Below are positions 1 through 64,000 of a stretch of 64,000 nt of DNA, in pieces. The notes beneath the pieces were generated by a model. The model made no database searches and was not told where the DNA came from. It worked only from the letters and a program-made list of their open reading frames with translations. Origin of the DNA: Morinoia aosen. Its lineage: Eukaryota > Arthropoda > Malacostraca > Amphipoda > Talitridae. Location of the stretch: NCBI GenBank assembly GCA_030386875.1, contig CM059576.1:11499058-11563057 (forward strand). The letters run 5' to 3'. A program made the translations under genes and the position numbers. Each line of letters starts with the position of its first letter. The first letter of the stretch is position 1.

Positions 1-287
1 TTGGACAAAGTATCGATTTTTTATTTTTGAAACTTTGATAGGTGATAGATTTTCAGAAGTTCTACAAACCATAAAATCAACGGCAGTCAAAACGATCAAG
101 TTTAGACGCAACTTTGGCCTGAACTTTTCCTAAAAATTTATAAGATTTCGGGAGGTCGCCCAAACATGTTTGTCCGGAGTTTTGGTGATACTTGAGAGTC
201 TGAGCAGTTGACATCTCGTTTGAAAAGCTTTGTCCTAGATGCACCATGTTTTAGAGAGTGCCATCTTTCAAAAATAATATTTTGTGA

Positions 288-352
288 AACTTTAAAGTTG
301 AAGTAAAAAAACGCGTTTTTTCAAAGGTCATTTTTGGCCGCCATTTCTGGCG
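288..352. other. Cluster of three dyads around ACGCGT (copy in P)
   Basis: Three perfect dyads in 65 bp: AACTTTAAAGTT (288-299; CAACTTTAAAGTTG, 14 bp, in most other units), AAAAAACGCGTTTTTT (306-321, 16 bp) and CGCCA-TTTC-TGGCG (339-352). Other copies: 5760-5824, 11222-11287, 16743-16807, 22232-22297, 27732-27797, 33233-33297, 38751-38816, 44269-44334, 49773-49838, 55313-55378, 60763-60828. The central palindrome is intact in nine of twelve; R2, R7 and R8 have ACGAGT. The third dyad is broken in R3 and R6 (TGGCA) and in R4 and R9 (TGACG). ACGCGT is a core known from cell-cycle promoter elements in fungi, but nothing here shows such a role. Confidence 0.75.
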
Positions 353-740
353 TTGTTTGATCGAGTGCAGATTTCAAACTTTGATACCATCTAGAATCAA
401 TCTTTTTCTCAAAGTTATCAAGTGTACAGACCATCATGAGCAATACTTTTCTCAAAAAAATGTCCCAAACACAGCCTCCAAAACCTCTAAAAATCGCCCC
501 AAACATGCGTGTGCAAAATGGGTGCGACTGACGAAAAACTTTATTTAACATTTTTTGCGAGTTTTGCGATCCTACATACGAAGAGTTTTTTGTGGAAAGA
601 TCGCTCGAAAATTTTTTTCGTTTTTTTGAATTTTGCGATTTTAACAGTAAAATGGCACATTCCATCTCCTCTAAGGCCCCCTTTTTCATGCCTCAGGATA
701 TCGAAATTCTCATGAGTGATGCGCCTAGGCGAGACCTTTC

Positions 741-754
741 GTTTGGTACCAAAC
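741..754. other. 14-bp perfect palindrome GTTTGGTACCAAAC (copy in P)
   Basis: Also at 6213-6226, 11676-11689, 28186-28199, 33687-33700, 39205-39218, 44723-44736, 55776-55789 and 61217-61230. It has one change in R3 (17196-17209, GGTACT) and is broken in the X-type units R4 and R9 (GGTACCACGC). It contains a KpnI site, so KpnI should cut most units about once here. Confidence 0.8.
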
Positions 755-1321
755 TCAAAGTTGTAGCTCAATAAACTTTTGAGAAAAATCCAAAAAACTA
801 AAATTGGGGCTAAAATCTCGTAAATTTTTCCAAGTCCTTAGAGGTGAAAAATTCGATCTCAATTTAAAGCCTCAATAAGGCTTTTCATGGATTTTCGACC
901 ATTCCCATGTCCAAGTAACGACAGAAAATTGATGTTTTCGATAGTTTCGTTAAGAAATGAGAGCTTGATAATGATTTTTTCGATTTCGAAGTTTTACACC
1001 TTTTATATCCATTTAGGGACTCGCAGCCATTTTTAGAGGCTTCGAGAGTGTTGCTAGAGTTGTTAAAAATATTTGTTCTCTTCGAAAGAAACTCGATAAC
1101 ACGTATTTTTGAGCACTCATTTTTCACTCAATTAGAGTATGCATCAATTTTTACTTTTTTGATGCGTTTATCGACGTCCTACGAAAAAATTTATGGAGAT
1201 GAAATGTGTTGCAAATTGCCGATTTACCCTATGGTAAAGTCTTTGCACCTCCGAAGGCTTGTTTGAAATAATTTTTTTCAAATCCAAAATTTCGAGTCGT
1301 AAAATTTACAAGTCCAGATGC

Positions 1322-1675
1322 TTAGAGACAAGGGGCCGATGACTGCCAGTCGACGTAATATTTGATATCGATTTTCTCGAAATGTTTCGATGTCTCAAAC
1401 GTCAATTTTTGATGACTATAGCACATAATTTGAATGTTAAGAAATCCATTCATTGATACATACCAGAAAATGAGCTCATTTTTTTCTCGTAAATCGATTT
1501 CGCTGTTAATTTGTGCGACGCTAGTCCTAAGAACCGCGATGCCATTTGTTTCAAACTTGAGGTAAACACTAATGTTGTGCGTTTCAATGAATGTGACCAT
1601 GCTAAAAGTGTTGTGGTAGATGCTCTCATATACATGCAAAGTGAGTGAAATTTTAAAACGCTCATTTCTGCTCAC
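1322..1675 (-). other. Recurrent 84-127 codon minus-strand open frame (doubtful)
   Basis: Begins MSRNERFKISLTLHVYES. It spans 117 codons in P, R1 (6794-7147) and R4 (23268-23621), 127 in R10 (56330-56713) and 84 in R2, R5, R6, R7, R8, R9 and R11; it is destroyed in R3. A second minus-strand frame beginning MSVLKFHSLC overlaps it out of register in nearly all copies, so openness reflects composition. No family recognised. Confidence 0.1.
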
Positions 1676-1912
1676 TTAGCGTTTTGAAGGGGAAGAAACT
1701 GTTGGCGACCGATGAAGAATAAGAGGGTTTGCAGAGTTGCCGGCTAGTGACTTTAGTTATGATACAATGATCATGCAAACAATATAATACTCGGCAAATG
1801 TCATCAATGACTCATCAAAATCGAGCGATATCTCGTATTTGAGCGCTTTGATTGTGTGTCAAAATTCATGATGAGTTTTTATTGGCGTATTTTATTCATG
1901 GAATTCTGAAAT

Positions 1913-2095
1913 ATGCCTGCAAATGGTCGAGATACTGACACACACATTTCGTATTGTAAAAGGCTCATTAATAAACGAGCGTTTTGGAATAGAGCGCATC
2001 ATGCTGGGGCTGTCGATCACGATATGGGGTACTGTGAGTTGATGTTTCACTCACTAATTTTGATGATTGAGAGAAGATATTGGAGGGTGTTTTGA
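1913..2095 (+). other. Conserved 60-codon open frame (candidate micro-ORF, doubtful)
   Basis: Starts MPANGRDTDTHISYC and ends RRYWRVF or RRYWRFF. Open copies: 1913, 7385, 12846, 23859, 29354, 34857, 40375, 45893 and 62388. It is stopped early in R9 (GGT TGA) and R10 (TCA TAA) and absent in the diverged R3. Among differences I see both silent changes (GAC/GAT Asp, AAA AGG/AAA CGG, CTA/TTA Leu, GTG/GTC Val) and replacements (His to Tyr, Ala to Val, Val to Phe, Cys to Trp). No domain, signal peptide or family is recognised. The simplest reading is chance openness preserved by recent copying. Confidence 0.12.
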
Positions 2096-2205
2096 GTCAG
2101 GAACTTTTGAGCTGTGCACTGAAACTTTGTTTGGGAATAAGTGCGATAACTCATTGATTCATATTCCCATCAGTTGCATATTTCGCTTCTAGGAAAAACT
2201 GAGTG

Positions 2206-2238
2206 TGAGTGAGTAGACACCGTTTCGACGCTCACTCA
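2206..2238. other. TGAGTGAG / CTCACTCA inverted repeat (copy in P)
   Basis: Eight-base arms (2206-2213 and 2231-2238) with a 17-base loop. The arms are kept in all types except the diverged R3 copy, where they read GAATTAG and CTCACGCA. It lies in a 1-kb zone with many CACTCA/TGAGTG words on both strands. Confidence 0.55.
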
Positions 2239-2616
2239 GGGTTCATATTTTGTGAGTGTGTGTTCCTGATATGGATTGAATTTTTGAGAGGTTTTGCGGG
2301 TCTCAAATATTTTATTTACGGAAACTAAAATATTATTAGTGAAATATTTTCGAAAATTCGAAAATTCTCACTCGGACTTAGTTCAGGCTTCTATTTCGGT
2401 CAGTAATTGGGATTTAGGTGTGGTAACACATGAAAACTGTTTCCGCTCATGAAATGCCTCATTTTGAGGAATTATTCTCTTAAATGGGGAATTTCACTCA
2501 TTCAAACGTAGATGCTGTTGGTGAGTTCATTGGGCGCTGCAAATCGGTCAAGCTATTGTGTTTGATGAGACGATGGATTTTGTAATGTTTTTCAGGACGA
2601 AAATTGACAAGTTGCG

Positions 2617-2627
2617 GGTTCAAATCC
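2617..2627 (+). promoter_or_regulatory. tRNA B-box-like word (weak)
   Basis: GGTTCAAATCC fits the Pol III B-box consensus. R6, R7 and R11 have GGTTCGAATCC (35560-35570, 41079-41089, 63092-63102), an exact match to the common tRNA form. No convincing A box at normal spacing, no acceptor stem and only three pairs of T-arm are present, so this is a fossil or a coincidence. Confidence 0.2.
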
Positions 2628-3489
2628 CAAAACATGAATTTATTTCGAAATTCGAAAAATCACTCATTTCGCTTAGTTCAGTGCCGAATTTTGCATGAAA
2701 CTTGCATCATTGAGTACATAAGCGATAGCATTTCTTTCGTCTTAAGAAAGTGAGAATTGTGAAAGATATTGAATTTTTTTAATTTTCAATGATGATGCAT
2801 CGGTGAACTAGGTCAGCAATTGAGTGAAATTTTAATTAGGCATATCTTTCTTTGCATCGAAGGTAGAAGTCCGAAATTTTGATACAACGTAGACATCAAT
2901 GAGTAGTGTCTATATTGACATTTTGAGAACGGTACGAATGATATTTTGGGTAAAATGAGTAATTTTCTAAAATTCCATACTTGTTCAATTTGACGATTTA
3001 GGGTACTTAGAAATAAGCTAGAAACTTCATTTTAGGCTCAAATGAAGCAGAATCCAAAGCAGGGTGTGAATTAAGGTGGTAAAATTTTTTTATTCAATAC
3101 TTTTTAAAATATGGACAAATGAGTTTTTAAAAACGTTTTGGCTGTTATTTCGTTATAGGAACTTGTTTTGAACCGTTTTTGAGGCCAAATGGGAAATTTC
3201 GACTTGTGCAATGACCACGCATTTGAAAAAATTAGAAAAAATTCGATGAAAGTCCACGGATATTAAAATGTAATTTTCAATGGAAATACGCTAAAAAATG
3301 AGAATCGCTGCAACTACCAATTTGATTACCATACAGACCGATACTTTTGGGGTTTTTAGTAAACTCTACGGGGTAAATACGCTAAAAATGCGTAAAAAGG
3401 ACACAAAAATTGCATTTTTCTGAGTTTGAAAGTGATTCGAGGTAATTGCAGTGTCCCGCGAGTTTGACTAATATCTGAGTAACAATTAT

Positions 3490-3581
3490 GCCGCTCGGCG
3501 AGTTGCGTAGCGCTCGTCGAGCGGCCCCAAAACTTAAGCTCGATTTACTCAACCCCTGAATTTAACGCGCGACAGCGCGTA
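3490..3581. other. Hairpin A plus hairpin C module, copy 1
   Basis: Hairpin A: left arm GCCGCTCGGCGAG (3490-3502), loop TTGCGTAGCG (3503-3512), right arm CTCGTCGAGCGGC (3513-3525). All 13 positions pair, one as G-T (G-U in RNA). Hairpin C follows: AACGCGC (3564-3570), loop GACA, then GCGCGT followed by A, so the outermost pair is lost in this copy. These are the strongest GC-rich structures in otherwise AT-rich DNA. No T-run follows, so it is not a simple terminator. Function unknown: protein-binding dyad, structured RNA element and relic of a transposon end are all possible. Confidence 0.85.
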
Positions 3582-3775
3582 CCCCAATTATTATCTGTAA
3601 GGAGATGAACAGGTGTCGATGTTTTTCTATTAAACGAGAATTATCTTTGGTTTTGAATCCGGATTGCGATTGTAGTTTAATTTAGTAATGATTTTTATTT
3701 TATTGATGATTGATTGCTGTTTTCTTTTTGATTGTTGCGGGATTGGATTATTTAAGGGGCTCTGCACGAATAACT

Positions 3776-3835
3776 GAGACGCCATCTGATGAATGGTGAT
3801 TTACAGAGACGCCATCAGATGTATGGTGATTTACA
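3776..3835 (+). repeat. 30-bp tandem duplication, private to R1
   Basis: Two direct copies (3776-3805 and 3806-3835) beginning GAGACGCCATC and ending GGTGATTTACA, differing at two bases (CTGATGAATG against CAGATGTATG). All other units have one copy, for example at about 9249. Confidence 0.9.
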
Positions 3836-4542
3836 GCTAATTCACATCATTTATTCTTGGAAACAAATATATTTTAGAATTTTGGGGTTGTTTCGAGAAT
3901 ATTGATGATAATTGGATATGTCATGAAGTTGGTGAATATTTGGCGTTTTCTGTTGAAGGTTTCGAATGAATTTTCAGAACGAAAGGTTAGTATCGCCTTT
4001 TAATGTGAGTAATCTATTCTGATATGAGAGGTGGAAATTATTGTGGGTTATGGAAAGCCAAATTTTCGTACTCCTGGGTTCGGTGAAATCTTAAATAGCT
4101 TTCAGAGAATTTAATTATTTTTCCCGCATGTATAAGTATAATTTTGAATGAGGCTTATGTAATTGAACTCGGGTCTTGGTATTGTTTACTGCATTCTGGC
4201 CAAATGGACAATCAGATTTAGAGGATTTTATTCAGGTTCTACAGGAGGGTAATTCAGACTACGAATTTGTACTGAAATTTCACTATCTTCTTGACTCTGT
4301 TTAGAATATTGATTAGCAACCTGCCGTCGCTCATCATATTAGGGATTTAGCTAATTTTAGGCTTTGATTTAGGTGAAGGTATTTAATTTTTGCAGGGTAG
4401 GTTAAATTCCGTTGGGTAAATTGATTAGAAACAAAGGTCGGATGTTAAGTTAGATGGAATAAAATAGGAGTGGTCAAAAATTCAACAATAAAATGAGATT
4501 AATTGGGTAATCATATCCAGTCGGGATTAAATAGCTTTTGTT

Positions 4543-4589
4543 TGGTTAGATTTGACTAGGTTGGGTTAGATTAGTTTAGGTTGGGTTAA
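4543..4589 (+). repeat. 20-bp GGTTA-rich minisatellite, 2 copies (R1)
   Basis: Consensus of the family is GTTGGGTTAGATTAGTTTAG, often with ACTAG instead of TTTAG. The G-rich strand is the plus strand. It contains TTAGG-like words typical of arthropod telomeric DNA, but it is interstitial and degenerate. Copies are counted here by the word GGTTGGG or its variants. Confidence 0.85.
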
Positions 4590-4865
4590 TAATATAAGAC
4601 GTTGCCACATGATTGATTTGGTGAGGATGTGTTTTTCATAAAAAGAGGTCGGTTAAATGATTTTTGATCTGTAAATATATGGTTAGGTAAATTGTACGCT
4701 TGGTATTTGTTAATGGTATCGGAAAATGAATTGATGTTGGTGTTTGAAAGTTTAACATAGAGCGTAGAGAGGAATATTTTGTACGTATCGCTCTGTGATT
4801 TGAGACGATGGTGTATCTGATTGTGTTGGATAATTGTGGTTATTTTTAAAAGTGTGCTTGGCATG

Positions 4866-5060
4866 TATTTGTGTATGTGTGTGTGTGTGTGTGGGAGTGT
4901 GTGTAGAGTGTGAGCGTTGGGATGATGGGGTGTGTGTGTGTTTGTGTGTGTGTGTTTGTGGTCCGCCCCCGGTCTGTGCTGGTTTTTGCGCGGGCGGACC
5001 CTCGCAGAGGTTCCGGAGGAAAAACTAAAAAAAAAATGCGCAAAAAGAAAAAAAAAAAAA
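4866..5060 (+). repeat. TG tract, hairpin B and A-tract module (R1)
   Basis: Order: interrupted (TG)n with a conserved GGGAGTGTGTGTA interruption; hairpin B with 9-bp arms GGTCCGCCC (4960-4968) and GGGCGGACC (4992-5000) and a 23-base loop; a small stem CCTC-GCA-GAGG; then an A-rich tract to 5060. R-type small stem but S-type A-tract spelling (ATGCGC), a recombinant. Open frames through this module (Cys/Val-rich on plus, Thr/His-rich on minus) are translations of the microsatellite. Confidence 0.87.
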
Positions 5061-5274
5061 TTTCAATAAATACTGGGTGGCCGCGCCGAGTAAGGAAGGA
5101 CTGTAGTGCAGACGTGTAGTGCGTGGGCGCATTCTCGGAAACGGCTGGTCCCAGCGCGCTCAAATTTGGTGAGCAGAAAGACCATCATCTAGACATTGTC
5201 TGTGCCAAGTTTCGTTTCAATCGTGCGAAAATTTACGATTTAATGAAGGTTCAATGGGGAAAAATAGCCAAAAA

Positions 5275-5500
5275 TGGGTTATTTTCAACTAGTTTGGGTG
5301 GGTATCCCCGTTGCATTTGAAGCGCTCAATTTTCAGTATGTTGCAGTTAAAGAGGGTCCGCAGAGGGTAGCGGCTCTGTTTTTTGCGATTTTTCGAAATA
5401 ATCGTCTTTTTTGCGCGTCAAAGTTGAGCAAATTTTTTTGAGCGATTTTTGCAGAAATTTTGACATTTTTTTTTGGACAAAGTATCGATTTTTAGTTTTT
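5275..5500 (+). other. R1-specific diverged block
   Basis: Where R2-R11 read TTTTTCAAACTGCTGCC and continue with a common 200-bp sequence, R1 has an unrelated-looking or strongly diverged sequence (GGTTATTTTCAACTAG, then GAGGGTCCGCAGAGGG). Similarity resumes at TTTTGACATTTTT and AACTTTGATAGGTG. The left edge of the window (unit P) begins in the same version, so P probably carried the same block. No gene content. Confidence 0.7.
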
Positions 5501-8500
5501 GAAACTTTGATAGGTGATAGATTTTCAGAAGTTCTACGCACCATAAAATCAACGGCAGTCAAAACGATCAAGTTTAGACGCAACTTTGGCCTGAACTTTT
5601 CCTAAAAATTTATAAGATTTCGGGAGGTCGTCCAAACATGTTTGTCCGGAGTTTTGGTGATACTTGAGAGTCTGAGCAGTTGACATCTCGTTTGAAAAGC
5701 TTTGTCCTAGATGCACCATGTTTTAGAGAGTGCCATCTTTCAAAAATAATATTTTTTGAAACTTTAAAGTTGAAGCAAAAAAACGCGTTTTTTCAAAGGT
5801 CATTTTTGGCCGCCATTTCTGGCGTTGTTTGATCGAGTGCAGATTTCAAACTTTGATACCATCTAGAATCAATCTTTTTCTCAAAGTTATCAAGTGTACA
5901 GACCATCATGAGCAATACTTTTCTCAAAAAAATGTCCCAAACACAGCCTCCAAAACCTCTAAAAATCGCCCCAAACATGCGTGTGCAAAATCGGTGCGAC
6001 TGACGAAAAACTTTATTTAACATTTTTTGCGAGTTTTGCGATCCTACATACGAAGAGTTTTTTGTGGAAAGATCGCTCGAAAATTTTTTTCGTTTTTTTG
6101 AATTTTGCGATTTTAACAGTAAAATGGCACATTCCATCTCCTCTAAGGCCCACTTTTTCATGCCTCAGGATATCGAAATTCTCATGAGTGATGCGCCTCG
6201 GCGAGACCTTTCGTTTGGTACCAAACTCAAAGTTGTAGCTCAATAAACTTTTGAGAAAAATCCAAAAAACTAAAATTGGGGCTAAAATCTCGTAAATTTT
6301 TCCAAGTCCATAGAGGTGAAAAATTCGATCTCAATTTAAGGCCTCAATAAGGCTTTTCATGGATTTTCGACCATTCCCATGTCCAAGTAACGACAGAAAA
6401 TTGATGTTTTCGATAGTTTCGTTAAGAAATGAGTGCTTGATAATGATTTTTTCGATTTCGAAGTTTTACACCTTTTATATCCATTTAGGGACTCGCAGCC
6501 ATTTTTCGAGGCTTCGAGAGTGTTGCTAGAGTTGTTAAAAATATTTGTTCTCTCTGAAAGAAACTCGATAACACGTATTTTTGAGCACTCATTTTTCACT
6601 CAATTAGAGTATGCATCAATTTTTACTATTTTGATGCGTTTATCGACGTCCTACGAAAAAATTTATTGAGATGAAATGTGTTGCAAATTGCCGATTTACC
6701 CTATGGTAAAGTCTTTGCACCTCCGAAGGCTTGTTTGAAATAATTTTTTTCAAATCCAAAATTTCGAGTCGTAAAATTTACAAGTCCAGATGCTTAGAGA
6801 CAAGGGGCCGATGACTGCCAGTCGACGTAATATTTGATATCGATTTTCTCGAAATGTTTCGATGTCTCAAACGTCAATTTTTGATGACTATAGCACATAA
6901 TTTGAATGTTAAGAAATCCATTGATTGATACATACCAGAAAATGAGCTCATTTTTTTCTCGTAAATCGATTTCGCTGTTAATTTGTGCGACGCTAGTCCT
7001 AAGAACCGCGATGCCATTTGTTTCAAACTTGAGGTAAACACTAATGTTGTGCGTTTCAATGAATGTGACCATGCTAAAAGTGTTGTGGTAGATGCTCTCA
7101 TATACATGCAAAGTGAGTGAAATTTTAAAACGCTCATTTCTGCTCACTTAGCGTTTTGAAGGGGAAGAAACTGTTGGCGACCGATGAAGAATAAGAGGGT
7201 TTGCAGAGTTGCCGGCTAGTGACTTTAGTTATGATACAATGATCATGCAAACAATATAATACTCGGCAAATGTCATCAATGACTCATCAAAATCGAGCGA
7301 TATCTCGTATTTGAGCGCTTTGATTGTGTGTCAAAATTCATGATGAGTTTTTATTGGCGTATTTTATTCATGGAATTCTGAAATATGCCTGCAAATGGTC
7401 GAGATACTGACACACACATTTCGTATTGTAAAAGGCTCATTAATAAACGAGCGTTTTGGAATAGAGCGTATCATGCTGGGGCTGTCGATCACGATATGGG
7501 GTACTGTGAGTTGATGTTTCACTCACTAATTTTGATGATTGAGAGAAGATATTGGAGGGTGTTTTGAGTCAGGAACTTTTGAGCTGTGCACTGAAACTTT
7601 GTTTGGGAATAAGTGCGATAACTCATTGATTCATATTCCCATCAGTTGCATATTTCGCTTCTAGGAAAAACTGAGTGTGAGTGAGTAGACACCGTTTCGA
7701 CGCTCACTCAGGGTTCATATTTTGTGAGTGTGTGTTCCTGATATGGATTGAATTTTTGAGAGGTTTTGCGGGTCTCAAATATTTTATTTACGGAAACTAA
7801 AATATTATTAGTGAAATATTTTCGAAAATTCGAAAATTCTCACTCGGACTTAGTTCAGGCTTCTATTTCGGTCAGTAATTGGGATTTAGGTGTGGTAACA
7901 CATGAAAATTGTTTCCGCTCATGAAATGCCTCATTTTGAGGAATTATTCTCTTAAATGGGGAATTTCACTCATTCAAACGTAGATGCTGTTGGTGAGTTC
8001 ATTGGGCGCTGCAAATCGGTCAAGCTATTGTGTTTGATGAGACGATGGATTTTGTAATGTTTTTCAGGACGAAAATTGACAAGTTGCGGGTTCAAATCCC
8101 AAAACATGAATTTATTTCGAAATTCGAAAAATCACTCATTTCGCTTAGTTCAGTGCCGAATTTTGCATGAAACTTGCATCATTGAGTACATAAGCGATTG
8201 CATTTCTTTCGTCTTAAGAAAGTGAGAATTGTGAAAGATATTGAATTTTTTTAATTTTCAATGATGATGCATCGGTGAACTAGGTCAGCAATTGAGTGAA
8301 ATTTTAATTAGGCATATCTTTCTTCGCATCGAAAGTAGAAGTCCGAAATTTTGATACAACGTGGACATCAATGAGTAGTGTCTATATTGACATTTTGAGA
8401 ACGGTCCAAATGATATTTTGGGGAAAATGAGTAATTTTCTAAAATTCCATACTTGTTCATTTTGACGATTTAGGGTACTTAGAAATAAGCTAGAAACCTT

Positions 8501-8963
8501 ATTTTGGGCTCAAATGAAGCGGAATCCGAAGCAGGGTCTGAATTATGGTGTTAAAAATTTTTTCATTCATTATTTTTTAATATATGGACAAATGAGTTTT
8601 TAAGAATGTTTTGGTCGTTATTTCGTCATTGGAACGTGTTTTGAACCGTTTTTAGGGCCAAATGGGACATTTCGAGTTGTGCAATGACCACGCATTTGAA
8701 AAATTTTGGAAAAAATTCGATAAAAGTCCACGGATATTAAAATGTTATTTTCAATGGAAAATCGCTAAAAAATGAGAATCGCTGCAGATACTCATTTGAT
8801 TACCATACAGACAGATACTTTTAGGGCCGTTAGTAAACTCTACGGGGTAAATACACTAAATATGCGTGAAAATGACACAAAAACTGAATTTTTCAGAGTT
8901 TGAAGGTGATTCGAAGTGAATGCAGTGTCCCTCGAGTTTTACTAATATTTGAACAACAATTAT

Positions 8964-9055
8964 GCCGCTCGGCGAGTTGCGTAGCGCTCGTCGAGCGGCC
9001 CCAAAACTCAAGCTCGATTTACCCAACCCCTGAATTTAACGCGCGACAGCGCGTT
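8964..9055. other. Hairpin A plus C module, copy 2
   Basis: Hairpin A identical to copy 1. Hairpin C is complete: AACGCGC 9038-9044, GACA, GCGCGTT 9049-9055. The sequence just upstream differs from copy 1 (TTTGAACAAC against TCTGAGTAAC) while the hairpin does not. Confidence 0.85.
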
Positions 9056-9980
9056 CCACGATTATTATATGTAAGGCGATGAACAGGTGTCGATGTTTTT
9101 CTTTTAAACGAGAATTATCTTTGGTTTTGATGTCGGATTGCGATTGTAGTTTCATTTAGTGATGATTTTTATTTTATTGATGATTTATTGCTGTGTTGTT
9201 TTTGATTATTGCTGAATTGGATTATCTAAGGGCTCTGCATGAATAACTGAGACGCCATCTGATGTATGGTGATTTACAACTAATTCACATCAATTATTCC
9301 GGGAAATAAATATATTTTAGATTTTTGGGGTTCATTTGAGAGTGTTGATAGTAATTGGATCTGTCATGAAGTTTGTGAGTATTTGGCGTTTTCTGTTAAA
9401 GGTTTCAAATGAATTTTCGGACCGAAAGGTTTGTATCGCTTTTGAAACTGAGTAATCTATTTTGATTTGAGAGGTGGCTATTTTTGTGGGTTATGGGAAG
9501 TCAAATTTTCGTGCGTCTGTGTTTGGTAAAATTTTGAATAGCTTGTAAAGAATGTATTTTTTTTAACCGCATGGATAAGTAAAATTTTGAATGAGGTTAT
9601 GTAATTCAACTTGGGACCAGGAATTGTTTAATATATTCTGGTCGAATGGACAATCATATTTACAGGGTTTTAAGTATGTTCGACCGGAGGTTAATTCTGG
9701 ATTTTATACTGAAATTTCCCTTTTTTCTTGACTCGGTTTAGAACATTGTTAAGCAACTCGCTCGTCGATCTTCATGTTAGGGATTTGGGTAATTTTAAGT
9801 TTTGATTTAGGTGAAAGTATTTCATTTTTTGAAGGATAGGTTAAATACCGTGGGGTAAATTGATACGAAACAGAGGTCGGACGCTAAGTTAGATGGAATA
9901 AAATAATAGTGGTCAAAAATTTAACAGTAAAATATGATAGAATAGGTTTTCTTATCCAGTCAGGATACAATAGCTTTAGC

Positions 9981-10048
9981 TGGTTTAGATTAGACTAGGT
10001 TGGGTTAGATTAGGCTAGGTTGGGTTAGATTAGTTTTGGTTGGGCTAA
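9981..10048 (+). repeat. 20-bp minisatellite, 3 copies (R2)
   Basis: Carries the private spellings AGGCTAGG and AGTTTTGGTTGGGCTAA; the AGTTTTGG variant recurs only in R11. Confidence 0.85.
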
Positions 10049-10322
10049 TAATATAAGACGTTTCCATCTGATTGATTTGTTAAGGACGAGTTATTCATAA
10101 AAAAAATATCGGTGAAATTATTTTTGACCTGTAAATATATGGTTGGTAAGTTTTATACATGGTATTTGTTAATGGTGTCGGAAAATGAATTGATGTTGGT
10201 GTTTGGAAGTTGAACATAGAAATTGAAGTGAAAGACAATGCACATGTCGGTTTGTGAAATGGGACGATGGTGTATCTGATTGTGTTGGATAATGGTGGTT
10301 ATTTTTTTAAGTGTGCCCTACA

Positions 10323-10523
10323 TGTGTTTGTGTGCATGTGTGTGTGTGTGTGTGGGAGTGTGTGTAAGAGTGTGAATGTTTGGGGTTATGAGGTGTTTGT
10401 GTGTGTTTGTGTGTGTGTGTGTGGTCCGCCCCCGGTCTTTGCTGGTTTTTGCGCGGGCGGACCCTCGCAGAGGTTCCGGAGGAAAACTAAAACAAAATAG
10501 CGCAAAAAAAAAAAAAAAAAAAA
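10323..10523 (+). repeat. TG tract, hairpin B and A-tract module (R2)
   Basis: Hairpin B at 10423-10463 with loop variant GGTCTTTGC (shared with R6). R-type small stem, A-tract spelling AAAACAAAATAGCGC. Confidence 0.87.
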
Positions 10524-10537
10524 TTTCATAAAAATCT

Positions 10538-10646
10538 GGGTGGCCGCGCCGAGTAAAGAAGGACTGTAGTGCGTACGTGTAGTGCATGGGCGCATTCTCG
10601 GAAACGGCTGGTCCCAGCGCGCTCAAATTTGGTGAGCAGAAAGACC
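10538..10646 (+). other. Conserved GC-richer block after the A-tract (representative, R2)
   Basis: About 110 bp from GGGTGGCCGCGCC to GAGCAGAAAG, present after every A-tract (for example 5075-5183 in R1). It is among the least variable stretches of the unit: R1 differs at a few bases (GCAGACG, GTGCGTGGG), R8 has AATTTAATGAG, R10 GTGCGTGGG. It contains the dyad GCTGG-TC-CCAGC and the palindrome CGTACG. No ORF or RNA family is recognised. Together with hairpin B and the A-tract it could mark the fossil end of an element that was in the founder unit, or a functional core. Confidence 0.6.
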
Positions 10647-11370
10647 TCCATCTCGACATTATCTGTGCCAAGTTTCGTTTCGATCGTGCGAAAATTTAAA
10701 ATTTAATGAAGGTTCAATGGTGAAAAATAGCCAAAAATTGCACTTTTTCAAACTGCTGCCAAACATACTTAGAATGCACCTAGGCGGCCTAAATTACAGG
10801 ATGTGGTAGATAAAATGTTGGAGTAGGTGCTGAGGTTGCCATTTTGCGATACGTTGATAAAAAGTATCCCTTTGAGCTCCTCAAAGTTGACCAAAAATTT
10901 TTTTTCGATTTCAGTCGAAATTTTGACATTTTTTATTGGACAAACTACGTGAGTTTGCAATTTCAAACTTTGATAGGTGATAGATTTTTGGAAGTTCTAC
11001 TCACCATAAAATCAGCAATTCTCAAAACGATTAAGTTTCGATGTAAATTTGGATTTAATTTTTTTCAAAAATTTATAAGATTTCGGGACGTCGTCCAAAC
11101 ATAGTCCTGAGTTTTGGGGACGATACCTGGAGGTCTCAAACCTTGAGGGCTTGTTCGAAAAGCTTTATAGTATTCCAAATATGTTTTACAGAGTGCCATC
11201 ATGGGTTACTTAGATTTTGTGCAACTTTAAAGTTGAAGTAAAAAAACGAGTTTTTTTAAAGGTCATTTTTGGCCGCCATTTCTGGCGTTGTTTGATCGAG
11301 TGGAGATTCCAAACTTTGATACCTCCGAGAATGAATCTTTTTCTCAAAGTTATCAAATTTACAGACCATC

Positions 11371-11736
11371 ATGAGCAATACTTTTTTTAAAAAACTGTCC
11401 CAAACACAGCCCCCAAAACCTCTGAAAATCTTTCCAAGCGTGCGTGTGGAAAATGGGTGCGACCCACGAAAAACTTTATTTAACATTTTTTGCGAGTTTT
11501 GCGATCCTACATACGAAGACTTTTTTGTGGAAAGATTGCCTGAAATTTTTTTTCGTTTTATTGAATTTTGCGATTTTAACAGTAAAATGGCACATTCCAT
11601 CTCCTCTAAGGCCCCCTTTTTCTTGCCTCAGGATATCGAAATTCTCATGAGTGATGCGCCTCAACGAGACCTTTCGTTTGGTACCAAACTCAAAGTTGTA
11701 GCTCTATATACTTTTGAGAAAAATCCAAAAAACTAA
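11371..11736 (+). other. Recurrent 90-121 codon plus-strand open frame (doubtful)
   Basis: Begins MSNTFFKKLSQTQPPKPLK. Comparable open frames at 16892, 27881, 33382, 44418, 55462 and 60912. In P, R1 and R7 a TGA in GACTGACG closes it early; R8 has TGC there. X-type blocks keep an open, related start (MSDAFLKKMSQTQ, at 22381 and inside 49883-50269) and share NGCDPRKTLFN. A minus-strand frame overlaps it in most copies and another plus frame is open within it, which argues against real coding. No domain recognised. Confidence 0.1.
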
Positions 11737-14425
11737 AAATGGGGCTCAAATCTCGTGAATTTTTCCAAGTCCATAGAGGTGAAAAATTCCGTCTCAATTT
11801 AAGGCCTCATTAGGGCTTTTCATGGATTTTAGACCACTCCCATGTCCAAGTAACGACAGAAAATTGATGTTTTCGATAGTTTCGTTTATAAATGAGTGTT
11901 TGGTGATGATTTTTTCGATTTCGAAGTTTTACTCATTTTACATCCATTTAGGGACATGCAGCAATTTTTAAAGGCATCGAGAGTGTTGCCAGAGTTGTGA
12001 GAAATATTTGTTCTATTAGAAGAGACCCCGATAAAACGTATTTTTGAGCACTCATTTTTCACTCAATTAGAGTATGCATCAATTTTTACTTTTTTGATGC
12101 GTTTCTCGACGTCGTACGAAAAAATTTATAGAGATGAAATGTGTTGCAAATTGCCGATTTACCCTTAGGTGAAGTCTTTGCACCTCCGACGGCCCATTTG
12201 AAATTTTTTTTTCAGATCCAAAATTTCGAGTCGTCAAATTTACAAGTCCAGATGCTTAGAGACAATGGGCCGAATACTGCAAGTCGACGCAATATTTGAT
12301 ATCGATTTTCTCGAAAAGTTTCAGTGTATCAAACGTCAATTTTTGATGACTATATCACATTATTTTAATGTTAAGAAATCCATTGAATGATATATACCAG
12401 AAAATGAGCTCATTTTTTTCTCGTACATCGATTTCGCTGTTAATTTGTGCGACGCTAGTCCTAAGAACCGCGATGCCATTTGTTTCAAACTTGAGGTAAG
12501 CACTATTGTTGTTCGTTTCAATGAATGCCGCCATGATGAAAGTGTTGTAATAGATGCTCTCATATATATGCAAAGTGAGTGAAATTTTAAAACGCTCATT
12601 TCTGCTCACTTAGCGTTTGAAGAGGAAGAAACTGTTGGCGACTGGTGAAGAATAAGAGGGTTTGCAGAGTTGCCGGCTGATGATTTTAGTTATGATACAA
12701 TGAGCGTGCAAACAATATAATACTCGGCAAATGTCATCAATGACTCATAAAAACCGAGCGATATCTCGTATATGAGCTCTTTGATTGTGGGTCAAAATTC
12801 ATGATGAGTTTTTATTGGCGTATTTTATTCATGGAATTCTGAAATATGCCTGCAAATGGTCGAGATACTGATACACACATTTCGTATTGTAAACGGCTCA
12901 TTAATAAACGAGCGTTTTGGAATAGAGCGCATCATGCTGGGGCTGTCGATCACGATATGGGGTACTGTGAGTTGATGTTTCACTCATTAATTTTGATGAT
13001 TGAGAGAAGATATTGGAGGTTCTTTTGAGTCAGGAACTTTTGAGCTGTGCACTGAAACTTTGTTTGGGAATAATAAAAACGAAAACTCATTGATTCATAT
13101 TCCCATCAGTTGCATGTTTCGCTTTTAGGAAAAACTGAGTGTGAGTGAGTAGACACCGTTTCGAAGCTCACTCAGGGTTCATATTTTGTGAGTGTGTGTT
13201 CCTGATATTGATTGAATTTTTGAGACGTTTTGCGGATCTCAAATATTTTATTTACGGAAACTAAAATATTATTACTGAAATATTTCCGAAAATTCGTAAA
13301 TTCTCACTCGGACTTTGTTCAGGCTTCTATTTCGGTCAGTGATTGGGATATAGGTGTGGTAACCAATGAAAATTGTTTCTGCTCATGAAATGCCTAATTT
13401 TGAGAAATTATGATCTTAAATGGGGAATTTCACTCATTCAAACGTAGATGCTGTTGGTGAGTTCATTGGGCGCTGCAAATCGGTCAAGCTATTGTGTTTG
13501 ATGAGACGATGGATTTTGTAATGTTTTTCGGGATGAAAATTGACAAGTTGCGGGTTCAAATCCCAAAACATGAATTTATTTCGAAATTCGAAAAATCACT
13601 CATTTGACATAGTTCAGTGCCGAAATTTGCATGAAACTTGCGTCATGATGTAGAGAAGCGATAGCATTTCTTTCGTCTTAAGAAAGTGAGAATTGTGAAA
13701 GATATTGAATTTTTTTCATTTCCAATGATGATGCATTGGTGAACTCGGTCGGCAATTGAGTAAAATTTTAATTAGGCATATCTTTCTTTCCATCGAAGGT
13801 AGAAGTCCGAAATTTTGATAGAACGTAGACATCAATGAGTAGTGTCTATATTGACATTTTGAGAACGGTGCCAGCGATTTTTTGGGGAAAATGAGTAATT
13901 TTCTAAAATTCCATACTTGTTTAATTTGACGATAAAGGGTACTTGGAAATAAGCTAGAAACTTGATTTTAGGCTCAAATGAAGCGGAATCTACAGCAGGG
14001 TGTGAATTATGGTGTTAAAATTTTTTTAGTTCATTAATTTTTTATATATGGACAAATGAGTTTTTAAAATGTTTTGCCCGTTATTTCGTCATTGGAACGT
14101 GTTTTGAATCGTTTTTGGGTCCAAATGGGACATTTCGACTTGTGCAATGACCACGCATTTGAAAAAATTAGGAAAAATTCGATAAAAGTCCACGGACATT
14201 AAAATGTTATTTTCAATGGTAATACGCTAAAAAATGAAAATCGCTGCAACTACCTATTTGATTACCATACAGACAGATACTTTTAGGGCCATTAGTAAAC
14301 TCTACGGGGTAAATACGCTGTAAATGCGTAAAAATGACACAAAAATTGCATTTTTCAGAGTTTGAAAGTGATTCGAAGTAAATGCAGTGTCCCTCGAGTT
14401 GGACTAATATCAGAACAATAATTAT

Positions 14426-14517
14426 GCCGCTCGGCGAGTTGCGTAGCGCTCGTCGAGCGGCCCCAAAACTTAAGCTCGATTTACTCGACCCCTGAATTTA
14501 ACGCGCGACAGCGCGTT
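14426..14517. other. Hairpin A plus C module, copy 3
   Basis: Hairpin A identical; hairpin C complete. Upstream word is ATCAGAACAATAATT, again different from its neighbours. Confidence 0.85.
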
Positions 14518-15440
14518 CCCCAATGATTATCTTTAAGGAGCTGAACAGGTGTCGATATTTTTCTATTAAACGAGAAATATCTTTGGTTTTGACGCCGGAT
14601 TGCGATTGTTGTTTCATTTAGTGATGATTTTTATTTTATTGATGATTTATTGCTGTGTTGTTTTTGATTGTTGCTGAATTGGATTATTTAAGGGCACTGC
14701 ATGAATAACTGAGACGCCATCTGATGTATGGTGATTTAGAGCTAATTCACATCAATTATTCCTGGAAACAAATATATTTTAGATTTTTGGGATTCATTTG
14801 AGAGTGTTGATAGTAATTGGATCTGTTATGAAGTTGGTGAGTATTTGGCGTTTTCTGTTGAAGGTTTCAAATGAATTTTCAGAACGAAAGGTTTGTATCG
14901 CTTCTGAAACTGAGTAATCTATTTTGATTTGAGAGGTAGCAATTTTTGTGGGTTATGGGAAGCCAAATTTTCGTGCGTCTGTGTTTGGTAAAATTTCGAA
15001 TAGCTTTTAAAGAATATATTTTTTTTAACCGCATGTATGAGTAAAATTTTGAATGAGGCTTATTTAATTCAACTTGGGACCAGGAATTGTTTAATATGTT
15101 CTGGTCGAATGGACAATCATATTTATAGGGTTTTAAGTATGTTCGACCGAAGGTTAATTCTGGATTTTACACTGAAAGTTCCCTTTCTTCTTGACTCGGT
15201 TTAGAATATTGTGAAGCAACTTACAGCCGATTTTCATGTAAGGGTTTTAGGTAATTTTAAGTTTTGATTTAGGTGAAGGTATTCCATTCTTTGCAGCATA
15301 GGTTAAATTCCGTTGGGTGAATTGATACGAAACAGAGGTTGGACGTCAAGTTAGATGGAATAAAATAAGAGAGGTCAAAAATTCAACAATAAAATATGAT
15401 AGAATAGGTTTTCTTTTCTACTCAGGATAAAATAGCTTTG

Positions 15441-15570
15441 GTTGGTTTAGAATAGACTAGGTTGGGTTAGATTAGACTAGGTTGGGTTATATTAGTTTAG
15501 GTTGGCTTAGATTAGTTTAGGTTGGGTCAGATTAGTTTAGGTTGGGTTAGATTAGTTTAGGTTGGGGTAA
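15441..15570 (+). repeat. 20-bp minisatellite, 6 copies (R3)
   Basis: Includes GGTTGGCTTAG and a terminal GGTTGGGGTAA, both shared with R7 and R8. Confidence 0.88.
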
Positions 15571-15844
15571 TAATATAAGACGTTTCCATCTGATTGATTT
15601 GTTAAGGATGTGTTTTTCATAAGAAGAGGACGAAGAAATGATTTTTGACCTGTAAATATATGGTTGGGGAGTTTTATACATGGTATTTGTTAATGGTATC
15701 GGAAAATGAATTGATGTTGGTGCTTGAAAGTTCAACATAGAGCGTAGAGTGGAAAATATTGTACGTATCGTTTTGTTATTTGAGACGATGGTGTATATGA
15801 TTGTGTTGGATAATTGTGGTTATTTTGATAAGTGTGCGCGACAT

Positions 15845-16044
15845 ATGTGTGTGTATGTGTGTGTCTGTGTGTGGGAGTGTGTGTAAGAGTGTGAATGTTT
15901 GGGGTTATGAGGTGTTTGTGTGTGTTTGTGTGTGTGTGTGTGGTCCGCCCCCGGTCTGTGCTGGTTTTTGCGCGGGCGGACCTCTTTTTGAGGTTCCGAA
16001 GGAAAACTAAAAAAAAAATGCGCAAAAAAAAAAAAAAAAAAAAA
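15845..16044 (+). repeat. TG tract, hairpin B and A-tract module (R3)
   Basis: Hairpin B at 15942-15982. S-type small stem ACCTC-TTTTT-GAGGT, five Watson-Crick pairs, A-tract spelling AAAAATGCGC. Confidence 0.87.
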
Positions 16045-17874
16045 TTTCATAAAAATCTGGGTGGCCGCGCCGAGTAAAGAAGGACTGTAGTGCGTACGTG
16101 TAGTGCATGGGCGCATTCTCGGAAACGGCTGGTCCCAGCGCGCTCAAATTTGGTGAGCAGAAAGACCCCCATCTCGACATTATCTGTGCCAAGTTTCGTT
16201 TCGATCGTGCGAAAATTTCAAATTTAATGAAGGTTCAATGGTGAAAAATAGCCAAAAATTGCAATTTTTCAAACTGCTGCCAAACATACTTAGAATGTCC
16301 CTAGGCGGCCCAAATTACAGGATGTGGTAGATAAAATGTTGGAGTAGGTGCTGAAGTTGCCATTTTGCGATACGTTGATAAAAAGTATCCCTCTGGGCTC
16401 TTCAAAAATGACCAAAAATTTTTTTTCGATTTTAGTCGAAATTTTGACATTTTTTATTGAACAAACTACGCACGTTTGCAAACTCAAACTTTGATAGGTG
16501 ATAGATTTTCAAAAGTTCTACTGACTATAAAATCAGCGGTTCTCAAAACGATTAAGTTTCGATGTAAATTTGGATTTAATTTTTTTAAAAAATTTATAAG
16601 ATTTCGGGACGTCGTCCAAACATAGTCCTGAGTTTTGGGGACGATACCTGGAGGTCTCAAACCTTGAGGGCTTGTTCGAAAAGCTTTGTAGTATTTTAAA
16701 TATGTTTTACAGAGTGCCATCATGGGTTACTTAGATTTTGTGCAACTTTAAAGTTGAAGTAAAAAAACGCGTTTTTTTAAAGGTCATTTTTGGCCGCCAT
16801 TTCTGGCATTGTTTAATCGAGTGGAGATTCCAAACTTTGATACCTCCGAGAATGAATCTTTTTCTCAAAGTTATCAAATTGACAGACCATCATGAGCAAT
16901 ACTTTTTTTAAAAAACTGTCCCAAACACAGCCCCCAAAACCTCTAAAAATCTTTCCAAGCGTGCGTGTGGAAAATGGGTGCGACCCACGAAAAACTTTAT
17001 TTAACATTTTTTGCGAGTTTTTCGGTCCTACATACGAAGACTTTTTTGTGGAAAGATCGCTTGAAAATTTTTTTCGTTTTATTGAATTTTGCGATTTCAC
17101 CAGTAAAATCCACATTCCATCTCCTCTAAGGCCCCTTTTTTCATGCCTCAGGATATCGAAATTTTGATGAGTGATGCGCCTTGGCGAGACCTTTCGTTTG
17201 GTACTAAACTTAAATTTGTAGCTCAATAAACTTTTGAGTAAAATCCAAAAAACTAAAATTGGGGCCCAAATCTCGTGAATTTTTCTAAGTCCTTGGGGTG
17301 AAATATTCGATCCCAATTTAAAGCCTCTATAAGGCTTTTCATGGATTTTCGAACACACCCATGTTCAAGTAACGACAGAAAATTGATGTTTTCGTTAGTT
17401 TTGTTAAGAAATGAGTGCTTGATAATGATTTTTTCGATTTCGAAGTTTTACTCATTTTATATCCATTTAGGGACTCGCAGCCATTTTTCGAGGCTTCGAG
17501 AGTGTTGCTAGAGTTGTTAAAAATATTTGTTCTCTTCGAAAGAAACTCGATAACACGTATTTTTGAGCACTCATTTTTAACTCAATTAGAGTATGCATCA
17601 ATTTTTACTTTTTTGATGCGTTTATCGACGTCCTACGAAAAAATTTATAGAGATGAAATGTGTTGCAAATTGCCGATTTACCCTTAGGTAAAGTCTTTGC
17701 ACCTCCGACGGCTCATTTGAAATTTTTTTTTCAGATCCAAAATTTCGAGTCGTCAAATTTACAAGTCCAGATGCTTAGAAACAATGGGCCGAATACTGCA
17801 AGTCGACGCAATATTTGATATCGATTTTCTCGAAAAGTTTTGGTGTCTCAAACGTCAATTTTTGATGAATATAT

Positions 17875-19450
17875 CACATTTTTGAAATGTGAAGATAACC
17901 ATGGAATGAAATATACCAGAAAATGAGCTCATTTTTTTTCTCTTACATCGATTTCGCTGTTAATTTGTGCGACGCTGGTCCTATAGGAGTCGCGATGCCA
18001 TTTGTCTCAACCTTGGGTTACGCATTAATGCTGTTCGTCTCAAAGAGTGTCACCATGATCAAAGTCTTGTAATAGATGCTCTCATATATGGAAAGTGAGT
18101 GAAATTTAAAAACGCTCATTTCTGCTCACTTAGCATTTTGAACCGGAACAAACTCTCGGCGAATGTTGAAGAATAAGAGGGCTTGCAGAGTTGCCACCTA
18201 GTGATTTTAGTCAAGGTACGCTGTGACTGCAAACCGTATAACACTCAAAAAATGTCATCACTAACTCATCAAATTGATGCGATATGTCGTTTTAAGCTCT
18301 TCTTGTGGTTCAAAATTGATGAAGTGTTTTTCAGAGCTTATTTTATGGTTGGAAATCAGAAATTTGACTTGCACGTGGTGGAAGAATTGATACTCTAATT
18401 TCGTGTTGAAAAAGAACTCATTAATGATCGAGCGTTTAGTAATAAAGCGCATCATGCTGACGCTGTCGTTAACGCTAGAGGGTATTGTGAGTTGATATTT
18501 CACTCATTAATTTTGATGATTGAGTGAAGAAATAGGAGGATCTTTTGAGTCAAGAACGTTTGAGCTGAGCACTCAAATTTGGTTCTGGAATAGATATGAG
18601 AACTCGTTGATTTACTCACTCATATTCCCATCGGTTGTATGTTTCGCTTGTAGGGAAAACTGAGTGTGAATTAGTAGACACCGTTTCGACGCTCACGCAG
18701 GGTTCATATTTTGGGAATGTGTGTCCCTGATATGGATCGAATTTTTGAGTGGGTTTTGCGGATCTCAAATATTTTATGAACGGAAACTAAAATATTATTA
18801 CTGAAATATTTTCGAAAATTCGAAAATTCTCACTCGAACTTGGTTCAGGCTTCTATTTCTGCCAGTAATTGGGAAATAATTGTGACAACACATGAAAATT
18901 GTTTCCGCTCATAAAATGGCTCATTTTGAGGAATTATGACCGCACATGATGAATTTCACTCATTCAAACGTAGATGCTGTTCGTGGGTTCTTTGGGCGCT
19001 GAAAATTGGTCAAGCTATTGTGTTTGATGACACGATGGATTTTGTAATGTTTTTCGGGTTGAAAATTGAGAAGTTGCGGGTTCAAATCCCAAAACATGAA
19101 TTTATTTCGAAATTCGAAAAATCACTCATATGACATAGTTCAGTTCCGAAATTTGCATGAAACTTGCGTCACAATGTAGATAAGCGATAGCATTTCTTTC
19201 GTCCTGCAAAAGTGGTAGTGATGATATATATCGAATTTTTTCCATTTTCAATGATGATGCATTGGGCAACTCGTTCGGCAAATGAGTGAAATTTCAATTG
19301 GACATATCTTTCTTTGCATTGAAGGTAGAAGTCCGAAATTTTGATACAATGTAGATATCTATGATGTCTGTCTATGCTGACATTTTGAGAACGGTTCAAG
19401 CGAAATTTTGGGGAAAATGAGTAATTTCCTGAAATTCCATACTTGTTTAA
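17875..19450 (+). other. Strongly diverged block in R3
   Basis: Alignable by eye with the same region of other units but with many substitutions and almost no net length change. Loses the 60-codon frame, TGACTCA and the GAGTGAG dyad. Probably an older or differently sourced version of the unit that escaped homogenisation. No coding content of its own. Confidence 0.7.
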
Positions 19451-19953
19451 ATTGGCGATTTAGGGTACTTAGAAATAAGCTAGAAACTTCATTTTAGGCT
19501 CAAATGAAGCGGAATCCAGAGCAGGGTGTGAATTATGGTGTTCAAATTTTTTTATTTCAATAATTTTTAATATATGGACAATTGAGTTTTTAAAAATGTT
19601 TTGTCCGTTATTTCGTCAAAGGAACGTGTTTTGAACAGTTTTTCGGGCCAAATGGGACATTTCGACTTGTGCAATGACGACGCAATTGAAAAATTTCGGA
19701 AAAAATTCCATAAAAGTCCACGGATATTGAAATGTTATTTTCAAAGGAAAATCGCTAAAAAATGAGAATCGCTGCAGCTACCAATTTGATTACCATACAG
19801 ACAGACACTTTTAGGGCCGTTAATGAACTCTACGGGGTAAATACGCTAGAAATGCGTGAAAATGACATAAAAATTGTATTTTTCAGAGTTTGAGGGTGAT
19901 TCGAAGTGAATGCAGTGTCCCTCGAGTTTGATTAATATCATAGCAACAACTAT

Positions 19954-20045
19954 GCCGCTCGGCGAGTTGCGTAGCGCTCGTCGAGCGGCCCAAAAACTCA
20001 AGCTCGATTTACTCAACCCCTGAATTTAACGCGCGACAGCGCGTT
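19954..20045. other. Hairpin A plus C module, copy 4
   Basis: Hairpin A identical; hairpin C complete at 20028-20045. The flank on the right reads GGCCCAAAAACTC, a variant shared with copy 11. Confidence 0.85.
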
Positions 20046-20963
20046 CCACAATTATTATCTGTAAGGAGATTAACAGGTGTCGATGTTTTTCTATTAAACG
20101 AGAATTATCTTTGGTTTTGCTGTCGGATTGCGATGGTAGTTTCAGTTAGTGTTGATTTTTATTTTATTGAGGATTTATTTCTGTTGTTTTAGATTGTTGC
20201 GGGATTAGATTATTTAAGGGCTCTGCATGAATAACTGAGACGCCATCTGATGTATGGTGATTTACAGCTCATTCACATCATTTATTCCTGGAAACAAATA
20301 TATTTTAGATTTTTGATGTTCATTTGAAAGTATTGATAGTAATTGGATCTGTCATGAAGTTGGTTAATATTTTGCGTTTTCTGATGAAGGTTTCAAATGA
20401 ATTTTCAGAACGAAAGGTTAGTATCGCCTATGAAAGTGAGTAATCTATTCTGATATGCAAGGTGGCTTTTTTGTGGGTTATGAGAAACCAAATTTTCGTA
20501 CGTCTGGGTTTGGTGAAATTTTACATAGCTTCTTGAGAATTTCATTTTTTTAACCGCATGTATGAGTAAAATTTTATATTAGGGCCATGTAATTCAAATT
20601 GGGACTAGGAATCGTTCAATATATTCTGGTCGAATGGACAATCATATTTATAGGGTTTTGAGTATGTTCGACCGGAGGTTAATTCTGGATTATATACTGA
20701 AATTTCCCTTTCTTCTTGACTCGGTTTAGAATATTGTGAAGCAACTTGTAGTCGATCTTCATGTAAGGGATTAAGGTAATTTTAGGTTTTGATTTAGGTG
20801 AAAGTATTTCATTTTTTGCAGGATAGGTTAAATTCCGTTGGGTAAATTGATACGAAACAGAGGTCGGACGTTAAGTTAGATGGAATAAAATAAGAGTGAT
20901 CAAAAATTCAACAATAAAATATGATAGAATAGGTTTTCTTATCCAGTCATGATAAAATAGCTT

Positions 20964-21056
20964 TGGTTGGTTTAGATTAGACTAGGTTGGGTTAGATTAG
21001 ACTAGGTTGGGTTAGATTAGACTAGGTTGGGTTAGATTAGCTTAGGTTGGGTTAAT
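20964..21056 (+). repeat. 20-bp minisatellite, 4 copies (R4)
   Basis: Mostly the ACTAGG version repeated three times in a row, an expansion pattern not seen in other units. Confidence 0.88.
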
Positions 21057-21332
21057 AATATAAGACGTTGCCATCTGCTTGATTTTATAAGAATGTGTTC
21101 CTTATGAAAAGAGGTCGGTGATATGATATTTTGACATAAATGTATGGGGTTAGGTCGCGTTTTTTTGATAATTGGTAATGGTGTCGGAAAATCCATTGAC
21201 GGTGGTGTTTGAATGTTCAACATAGTGCTTAGAGTGGAATGAACTGTACATATCGTTTTGTGACTTGAAACGATGGTGTATCTGATTGTGTTGGATAATT
21301 GTGGTTATTTTTACAAGTGTGCGCGACATGTT

Positions 21333-21533
21333 GGTGTGTATATGTGTGTGTGTGTGTGGGAGTGTGTGTAAGAGTGTGAAGGTTTGGGGTGTAGAGGTGT
21401 TTGTGTGTTTGTGTGTGTGTGTGTGTGTTTGTCCGCCCCCGGTCTGTGCTGGTTTTTGCGCGGGCGGACCTCTCTTTGAGGTTCCGAAGGAAAACTAAAA
21501 AAAAAAATGCGCAAAAAAAAAAAAAAAAAAAAA
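21333..21533 (+). repeat. TG tract, hairpin B and A-tract module (R4)
   Basis: The left arm of hairpin B begins TGTCCGCCC (21430), so 8 bp remain. S-type small stem with loop TCTTT; the stem itself is kept. Confidence 0.85.
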
Positions 21534-22049
21534 TTTCATAAAAATCTGGGTGGCCGCGCCGAGTAAAGAAGGACTGTAGTGCGTACGTGTAGTGCATGGG
21601 CGCATTCTCGGAAACGGCTGGTCCCAGCGCGCTCAAATTTGGTGAGCAGAAAGACCCCCATCTCGACATTATCTGTGCCAAGTTTCGTTTCGATCGTGCG
21701 AAAATTTTAAATTTAATGAAGGTTCAATGGTGAAAAATAGCCAAAAATTGCACTTTTTCAAACTGCTGCCAAACATACTTAGAATGCACCTAGGCGGCCC
21801 AAATTACAGGATGTGGTAGATAAAATGTTGGATTAGGTGCTGAGGTTGCCATTTTGCGATACGTTGATAAAAAATATCCCTTTGAGCTCCTCAAAGTTGA
21901 CCAAAAATTTTTTTTCGATTTCAGTCGAAATTTTGACATTCTTTATTGGACAAACTACGCAAGTTTGCAAACTCAAACTTTGATAGGTGATAGATTTTCA
22001 AAAGTTCTACTCACTATGAAATCAGCGGTTCTCAAAACGATCAAGTTTC

Positions 22050-22670
22050 GATGCAACTTTGGAACAAAAACTGACACGAAATTTCCGTGAGTTTGGGTGA
22101 GTTTCAAAACATGTTTGTCCGGGGTTTTGGTGATACTTGAGAGTTCGAGCAGTTGACATCTTATTCGAAAAGCTTGGTCCTAGTTGCAGCAAGTTTTACA
22201 GAGTGCCATCTTTCGAAATTCAAATTTTGTGCAACTTTAAAGTTGAAGTAAAAAAACGCGTTTTTTCAAAGGTCATTTTTGGCCGCCATTTGTGACGTTG
22301 TTTGACCGAGTGAGGACTTCAAAAGTTGATACCACCCAGATTTAAACTTTTTCTCAAAGGTATCAAGTTTACAGTTTGCCATGAGTGATGCTTTTCTCAA
22401 AAAAATGTCCCAAACACAAGCCCCAAACCCTCAAAAAACCGCCTCAAACTTGTTTGAGGAAAATGGGTGCGACCCACGAAAAACTTTATTTAACACTTTC
22501 TGCTCGGTTTTTGGTCGTACATACCATAATTCTTTTGCTGGTCGAATTTCGGCTTCGTTTGAGCGTCAGAATTTTTTTTCCATTTTTTCAGCTTATTTCG
22601 GATATTCGTCCCCCCCAAAAGCCCACTTGCTTACCTTCGACAGAGTTGAAAAAACACTTGAATGATGCGC
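22050..22670 (+). other. X-type alternative block in R4
   Basis: Shares with R9 the words GGAACAAAA, GACACGAAATTTCCGTGAG, CTGCTCGGTTTTTGGTCG and CGTCCCCCCCAAAAGCCC, which other units lack. Inside it, about 22110-22230 instead follows the P/R1 version (TTTGTCCGGGGTTTTGGTG), so the block is itself a mosaic. Confidence 0.75.
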
Positions 22671-25440
22671 CTCGACGAGACCTTTCGTTTGGTACCACGC
22701 TCAAAGTTGTAGCTCATCAAACTTTTGAAAAAAGTCTAAAAAACTAAAATTGGGGCTCAAATCTCGTGAATTTTTCTAAGTCCTTAGGGGTGAAATATTC
22801 GATCCCAATTTAAGGCCTTTAAAAGGCTTTTCATGGGTTTTCGACCACTCGCATGTCCAAGTAACGACAGGAAATTGATGTTTTCGTTAGTTTTGTTAGG
22901 AAATGAGTGCTTGATAATGATTTTTTCGATTTCGAAGTTTTACTCATTTTATGTCCATTTAGGCACTCGCAGCTATTTTTCAAGGCTTCGACAGTGTTAC
23001 TAGAGTTGTTAGAAATATTTGTTCTCTTCGAAGTGACCCCGAAAACACGTATTTTTGAGCACTCATTTTTCACTCAATTAGAGTATGCATCAATTTTTAC
23101 TTTTTTGATGCGTTTATCGACGTCCTACGAAAAAATTTATGGAGATGAAATGTGTTGAAAATTGCCGATTTACCCTATGGTAAAGTCTTTGCACCTCCGA
23201 AGGCTTGTTTGAAATTATTTTTTTCAAATCCAAAATTTCGAGTCGTAAAATTTACAAGTCCAGATGCTTAGAGACAAGGGGCCGATGACTGCAAGTCGAC
23301 GTAATATTTGATATCGATTTTCTCTAAATGTTTCGATGTTTTAAACGTCAATTTTTGATGACTATAGCACATTATTTGAATGTTAGGAAATCCATTGATT
23401 GATACATACCAGAAAATGAGCTCATTTTTTTCTCGTACATCGATTTCGCTGTTAATTTGTGCGACGCTAGTCCTAAGAACCGCGATGCCATTTGTTTCAA
23501 ACTTGAGGTAAGCACTAATGTTGTTCGTTTCAATGTATGCCACCAAGATAAAAGTCTTGTAATAGATGCTCTCATATACATGCAAAGTGAGTGAAATTTT
23601 AAAACGCTCATTTCTGCTCACTTAGCGTTTTGAAGAGGAAGAAACTGTTGGCGACTGATGAAGAATAAGAGGGTTTGCAGAGTTGCCGGCTAGTGATTTT
23701 AATTATGGTACATTGAGCGTGCAAACAATATAATACTCGGCATATGTCATCAATGACTCATCAAAATCGAGCGATATCTCGTATTTGAGCTCTTTGATTG
23801 TGGATCAAAATTCATGATGAGTTTTTATTGGCGTATTTTATTCATGGAATTCTGAAATATGCCTGCAAATGATCGAGATACTGACACACACATTTCGTAT
23901 TGTAAACGGCTCATTAATAAACGAGCGTTTTGGAATAGAGCGCATCATGCTGGGGCTGTCGATCACGATATGGGGTACTGTGAGTTGATGTTTCACTCAG
24001 TAATTTTGATGATTGAGAGAAGATATTGGAGGGTCTTTTGAGTCAGGAACTTTTGAGCTGTGCACTGAAACTTTGTTTGGGAATAAGTACGAGAACTCAT
24101 TGATTTACTCACTCATATTCCCATCAGTTGCACGTATCGTTTCTAGGAAAAACTGAGTGTAAGTGAGTAGACACCATTTCGACGCTCACTCATGGCTCAT
24201 ATTTTGTGAGTGAGTGTTCCTGATATGGTTTGAATTTTTGAGAGGTTTTGCGGATCTCAAATATTTTATTTACGGAAACTAAAATATTATTACTGAAATA
24301 TTTCCGAAAATTCGTAAATTCTCACTCGGACTTTGTTCAGGCTTCTATTTCGGTCAGAAATTTGGACATAGAGGTGGTAACACATTTAAATTGTTTCCGC
24401 TCATGAAATGCCTCATTTTGAGGAATTATGATCTTAAATGGGGAATTTAACTCACTCAAACGTAGATGCTGTTAGTGAGTTCATTGGGGGCTGCAAATCG
24501 GTCAAGCTATTGTATATGATGAGACAAAAGATTTTGTAATGTTTTTCGGGACGAAAATTGACCAGTTGCGTGTTCAAATCCCAAAACATGAATTTATTTA
24601 GAAATTCAGAAAATCACTCATTTCACATTCTTCAGTGCCGAAATTTGCATGATACGTGAGGATGTAGATATGTGATAGCATTTCTTTCGTCTTCAGCAAG
24701 TGGGAGTTATCTAAGATATTGATTTTTTTTCATTTTCAATGATGATGCATCGGTGAACTCGGTCAACAATTGAGTGAAATTTTAATTAGGCATATCTTTT
24801 TCTGCATTGAAGCTATATGTCCGATATTTTGATACAACGTAGATATGAATGAGTAGTGTCTATATTGACATTTTGAGAACGGTGCAAATGATATTTTGGG
24901 GAAAATGAGTAATTTTCTAAAATTCCATACTTGTTTAATTTGACGATTTGGGGTACTTAGAAATAAGCTAGAAACTTCATTTTGGGCTCAAATGAAGCGG
25001 AATCCAAAGCAGGGTGTGAATTATGGGGTTAAAATTTTTTTCATTCATTAATTTTTGATATATGAACAAATGAGTTTTTAAAAATGTTTTGGCCGTTATT
25101 TCGTCATTGGAACGTGTTTTGAACCGTTTTTGGGGCCAAATGGGACATTTCGACTTGTGCAATGACCACGCAATTGAAAATTTTGGAAAAAATTAGAGAA
25201 AAGTCCACGGATATTGAAATGTTATTTTCAATGGAAAATCGCCAAAAAATGAGAATCGCTGCAGCTAACAATTTGATTACCATTCAGACTGACACTTTTA
25301 GGGCCGTTAGTAAACTCTACGGGGTAAATACGCCAAAAACGCGTATAAATGACACATGAATTCCATTTTTCAGAGTTTGAAAGTGATTCGAGGTAGTTGC
25401 AGTGTCCCGCGAGTTTGACTAATATCTGAGTAACAATTAT

Positions 25441-25532
25441 GCCGCTCGGCGAGTTGCGTAGCGCTCGTCGAGCGGCCCCAAAACTTAAGCTCGATTTGCT
25501 CGACCCCTGAATTTAACGCGCGACAGCGCGTT
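25441..25532. other. Hairpin A plus C module, copy 5
   Basis: Hairpin A identical; hairpin C complete at 25515-25532. Confidence 0.85.
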
Positions 25533-26449
25533 CCCCAATGATTATCTGTAAGGAGCTGAACAGGTGTCGATATTTTTCTATTAAACGAGAATGATCTTTG
25601 GTTTTGATGCCAGATTGCGGTTATAGTTTCATTGAGTGATTTTTATTTTATTGATGATTTATTACTGTTTTGTTTTTGATTGTTGCGGGATTGGATTATT
25701 TAAAGGCTCTGCATGAATAACTGAGACGCCATCTGACGTGTGGTGATTTACAGCTAATTCACATCATTTATTCCTGGAAACAAATATATTTTAGATTTTT
25801 GGGGTTCATTTGGGAATATTGCTAATAATTGAATATATCATGAAGTTGGTGAATATTTGGCGTTTTCTGTTGAAGGTTTCAAATGAATTTTCAGAACAAA
25901 AGGTTAATATCGCCTGTGAAAGTGAGTATTCTATTCTTATTTGAGAGGTGGCTATTTTTGTGGGTTATGGGAAGCCAAATTTTCGAGCGTCTGTGTTTGG
26001 TAAAATTTTGAACAGGTTTTAAAGAATATATTTTTTTTCCGCATGTATAAGTAAAATTTTGAATGAGGTTATGTAATTCAACTTGGGACCAGGAATTGTT
26101 TAATATATTCTGGTCGAATGGACAATCATATTTATATGGTTTTAAGTATGTTCTACCGGAGGTAATTTCTGGATTTTATACTGAAATTTCTCTTTCTTCT
26201 TGACTCGGTTTAGAATATTGCGAAGCAACTTGCAGTCGATCTTCATGTAAGGGATTTAGGTAATTTTAAGTTTTGATTTAGGTGAAGGTATTCCATTTTT
26301 TGCAGCATAGGTTCAATTCCGTTGGGGAAATTGATACGAAACAGAGGTTAGACGTCAAGTTAGATGGAATAAAATAAGAGAGGTCACAAATTCAACAATA
26401 AAATATGATAGAATATGTTTTCTTTTCTACTCAGGATAAAATAGCTTTG

Positions 26450-26560
26450 GTTGGTTTAGAATAGACTAGGTTGGGTTAGATTGGACTAGGTTGGGTTAGA
26501 TTAGTTTAGGTTGGGTTAGATTAGTTTAGGTTGGGTTAGATTAGTTTAGGTTGGGTTAAT
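26450..26560 (+). repeat. 20-bp minisatellite, 5 copies (R5)
   Basis: Two ACTAGG copies (one with ATTGGACTAGG) followed by three TTTAGG copies. Confidence 0.88.
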
Positions 26561-26833
26561 AATATAAGACGTTTCCATCTGATTGATTTGTTAAGGATGT
26601 GTTATTCATAAAAAGAGGTCGGTGAAATGATTTTTGACCTGTTAATATATGGTTGTTAAGTTTTATACATGGTATTTGTTAATGGTATCGGAAAATGAAT
26701 TGATGTTGGTGTTTGAAAGTTGAACATAGAAATTGAAGTGAAAGACAATGCACATGTCGGTTCGTGAATTGAGACGATGGTGTATCTAATTGTGTTGGCC
26801 AATTGTGGTTATTTTGATAAGTGTGCGCGACAT

Positions 26834-27032
26834 GTTGGTGTGTATATGTGTGTATGTGTGTGGGAGTGTGTGTAAGAGTGTGAATGTTTGGGGTTATGAG
26901 GTGTTTGTGTGTGTTTGTGTGTGTGTGTGTGGTCCGCCCCCGGTCTGTGCTGGTTTTTGCGCGGGCGGACCCTCGCAGAGGTTCCGGAGGAAAACTAAAA
27001 CAAAATAGCGCAAAAAAAAAAAAAAAAAAAAA
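26834..27032 (+). repeat. TG tract, hairpin B and A-tract module (R5)
   Basis: Hairpin B at 26931-26971, R-type small stem, A-tract spelling AAAACAAAATAGCGC. Confidence 0.87.
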
Positions 27033-30000
27033 TTTCATAAAAATCTGGGTGGCCGCGCCGAGTAAAGAAGGACTGTAGTGCGTACGTGTAGTGCATGGGC
27101 GCATTCTCGGAAACGGCTGGTCCCAGCGCGCTCAAATTTGGTGAGCAGAAAGACCTCCATCTCGACATTATCTGTGCCAAGTTTCGTTTCGATCGTGCGA
27201 AAATTTTAAATTTAATGAAGGTTCAATGGTGAAAAATAGCCAAAAATTGCACTTTTTCAAACTGCTGCCAAACATACTTAGAATGCACCTAGGCGGCCTA
27301 AATTACAGGATGTGGTAGATAAAATGTTGGAGTAGGTGCTGAGGTTGCCATTTTGCGATACGTTGATAAAAAGTATCCCTTTGAGCTCCTCAAAGTTGAC
27401 CAAAAATTTTTTTTTCGATTTCAGTCGAAATTTTGACATTTTTTATTGGACAAACTACGTGAGTTTGCAATTTCAAACTTTGATAGGTGATAGATTTTTG
27501 GAAGTTCTACTCACCATAAAATCAGCAATTCTCAAAACGATTAAGTTTCGATGTAAATTTGGATTTAATTTTTTTCAAAAATTTATAAGATTTCGGGACG
27601 TCGTCCAAACATAGTCCTGAGTTTTGGGGACGATACCTGGAGGTCTCAAACCTTGAGGGCTTGTTTGAAAAGCTTTGTAGTATTTCAAATATGTTTTACA
27701 GAGTGCCATCATTAGTAACTTAGATTTTGTGCAACTTTAAAGTTGAAGTAAAAAAACGCGTTTTTTTAAAGGTCATTTTTGGCCGCCATTTCTGGCGTTG
27801 TTTGATCGAGTGGAGATTCCAAACTTTGATACCTCCGAGAATGAATCTTTTTCTCAAAGTTATCAAATTTACAGACCATCATGAGCAATACTTTTTTTAA
27901 AAAACTGTCCCAAACACAGCCCCCAAAACCTCTGAAAATCTTTCCAAGCGTGCGTGTGGAAAATGGGTGCGACCCACGAAAAACTTTATTTAACATTTTT
28001 TGCGAGTTTTGCGGTCCTACATACGAAGACTTTTTTGTGGAAAGATTGCTCGAAATTTTTTTTCGTTTTATTGAATTTTGCGATTTTAACAGTAAAATGG
28101 CCTATTCCATCTCCTCTAAGGCCCCCTTTTGCTTGCCTCAGGATATCGAAATTCTCATGAGTGATGCGCCTCAGCGAGACCTTTCGTTTGGTACCAAACT
28201 CAAAGTTGTAGCTCTGAATACTTTTGAGAAAAATCCAAAAAACTAAAAATGGGGCTCATATCTCGTGAATTTATCTAAGTCCATAGAGGTGAAAAATTCG
28301 GTCTCAATTTAAGGCCTCATTAGGGCTTTTCATGGATTTTCGACCACTCCCATGTCCAAGTAACGACAGAAAATTGATGTTTTCGATAGTTTCTTTTATA
28401 AATGAGTGTTTGGTGATGATTTTTCCGATTTCGAAGTTTTACTCATTTTACATCCATTTAGGGACGCAGCAATTTTTAGAGGCATCGAGAGTGTTGCTAG
28501 AGTTGTGAAAAATATTTGTTCTCTTCGAAGAGACCCCGATAAAACGTATTTTTGAGCACTCATTTTTCACTCATTTAGAGTATGCATCAATTTTTACTTT
28601 TTTGATGCGTTTATCGACGTCGTACGAAAAAATTTATAGAGATGAAATGTGTTGCAAATTGCCGATTTACCCTTAGGTTAAGTCTTTGCACCTCCGACGG
28701 CTCATTTGAAATTTTTTTTTCAGATCCAAAATTTCGAGTCGTCAAATTTACAAGTCCAGATGCTTAGAAACAATGGGCCGAATACTGCAAGTCGACGCAA
28801 TATTTGATATCGATTTTCTCGAAAAGTTTCAGTGTATCAAACGTCAATTTTTGATGACTATATCACATTATTTTAATGTTAAGAAATCCATTGAATGATA
28901 TATACCAGAAAATGAGCTCATTTTTTTCTCGTATATCGATTTCGCTGTTAATTTGTGCGACGCTAGTCCTAAGAACCGCGATGCCATTTGTTTCAAACTT
29001 GAGGTAAGCACTATTGTTGTTCGTTTCAATGAATGCCGCCATGATGAAAGTGTTGTAATAGATGCTCTCATATATATGCAAAGTGAGTGAAATTTTAAAA
29101 CGCTCATTTCTGCTCACTTAGCGTTTGAAGAGGAAGAAACTGTTGGCGACTGGTGAAGAATAAGAGGGTTTGCAGAGTTGCCGGCTGATGATTTTAGTTA
29201 TGATACAATGAGCATGCAAACAATATAATACTCGGCAAATATCATCAATGACTCATCAAAATCGAGCTATATCTCGTATTTGAGCTATTTGATTGTGGAT
29301 CCAAATTCATGATGAGTTTTTATTGGCGTATTTTATTCATGGAATTCTGAAATATGCCTGCAAATGGTCGAGATACTGATACACACATTTCGTATTGGAA
29401 ACGGCTCATTAATAAACAAGTGTTTTGGAATAGAGCGCATCATGCTGGGGCTGTCGATCACGATATGGGGTACTGTGAGTTGATGTTTCACTCATTAATT
29501 TTGATGATTGAGAGAAGATATTGGAGGGTCTTTTGAGTCAGGAACTTTTGAGCTGTGCACTGAAACTTTGTTTGGGAATAAGTACGAGAACTCATTGATT
29601 TACTCACTCATATTCCCATCAGTTGCACGTATCGTTTCTACTAAAAACTGAGTGTGAGTGAGTAGACACTGTTTCGACGCTCACTCATGGCTCATATTTT
29701 GTGAGTGTGTGTTCCTGATATGGATTGAATTTTTGAGAGGTTTTGCGGATCTCAAATATTTTATTTACGGAAACTAAAATATTATTACTGAAATATTTCC
29801 GAAAATTCGTAAATTCTCACTCGGACTTTGTTCAGGCTTCTATTTCGGTCAGAAATTGGGACATAGAGGTGGTAACACATGTAAATTGTTTCCGCTCATG
29901 AAATGCCTCATTTTGAGGAATTATGATCTTAAATGGGGAATTTCACTCACTCAAACGTAGATGCTGTTAGTGAGTTCATTGGGGGCTGCAAATCGGTCAA

Positions 30001-30935
30001 GCTATTGTATATGATGAGACAAAAGATTTTGTAATGTTTTTCGGGACGAAAATTGACCAGTTGCGTGTTCAAATCCCAAAACATGAATTTATTTAGAAAT
30101 TCAGAAAATCACTCATTTCACATTCTTCAGTGCCGAAATTTGCATGATACGTGAGGATGTAGATATGTGATAGCATTTCTTTCGTCTTCAGCAAGTGGGA
30201 GTTATCTAAGATATTGATTTTTTTCATTTTCAATGATGATGCATCGGTGAACTCGGTCAACAATTGAGTGAAATTTTAATTAGGCATATCTTTTTCTGCA
30301 TTGAAGCTATATGTCCGATATTTTGATACAACGTAGATATGAATGAGTAGTGTCTATATTGACATTTTGAGAACGGTGCAAATGATATTTTGGGGAAAAT
30401 GAGTAATTTTCTAAAATTCCATACTTGTTTAATTTGACGATTTGGGGTACTTAGAAATAAGCTAGAAACTTCATTTTAGGCTCAAAAGAATCGGAATCCA
30501 AAGCAGATTGTGAATTATGGGGTTAAAATTTTTTTCATTCATTAATTTTTGATATATGGACAAATGAGTTTTTAAAAATGTTTTGGCCATTATTTCGTCA
30601 TTGGAACGTGTTTTGAACCGTTTTTGGGGCCAAATGGGACATTTCGAGTTGTGCAATGACCACGCATTTTAAGAATTTATGAAAAAATTCGATAAAAGTC
30701 CACGGATATTAAAATGTTATTTGCAATGGAAATACGCTAAAAAATGAGAATCGCTGCAACTACCAATTTGATTACCATACAGACAGATACTTTTAGGGCC
30801 GTTAGTAAACTCTACGGGGTGAATACGCTAAAAATGCATAAAAATGACACAAAAATTGTATTTTTCAGAGTTTGGAAGTGATTCGAAGTAAATGCAGTGT
30901 CCCTTGAGTTGGACTAATATCTGAGCAACAATTAT

Positions 30936-31027
30936 GCCGCTCGGCGAGTTGCGTAGCGCTCGTCGAGCGGCCCAAAAACTTAAGCTCGATTTACTCGACC
31001 CCTGAATTTAACGCGCGACAGCGCGTT
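30936..31027. other. Hairpin A plus C module, copy 6
   Basis: Hairpin A identical; hairpin C complete. Right flank GGCCCAAAAACTTAAG combines two variants. Confidence 0.85.
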
Positions 31028-31949
31028 CCACAACTATTATCTGTAAGGAGATGAACAGGTGTCTATGTTTTTCTATTAAATGAGAATTATCTTTGGTTTT
31101 GATGTCGGATTGCGATGGTAGTTTTATTTAGTGATGATTTTTATTTTGTTGTGGATTAATGATTGTTTTGTTTTAGATTGGAGCATGTTTAGTTTATTCA
31201 AGGGCCCTGCATGAATTACTGAGACTCTATCTGATGTATGCTAATTTACCGCTTGTTTGATCATTTAATCCTGAAAACAAATATAAAATGGGGTTGTTGG
31301 GGTTAATTTGAGAAATTATTGATAGTAATTGGATCTGTCATGAAGTTGGTGAGTATTTGGCGTTTTCTGTTGAAGGTTTCAAATGAATTTTCAGAACGAA
31401 AGGTTTGTATCGCTTTTGAAACTGAGTAATCTATTTTGATTTGAGAGGTAGCAATTTTTGTGGGTTATGGGAAGCCAAATTTTCGTGCGTCTGTGTTTGG
31501 TAAAATTTCGAATAGCTTTTAAAGAATATATTTTTTTAACCGCATGTATAAGTAAAATTTTGAATGAGGCTTATTTAATTCAACTTGGGACCAGGAATTG
31601 TTTAATGTATTCTGGTCGAATGGACCATCATATTTATATGGTTTTAAGTATGTTCGACCGGAGGTAATATCTGGATTTTATACTGTAATTTCTCTTTCTT
31701 CTTGACTCGGCTTAGAATGTTGTGAAGCAACTTGCAGTCGATCTTCATGTAAGGGATTTAGGTAATTTTAAGTTTTGATTTAGGTGAAGGTATTCCATTT
31801 TTTGCAGCATAGGTTAAATTCCGTTGGGTAAATTGATACGAAACAGAGGTTGGACGTCAAGTTAGATGGAATAAAATAAGAGAGGTCAAAAATTCAACAA
31901 TAAAATAGTATAGAATAGGTTTTCTTTTCTACTCAGGTTAAAATAGCTT

Positions 31950-32060
31950 TGGTTGGTTTAGAATAGACTAGGTTGGGTTAGATTAGACTAGGTTGGGTTA
32001 GATTAGTTTAGGTTGGGTTAGATTAGACTTTTTGGGTTAGGTTAGTTTAGGTTGGGTTAA
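31950..32060 (+). repeat. 20-bp minisatellite, 5 copies (R6)
   Basis: The fourth copy reads AGACTTTTTGGGTTAGGTTAG, shared only with R10. Confidence 0.88.
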
Positions 32061-32335
32061 TAATATAAGACGGTTCCATCTGATTGATTTGTTAGGGATG
32101 TGTTATTCATAAAAAGAGGTCGGTGAAATGATTTTTGACCTGTAAATATATGGTTGGGAAGTTTTATACATGTTATTTGTTAATGGAATCGGAAAATGAA
32201 TTGATGTTGGTGTTTGGAAGTTAAACATAGAGCGTAGAGTGGAATATATATATTGTACGTATCGTTTTTGATTTGAGACGATGGTGTATCTGATTGTGTT
32301 GGATAATTGTGGTTATTTTTAGAAGTGTGCACTGC

Positions 32336-32534
32336 ATGTGTGTGTGTATGTGTGTGTGTGTGTGGGAGTGTGTGTAAGAGTGTGAAGGTTTGGGGTTATG
32401 AGGTGTTTGTGTGTGTTTGTGTGTGTGTGTGTGGTCCGCCCCCGGTCTTTGCTGGTTTTTGCGCGGGCGGACCTCTTTTTGAGGTTCCGAAGGAAAACTA
32501 AAAAAAAAATGCGCAAAAAAAAAAAAAAAAAAAA
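32336..32534 (+). repeat. TG tract, hairpin B and A-tract module (R6)
   Basis: Hairpin B at 32433-32473 with the GGTCTTTGC loop of R2 but the S-type small stem of R3, a new combination. Confidence 0.87.
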
Positions 32535-35500
32535 TTTCATAAAAATCTGGGTGGCCGCGCCGAGTAAAGAAGGACTGTAGTGCGTACGTGTAGTGCATGG
32601 GCGCATTCTCGGAAACGGCTGGTCCCAGCGCGCTCAAATTTGGTGAGCAGAAAGACCCCCATCTCGACATTATCTGTGCCAAGTTTCGTTTCGATCGTGC
32701 GAAAATTTCAAATTTAATGAAGGTTCAATGGTGAAAAATAGCCAAAAATTGCAATTTTTCAAACTGCTGCCAAACATACTTAGAATGCACCTAGGCGGCC
32801 CAAATTACAGGATGTGGTAGATAAAATGTTGGAGTAGGTGCTGAAGTTGCCATTTTGCGATACGTTGATAAAAAGTATCCCTCTGGGCTCTTCAAAAATG
32901 ACCAAAAATTTTTTTTCGATTTTAGTCGAAATTTTGACATTTTTTATTGAACAAACTACGCACGTTTGCAAACTCAAACTTTGATAGGTGATAGATTTTC
33001 AAAAGTTCTACTGACTATAAAATCAGCGGTTCTCAAAACGATTAAGTTTCGATGTAAATTTGGATTTAATTTTTTTAAAAAATTTATAAGATTTCGGGAC
33101 GTCGTCCAAACATAGTCCTGAGTTTTGGGGACGATACCTGGAGGTCTCAAACCTTGAGGGCTTGTTCGAAAAGCTTTGTAGTATTCCAAATATGTTTTAC
33201 AGAGTGCCATCATGGGTTACTTAGATTTTGTGCAACTTTAAAGTTGAAGTAAAAAAACGCGTTTTTTTAAAGGTCATTTTTGGCCGCCATTTCTGGCATT
33301 GTTTAATCGAGTGGAGATTCCAAACTTTGATACCTCCGAGAATGAATCTTTTTCTCAAAGTTATCAAATTTACAGACCATCATGAGCAATACTTTTTTTA
33401 ATAAACTGTCCCAAACACAGCCCCCAAAACCTCTAAAAATCTTTCCAAGCGTGCGTGTGGAAAATGGGTGCGACCCACGAAAAACTTTATTTAACATTTT
33501 TTGCGAGTTTTGCGATCCTACATACGAAGACTTTTTTGTGGAAAGATTGCTTGAAATTTTTTTTCGTTTTATCGAATTTTGCGATTTCAACAGTAAAATA
33601 GCACTTTCTATCTTCTCTAAGACCCCTTTTTTCATGCCTCAGGATATCGAAATTCTCATGAATGATGCGCCTTGGCGAGACCTTTCGTTTGGTACCAAAC
33701 TCAAAGTTGTAGCTCAATAAACTTTTGAGAAAAATCCAAAAAACTAAAATTGGGGCTCAAATCTCGTGATTTTTCTAAGTCCTTAGGGGTGAAACATTCG
33801 ATCCCAATTTAAGGCATTTATAAGGCTTTTCATGGATTTTCGACCACACTTATGTTTAAGTAACGACAGAAAATTGATGTTTTCGTTAGTTTTGTTAAGA
33901 AATGAGTGTTTGGTGATGATTTTTTCGATTTCGAAGTTTTACTCATTTTACATTCATTTAGGGACACGCAGCAATTTTTAGAGGCATCGAGAGTGTTGCT
34001 AGAGTTGTTAGAAATATTTGTTCTCTCAGAAGTGACCCCGATAAAACGTATTTTTGAGCACTCATTTTTCACTCAATTAGAGTATGCATCAATTTTTACT
34101 TTTTTGATGCGTTTATCGACGTCGTACGAAAAAATTTATAGAGATGAAATGTGTTGCAAATTGCCGATTTACCCTTAGGTGAAGTCTTTGCACCTCCGAC
34201 GGCTCATTTGAAATTTTTTTTTCAGATCCAAAATTTCGAGTCGTGAAATTTACAAGTCCAGATGCTTAGAGACAATGGGCCGAATACTGCAAGTCGACGC
34301 AATATTTGATATCGATTTTCTCGAAAAGTTTCAGTGTCTCAAACGTCAATTTTTGATGAATATATCACATTATTTTAATGTTAAGAAATCCATTGAATGA
34401 TATATACCAGAAAATGAGCTCATTTTTTTCTGGTACATCGATTTCGCTGTTAATTTGTGCGACGCTAGTCCTAAGAACCGCGATGCCATTTGTTTCAAAC
34501 TTGAGGTAAGCACTATTGTTGTTCGTTTCAATGAATGCCGCCATGATGAAAGTGTTGTAATAGATGCTCTCATATACATGCAAAGTGAGTGAAATTTTAA
34601 AACGCTCATTTCTGCTCACTTAGCGTTTTGAAGAGGAAGAAACTGTTGGCGACTGATGAAGAATAAGAGGGTTTGCAGAGTTGCCGGCTAGTGATTTTAG
34701 TTATGATACAATGAGCATGCAAACAATACAATACTCGGGAAATGTCATCAATGACTCATCAAAATCGAGCGATATCTCGTATATGAGCTCTTTGATTGTG
34801 GGTCAAAATTCATGATGAGTTTTTATTGGCGTATTTTATTCATGGAATTCTGAAATATGCCTGCAAATGGTCGAGATACTGATACACACATTTCGTATTG
34901 TAAACGGCTCATTAATAAACGAGTGTTTTGGAATAGAGCGCATCATGCTGGGGCTGTCGATCACGATATGGGGTACTGTGAGTTGATGTTTCACTCATTA
35001 ATTTTGATGATTGAGAGAAGATATTGGAGGTTCTTTTGAGTCAGGAACTTTTGAGCTGTGCACTGAAACTTTGTTTGGGAATAAAAACGATAACTCATTG
35101 ATTCATATTCCCATCAGTTGCATGTTTCGCTTTTAGGAAAAACTGAGTGTGAGTGAGTAGACACCGTTTCGAAGCTCACTCAGGGTTCATATTTTGTGAG
35201 TGTGTGTTCCTGATATTGATTGAATTTTTGAGAGGTTTTGCGGATCTCAAATATTTTATTTACGGAAACTAAAATATTATTACTGAAATATTTCCGAAAT
35301 TCGTAAATTCTCACTCGGACTTTGTTCAGGCTTCTATTTCGGTCAGTGATTGGGATATAGGTGTGGTAACCAATGAAAATTGTTTCTGCTCATGAAATGC
35401 CTAATTTTGAGGAATTATGATCTTAAATGGGGAATTTCACTCATTCAAACGTAGATGCTATTGGTGAGTTCAGTGGGGGCTGCAAATCGGTCAAGCTATT

Positions 35501-36432
35501 GTGTTTGATGACACGATGGATTTTGTAATGTTTTGCGGGATGAAAATTGACAAGTTGCGGGTTCGAATCCCAAAACATGAATTATTTCGAAATTCGAAAA
35601 ATCACTCATTTCACATAGTTCAGTGCCGAAATTTGCATGAAACGTGCGTCATGATGTAGAGAAGCGATAGCATTTCTTTCGTCTTCAGCAAGTGGGAGTT
35701 ATCTAAGATATTGATGTTTTTCATTTTCAATGATGATGCATCGGTGAACTCGGTCAACAATTAAGTGAAATTTTAATCAGGCATATCTATTTCTGCATTG
35801 AAGCTATATGTCCGATATTTTGATACAACGTAGATATAAATGAGTAGTGACTATATTGACATTTTGAGAACGGTGCAAATGATATTTTGGGGAAAATGAG
35901 TAATTTTCTAAAATTCCATACCTGTTTAATTTGACGATTTGGGGTACCTAGAAATAAGCTAGAAACTTCATTTTGGGCTCAAATGAAGCGGAATCCAAAG
36001 CAGGGTGTGAATTATGGTGTTAAAGTTATTTTCTTTCATTAATTTTTGATATATGGACAAATGAGTTTTTAAAAATGTTTTGGCCGTTATTTCGTCATTG
36101 GAACGTGTTTTGAACAGTTTATGGGGCCAAATCGGACATTTCGAGTTGTGCAATGACCACGCATTTTAAGAATTTATGAAAAAATTCGATAAAAGTCCAC
36201 GGACATTAAAATGTTATTTTCAATGGTAATACGCTAAAAAATGAAAATCGCTGCAACTACCTATTTGATTACCATACAGACAGATACTTTTAGGGTCATT
36301 AGTAAACTCTACGGGGTAAATACGCTGTAAATGCGTAAAAATGACACAAAAATTGCATTTTTCAGAGTTTGAAAGTGATTCGAAGTAAATGCAGTGTCCC
36401 TCGAGTTGGACTAATATCTGAACAATAATTAT

Positions 36433-36524
36433 GCCGCTCGGCGAGTTGCGTAGCGCTCGTCGAGCGGCCCCAAAACTTAAGCTCGATTTACTCGACCCCT
36501 GATTTTAACGCGCGACAGCGCGTT
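36433..36524. other. Hairpin A plus C module, copy 7
   Basis: Hairpin A identical; hairpin C complete, preceded by GATTTTAACG instead of GAATTTAACG. Confidence 0.85.
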
Positions 36525-37446
36525 CCCCAATGATTATCTTTAAGGAGCTGAACAGGTGTCGATATTTTTCTATTAAACGAGAAATATCTTTGGTTTTGAT
36601 GCCCGATTGCGATTGTTGTTTCATTTAGTGATGATTTTTATTTTATTGATGATTTATTGCTGTGTTGTGTTTTTGATTGTTGCTGAATTGGATTATTTAA
36701 GGGCACTGCATGAATATCTGAGACGCCATCTGATGTATGGTGATTTAGAGCTAATTCACATCACTTATTCCTGGAAACAAATATATTTTAGATTTTTGGG
36801 ATTCATTTGAGAGTGTTGATAGTAATTGGATCTGTTATGAAGTTGGTGAGTATTTGGCGTTTTCTGTTGAAGGTTTCAAATGAATTTTCAGAACGAAAGG
36901 TTTGTATCGCTTTTGAAACTGAGTAATCTATTTTGATTTGAGAGGTAGCAATTTTTGTGGGTTATGGGAAGCCAAATTTTCGTGCGTCTGTGTTTGGTAA
37001 AATTTCGAATAGCTTTTAAAGAATATATTTTTTTAACCGCATGTATAAGTAAAATTTTTATTGATGCTTATTTAATTCAACTTGGGACCAGGAATTGTTT
37101 AATATGTTCTGGTCGAATGGACAATCATATTTATAGGGTTTTAAGTATGTTCGACCGGAGGTTAATTCTGGATTTTACACTGAAAGTTCCCTTTCTTCTT
37201 GACTCGGTTTAGAATATTGTGAAGCAACTTACAGTCGATTTTCATGTAAGGGTTTTAGGTAATTTTAAGTTTTGATTTAGGTGAAGGTATTCCATTCTTT
37301 GCAGCATAGGTTAAATTCCGTTGGGTGAATTGATACGAAACAGAGGTTGGACGTCAAGTTAGATGGAATAAAATAAGAGAGGTCAAAAATTCAACAATAA
37401 AATATGATAGAATAGGTTTTCTTTTCTACTCAGGATAAAATAGCTT

Positions 37447-37578
37447 TGGTTGGTTTAGAATAGACTAGGTTGGGTTAGATTAGACTAGGTTGGGTTGTAT
37501 TAGTTTAGGTTGGCTTAGATTAGTTTAGGTTGGGTTAGATTAGTTTAGGTTGGGTTAGATTAGTTTAGGTTGGGGTAA
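37447..37578 (+). repeat. 20-bp minisatellite, 6 copies (R7)
   Basis: Variants GGTTGTATTAG, GGTTGGCTTAG and terminal GGGGTAA; same as R8. Confidence 0.88.
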
Positions 37579-37851
37579 TAATATAAGACGTTTCCATCTG
37601 ATTGATTTGTTAAGGATGTGTTATTCATAAGAAGAGGTCGAAGAAATGATTTTTGACCTGTAAATATATGGTTGGGGAGTTTTATACATGGTATTTGTTA
37701 ATGGTATCGGAAAATGAATTGATGTTGGTGTTTGAAAGTTCAACATAGAGCATAGAGTGAAGGAAAATGCAGATATCGTTTTGTGATTTGAGACGATGGT
37801 GTATCTGATTGTGTTGGATAATTGTGGTTATTTTTAGAAGTGTGCACTGCA

Positions 37852-38052
37852 TGTGTGTGTGTATGTGTGTGTCTGTGTGTGGGAGTGTGTGTAAGAGTGT
37901 GAAGGTTTGGGGTTATGAGGTGTTTGTGTGTGTTTGTGTGTGTGTGTGTGTGGTCCGCCCCCGGTCTGTGCTGGTTTTTGCGCGGGCGGACCCTCGCAGA
38001 GGTTCCGGAGGAAAACTAAAACAAAATAGCGCAAAAAAAAAAAAAAAAAAAA
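37852..38052 (+). repeat. TG tract, hairpin B and A-tract module (R7)
   Basis: Hairpin B at 37952-37992, R type. TG part contains GTGTGTCTGTGTG, shared with R3, R8 and R11. Confidence 0.87.
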
Positions 38053-41000
38053 TTTCATAAAAATCTGGGTGGCCGCGCCGAGTAAAGAAGGACTGTAGTG
38101 CGTACGTGTAGTGCATGGGCGCATTCTCGGAAACGGCTGGTCCCAGCGCGCTCAAATTTGGTGAGCAGAAAGACCTCCATCTAGACATTATCTGTGCCAA
38201 GTTTCGTTTCGATCGTGCGAAAATTTAAAATTTAATGAAGGTTCAATGGTGAAAAATAGCCAAAAATTGCACTTTTTCAAACTGCTGCCAAACATACTTA
38301 GAATGCACCTAGGCGGCTCAAATTACAGGATGTGGTAGATAAAATGTTGGAGTAGGTGCTGAGGTTGCCATTTTGCGATACGTTGATAAAAAGTATCCTT
38401 TTGAGCTCCTCAAAGTTGACCAAAAATTTTTTTTCGATTTTAGTCGAAATTTTGACATTTTTTATTGAACAAACTACGCAAGTTTGCAAACTCAAACTTT
38501 GATAGGTGATAGATTTTCAAAAGTTCTACTCACTATAAAATCAGCGGTTTTCAAAACGATCAAGTTTCGATGTAAATTCGGATTTAATTTTTTTCAAAAA
38601 TTTATAAGATTTCGGGACGTCGTCCAAACATAGTCCTGAGTTTTGGGGACGATACCTGGAGGTCTCAAACCTTGAGGGCTTGTTCGAAAAGCTTTGTAGT
38701 ATTCCAAATATGTTTTACAGAGTGCCATCATGGGTTACTTAGATTTTGTGCAACTTTAAAGTTGAAGTAAAAAAACGAGTTTTTATAAACGTAATTTTTG
38801 GCCGCCATTTCTGGCGTTGTTTGATCGAGTGGAGATTCCAAACTTTAATACCTTCGAGAATGAATCTTTTTCTCAAAGTTATCAAATTTACAGACCATCG
38901 TGAGCAATACTTTTTTTAAAAAACTGTCCCAAACACAGCCCCCAAAACCTCTGAAAATCTTTCCAAGCGTGCGTGTGGAAAATGGGTGCGACTGACGAAA
39001 AACTTTATTTAACATTTTTTGCGAGTTTTGCGATCCTACATACGAAGACTTTTTTGTGGAAAGATTGCTTGAAATTTTTTTTCGTTTTATCGAATTTTGC
39101 GATTTCAACAGTAAAATAGCACTTTCTATCTTCTCTAAGACCCCTTTTTTCATGCCTCAGGATATCGAAATTCTCATGAATGATGCGCCTTGGCGAGACC
39201 TTTCGTTTGGTACCAAACTCAAAGTTGTAGCTCAATAAACTTTTGAGAAAAATCCAAAAAACTAAAATTGGGGCTCAAATCTCGTGATTTTTCTAAGTCC
39301 TTAGGGGTGAAACATTCGATCCCAATTTAAGGCATTTATAAGGCTTTTCATGGATTTTCGACCACACTTATGTTTAAGTAACGACAGAAAATTGATGTTT
39401 TCGTTAGTTTTGTTAAGAAATGAGTGTTTGGTGATGATTTTTTCGATTTCGAAGTTTTACTCATTTTACATTCATTTAGGGACACGCAGCAATTTTTAGA
39501 GGCATCGAGAGTGTTGCTAGAGTTGTTAGAAATATTTGTTCTCTCAGAAGTGACCCCGATAAAACGTATTTTTGAGCACTCATTTTTCACTCAATTAGAG
39601 TATGCATCAATTTTTACTTTTTTGATGCGTTTATCGACGTCGTACGAAAAAATTTATAGAGATGAAATGTGTTGCAAATTGCCGATTTACCCTTAGGTGA
39701 AGTCTTTGCACCTCCGACGGCTCATTTGAAATTTTTTTTTCAGATCCAAAATTTCGAGTCGTGAAATTTACAAGTCCAGATGCTTAGAGACAATGGGCCG
39801 AATACTGCAAGTCGACGCAATATTTGATATCGATTTTCTCGAAAAGTTTCAGTGTCTCAAACGTCAATTTTTGATGAATATATCACATTATTTTAATGTT
39901 AAGAAATCCATTGAATGATATATACCAGAAAATGAGCTCATTTTTTTCTGGTACATCGATTTCGCTGTTAATTTGTGCGACGCTAGTCCTAAGAACCGCG
40001 ATGCCATTTGTTTCAAACTTGAGGTAAGCACTATTGTTGTTCGTTTCAATGAATGCCGCCATGATGAAAGTGTTGTAATAGATGCTCTCATATACATGCA
40101 AAGTGAGTGAAATTTTAAAACGCTCATTTCTGCTCACTTAGCGTTTTGAAGAGGAAGAAACTGTTGGCGACTGATGAAGAATAAGAGGGTTTGCAGAGTT
40201 GCCGGCTAGTGATTTTAGTTATGATACAATGAGCATGCAAACAATACAATACTCGGGAAATGTCATCAATGACTCATCAAAATCGAGCGATATCTCGTAT
40301 ATGAGCTCTTTGATTGTGGGTCAAAATTCATGATGAGTTTTTATTGGCGTATTTTATTCATGGAATTCTGAAATATGCCTGCAAATGGTCGAGATACTGA
40401 TACACACATTTCGTATTGTAAACGGCTCATTAATAAACGAGTGTTTTGGAATAGAGCGCATCATGCTGGGGCTGTCGATCACGATATGGGGTACTGTGAG
40501 TTGATGTTTCACTCATTAATTTTGATGATTGAGAGAAGATATTGGAGGTTCTTTTGAGTCAGGAACTTTTGAGCTGTGCACTGAAACTTTGTTTGGGAAT
40601 AAAAACGATAACTCATTGATTCATATTCCCATCAGTTGCATGTTTCGCTTTTAGGAAAAACTGAGTGTGAGTGAGTAGACACCGTTTCGAAGCTCACTCA
40701 GGGTTCATATTTTGTGAGTGTGTGTTCCTGATATTGATTGAATTTTTGAGAGGTTTTGCGGATCTCAAATATTTTATTTACGGAAACTAAAATATTATTA
40801 CTGAAATATTTCCGAAAATTCGTAAATTCTCACTCGGACTTTGTTCAGGCTTCTATTTCGGTCAGTGATTGGGATATAGGTGTGGTAACCAATGAAAATT
40901 GTTTCTGCTCATGAAATGCCTAATTTTGAGGAATTATGATCTTAAATGGGGAATTTCACTCATTCAAACGTAGATGCTATTGGTGAGTTCAGTGGGGGCT

Positions 41001-41952
41001 GCAAATCGGTCAAGCTATTGTGTTTGATGACACGATGGATTTTGTAATGTTTTGCGGGATGAAAATTGACAAGTTGCGGGTTCGAATCCCAAAACATGAA
41101 TTTATTTCGAAATTCGAAAAATCACTCATTTCACATAGTTCAGTGCCGAAATTTGCATGAAACGTGCGTCATGATGTAGAGAAGCGATAGCATTTCTTTC
41201 GTCTTCAGCAAGTGGGAGTTATCTAAGATATTGATGTTTTTCATTTTCAATGATGATGCATCGGTGAACTCGGTCAACAATTAAGTGAAATTTTAATCAG
41301 GCATATCTATTTCTGCATTGAAGCTATATGTCCGATATTTTGATACAACGTAGATATAAATGAGTAGTGACTATATTGACATTTTGAGAACGGTGCAAAT
41401 GATATTTTGGGGAAAATGAGTAATTTTCTAAAATTCCATACTTGTTTAATTTGACGATTTGGGGTACCTAGAAATAAGCTAGAAACTTCATTTTGGGCTC
41501 AAATGAAGCGGAATCCAAAGCAGGGTGTGAATTATGGTGTTAAAGTTATTTTCTTTCATTAATTTTTGATATATGGACAAATGAGTTTTTAAAAATGTTT
41601 TGGCCGTTATTTCGTCATTGGAACGTGTTTTGAACAGTTTATGGGGCCAAATCGGACATTTCGAGTTGTGCAATGACCACGCATTTTAAGAATTTATGAA
41701 AAAATTCGATAAAAGTCCACGGACATTAAAATGTTATTTTCAATGGTAATACGCTAAAAAATGAAAATCGCTGCAACTACCTATTTGATTACCATACAGA
41801 CAGATACTTTTAGGGTCATTAGTAAACTCTACGGGGTAAATACGCTGTAAATGCGTAAAAATGACACAAAAATTGCATTTTTCAGAGTTTGAAAGTGATT
41901 CGAAGTAAATGCAGTGTCCCTCGAGTTGGACTAATATCTGAACAATAATTAT

Positions 41953-42044
41953 GCCGCTCGGCGAGTTGCGTAGCGCTCGTCGAGCGGCCCCAAAACTTAA
42001 GCTCGATTTACTCGACCCCTGATTTTAACGCGCGACAGCGCGTT
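41953..42044. other. Hairpin A plus C module, copy 8
   Basis: Same as copy 7 including the GATTTTAACG spelling, in keeping with the recent R6-R8 duplication. Confidence 0.85.
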
Positions 42045-42964
42045 CCCCAATGATTATCTTTAAGGAGCTGAACAGGTGTCGATATTTTTCTATTAAACGA
42101 GAAATATCTTTGGTTTTGATGCCCGATTGCGATTGTTGTTTCATTTAGTGATGATTTTTATTTTATTGATGATTTATTGCTGTGTTGTTTTTGATTGTTG
42201 CTGAATTGGATTATTTAAGGGCACTGCATGAATATCTGAGACGCCATCTGATGTATGGTGATTTAGAGCTAATTCACATCACTTATTCCTGGAAACAAAT
42301 ATATTTTAGATTTTTGGGATTCATTTGAGAGTGTTGATAGTAATTGGATCTGTTATGAAGTTGGTGAGTATTTGGCGTTTTCTGTTGAAGGTTTCAAATG
42401 AATTTTCAGAACGAAAGGTTTGTATCGCTTTTGAAACTGAGTAATCTATTTTGATTTGAGAGGTAGCAATTTTTGTGGGTTATGGGAAGCCAAATTTTCG
42501 TGCGTCTGTGTTTGGTAAAATTTCGAATAGCTTTTAAAGAATATATTTTTTTAACCGCATGTATAAGTAAAATTTTTATTGATGCTTATTTAATTCAACT
42601 TGGGACCAGGAATTGTTTAATATGTTCTGGTCGAATGGACAATCATATTTATAGGGTTTTAAGTATGTTCGACCGGAGGTTAATTCTGGATTTTACACTG
42701 AAAGTTCCCTTTCTTCTTGACTCGGTTTAGAATATTGTGAAGCAACTTACAGTCGATTTTCATGTAAGGGTTTTAGGTAATTTTAAGTTTTGATTTAGGT
42801 GAAGGTATTCCATTCTTTGCAGCATAGGTTAAATTCCGTTGGGTGAATTGATACGAAACAGAGGTTGGACGTCAAGTTAGATGGAATAAAATAAGAGAGG
42901 TCAAAAATTCAACAATAAAATATGATAGAATAGGTTTTCTTTTCTACTCAGGATAAAATAGCTT

Positions 42965-43096
42965 TGGTTGGTTTAGAATAGACTAGGTTGGGTTAGATTA
43001 GACTAGGTTGGGTTGTATTAGTTTAGGTTGGCTTAGATTAGTTTAGGTTGGGTTAGATTAGTTTAGGTTGGGTTAGATTAGTTTAGGTTGGGGTAA
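42965..43096 (+). repeat. 20-bp minisatellite, 6 copies (R8)
   Basis: Same order of variant copies as in R7, showing that the two were copied as a block. Confidence 0.88.
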
Positions 43097-43369
43097 TAAT
43101 ATAAGACGTTTCCATCTGATTGATTTGTTAAGGATGTGTTATTCATAAGAAGAGGTCGAAGAAATGATTTTTGACCTGTAAATATATGGTTGGGGAGTTT
43201 TATACATGGTATTTGTTAATGGTATCGGAAAATGAATTGATGTTGGTGTTTGAAAGTTCAACATAGAGCATAGAGTGAAGGAAAATGCAGATATCGTTTT
43301 GTGATTTGAGACGATGGTGTATCTGATTGTGTTGGATAATTGTGGTTATTTTTAGAAGTGTGCACTGCA

Positions 43370-43570
43370 TGTGTGTGTGTATGTGTGTGTCTGTGTGTGG
43401 GAGTGTGTGTAAGAGTGTGAAGGTTTGGGGTTATGAGGTGTTTGTGTGTGTTTGTGTGTGTGTGTGTGTGGTCCGCCCCCGGTCTGTGCTGGTTTTTGCG
43501 CGGGCGGACCCTCGCAGAGGTTCCGGAGGAAAACTAAAACAAAATAGCGCAAAAAAAAAAAAAAAAAAAA
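43370..43570 (+). repeat. TG tract, hairpin B and A-tract module (R8)
   Basis: Hairpin B at 43470-43510, R type; the module appears the same as R7 even in the fast-evolving TG part. Confidence 0.87.
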
Positions 43571-46500
43571 TTTCATAAAAATCTGGGTGGCCGCGCCGAG
43601 TAAAGAAGGACTGTAGTGCGTACGTGTAGTGCATGGGCGCATTCTCGGAAACGGCTGGTCCCAGCGCGCTCAAATTTAATGAGCAGAAAGACCTCCATCT
43701 CGACATTATCTGTGCCAAGTTTCGTTTCGATCGTGCGAAAATTTAAAATTTAATGAAGGTTCAATGGTGAAAAATAGCCAAAAATTGCACTTTTTCAAAC
43801 TGCTGCCAAACATACTTAGAATGCACCTAGGCGGCCTAAATTACAGGATGTGGTAGATAAAATGTTGGAGTAGGTGCTGAGGTTGCCATTTTGCGATACG
43901 TTGATAAAAAGTATCCCTTTGAGCTCCTCAAAGTTGACCAAAAATTTTTTTTCGATTTCAGTCGAAATTTTGACATTTTTTATTGGACAAACTACGTGAG
44001 TTTGCAATTTCAAACTTTGATAGGTGATAGATTTTTGGAAGTTCTACTCACCATAAAATCAGCAATTCTCAAAACGATTAAGTTTTGATGTAAATTTGGA
44101 TTTAATTTTTTTCAAAAATTTATAAGATTTCGGGACGTCGTCCAAACATAGTCCTGAGTTTTGGGGACGATACCTGGAGGTCTCAAACCTTGAGGGCTTG
44201 TTCGAAAAGCTTTATAGTATTCCAAATATGTTTTACAGAGTGCCATCATGGGTTACTTAGATTTTGTGCAACTTTGAAGTTGAAGTAAAAAAACGAGTTT
44301 TTTCAAAGGTCATTTTTGGCCGCCATTTCTGGCGTTGTTTGATCGAGTGAAGATTCCAAACTTTGATACCTCCGAGAATGAATCTTTTTCTCAAAGTTAT
44401 CAAATTTACAGACCATCATGAGCAATACTTTTTTTAAAAAACTGTCCCAAACACAGCCCCCAAAACCTCTGAAAATCTTTCCAAGCGTGCGTGTGGAAAA
44501 TGGGTGCGACTGCCGAAAAACTTTATTTAACATTTTTTGCGAGTTTTGCGATCCTACATACGAAGACTTTTTTGTGGAAAGATTGCTTGAAATTTTTTTT
44601 CGTTTTATCGAATTTTGCGATTTCAACAGTAAAATAGCACTTTCTATCTTCTCTAAGACCCCTTTTTTCATGCCTCAGGATATCGAAATTCTCATGAATG
44701 ATGCGCCTTGGCGAGACCTTTCGTTTGGTACCAAACTCAAAGTTGTAGCTCAATAAACTTTTGAGAAAAATCCAAAAAACTAAAATTGGGGCTCAAATCT
44801 CGTGATTTTTCTAAGTCCTTAGGGGTGAAACATTCGATCCCAATTTAAGGCATTTATAAGGCTTTTCATGGATTTTCGACCACACTTATGTTTAAGTAAC
44901 GACAGAAAATTGATGTTTTCGTTAGTTTTGTTAAGAAATGAGTGTTTGGTGATGATTTTTTCGATTTCGAAGTTTTACTCATTTTACATTCATTTAGGGA
45001 CACGCAGCAATTTTTAGAGGCATCGAGAGTGTTGCTAGAGTTGTTAGAAATATTTGTTCTCTCAGAAGTGACCCCGATAAAACGTATTTTTGAGCACTCA
45101 TTTTTCACTCAATTAGAGTATGCATCAATTTTTACTTTTTTGATGCGTTTATCGACGTCGTACGAAAAAATTTATAGAGATGAAATGTGTTGCAAATTGC
45201 CGATTTACCCTTAGGTAAAGTCTTTGCACCTCCGACGGCTCATTTGAAATTTTTTTTTCAGATCCAAAATTTCGAGTCGTGAAATTTACAAGTCCAGATG
45301 CTTAGAGACAATGGGCCGAATACTGCAAGTCGACGCAATATTTGATATCGATTTTCTCGAAAAGTTTCAGTGTCTCAAACGTCAATTTTTGATGAATATA
45401 TCACATTATTTTAATGTTAAGAAATCCATTGAATGATATATACCAGAAAATGAGCTCATTTTTTTCTGGTACATCGATTTCGCTGTTAATTTGTGCGACG
45501 CTAGTCCTAAGAACCGCGATGCCATTTGTTTCAAACTTGAGGTAAACACTATTGTTGTTCGTTTCAATGAATGCCGCCATGATGAAAGTGTTGTAATAGA
45601 TGCTCTCATATACATGCAAAGTGAGTGAAATTTTAAAACGCTCATTTCTGCTCACTTAGCGTTTTGAAAAGGAAGAAACTGTTGGCGACTGATGAAGAAT
45701 AAGAGGGTTTGCAGAGTTGCCGGCTAGTGATTTTAGTTATGATACAATGAGCATGCAAACAATATAATACTCGGGAAATGTCATCAATGACTCATCAAAA
45801 TCGAGCGATATCTCGTATATGAGCTCTTTGATTGTGGGTCAAAATTCATGATGAGTTTTTATTGGCGTATTTTATTCATGGAATTCTGAAATATGCCTGC
45901 AAATGGTCGAGATACTGATACACACATTTCGTATTGTAAACGGCTCATTAATAAACGAGCGTTTTGGAATAGAGCGCATCATGCTGGGGCTGTCGATCAC
46001 GATATGGGGTACTGTGAGTTGATGTTTCACTCATTAATTTTGATGATTGAGAGAAGATATTGTAGGTTCTTTTGAGTCAGGAACTTTTGAGCTGTGCACT
46101 GAAACTTTGTTTGGGAATAAGTATGAGAACTCATTGATTTACTCACTCATATTCCCATCAGTTGCACGTATCGTTTCTAGGAAAAACTGAGTGTGAGTGA
46201 GTAGACACTGTTTCGACGCTCACTCATGGCTCATATTTTGTGAGTGTGTGTTCCTGATATGGATTTAATTTTTGAGAGGTTTTGCGGATCTCAAATATTT
46301 TATTTACGGAAACTAAAATATTATTACTGAAATATTTCCGAAAATTCGTAAATTCTCACTCGGACTTTGTTCAGGCTTCTATTTCGGTCAGAAATTAGGA
46401 CATAGAGGTGGTAACACATGTAAATTGTTTCCGCTCATGAAATGCCTCATTTTGAGGAATTATGATCTTAAATGGGGAATTTCACTCACTCAAACGTAGA

Positions 46501-47475
46501 TGCTGTTAGTGAGTTCATTGTGGGCTGCAAATCGGTCAAGCTATTGTATATGATGAGACAAAAGATTTTGTAATGTTTTTCGGGACGAAAATTGACCAGT
46601 TGCGTGTTCAAATCCCAAAACATGAATTTATTTAGAAATTCAGAAAATCACTCATTTCACATTCTTCAGTGCCGAAATTTGCATGATACGTGAGGATGTA
46701 GATGTGTGATAGCATTTCTTTCGTCTTCAGCAAGTGGGAGTTATCTAAGATATTGATTTTTTTTCATTTTCAATGATGATGCATCGGTGAACTCGGTCAA
46801 CAATTGAGTGACATTTTAATTAGGCATATCTTTTTCTGCATTGAAGCTATATGTCCGATATTTTGATACAACGTAGATATGAATGAGTAGTGTCTATATT
46901 GACATTTTGAGAACGGTGCAAATGATATTTTGGGGAAAATGAGTAATTTTCTAAAATTCCATACTTGTTTAATTTGACGATTTGGGGGTACTTAGAAATA
47001 AGCTAGAAACTTTATTTTGGGCTCAAATGAAGCGGAATCCAAAGCAGGGTGTGAATTATGGGGTTAACATTTTTTTCATTCATTAATTTTTGATATATGG
47101 ACAAATGAGTTTTTAAAAATGTTTTGGCCGTTATTTCGTCATTGGAACGTGTTTTGAACCGTTTTTAGGGCCAAATGGGACATTTCGACTTGTGCAATGA
47201 CCACGCATTTGAAAAAATTAGGAGAAATTCGATAAAAGTCCACGGATATTAAAACGTTATTTTCAATGGAAATACGCTAAAAAATGAGAATCGCTGCAAC
47301 TACCAATTTGATTACTATACAGACAGATACTTTTAGGGCCGTTGGTAAACTCTACGGGGTGAATACGCTAAAAATGCGTAAAAATGGCACAAAAATTGTA
47401 TTTTTCAGAGTTTGGAAGTGATTCGAAGTGAATGCAGTGTCCCTCGAGTTAGACTAATATCTGAGCAACAATTAT

Positions 47476-47567
47476 GCCGCTCGGCGAGTTGCGTAGCGCT
47501 CGTCGAGCGGCCGCAAAACTTAAGCTCGATTTACTCGACCCCTGAATTTTACGCGCGACAGCGCGTT
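47476..47567. other. Hairpin A plus C module, copy 9
   Basis: Hairpin A identical. Hairpin C reads TACGCGC-GACA-GCGCGTT, losing the outermost pair. The right flank of A is GGCCGC, unlike GGCCCC elsewhere. Confidence 0.85.
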
Positions 47568-48485
47568 CCCCAATGATTATCTGTAAGGAGCTGAACAGGT
47601 GTCGATATTTTTCTATTAAACGAGAATTATCTTTGGTTTTGATGCCGGATTGCGCTGGTAGTTTCATTTAGTGATTTTTATTTTATTGATGATTTATTGC
47701 TGTTTTGTATTTGATTGTTGCGGGATTGAATTATTTAAAGGCTCTGCATGAATAACTGAGACGCCATCTGATATGTGGTGATTTACAGCTAATTCACATC
47801 ATTTATTCCTGGAAACAAATATATTTTAGATTTTTGGGGTTCATTTGAGAATATTGATAGTAATTGAATATGTCATTAAGTTGGTGAATATTTGGCGTTT
47901 TCTGTTGAAGGTTTCAGATGAATTTTCAGAACAAAAGGTTAGTATCGCCTGTGAAAGTGAGTATTCTATTTTGATTTGAGAGGTGGCTAAATTTTGTGGG
48001 TTATGGGAAGCCAAATTGTCGTACTTCTGGGTTTGGTGAAATTTGGAATAGCTTTTAAAGAATGTATTTTTTTAACCACATGTGTAAGTAGAATTTTGAA
48101 TGAGGCTTATGTAGTTCAACTTGGGACTAGGAATTGTTTAATATATTCTGGTCGAATGGACAATCATATTTATATGGTTTTAAGTATGTTCGACCGGAGG
48201 TAATTTTTGGATTTTATACTGAAATTTCTCTTTCTTCTTGACTCGGTTTAGAATATTGTGAAGCAACTTGCAGTCGATCTTCATGTAAGGGATTTAGGTA
48301 ATTTTAAGTTTTGATTTAGGTGAAGGTATTCCATTTTTTGCAGCATAGGTTAAATTCCGTTGGGTAAATTGATACGAAACAGAGGTTGGACGTCAAGTTA
48401 GATGGAATAAAATAAGAGAGGTCAAAAATTCAACAATAAAATATGATAGAATAGGATTTCTTTTCTACTCAGGATAAAATAGCTT

Positions 48486-48598
48486 TGGTTGGTTCAGAAT
48501 AGACTAGATTGGGTTAGATTAGACTAGGTTGGGTTAGATTAGTTTAGGTTGGGTTAGATTAGTTTAGGTTGGGTTAGATTAGTTTAGGTTGGGTTAAT
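48486..48598 (+). repeat. 20-bp minisatellite, 5 copies (R9)
   Basis: First copy is AGATTGGG; preceded by GGTTCAGAATAG, a spelling shared with R10. Confidence 0.88.
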
Positions 48599-48876
48599 AA
48601 TATAAGACGTTTCCATCTGATTGATTTGGTAAGGATGTGTTATTCATAAAAAGAGGTCGGTGAAATGATTTTTGACATGTAAATATTTGGTTAGGTAAAC
48701 TTTATACTTGATATTTGTTAATGGTATCGGAAAATGAATTGATGTTGGTGTTTGAAAGTTAAACATAGTGCATAGAGTGGAATAAATTGTACATATCGTT
48801 TTGTGACTTGAGACGATGGTGTATCTGATTGTGTTGGATAATTGTGGTTATTTTTATAAGTGTGCGCGACATGCTG

Positions 48877-49073
48877 GTGTGTATGTGTGTGTGTGTGTGT
48901 GTGGGAGTGTGTGTAAGAGTGTGAAGGTTTGGGGTGTAGAGGTGTGCGTGTCTGTTTGTGTGTGTGTGTGTGTGGTCCGCCCCCGGTCTGTGCTGGTTTT
49001 TGCGCGGGCGGACCCTCGCAGAGGTTCCGGAGGAAAACTAAAACAAAATAGCGCAAAAAGAAAAAAAAAAAAA
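48877..49073 (+). repeat. TG tract, hairpin B and A-tract module (R9)
   Basis: Hairpin B at 48974-49014, R type. The A-tract is interrupted by G (AAAAAGAAAA), as in R1. Confidence 0.87.
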
Positions 49074-49589
49074 TTTCATAAAAATTCTGGGTGGCCGCGC
49101 CGAGTAAAGAAGGACTGTAGTGCGTACGTGTAGTGCATGGGCGCATTCTCGGAAACGGCTGGTCCCAGCGCGCTCAAATTTGGTGAGCAGAAAGGCCTCC
49201 ATCTAGACATTATCTGTGCCAAGTTTCGTTTCGATCGTGCGAAAATTTCAAATTTAATGAAGGTTCAATGGTGAAAAATAGCCAAAAATTGCACTTTTTC
49301 AAACTGCTGCCAAACATACTTAGAATGCACCTAGGCGGCTCAAATTACAGGATGTGGTAGATAAAATGTTGGAGTAGGTGCTGAGGTTGCCATTTTGCGA
49401 TACGTTGATAAAAAGTATCCCTTTGAGCTCCTCAAAGTTGACCAAAAATTTTTTTTCGATTTCAGTCGAAATTTTGACATTTTTTATTGGACAAACTACG
49501 TGAGTTTGCAATTTCAAACTTTGATAGGTGATAGATTTTTGAAAGTTCTACTCACCATAAAATCAGCAATTCTCAAAACGATCAAGTTT

Positions 49590-50240
49590 GGACGCAACTT
49601 TGGAACAAAATTTGACACGAAATTTCCGTGAGTTTGGGTGAGTTTCAAAACATAGTCCTGAGTTTTGAAGGCAATACCTGAGGGTTTCAAAACATGAGGT
49701 CTTGTTCAAAAAGGTTTGTAGTACCCCAAACGAAAATTATAGAGTGTTTCCTCGAATGGTTGAACATTTGTGCAACTTTAAAGTTGAAGTAAAAAAACGC
49801 GTTTTTTCAAAAGTCATTTTTGGCCGCCATTTGTGACGTTGTTTGACCGAGTGAGGACATCAAAAGCTGATACCACCTAGAATTGAACTTTTTCTCAAAG
49901 TTATCAAGTTTACAGTTTGCCATGAGTGATGCTTTTCTCAAAAAAATGTCCCAAACACAACTCCCAAACCCTCAAAAAACCGCCTCAAACTTGTTTGAGG
50001 AAAATGGGTGCGACCCACGAAAAACTTTATTTAACACTTTCTGCTCGGTTTTTGGTCGTACATACCATATGTCTTTTGCTGGTCGAATTTCGGCTTCGTT
50101 TGAGCGTCAGAATTTTTTTTCCATTTTTTCAGCTTATTTCGGATTTTCGTCCCCCCCAAAAGCCCACTTGCTTACTTTCGACGGAGTTGAAAAAACACTT
50201 GAATTATGCGCCTCGACGAGACCTTTCGTTTGGTACCACG
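49590..50240 (+). other. X-type alternative block in R9
   Basis: Counterpart of the R4 block, five units away. Its inner part (49650-49760, CATAGTCCTGAGTTTTGAAGG then ACCCCAAACGAAAATT) differs from R4 and resembles the common version only at its start. Confidence 0.75.
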
Positions 50241-50664
50241 CTCAAAGTTGTAGCTCATCAAACTTTTGAAAAAAGTCCAAAAAACTAAAATTGGGGCTCA
50301 AATCTCGTGAATTTTTCTAAGTCCTTAGGGGTGAAATATTCGATCCCAATTTAAGGCCTTTAAAAGGCCTTTCATGGGTTTTCGACCACTCGCATGTCCA
50401 AGTAACGACAGGAAATTGATGTTTTCGTTAGTTTTGTTAAGAAATGAGTGCTTGATAATGCTTTTTTCGATTTCGAAGTTTTACTCATTTTATGTCCATT
50501 TAGGGACTCGCAGCTATTTTTCAAGGCTTCAACAGTGTTACTAGAGTTGTTAGAAATATTTGTTCTCTTCGAAGTGACCCCGATAACACGTATTTTTGAG
50601 CACTCATTTTTCACTCAATTAGAGTATGCATCAATTTTTACTTTTTTGATGCGTTTATCGACTT

Positions 50665-50900
50665 CCTACGGAAAATTTTATAGAGACGAAATGTCTTGCA
50701 AATTGCTGATTTACCCTTAGGTAAGGTTTTTTCACTTCCGACGGCGTTTTCAAAATTTTTTTTTAGATCCGGATATTCGAGTCCAAAAATTACCAAGTCC
50801 AAATGCCAATAGATATAAGGCCCCGATGACTCCAAGGTGACGCAATTATTGATATCGAATTTTCGAAAAGTTTTGGTGTCCCAAACGTTAGTTTTTGATG
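50665..50900 (+). other. R9-specific diverged stretch
   Basis: From CTTCCTACGGAAAATTTT to CCCAAACGTTAG the sequence departs from the version common to all other units, with many substitutions (for example GATCCGGATATTCGAG for GATCCAAAATTTCGAG). Typical sequence resumes at TTTTTGATGACTATATCAC. Confidence 0.7.
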
Positions 50901-52980
50901 ACTATATCACATTATTTTATTGTTAAGAAATCCATTGAATGATATATACCCGAAAATGAGCTCATTTTTTTCTCGTACATCGATTTCGCTGTTAATTTGT
51001 GCGACGCTAGTCCTAAGAACCGCGATGCCATTTGTTTTCAACTTGAGGTAAGCACCAATGTTGTGCGTTTCAATGAATGCGACCATGATAAAAGTGTTGT
51101 AGTAGATGCTCTCATATATATGCAAAGTGAGTGAAATTTTAAAACGCTCATTTCTGCTCACTTTGCGTTTTGAAGAGGAAGAAACTGTTGGCGAGTGTTG
51201 AAGAATGAGAGGGTTTGCAGAGTTGCCGGCTTTTGATTTTAGTTATGATACAATGAGCGTGCAAACAATATAATACTCGGCAAATGTAATCAATGACTCA
51301 TAAAAATCGAGCGATATCTCGTATTTGAGCTCTTTGATTGTGGATCAAAATTCACGATGAGTTTTTATTGGCGTATTTTATTCATGGAATTCTGAAATAT
51401 GCCTGCAAATGGTTGAGATACTGACTCACGCATTTCGTATTGGAAACGGCTCATCAACAAACGAGCGTTTTGGAATAGAGCGCATCATGCTGGGGCTGTC
51501 GATGACGATATGGGGTACTGTGAGTTGATTTTTCACTCATTAATTTTGATGATTGAGAGAAGATATTGGAGGGTCTTTTGAGTCAGGAACTTTTGAGCTG
51601 TGCACTGAAACTTTGCTTGGGAATAAGTACGAGAACTCATTGATTTACTCACTCATATTCCCATCAGTTGCACGTATCGTTTCTAGGAAAAACTGAGTGT
51701 GAGTGAGTAGACACTGTTTCGACGCTCACTCATGGCTCATATTTTGTGAGTGTGTGTTCCTGATATGGATTGAATTTTTGAGAGGTTTTGCGGATCTCAA
51801 ATATTTTATTTACGGGAACTAAAATATTATTACTGAAATATTTTCGAAAATTGGTAAATTCTCACTCGGACTTTGTTCAGGCTTCTATTTCGGTCAGAAA
51901 TTTGGACATAGAGGTGGTAACACATTTAAATTGTTTCCGCTCATGAAATGCCTCATTTTGAGGAATTATGATCTTAAATGGGGAATTTCACTCACTCAAA
52001 CGTAGATGCTGTTAGTGAGTTCATTGGGGGCTGCAAATCGGTCAAGCTATTGTATATGATGAGACAAAAGATTTTGTAATGTTTTTCGGGACGAAATTGA
52101 CAAGTTGCGTTTTCAAATCCCAAAACATGAATTTATTTAGAAATTCAGAAAATCACTCATTTCACATTCTTCAGTGCGGAAATTTGCATGATACGTGAGG
52201 ATGTAGATAAGTGATAGCATTTCTTTCGTCTTCAGCGAGTGGGAGTTATCTAAGATATTGTATTTTTTTCATTTTCAATGATGATGCATCGGTGAACTCG
52301 GTCAACAATTGAGTGAAATTTTAATTAGGCATATCTTTTTTTGCATTGAAGCTATATTTCCGATATTTTGATACAACGTAGATATAAATGAGTAGTGTCT
52401 ATATTGACATTTTGAGAACGGTGCAAATGATATTTTGGGGAAAATGAGTAATTTTCTAAAATTCCATACTTGTTTAATTTGACGATTTGGGGTACTAAGA
52501 AATAAGCTAGAAACTTCATTTTAGGCTCAAATGAAGCGGAATCCAAAGCAGGGTGTGAATTATGGTGTTACAATTTTTTTCATTCATTAATTTTTGATAT
52601 ATGGACAAATGAGTTTTTAAAAATGTTTTGGCCGTTTTTTCGTCATTGGAACGTGTTTTGAACCGTTTTTGGGGCCAAATGGGACATTTCGACTTGTGCA
52701 ATGACCACGCATTTGAAAAAATTAGGAAAAATTCGATAAAAGTCCGTCGGATATTAAAATGTTATTTTTAATGGAAATACGCTAAAAAATGAGAATCGCT
52801 GCAACTACCGATTTGATTACCATACAGACAGATACTTTTAGGGCCGTTAGTAAACTCTACGGGGTGAATACGCTAAAAATGCGTAAAAATGACACAAAAA
52901 TTGTATTTTTCAGATTTTGGAAGTGATTCGAAGTAAATGCAGTGTCCCTCGAGTTAGACTAATATCTGAGCAACAATTAT

Positions 52981-53072
52981 GCCGCTCGGCGAGTTGCGTA
53001 GCGCTCGTCGAGCGGCCCCAAAACTTAAGCTCGATTTACTCGACCCCTGAATTTAACGCGCGACAGCGCGTT
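52981..53072. other. Hairpin A plus C module, copy 10
   Basis: Hairpin A identical; hairpin C complete. Confidence 0.85.
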
Positions 53073-53990
53073 CCCCAATGATTATCTGTAAGGAGCTGAA
53101 CAGGTGTCGATATTTTTCTATTAAACGAGAATTATCTTTGGTTTTGATGCCGGATGGCGGTTGTAGTTTCATTTAGTGATTTTTATTTTATTGATGATTT
53201 ATTGCTGTTTTGTTTTTGATTGTTGCGGGATTGGATTATTTAAAGGCTCTGCATGAATAACTGAGACGCCATCTGATGTGTGGTGATTTACAGCTAATTC
53301 ACATCATTTATTCCTGGAAACAAATATATTTTAGATTTTTAGGGTTCATTTGAGAATATTGATAATAATTGAATTTGTCATGAAGTTGGTGAATATTTGG
53401 CGATTTCTGTTGAAGGTTTCAAATGAATTTTCAGTACAAAAGGTTAGTATCGCCTGTGAAAGTGAGTATTCTATTCTGATTTGAGAGGTGGCTAATTTTT
53501 GTGGGTTATGGGAAGCCAAATTTTCCTACGTCTGGGTTTGGTGAAATTTTGAATAGCTTTTAAAGAATGTGTTTTTTTACCCACATGTGTAAGTATAATT
53601 TTGAATGAGGCTTATGTAGTTCAACTTGGGACTAGGAATTGTTCAATATATTCTGGTCGAATGGACAATCATATTTATATGGTCTTAAGTATGTTCGACC
53701 GGAGGTAATTTCTGGATTTTATACTGAAATTTCTCTTTCTTCTTGACTCGGTTTAGAATATTGTGAAGCAACTTGCAGTCGATCTTCATGTAAGGGATTT
53801 AGGTAATTTTAAGTTTTGATTTAGGTGAAGGGATTCCATTTTTTGCAGCATAGGTTAAATTCCGTTGGGTAAATTGATACGAAACAGAGGTTGGACGTCA
53901 AGTTAGATGGAATAAAATAAGAGGTCAAAAATTCAACAATAAAATATGATAGAATAGGTTTTCTTTTCTACTCAGGATAAAATAGCTTTG

Positions 53991-54140
53991 GTTGGTTCAG
54001 AATAGACTAGGTTGTTTTAGATTAGACTAGGTTGGGTTAGATTAGTTTAGGTTGGGTTAGATTAGTTTAGGTTGGGTTAGATTAGTTTAGGTTGGGTTAG
54101 ATTAGACTTTTTGGGTTAGGTTAGTTTAGGTTGGGTTAAT
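53991..54140 (+). repeat. 20-bp minisatellite, 7 copies (R10)
   Basis: The longest tract. The first copy is degenerate (GGTTGTTTTAG) and the sixth is the ACTTTTTGGGTTAGG variant shared with R6. Confidence 0.88.
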
Positions 54141-54418
54141 AATATAAGACGTTTCCATCTGATTGATTTGTTAGGGATGTGTTATTCATAAAAAGAGGTC
54201 GGTGAAATGATTTTTGACATGTAAATATTTGGTTAGGTAAACTTTATACTTGATATTTGTTAATGGTATCGGAAAATGAATTGATGTTGGTGTTTGAAAG
54301 TTAAACATAGTGCATAGAGTGGAATAAATTGTACATATCGTTTTGTGACTTGAGACGATGGTGTATCTGATTGTGTTGGATAATTGTGGTTATTTTTATA
54401 AGTGTGCGCGACATGTTG

Positions 54419-54614
54419 GTGTGTATGTGTGTGTGTGTGTGTGTGTGGGAGTGTGTGTAAGAGTTTGAAGGTGTGGGGTTATGAGGTGTTTGTGTGTGTT
54501 TGTGTGTGGGTGTGGTCCGCCCCCGGTCTGTGCTGGTTTTTGCGCGGGCGGACCTCTTTTTGAGGTTCCGAAGGAAAACTAAAAAAAAAATGCGCAAAAA
54601 AAAAAAAAAAAAAA
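54419..54614 (+). repeat. TG tract, hairpin B and A-tract module (R10)
   Basis: Hairpin B at 54514-54554, S type. TG part ends GTGTGGGTGTGG, a private change. Confidence 0.87.
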
Positions 54615-56356
54615 TTTCATAAAAATCTGGGTGGCCGCGCCGAGTAAAGAAGGACTGTAGTGCGTACGTGTAGTGCGTGGGCGCATTCTCGGAAACGGCT
54701 GGTCCCAGCGCGCTCAAATTTGGTGAGCAGAAAGACCCCCATCTCGACATTATCTGTGCCAAGTTTCGTTTCGATCGTGCGAAAATTTTAAATTTAATGA
54801 AGGTTCAATGGGGAAAAATGGCCAAAAATTGCAATTTTTCAAACTGCTGCCAAACATACTTAGAATGCACTTAGGTGGCTCAAATTACAGGATGTGGTAG
54901 ACGAAATGTTGAAGTAGATGCTCAGCTTGCCATTTTGCGATACGTTAATAAAAAGTATCCCTCTGGGCTCCTCAAAGTTGACCAAAAATTATTTTTCGAT
55001 TTTAGTCGAAATTTTGACATTTTTTATTGAACAAACTACGCAAGTTTGCAAACTCAAACTTTGATAGGTGATAGATTTTCGAGAGTTCTACTCACTATAA
55101 AATCAGCGGTTCTCAAAACGATTGAGTTTCGATGTAAATTTGGATTTAATTTTTTTCAAAAATTAATAAGATTTCGGGACGTCGTCCAAACATAGTCCTG
55201 AGTTTTGGGGACGATACCTGGAGGTCTCAAACCTTGAGGGCTTGTTCGAAAAGCTTTGTAGTATTTCAAATATGTTTTACAGAGTGCCATCATGGGTTAC
55301 TTAGATTTTGTGCAACTTTAAAGTTGAAGTAAAAAAACGCGTTTTTTTAAAGGTCATTTTTGGCCGCCATTTCTGGCGTTGTTTAATCGAGTAGAGATTC
55401 CAAACTTTGATACCTCTGAGAATGAATCTTTTTCTCAAAGTTATCAAATTTACAGACCATCATGAGCAATACTTTTTTTAAAAAACTGTCCCAAACACAG
55501 CCCCCAAAACCTCTGAAAATCTTTCCAAGCGTGCGTGTGGAAAATGGGTGCGACCCACGAAAAACTTTATTTAACATTTTTTGCGAGTTTTGCAGTCCTA
55601 CATACGAAGACTTTTTTGTGGAAAGATCGCTTGAAAATTTTTTTCGTTTTATTGAATTTTGCGATTTCAACAGTAAAATCCACTTTCCATCTCCTCTAAG
55701 GCCCCTTTTTTCATGCCTCAGGATATCGAAATTTTAATGAGTGATGCGCCTTGGCGAGACCTTTCGTTTGGTACCAAACTCAAAGTTGTAGCTCAATAAA
55801 CTTTTGAGTAAAATCCAAAAAACTAAAATTGGGGCCAAAATCTCGTGAATTTTTCTAAGTCCTTGGAGTGAAATATTCGATCCCAATTTAAGGCCTCTAT
55901 AAGGCTTTTCATGGATTTTCGACCACACCCATGTTCAAGTAACGACAGAAAATTGATGTTTTCGATAGTTTTGTTAAGAAATGAGTGCTTGATAATGATT
56001 TTTTCGATTTCGAAGTTTTACTCAGTTTAAATCCATTTAGGGACTCGCAGCCATTTTTCGAGGCTTCGAGAGTGTTGCTAGAGTTGTTAAAAATATTTGT
56101 TCTCTTCGAAAGAAACTCGATAACACGTATTTTTGAGCACTCATTTTTCACTCAATTAGAGTATGCATCAATTTTTACTTTTTTGATGCGTTTATCGACG
56201 TCCTACGAAAAAATTTATAGAGATGAAATGTGTTGCAAATTGCCGATTTACCCTATGGTAAAGTCTTTGCACCTCCGAAGGCTTGTTTGAAATAATTTTT
56301 TTCAAATCCAAAATTTCGAGTCGTAAAATTTACAAGTCCAGATGCTTAGAGACAAG

Positions 56357-56376
56357 ACGTCTGTTCGTACCCCTGA
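56357..56376 (+). other. 20-base replacement private to R10
   Basis: After GAGACAAG the usual GGGCCG is replaced by twenty bases beginning ACGTCTGTTCG and ending CCCCTGA, a net gain of 14. This accounts for R10 having the largest hairpin B to A distance (4016 bp). Confidence 0.85.
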
Positions 56377-58528
56377 ATGACTGCAAGTCGACGTAATATT
56401 TGATATCGATTTTCTCTAAATGTTTCGATGTTTCAAACGTCAATTTTTGATGACTATAGCACATTATTTGAATGTTAAGAAATCCATTGATTGATACATA
56501 CCAGAAAATGAGCTCATTTTTTTCTCGTACATCGATTTCGCTGTTAATTTGTGCGACGCTAGTCCTATGAACCGCGATGCCATTTGTTTCAAACTTGAGG
56601 TAAGCACTAATGTTGTTCGTTTCAATGTATGCCACCAAGATAAAAGTCTTGTAATAGATGCTCTCATATACATGCAAAGTGAGTGAAATTTGAAAACGCT
56701 CATTTCTGCTCACTTAGCGTTTTGAAGGGGAAGAAACTGTTGGCGACCGATGAAGAATAAGAGGGTTTGCAGAGTTGCCGGCTAGTGACTTTAGTTATGA
56801 TACAATGATCATGCAAACAAGATAATAATCGGGAAATGTCATCAATGACTCATCAAAACCGAGTGATATCTCGTATTTGAGCTATTTGATTGTGGATCAA
56901 AATTCATGATGAGTTTTTATTGGCGTATTTTATTCATGGAATTCTGAAATATGTCTGCAAATGGTCGAGATACTGATACACACATTTCGCATTGTAAACG
57001 GTTCATTAACAAACGAGCGTTTTGGAATAGAGTGCATCATGCTGGGGCTGTCGATCACTATATGGGGTACTGTGAGTTGATGTTTCACTCATAAATTTTG
57101 ATGATTGAGAGAAGATATTGGAGGGTCTTTTGAGTCAGGAACTTTTGAGCTGTGCACTGAAACTTTGTTTGGGAATAAGTGCGATAACTCATTGATTCAT
57201 ATTCCCATCAGTTGCATATTTCGCTTCTAGGAAAAACTGAGTGTGAGTGAGTAGACACCGTTTCGACGCTCACTCAGGGTTCATATTTTGTGAGTGGGTG
57301 TTCCTGATATGGATTGAATTTTTGAGAGGTTTTGCGGGTCTCAAATATTTTATTTACGGAAACTAAAATATTATTGCTGAAATATTTTCGAAAATTCGAA
57401 AACTCTCACTCGGACTTAGTTCAGGCTTCTATTTCGGTCAGTAATTGGGATTTAGGTGTGGTAACACATGAAAATTGTTTCCGCTCATGAAATGCCTCAT
57501 TTTGAGGAATTATTCTCTTAAATGGGGAATTTCACTCATTCAAACGTAGATGCTGTTGGTGAGTTCATTGGGCACTGCAAATCGGTCAAGCTATTGTGTT
57601 TGATGAGACGATGGATTTTGTAATGTTTTTCGGGATGAAAATTGACAAGTTGCGGGTTCAAATCCCAAAACATGAAATTATTTCGAAATTCGAAAAATCA
57701 CTCATTTCGCTTAGTTCAGTGCCGAATTTTGCATGAAACTTGCATCATTGAGTACATAAGCGATAGCATTTCTTTCGTCTTAAGAAAGTGAGAATTGTGA
57801 AAGATATTGAAATTTTTTAATTTTCAATGATGATGCATCGGTGAACTAGGTCAGCAATTGAGTGAAATTTTAATTAGGCATATCTTTCTTTGCATCGAAG
57901 GTAGAAGTCCGAAATTTTGATACAACGTAGACATCAATGAGTAGTGTCTATATTGACATTTTGAGAACGGTACGAATGATATTTTGGGGAAAATGAGTAA
58001 TTTTCTAAAATTCCATACTTGTTTATTTTGACGATTTAGGGTACTTAGAAATAAGCTAGAAACTTCATTTTAGGCTCAAATGAAGCAGAATCCAAAGCAG
58101 GGTGTGAATTAAGGTGGTAAAATTTTTTTTATTCAATACTTTTTAAAATATGGACAAATGAGTTTTTACAACCGTTTTGGCTGTTATTTCGTTATAGGAA
58201 CTTGTTTTGAACCGTTTTTGGGGCCAAATGGGAAATTTAGACTTGTGCAATGACCACGCATTTGAAAAATTTAGGAAAAAATTCGATAAAAGTCCACGGA
58301 TATTAAAATGTTATTTTCAATGAAAAAACGCTAAAAAATGAGAATCGCTGCAGCTACCAATTTGATTACTATACAGACAGGTACTTTTAGGGGCGTTGGT
58401 AAACTCTACGGGGTAAATACGCTAAAATGCGTGAAAATGACACAATAATTGTATTTTTCAGAGTTTGAAGGTGATTCGAAGTTAATGCAGTGTCCCTCGA
58501 GTTTGACTAATATCATAGCAACAACTAT

Positions 58529-58620
58529 GCCGCTCGGCGAGTTGCGTAGCGCTCGTCGAGCGGCCCAAAAACTCAAGCTCGATTTACTCAACCCCTGAAT
58601 TTACCGCGCGACAGCGCGTT
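58529..58620. other. Hairpin A plus C module, copy 11
   Basis: Hairpin A identical. Hairpin C reads ACCGCGC-GACA-GCGCGTT, with one internal mismatch. Confidence 0.85.
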
Positions 58621-59545
58621 CCACCATAATTTTCTGTAAGGAGATGAACAGGTGTCGACGTTTTTCTATTAAACGAGAATTATCTTTGGTTTTGATGTCG
58701 GATTGCGATTGTAGTTTCATTTAGTGATGATTTTCATTTTATTGATGATTTATTGCTGTTTTGTTTTTGATTGTTGCGGGAATAGATAATTTAATGGCTC
58801 TGCATGAATAACTGAGACGCCTTCTGATGTATGGTGGTTTACAGCTCATTCACATCATTTATTCCTGGAAACAAATATATTTTAGATTTTTGATGTTCAT
58901 TTGAAGGTATTGATAGTAATTGGATCTGTCATGAAGTTGGTGAATGTTGGGCGGTTTCTGATGAAGGTTTCAAATGAATTTTCAGAACGAAAGGTTAGTA
59001 TCGCCTTTGAAAGTGAGTAATCTATTTTGATTTGAGAGGTGGCTATTTTTGTGGGTTATGGGAAGCGAAATTTTCGTGCGTCTAGGTTTGGTGAAATTTT
59101 AAATAGCTTTTAAAGAATGTATTTTTTTAACCGCATGTATAAGTAACATTTTAAATGAGGCTTATGTAATTCAACTTGGGATTAGGAATTGTTTAATATA
59201 TTCTGGTCGAATTGACAATCATATTGATAGGGTTTTGAGTATGTTCGAATGGAGGTTAATTCTGGATTTTATACTGAAATTTCCCTTTCTTCTTGACTCG
59301 GTTTATAATATTGTGAAGCAACTTGCAGTCGATCTTCATATCAGGGATTTAGGTAATTTTGATTTTTGATTTAGATGAAAGTGTTTAATTTTTTTGCAGG
59401 ATAGGTTAAATTCCGTTGGGTAAATTGATACGAAACAGAGGTCGGACGCTAAGTTAGATGGAATAAAATAATAGTGGTCAAAAATTCAACAGTAAAATAT
59501 GATAGAATAGGTTTTCTTATCCAGTCAGGATACAATAGCTTTAGC

Positions 59546-59593
59546 TGGTTTAGATTAGACTAGGTTGGGTTAGATTAGTTTTGGTTGGGTTAA
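59546..59593 (+). repeat. 20-bp minisatellite, 2 copies (R11)
   Basis: The shortest tract together with R1. Left border GCTTTAGCTGG and the AGTTTTGG variant are those of R2. Confidence 0.85.
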
Positions 59594-59868
59594 TAATATA
59601 AGACGTTTCCATCTGATTGATTTGTCAAGGATGAGTTATTCATAAAAAAAATATCGGTGAAATTATTTTTGACCTGTAAATATATGGTTGGGGAGTTTTA
59701 TACATGGTATTTGTTAATGGTATCGGAAAATGAATTGATGTTGGTGTTTGAAAGTTCAACATAGAGCATAGAGTGAAGGAAAATGCAGATATCGTTTTGT
59801 TATTTGAGACGATGGTGTATCTGATTGTGTTGGATAATTGTGGTTATTTTTAGAAGTGTGCACTGCAT

Positions 59869-60064
59869 GTGTGTGTGTATGTGTGTGTCTGTGTGTGGGA
59901 GTGTGTGTAAGAGTGTGAATGTTTGGGGTTATGAGGTGTTTGTGTGTGTGTGTGTGTGTGTGTGGTCCGCCCCCGGTCTGTGCTGGTTTTTGCGCGGGCG
60001 GACCCTCGCAGAGGTTCCGGAGGAAAACTAAAACAAAATAGCGCAAAAAAAAAAAAAAAAAAAA
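59869..60064 (+). repeat. TG tract, hairpin B and A-tract module (R11)
   Basis: Hairpin B at 59964-60004, R type. The second TG run is uninterrupted here, where other units have a TTTG break. Confidence 0.87.
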
Positions 60065-63000
60065 TTTCATAAAAATCTGGGTGGCCGCGCCGAGTAAAGA
60101 AGGACTGTAGTGCGTACGTGTAGTGCATGGGCGCATTCTCGGAAACGGCTGGTCCCAGCGCGCTCAAATTTGGTGAGCAGAAAGACCTCCATCTAGACAT
60201 TATCTGTGCCAAGTTTCGTTTCGATCGTGCGAAAATTTCAAATTTAATGAAGGTTCAATGGTGAAAAATAGCCAAAAATTGCACTTTTTCAAACTGCTGC
60301 CAAACATACTTAGAATGCACCTAGGCGGCTCAAATTACAGGATGTGGTAGATAAAATGTTGGAGTAGGTGCTGAGGTTGCCATTTTGCGATACGTTGATA
60401 AAAAGTATCCCTTTGAGCTCCTCAAAGTTGACCAAAAATTTTTTTTCGATTTCAGTCGAAATTTTGACATTTTTTATTGGACAAACTACGTGAGTTTGCA
60501 ATTTCAAACTTTGATAGGTGATAGATTTTTGAAAGTTCTACTCACTATAAAATCAGCGGTTCTCAAAACGATTAAGTTTCGATGTAAATTTGGATTTAAT
60601 TTTTTTCAAAAATTTATAAGATTTCGGGACGTCGTCCAAACATAGTCCTGAGTTTTGGGGACGATACCTGGAGGTCTCAAACCTTGAGGGCTTGTTCGAA
60701 AAGCTTTGCAGTATTTCAAATATGTTTTACAGAGTGCCATCATAAGTAACTTAGATTTTGTGCAACTTTAAAGTTGAAGTAAAAAAACGCGTTTTTTTAA
60801 AGGTCATTTTTGGCCGCCATTTCTGGCGTTGTTTGATCGAGTGGAGATTCCAAACTTTGATACCTCCGAGAATGAATCTTTTTCTCAAAGTTATCAAATT
60901 TACAGACCATCATGAGCAATACTTTTTTTAAAAAACTGTCCCAAACACAGCCCCCCAAACCTCTGAAAATCTTTCCAAGCGTGCGTGTGGAAAATGGGTG
61001 CGACCCACGAAAAACTTTATTTAACATTTTTTGCGAGTTTTGCGGTCCTACATACGAAGACTTTTTTGTGGAAAGATTGCTCGGAATTTTTTTTCGTTTT
61101 ATTGAATTTTGCGATTTTAACAATAAAATGGAACATTCCATCTCCTCTAAGGCCCTCTTTTTCTTGCCTCAGGATATCGAAATTCTCATGAGTGATGCGC
61201 CTCAGCGAGACCTTTCGTTTGGTACCAAACTCAAAGTTGTAGCTCTGAATACTTTTGAGAAAAATCCAAAAAACTAAAAATGGGGCTCATATCTCGTGAA
61301 TTTTTCTAAGTCCATAGAGGTGAAAAATTCGGTCTCAATTTAAGGCCTCATTAGGGCTTTTCATGGATTTTCGACCACTCCCATGTCCAAGTAACGACAG
61401 AAAATTGATGTTTTCGATAGTTTCGTTTATAAATGAGCGTTTGGTGATGATTTTTCCGATTTCGAAGTTTTACTCATTTTACATCCATTTAGGGACACGC
61501 AGCAATTTTTAAAGGCATCGAGAGTGTTGCTAGAGTTGTGAAAAATATTTGTTCTTTTCGAAGAGACCCCGATAAAACGTATTTTTGAGCACTCATTTTT
61601 CACTCAATTAGAGTATGCATCAATTTTTACTTTTTTGATGCGTTTATCGACGTCGTACGAAAAAATTTATAGAGATGAAATGTGTTGCAAATTGCCGATT
61701 TACCCTTAGGTAAAGTCTTTGCACCTTCGACGGCTCATTTGAAATTTTTTTTTCAGATCCAAAATTTCGAGTCGTCAAATTTACAAGTCCAGATGCTTAG
61801 AAACAATGGGCCGAATACTGCAAGTCGACGCAATATTTGATATCGATTTTCTCGAAAAGTTTCAGTGTATCAAACGTCAATTTTTGATGACTATATCACA
61901 TTATTTTAATGTTAAGAAATCCATTGAATGATATATACCAGAAAATGAGCTCATTTTTTTCTCGTACATCGATTTCGCTGTTAATTTGTGCGATGCTAGT
62001 CCTAAGAACCGCGATGCCATTTGTTTCAAACTTGAGGTAAGCACTATTGTTGTTCGTTTCAATGAATGCCGCCATGATGAAAGTGTTGTAATAGATGCTC
62101 TCATATATATGCAAAGTGAGTGAAATTTTAAAACGCTCATTTCTGCTCACTTAGCGTTTTGAAGAGGAAGAAACTGTTGGCGACTGATGAAGAATAAGAG
62201 GGTTTGCAGAGTTGCCGGCTAGTGATTTTAGTTATGATACAATGAGCATGCAAACAATATAATACTCGGGAAATGTCATCAATGACTCATCAAAATCGAG
62301 CGATATCTCGTATATGAGCTCTTTGATTGTGGGTCAAAATTCATGATGAGTTTTTATTGGCGTATTTTATTCATGGAATTCTGAAATATGCCTGCAAATG
62401 GTCGAGATACTGATACACACATTTCGTATTGTAAACGGCTCATTAATAAACGAGCGTTTTGGAATAGAGCGCATCATGCTGGGGCTGTCGATCACGATAT
62501 GGGGTACTGTGAGTTGATGTTTCACTCATTAATTTTGATGATTGAGAGAAGATATTGGAGGTTCTTTTGAGTCAGGAACTTTTGAGCTGTGCACTGAAAC
62601 TTTGTTTGGGAATAAAAACGATAACTCATTGATTCATATTCCCATCAGTTGCATGTTTCGCTTTTAGGAAAAACTGAGTGTGAGTGAGTAAACACCGTTT
62701 CGAAGCTCACTCAGGGTTCATATTTTATGAGTGTGTGTTCCTGATATTGATTGAATTTTTGAGAGGTTTTGCGGATCTCAAATATTTTATTTACGGAAAC
62801 TAAAATATTATTACTGAAATATTTCCGAAAATTCGTAAATTCTCACTCGGACTTTGTTCAGGCTTCTATTTCGGTCAGTGATTGGGATATAGGTGTGGTA
62901 ACCAATGAAAATTGTTTCTGCTCATGAAATGCCTAATTTTGAGGAATTATGATCTTAAATGGGGAATTTCACTCATTCAAACGTAGATGCTATTGGTGAG

Positions 63001-63964
63001 TTCATTGGGGGCTGCAAATCGGTCAAGCTATTGTGTTTGATAACACGATGGATTTTGTAATGTTTTGCGGGATGAAAATTGACAAGTTGCGGGTTCGAAT
63101 CCCAAAACATGAATTTATTTCGAAATTCGAAAAATCACTCATTTCACATAGTTCAGTGCCTAAATTTGCATGAAACGTGCGTCATGATGTAGAGAAGCGA
63201 TAGCATTTCTTTCGTCTTCAGCAAGTGGGAGTTATCTAAGATATTGATGTTTTTCATTTTCAATGATGATGCATCGGTGAACTCGGTCTACAATTAAGTG
63301 AAATTTTAATTAGGCATATCTTTTTCTGCATTGAAGCTATATGTCCGATATTTTGATACAACGTAGATATGAATGAGTAGTGACTATATTGACATTTTGA
63401 GAACGGTGCAAATGATAGTTTGGGGAAAATGAGTAATTTTCTAAAATTCCATACTTGTTTAATTTGACGATTTGGGGTACTTAGAAATAAGCTAGAAACT
63501 TCATTTTGGGCTCAAATGAAGCGGAATCCAAAGCAGGGTGTGAATTATGGTGTTAAAATTATTTTCTTTCATTAATTTTCGATATATGGACAAATGAGTT
63601 TTTAAAAATGTTTTGGCCGTTATTTCGTCATTGGAACGTGTTTTGAACAGTTTATGGGGCCAAATGGGACATTTCGAGTTGTGCAATGACCACGCATTTT
63701 AAGAATTTATGAAAAAATTCGATAAAAGTCCACGGATATTAAAATGTTATTTTCAATGGAAATACGCTAAAAAATGAGAATCGCTGCAACTACCAATTTG
63801 ATTACCATACAGACAGATACTTTTAGGGCCGTTAGTAAACTCTACGGGGTGAATACGCTAAAAATGCATAAAAATGACACAAAAATTGTATTTTTCAGAG
63901 TTTGGAAGTGATTGAAGTTAATGCAGTGTCCCTTGAGTTAGACTAATATCTGAGCAACAATTAT

Positions 63965-64000
63965 GCCGCTCGGCGAGTTGCGTAGCGCTCGTCGAGCGGC
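63965..64000. other. Hairpin A, copy 12 (C beyond window)
   Basis: Hairpin A identical; the window ends at the last base of the stem. Confidence 0.85.
63966..64000 (+). repeat. Start of next megasatellite unit Q (stub)
   Basis: Thirty-five bases of a twelfth hairpin A, identical to the other eleven over the hairpin. It shows that the array continues past the right edge. Confidence 0.9.

What the first reader, a model, noticed from the sequence alone, without database searches (positions are those of the whole stretch)
1..64000. Entire window is a non-coding megasatellite with a 5.5-kb unit
Twelve hairpin-A landmarks at near-equal spacing (5436-5548 bp), all in the same orientation, no recognisable gene, array open at both ends. 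Units this long and this free of coding sequence are uncommon among satellites; I do not recognise the family.
Basis: seen in the sequence. Interest (0 to 1): 0.8.

Follow-up and report, generated by a model that had tools for sequence, protein, structure and literature searches.

The report
Self-targeting rolling-circle transposon megasatellite
The window is part of a long head-to-tail array of a 5.5-kb non-coding mobile DNA element in an unnamed 2-billion-base animal genome, and the way the element picks its landing sites, including its own ends, points to a single-strand 'rolling-circle' enzyme that checks for one base pair inside the target.

Summary
The array is real: ten complete units (5,450-5,540 bp, 86-99% identical), same orientation, no gene found, continuing past both window ends. 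But the unit is a transposable element. "Hairpin A" is where one element's 3' end meets the next element's 5' end. The element (F1) and a ~75% relative (F2, ~5.8 kb) also occur as single full-length insertions in a 1.99-Gb genome, with subterminal inverted repeats, a CTGG 3' terminus and no target-site duplication. At 94 F2 left ends the four host bases read X-T-N-X', X and X' complementary in 93. In 30 single insertions with both flanks, all follow X-T-N-X'^N-T (2.5% in flanking control). Of 231 position pairs only this one covaries. One empty site shows the motif is host DNA; a second locus is one base off. This fits single-strand cleavage by an HUH (rolling-circle) transposase. Published targets of bacterial IS801 (IS91 family) obey the rule in 3 of 4. 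The array joint CTGG^TT is itself a consensus target, which can explain head-to-tail growth. Nearest known kind: non-autonomous Helitron2/Helentron, whose published targets differ. The enzyme partner was not found; the species was not identified.

The parts
1..64000 (+). Head-to-tail array of the F1 element, open at both ends; two partial elements at 1-4982 and 59987-64000
4983..10445 (+). complete F1 element 1
   Evidence: 5' ends
10446..15964 (+). complete F1 element 2
15965..21452 (+). complete F1 element 3
21453..26953 (+). complete F1 element 4
26954..32455 (+). complete F1 element 5
32456..37974 (+). complete F1 element 6
37975..43492 (+). complete F1 element 7 (reference copy). In the alignment of units cut at hairpin A, units 6 and 7 differ at 41 sites, 40 of them in the first 1,200 columns and 1 in the rest
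43493..48996 (+). complete F1 element 8
48997..54536 (+). complete F1 element 9
54537..59986 (+). complete F1 element 10
37975..37992 (+). 5' terminus TTTTTGCGC + subterminal inverted repeat GGGCGGACC
43470..43492 (+).
38065..38068 (+). internal CTGG (followed by GT), the only CTNGNT site in the first 700 nt of this element; used as an alternative 3' end in three 94-95-nt mini-units elsewhere
41953..41988 (+). internal hairpin B, identical in all 11 copies of the window, found in four F2 loci with 5 changes
42966..43092 (+). 20-bp minisatellite, consensus GGTTGGGTTAGATTAGTTTA; copy number varies between elements
43370..43470 (+). GT microsatellite directly before the 3' terminus

Best explanation
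The unit is a non-autonomous rolling-circle (HUH-endonuclease) transposon. An enzyme supplied in trans nicks one strand at the element's 5' end, copies or peels off that strand, and ends at the terminal CTGG. It joins the strand into single-stranded target DNA directly after a tetranucleotide X-T-N-X', where X and X' are complementary, followed by N-T, without a target-site duplication. The X:X' requirement is read as one Watson-Crick pair folded inside the single-stranded substrate. The element's own 3' end (CTGG) followed by the next element's 5' TT is itself a perfect target, so new copies can land between old ones and build head-to-tail arrays. Unequal exchange and gene conversion then enlarge and homogenise them. 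Shown: element ends, dispersal, target rule, host origin of the motif at one locus, mixed F1/F2 arrays switching exactly at element ends, conversion-like patchwork. Inferred: the HUH enzyme, the folded pair, self-targeting as the seed of arrays.
For: Element ends: single copies and array edges begin at TTTTTGCGCGGGCGGACC and end at GGTCCGCCCCCGGTCTNTG-CTGG; CTGG in 27 of 28 non-junction 3' ends, T at +2 in 27 of 28. Two F2 single copies at unrelated sites are 87% alike. Target: of 94 F2 5' ends (all those without T at -6), T at -3 in 93, complementary -4/-1 in 93 (C..G 70, T..A 18, A..T 5), shuffles mean 56.6, maximum 70. F1 5' ends: 8 of 9 fit. 30 single insertions with both flanks: -3 T 30, +2 T 30, +1 T 27, pair 30; only 1 of 231 position pairs stands out; the rule is met by 1,110 of 44,026 flank control words. 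At C8:38.40 Mb two paralogs without the element match the joined flanks across the joint, TTCA being host. Three mini-units of 94-95 nt start at the true 5' end and stop at the same internal CTGG, as in one-ended IS801 transposition (PMC3189936, passages) and in some Helraiser insertions with a deleted terminus that end at CTTG (PMC4778049, passages). IS801 targets GAAC, GGAC, CAAG, CGAC on the other strand: T at position 2 in 4 of 4, paired ends in 3 of 4. Viral HUH Reps need an intramolecular Watson-Crick pair in their ssDNA whatever its identity (PMC9973303, passages). Long open Rep/Helicase frames exist in the genome. F1 blocks sit inside F2 arrays with switches exactly at element ends.
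Against: No Rep/Helicase element with these termini was found; only 2 of 150 scored loci were read, and both have a different, canonical Helitron 3' end (hairpin, then CTAG) and no internal similarity. Here both paired bases lie before the cut, whereas in viral Reps the pair is -4/+1. Canonical Helitrons insert at A^T, Helentrons at TT, and fungal FoHeli1/2 after TNAT, a word whose ends do not pair (passages). At the second locus with scored paralogs (C6:88.65 Mb) the joined flanks are one base shorter than 17 of 18 fetched paralogs (15 identical there); the 18th has a deletion. One of 9 F1 ends (TTAT) and 2 of 94 F2 ends break the rule. The right half that a nested insertion at the internal CTGG would leave has no match, so that site is shown only as an end, not as a target.
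Confidence: 0.75

Rival explanations
1. A circle-forming element moved by a tyrosine or serine recombinase (Crypton-, DIRS- or IS607-like): the circle's CTGG core recombines with a short matching core in the chromosome, giving tandem insertions that share one core.
For: One shared core between tandem units; no duplication; inverted repeats near the ends; arrays bounded by the core.
Against: The left tetranucleotide varies (CTAG, CTTG, TTTA, TTCA, ATTT) while the right is CTGG in 27 of 28 and in 30 of 30 single insertions, 15 of which have T..A on the left, so the two cores need not match. The covarying pair lies within the target, not between target and element.
Confidence: 0.12
2. An ordinary long satellite kept by unequal crossing-over; single copies are broken-off or dispersed satellite units.
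For: Patchwork of near-identical and diverged stretches between neighbours; GT and 20-bp repeats inside.
Against: Single units and array edges end at the same base pair on both sides, in unrelated DNA, after a constrained target motif, and an empty site exists. Unequal exchange does not explain that, though it probably enlarges arrays.
Confidence: 0.05
3. Arrays arise as rolling-circle concatemers inserted whole, not by repeated insertion into the joint (an alternative for array growth only; it shares the rolling-circle element).
For: Pure arrays with one target: the C9 F2 array has 23 spacings of 5,777-6,001 bp between one CTAG left flank and one CTGG|TTC right end. Tandem Helitrons in plants and bats are related to rolling-circle replication (PMC5876387 and PMC12628747, passages).
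Against: F1 blocks inside F2 arrays, switching exactly at element ends, need insertion into an existing joint.
Confidence: 0.35

Closest known systems
Helentron / HINE / DINE-1 and Helitron2 (eukaryotic rolling-circle transposons)
   Same: Non-coding derivatives, subterminal inverted repeats placed asymmetrically, internal tandem repeats and microsatellite, T-rich target (PMC4067079 and PMC5148889, passages).
   Different: Target X-T-N-X'^N-T instead of TT or TTTT^T/C; 3' inverted repeat 14 nt from the end instead of about 20-60; CTGG end of the canonical CTRR type; 5.5-5.8 kb and non-coding; more than a thousand complete-unit joints in arrays.
Canonical Helitron (Helraiser; also present in this genome)
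   Same: CTRR-type 3' end, no duplication, head-to-tail joints, alternative internal CTNG ends.
   Different: Here no 3' hairpin of that type, no 5' TC, not A^T; inverted repeats present.
IS91 / IS801 (bacterial HUH rolling-circle insertion sequences)
   Same: Tetranucleotide target, matching tetranucleotide at one element end, one-ended products; targets obey the same complementary rule in 3 of 4.
   Different: Bacterial, encodes its transposase, lacks proper inverted repeats; G..C pairs among its targets, none here (0 of 94).
Tandem centromeric Helitrons of plants (Xiong et al. 2016, as described in PMC12628747, passages)
   Same: Head-to-tail Helitron arrays of several to several hundred repeats.
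   Different: Those are truncated units, many arrays with multiple 5' but a single 3' end; here each of the ten complete units in the window carries both ends.

Membership tests
Helitron superfamily (non-autonomous) | no target-site duplication, precise insertion | tested here: met
   30 flank pairs read by eye, none with a duplication save a 6-mer look-alike (C13:22.26 Mb) and a weaker one (C12:98.83 Mb); of 2 loci with paralogs one is exact at the joint, one is 1 base off
Helitron superfamily (non-autonomous) | shares termini with a Rep/Helicase-encoding partner | tested here: inconclusive
   2 of 150 scored Rep/Hel loci read; their 3' termini differ
Canonical Helitron (Helitron1) | 5' TC, 3' hairpin plus CTRR, insertion A^T | tested here: not met
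   5' TTTTTG/TTTCTG; no such hairpin before the 3' CTGG by eye; left flank ends in G, A or T; only CTRR is met
Helentron / Helitron2 | asymmetric subterminal inverted repeats | tested here: met
   GGGCGGACC 9 nt from the 5' end, GGTCCGCCC 14 nt from the 3' end; a like layout in F2
Helentron / Helitron2 | insertion into TT or TTTT^T/C | tested here: not met
   target X-T-N-X'^N-T; T at +1 in 27 of 30 and +2 in 30 of 30 overlaps with a T-rich preference but the left half differs
Helentron / Helitron2 | 3' palindrome | tested here: inconclusive
   only a possible 4-bp stem CCGG-N6-CTGG (one G-T), seen by eye in the sequences
IS91 family | encodes an IS91-type transposase | tested here: not met
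   no long frame, no Pfam match in the frames tested
Crypton / DIRS | tyrosine recombinase gene; matching cores at both ends | tested here: not met
   no gene found; left and right cores differ
Satellite DNA | tandem head-to-tail non-coding array | tested here: met

The most novel reading that the evidence does not exclude
Some rolling-circle HUH transposases choose their target by one Watson-Crick pair inside the single-stranded target, X-T-N-X', whatever the identity of the pair. The rule is shared by bacterial IS801/IS91 and by this element, with the CTNG ends of Helitrons as a special case, and the insertions in this genome are its fossil record. Because the element's own end-to-end joint is a perfect target, the same rule turns a transposon into a megasatellite.
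Probability: 0.4. Interest if true: 0.88.

Novelty: new variant of a known kind. Interest (0 to 1): 0.76.

Why it matters
It gives a natural record, with about a hundred readable insertions, of how what is probably a eukaryotic rolling-circle transposase selects target DNA, and it predicts a structural feature (one pair folded in the ssDNA) that can be tested with purified Helitron or IS91 enzymes. It also gives a concrete route from transposon to megasatellite: the end-to-end joint fits the preferred target, so arrays can seed themselves. In the held paper library I saw no statement of a complementary-pair target rule for Helitrons or IS91 (searches, listings only; passages of two of the listed papers, and of PMC3189936). 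Most subscription papers are not in that library.

Tried and rejected
Tried without result: distant blastn of a unit against phages and plasmids, exact patterns against viral and prokaryotic contigs, Rfam at two thresholds, Pfam on eight of the longer frames of the unit and its relative and on 2 of the 4 window ORFs listed. A literature search for '5.5 kb megasatellite' listed nothing that fits by title and abstract.

Rejected readings: fixed core or duplication CTGG (left cores vary, the right does not); cut between N and X' (the right joint at C8:38.40 Mb would differ); simple nested insertion to explain the mini-units (predicted right half has 0 exact matches); ordinary satellite (exact ends in unrelated DNA). 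A loose 3' pattern was useless: 641 matches against 705 for its reversed control.

A 6-bp repeat ACATAT flanking the C13:22.26 Mb insertion looks like a duplication, and a weaker one (AAATTT/GAATTT) is at C12:98.83 Mb; by eye I saw no other among the 30, so I hold them for chance.

Limits of the counts. Of 9 joined flanks searched for empty sites, 2 had scored matches across the joint, but only 40 of 3,067 candidates were scored; I fetched 20 of the 59 matches. The two paralogs at C8:38.40 Mb look like copies of each other, so they are one empty site. Rows dropped: 4 of the 20 loci (three whose 3' side is an array joint, one with no 3' end in the stretch), C6_6502 (no 3' end found), C20_65127 (5' flank only), and C2_19951, removed by my filter because its host flank begins TTTTTG; its flanks (CTTG | TTTTTGTAGC) also fit. 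Of the 30, 27 come from the 94, with the rarer T..A and A..T classes favoured, so their class counts are not frequencies and their pair at -4/-1 is not independent of the 94. Some of the 20 CTGG entries among the 94 may be mutated joints of arrays; without all 20 the pair holds in 73 of 74.
Full report
Observation. The window is one uninterrupted head-to-tail array. Repeated 20-mers cover 91.9% of it at spacings near 5.5 kb. Eleven hairpin-A sites, spaced 5,450-5,540 bp, delimit ten complete units, 86.2-99.3% identical. Open frames are no longer than in shuffled sequence, and Rfam, tRNA and Pfam searches are empty. The window lies at 11.50-11.56 Mb of a 121-Mb contig of a genome of 1.99 Gb in 29 contigs. 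The first 10 kb of each of the two short contigs C28 and C29 carry mitochondrial genes in the invertebrate code: ND2, COX1, COX2, ATP6, COX3, with ND5 and ND4 on the other strand, and an ND3-like frame between ND2 and COX1 (gene names by eye). So the host is probably an arthropod, by inference; the species was not identified.

What hairpin A is. Exact copies of a 44-mer of the unit occur 759 times in the genome; the 100 places listed lie in arrays on C2, C3 and C4, in both orientations, save one single copy. At array edges, and at that single copy at C4:79.77 Mb, the unit begins with TTTTTGCGCGGGCGGACC and ends with GGTCCGCCCCCGGTCTGTGCTGG, with unrelated DNA outside. Inside arrays the two ends meet as ...GTGCTGG|TTTTTGCG..., which is hairpin A. 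The arms of the hairpin are the subterminal inverted repeats of two neighbouring elements. The joint leading into an F1 element occurs 1,034 times exactly.

A second family. F2 (about 5.8 kb, about 75% identical in the aligned parts) has 5' end TTTCTGYGCGCCCGGCGGA and a closely similar 3' end. It forms arrays too (335 exact joints lead into an F2 element), and 94 F2 5' ends lie outside joints, of which 16 of 20 examined at their 3' side are single copies. Two single F2 copies on different contigs are full length and 87% alike. If each exact 5' end heads a full unit, F1 and F2 make up at least about 8 Mb (1,034 x 5.5 kb plus 429 x 5.8 kb; my arithmetic).

Ends and target. Among 28 non-joint 3' ends, 27 end in CTGG and one in CCGG. 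The left flanks of the 94 vary: CTAG 26, CTGG 20, CTTG 16, TTTA 11, CTCG 8, TTCA 6, ATTT 3, ATAT 2, ATGG 1, TGGA 1. In 93 of 94 the first and fourth base are complementary (shuffles mean 56.6, maximum 70) and in 93 of 94 the second is T; both hold in 92. Of nine F1 left ends read, eight fit. For 30 single insertions both flanks were read: T at -3 in 30, T at +2 in 30, T at +1 in 27, purine at +3 in 26, pair -4/-1 in 30. Of 231 pairs of positions only -4/-1 stands out (z 6.2; the next is 2.6). The rule X-T-N-X'-N-T is met by 1,110 of 44,026 words (2.5%) in the flanks away from the site. At C8:38.40 Mb two paralogs without the element (87% identical overall, alike to each other in the stretch shown) match the joined flanks at the joint, including TTCA. 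So there the motif is host DNA, nothing is duplicated or lost, and the cut is not before X'. At C6:88.65 Mb the joined flanks are one base shorter at the joint than 17 of 18 fetched paralogs (15 of them identical there), and the 18th has a deletion, so that locus does not confirm a loss-free insertion. The cut itself can be placed only within X'^NT where host and element share T.

Mechanism. No duplication, a host tetranucleotide kept at the left, a related tetranucleotide (CTGG) at the element's right end: these are features of single-strand transposition by HUH enzymes (established knowledge; IS91, IS608 and Helitrons make no duplication, PMC5876387, passages). Viral HUH Reps are reported to need one intramolecular Watson-Crick pair in the ssDNA whatever its identity (PMC9973303, passages). 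That pair spans the cut (-4/+1), whereas here both partners lie before it, so the likeness is in principle, not in detail. The published targets of IS801, a bacterial rolling-circle insertion sequence of the IS91 family, are GAAC, GGAC, CAAG and CGAC (PMC3189936, passages). On the other strand all four have T at position 2 and three of four have complementary ends; the fragment border GCAC, not listed as a target, fits as well. IS801 also makes one-ended products that stop at internal tetranucleotides like its end. Here, three places hold 94-95-nt mini-units running from the true 5' end to the same internal CTGG, followed by a full element's 5' end. That CTGG is the only CTNGNT site in the first 700 nt of the reference element. 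A nested insertion would leave a right half that has 0 exact matches. Some Helraiser insertions with the right end deleted likewise end at CTTG (PMC4778049, passages). Against a universal rule: fungal FoHeli1/2 insert after TNAT, whose ends do not pair (PMC5148889, passages), and CGAC does not fit. The partner enzyme is not shown: 150 Helitron Rep domains were scored in the genome, two loci with long open frames were read (Pfam run on one), and both end like canonical Helitrons (hairpin, then CTAG followed by TT) with no internal likeness to F1 or F2.

From transposon to megasatellite. The joint CTGG^TT satisfies the target rule, so each end-to-end joint is a fresh target. F1 blocks lie within F2 arrays and switch exactly at element ends: at C4:78.85-78.91 Mb two F2, six F1, two F2; at C3:23.07-23.16 Mb F2, sixteen F1, F2; at C3:7.90 Mb one switch from F1 to F2. 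Whole-array insertion as a concatemer remains possible for pure arrays such as the F2 array at C9:39.19-39.32 Mb (23 spacings). Exchange between units then homogenises them.

Known kinds. The layout (non-coding, asymmetric subterminal inverted repeats, microsatellite, T-rich target) is that of Helentron derivatives and Helitron2 (PMC4067079 and PMC5148889, passages), but their TT or TTTT^T/C target is not met, nor is the canonical Helitron's TC/hairpin/A^T. Tandem Helitrons are reported in a bat, Drosophila, rice and maize and in plant genomes with truncated units (PMC12628747, passages). I therefore call it a new variant of a known kind that works like a rolling-circle transposon; membership in a named branch awaits the partner.

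Noticed in passing
L018 (C29:1-10000) and L019 (C28:1-10000): The two shortest contigs (63 and 561 kb) begin with mitochondrial genes and AT-rich tandem repeats, ND3 lying between ND2 and COX1: an odd or mis-assembled mitochondrial genome. Only the first 10 kb of each was read.
   Followed up: partly
L035 (C19:53510500-53512300) and C19:54.398 Mb: Two element 3' ends face each other across about 700 bp of palindromic host DNA; one search lists the same arrangement again 0.9 Mb away.
   Followed up: no
L123-L126 (C21:18.34 Mb, C25:13.19 Mb): Two canonical Helitrons with a long open Rep/Helicase frame, 97.7% identical over 4.43 kb, different upstream DNA, 3' hairpin then CTAG followed by TT.
   Followed up: partly
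L016/L017 (C3:23.16-23.18 Mb): The F2 stretch contains a 241-codon repeated frame of LASIHITVFIPLWR-like peptides, a minisatellite inside the element.
   Followed up: no
window 41953-41988 and F2 loci L011, L017, L041, L042: Hairpin B is invariant in the window and kept in F2 with five changes, of which one pair (G-C to T-A, positions 8 and 29, by eye) is compensatory; it may be a functional structure.
   Followed up: partly
L001 and L009 (C3:12.028 and 7.792 Mb): 500-N assembly gaps at array edges: array lengths in the assembly may be underestimates.
   Followed up: no
window 42966-43092 and equivalents: The internal 20-bp repeat GGTTGGGTTAGATTAG resembles the arthropod telomere repeat TTAGG (recalled); chance or capture unknown.
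   Followed up: no
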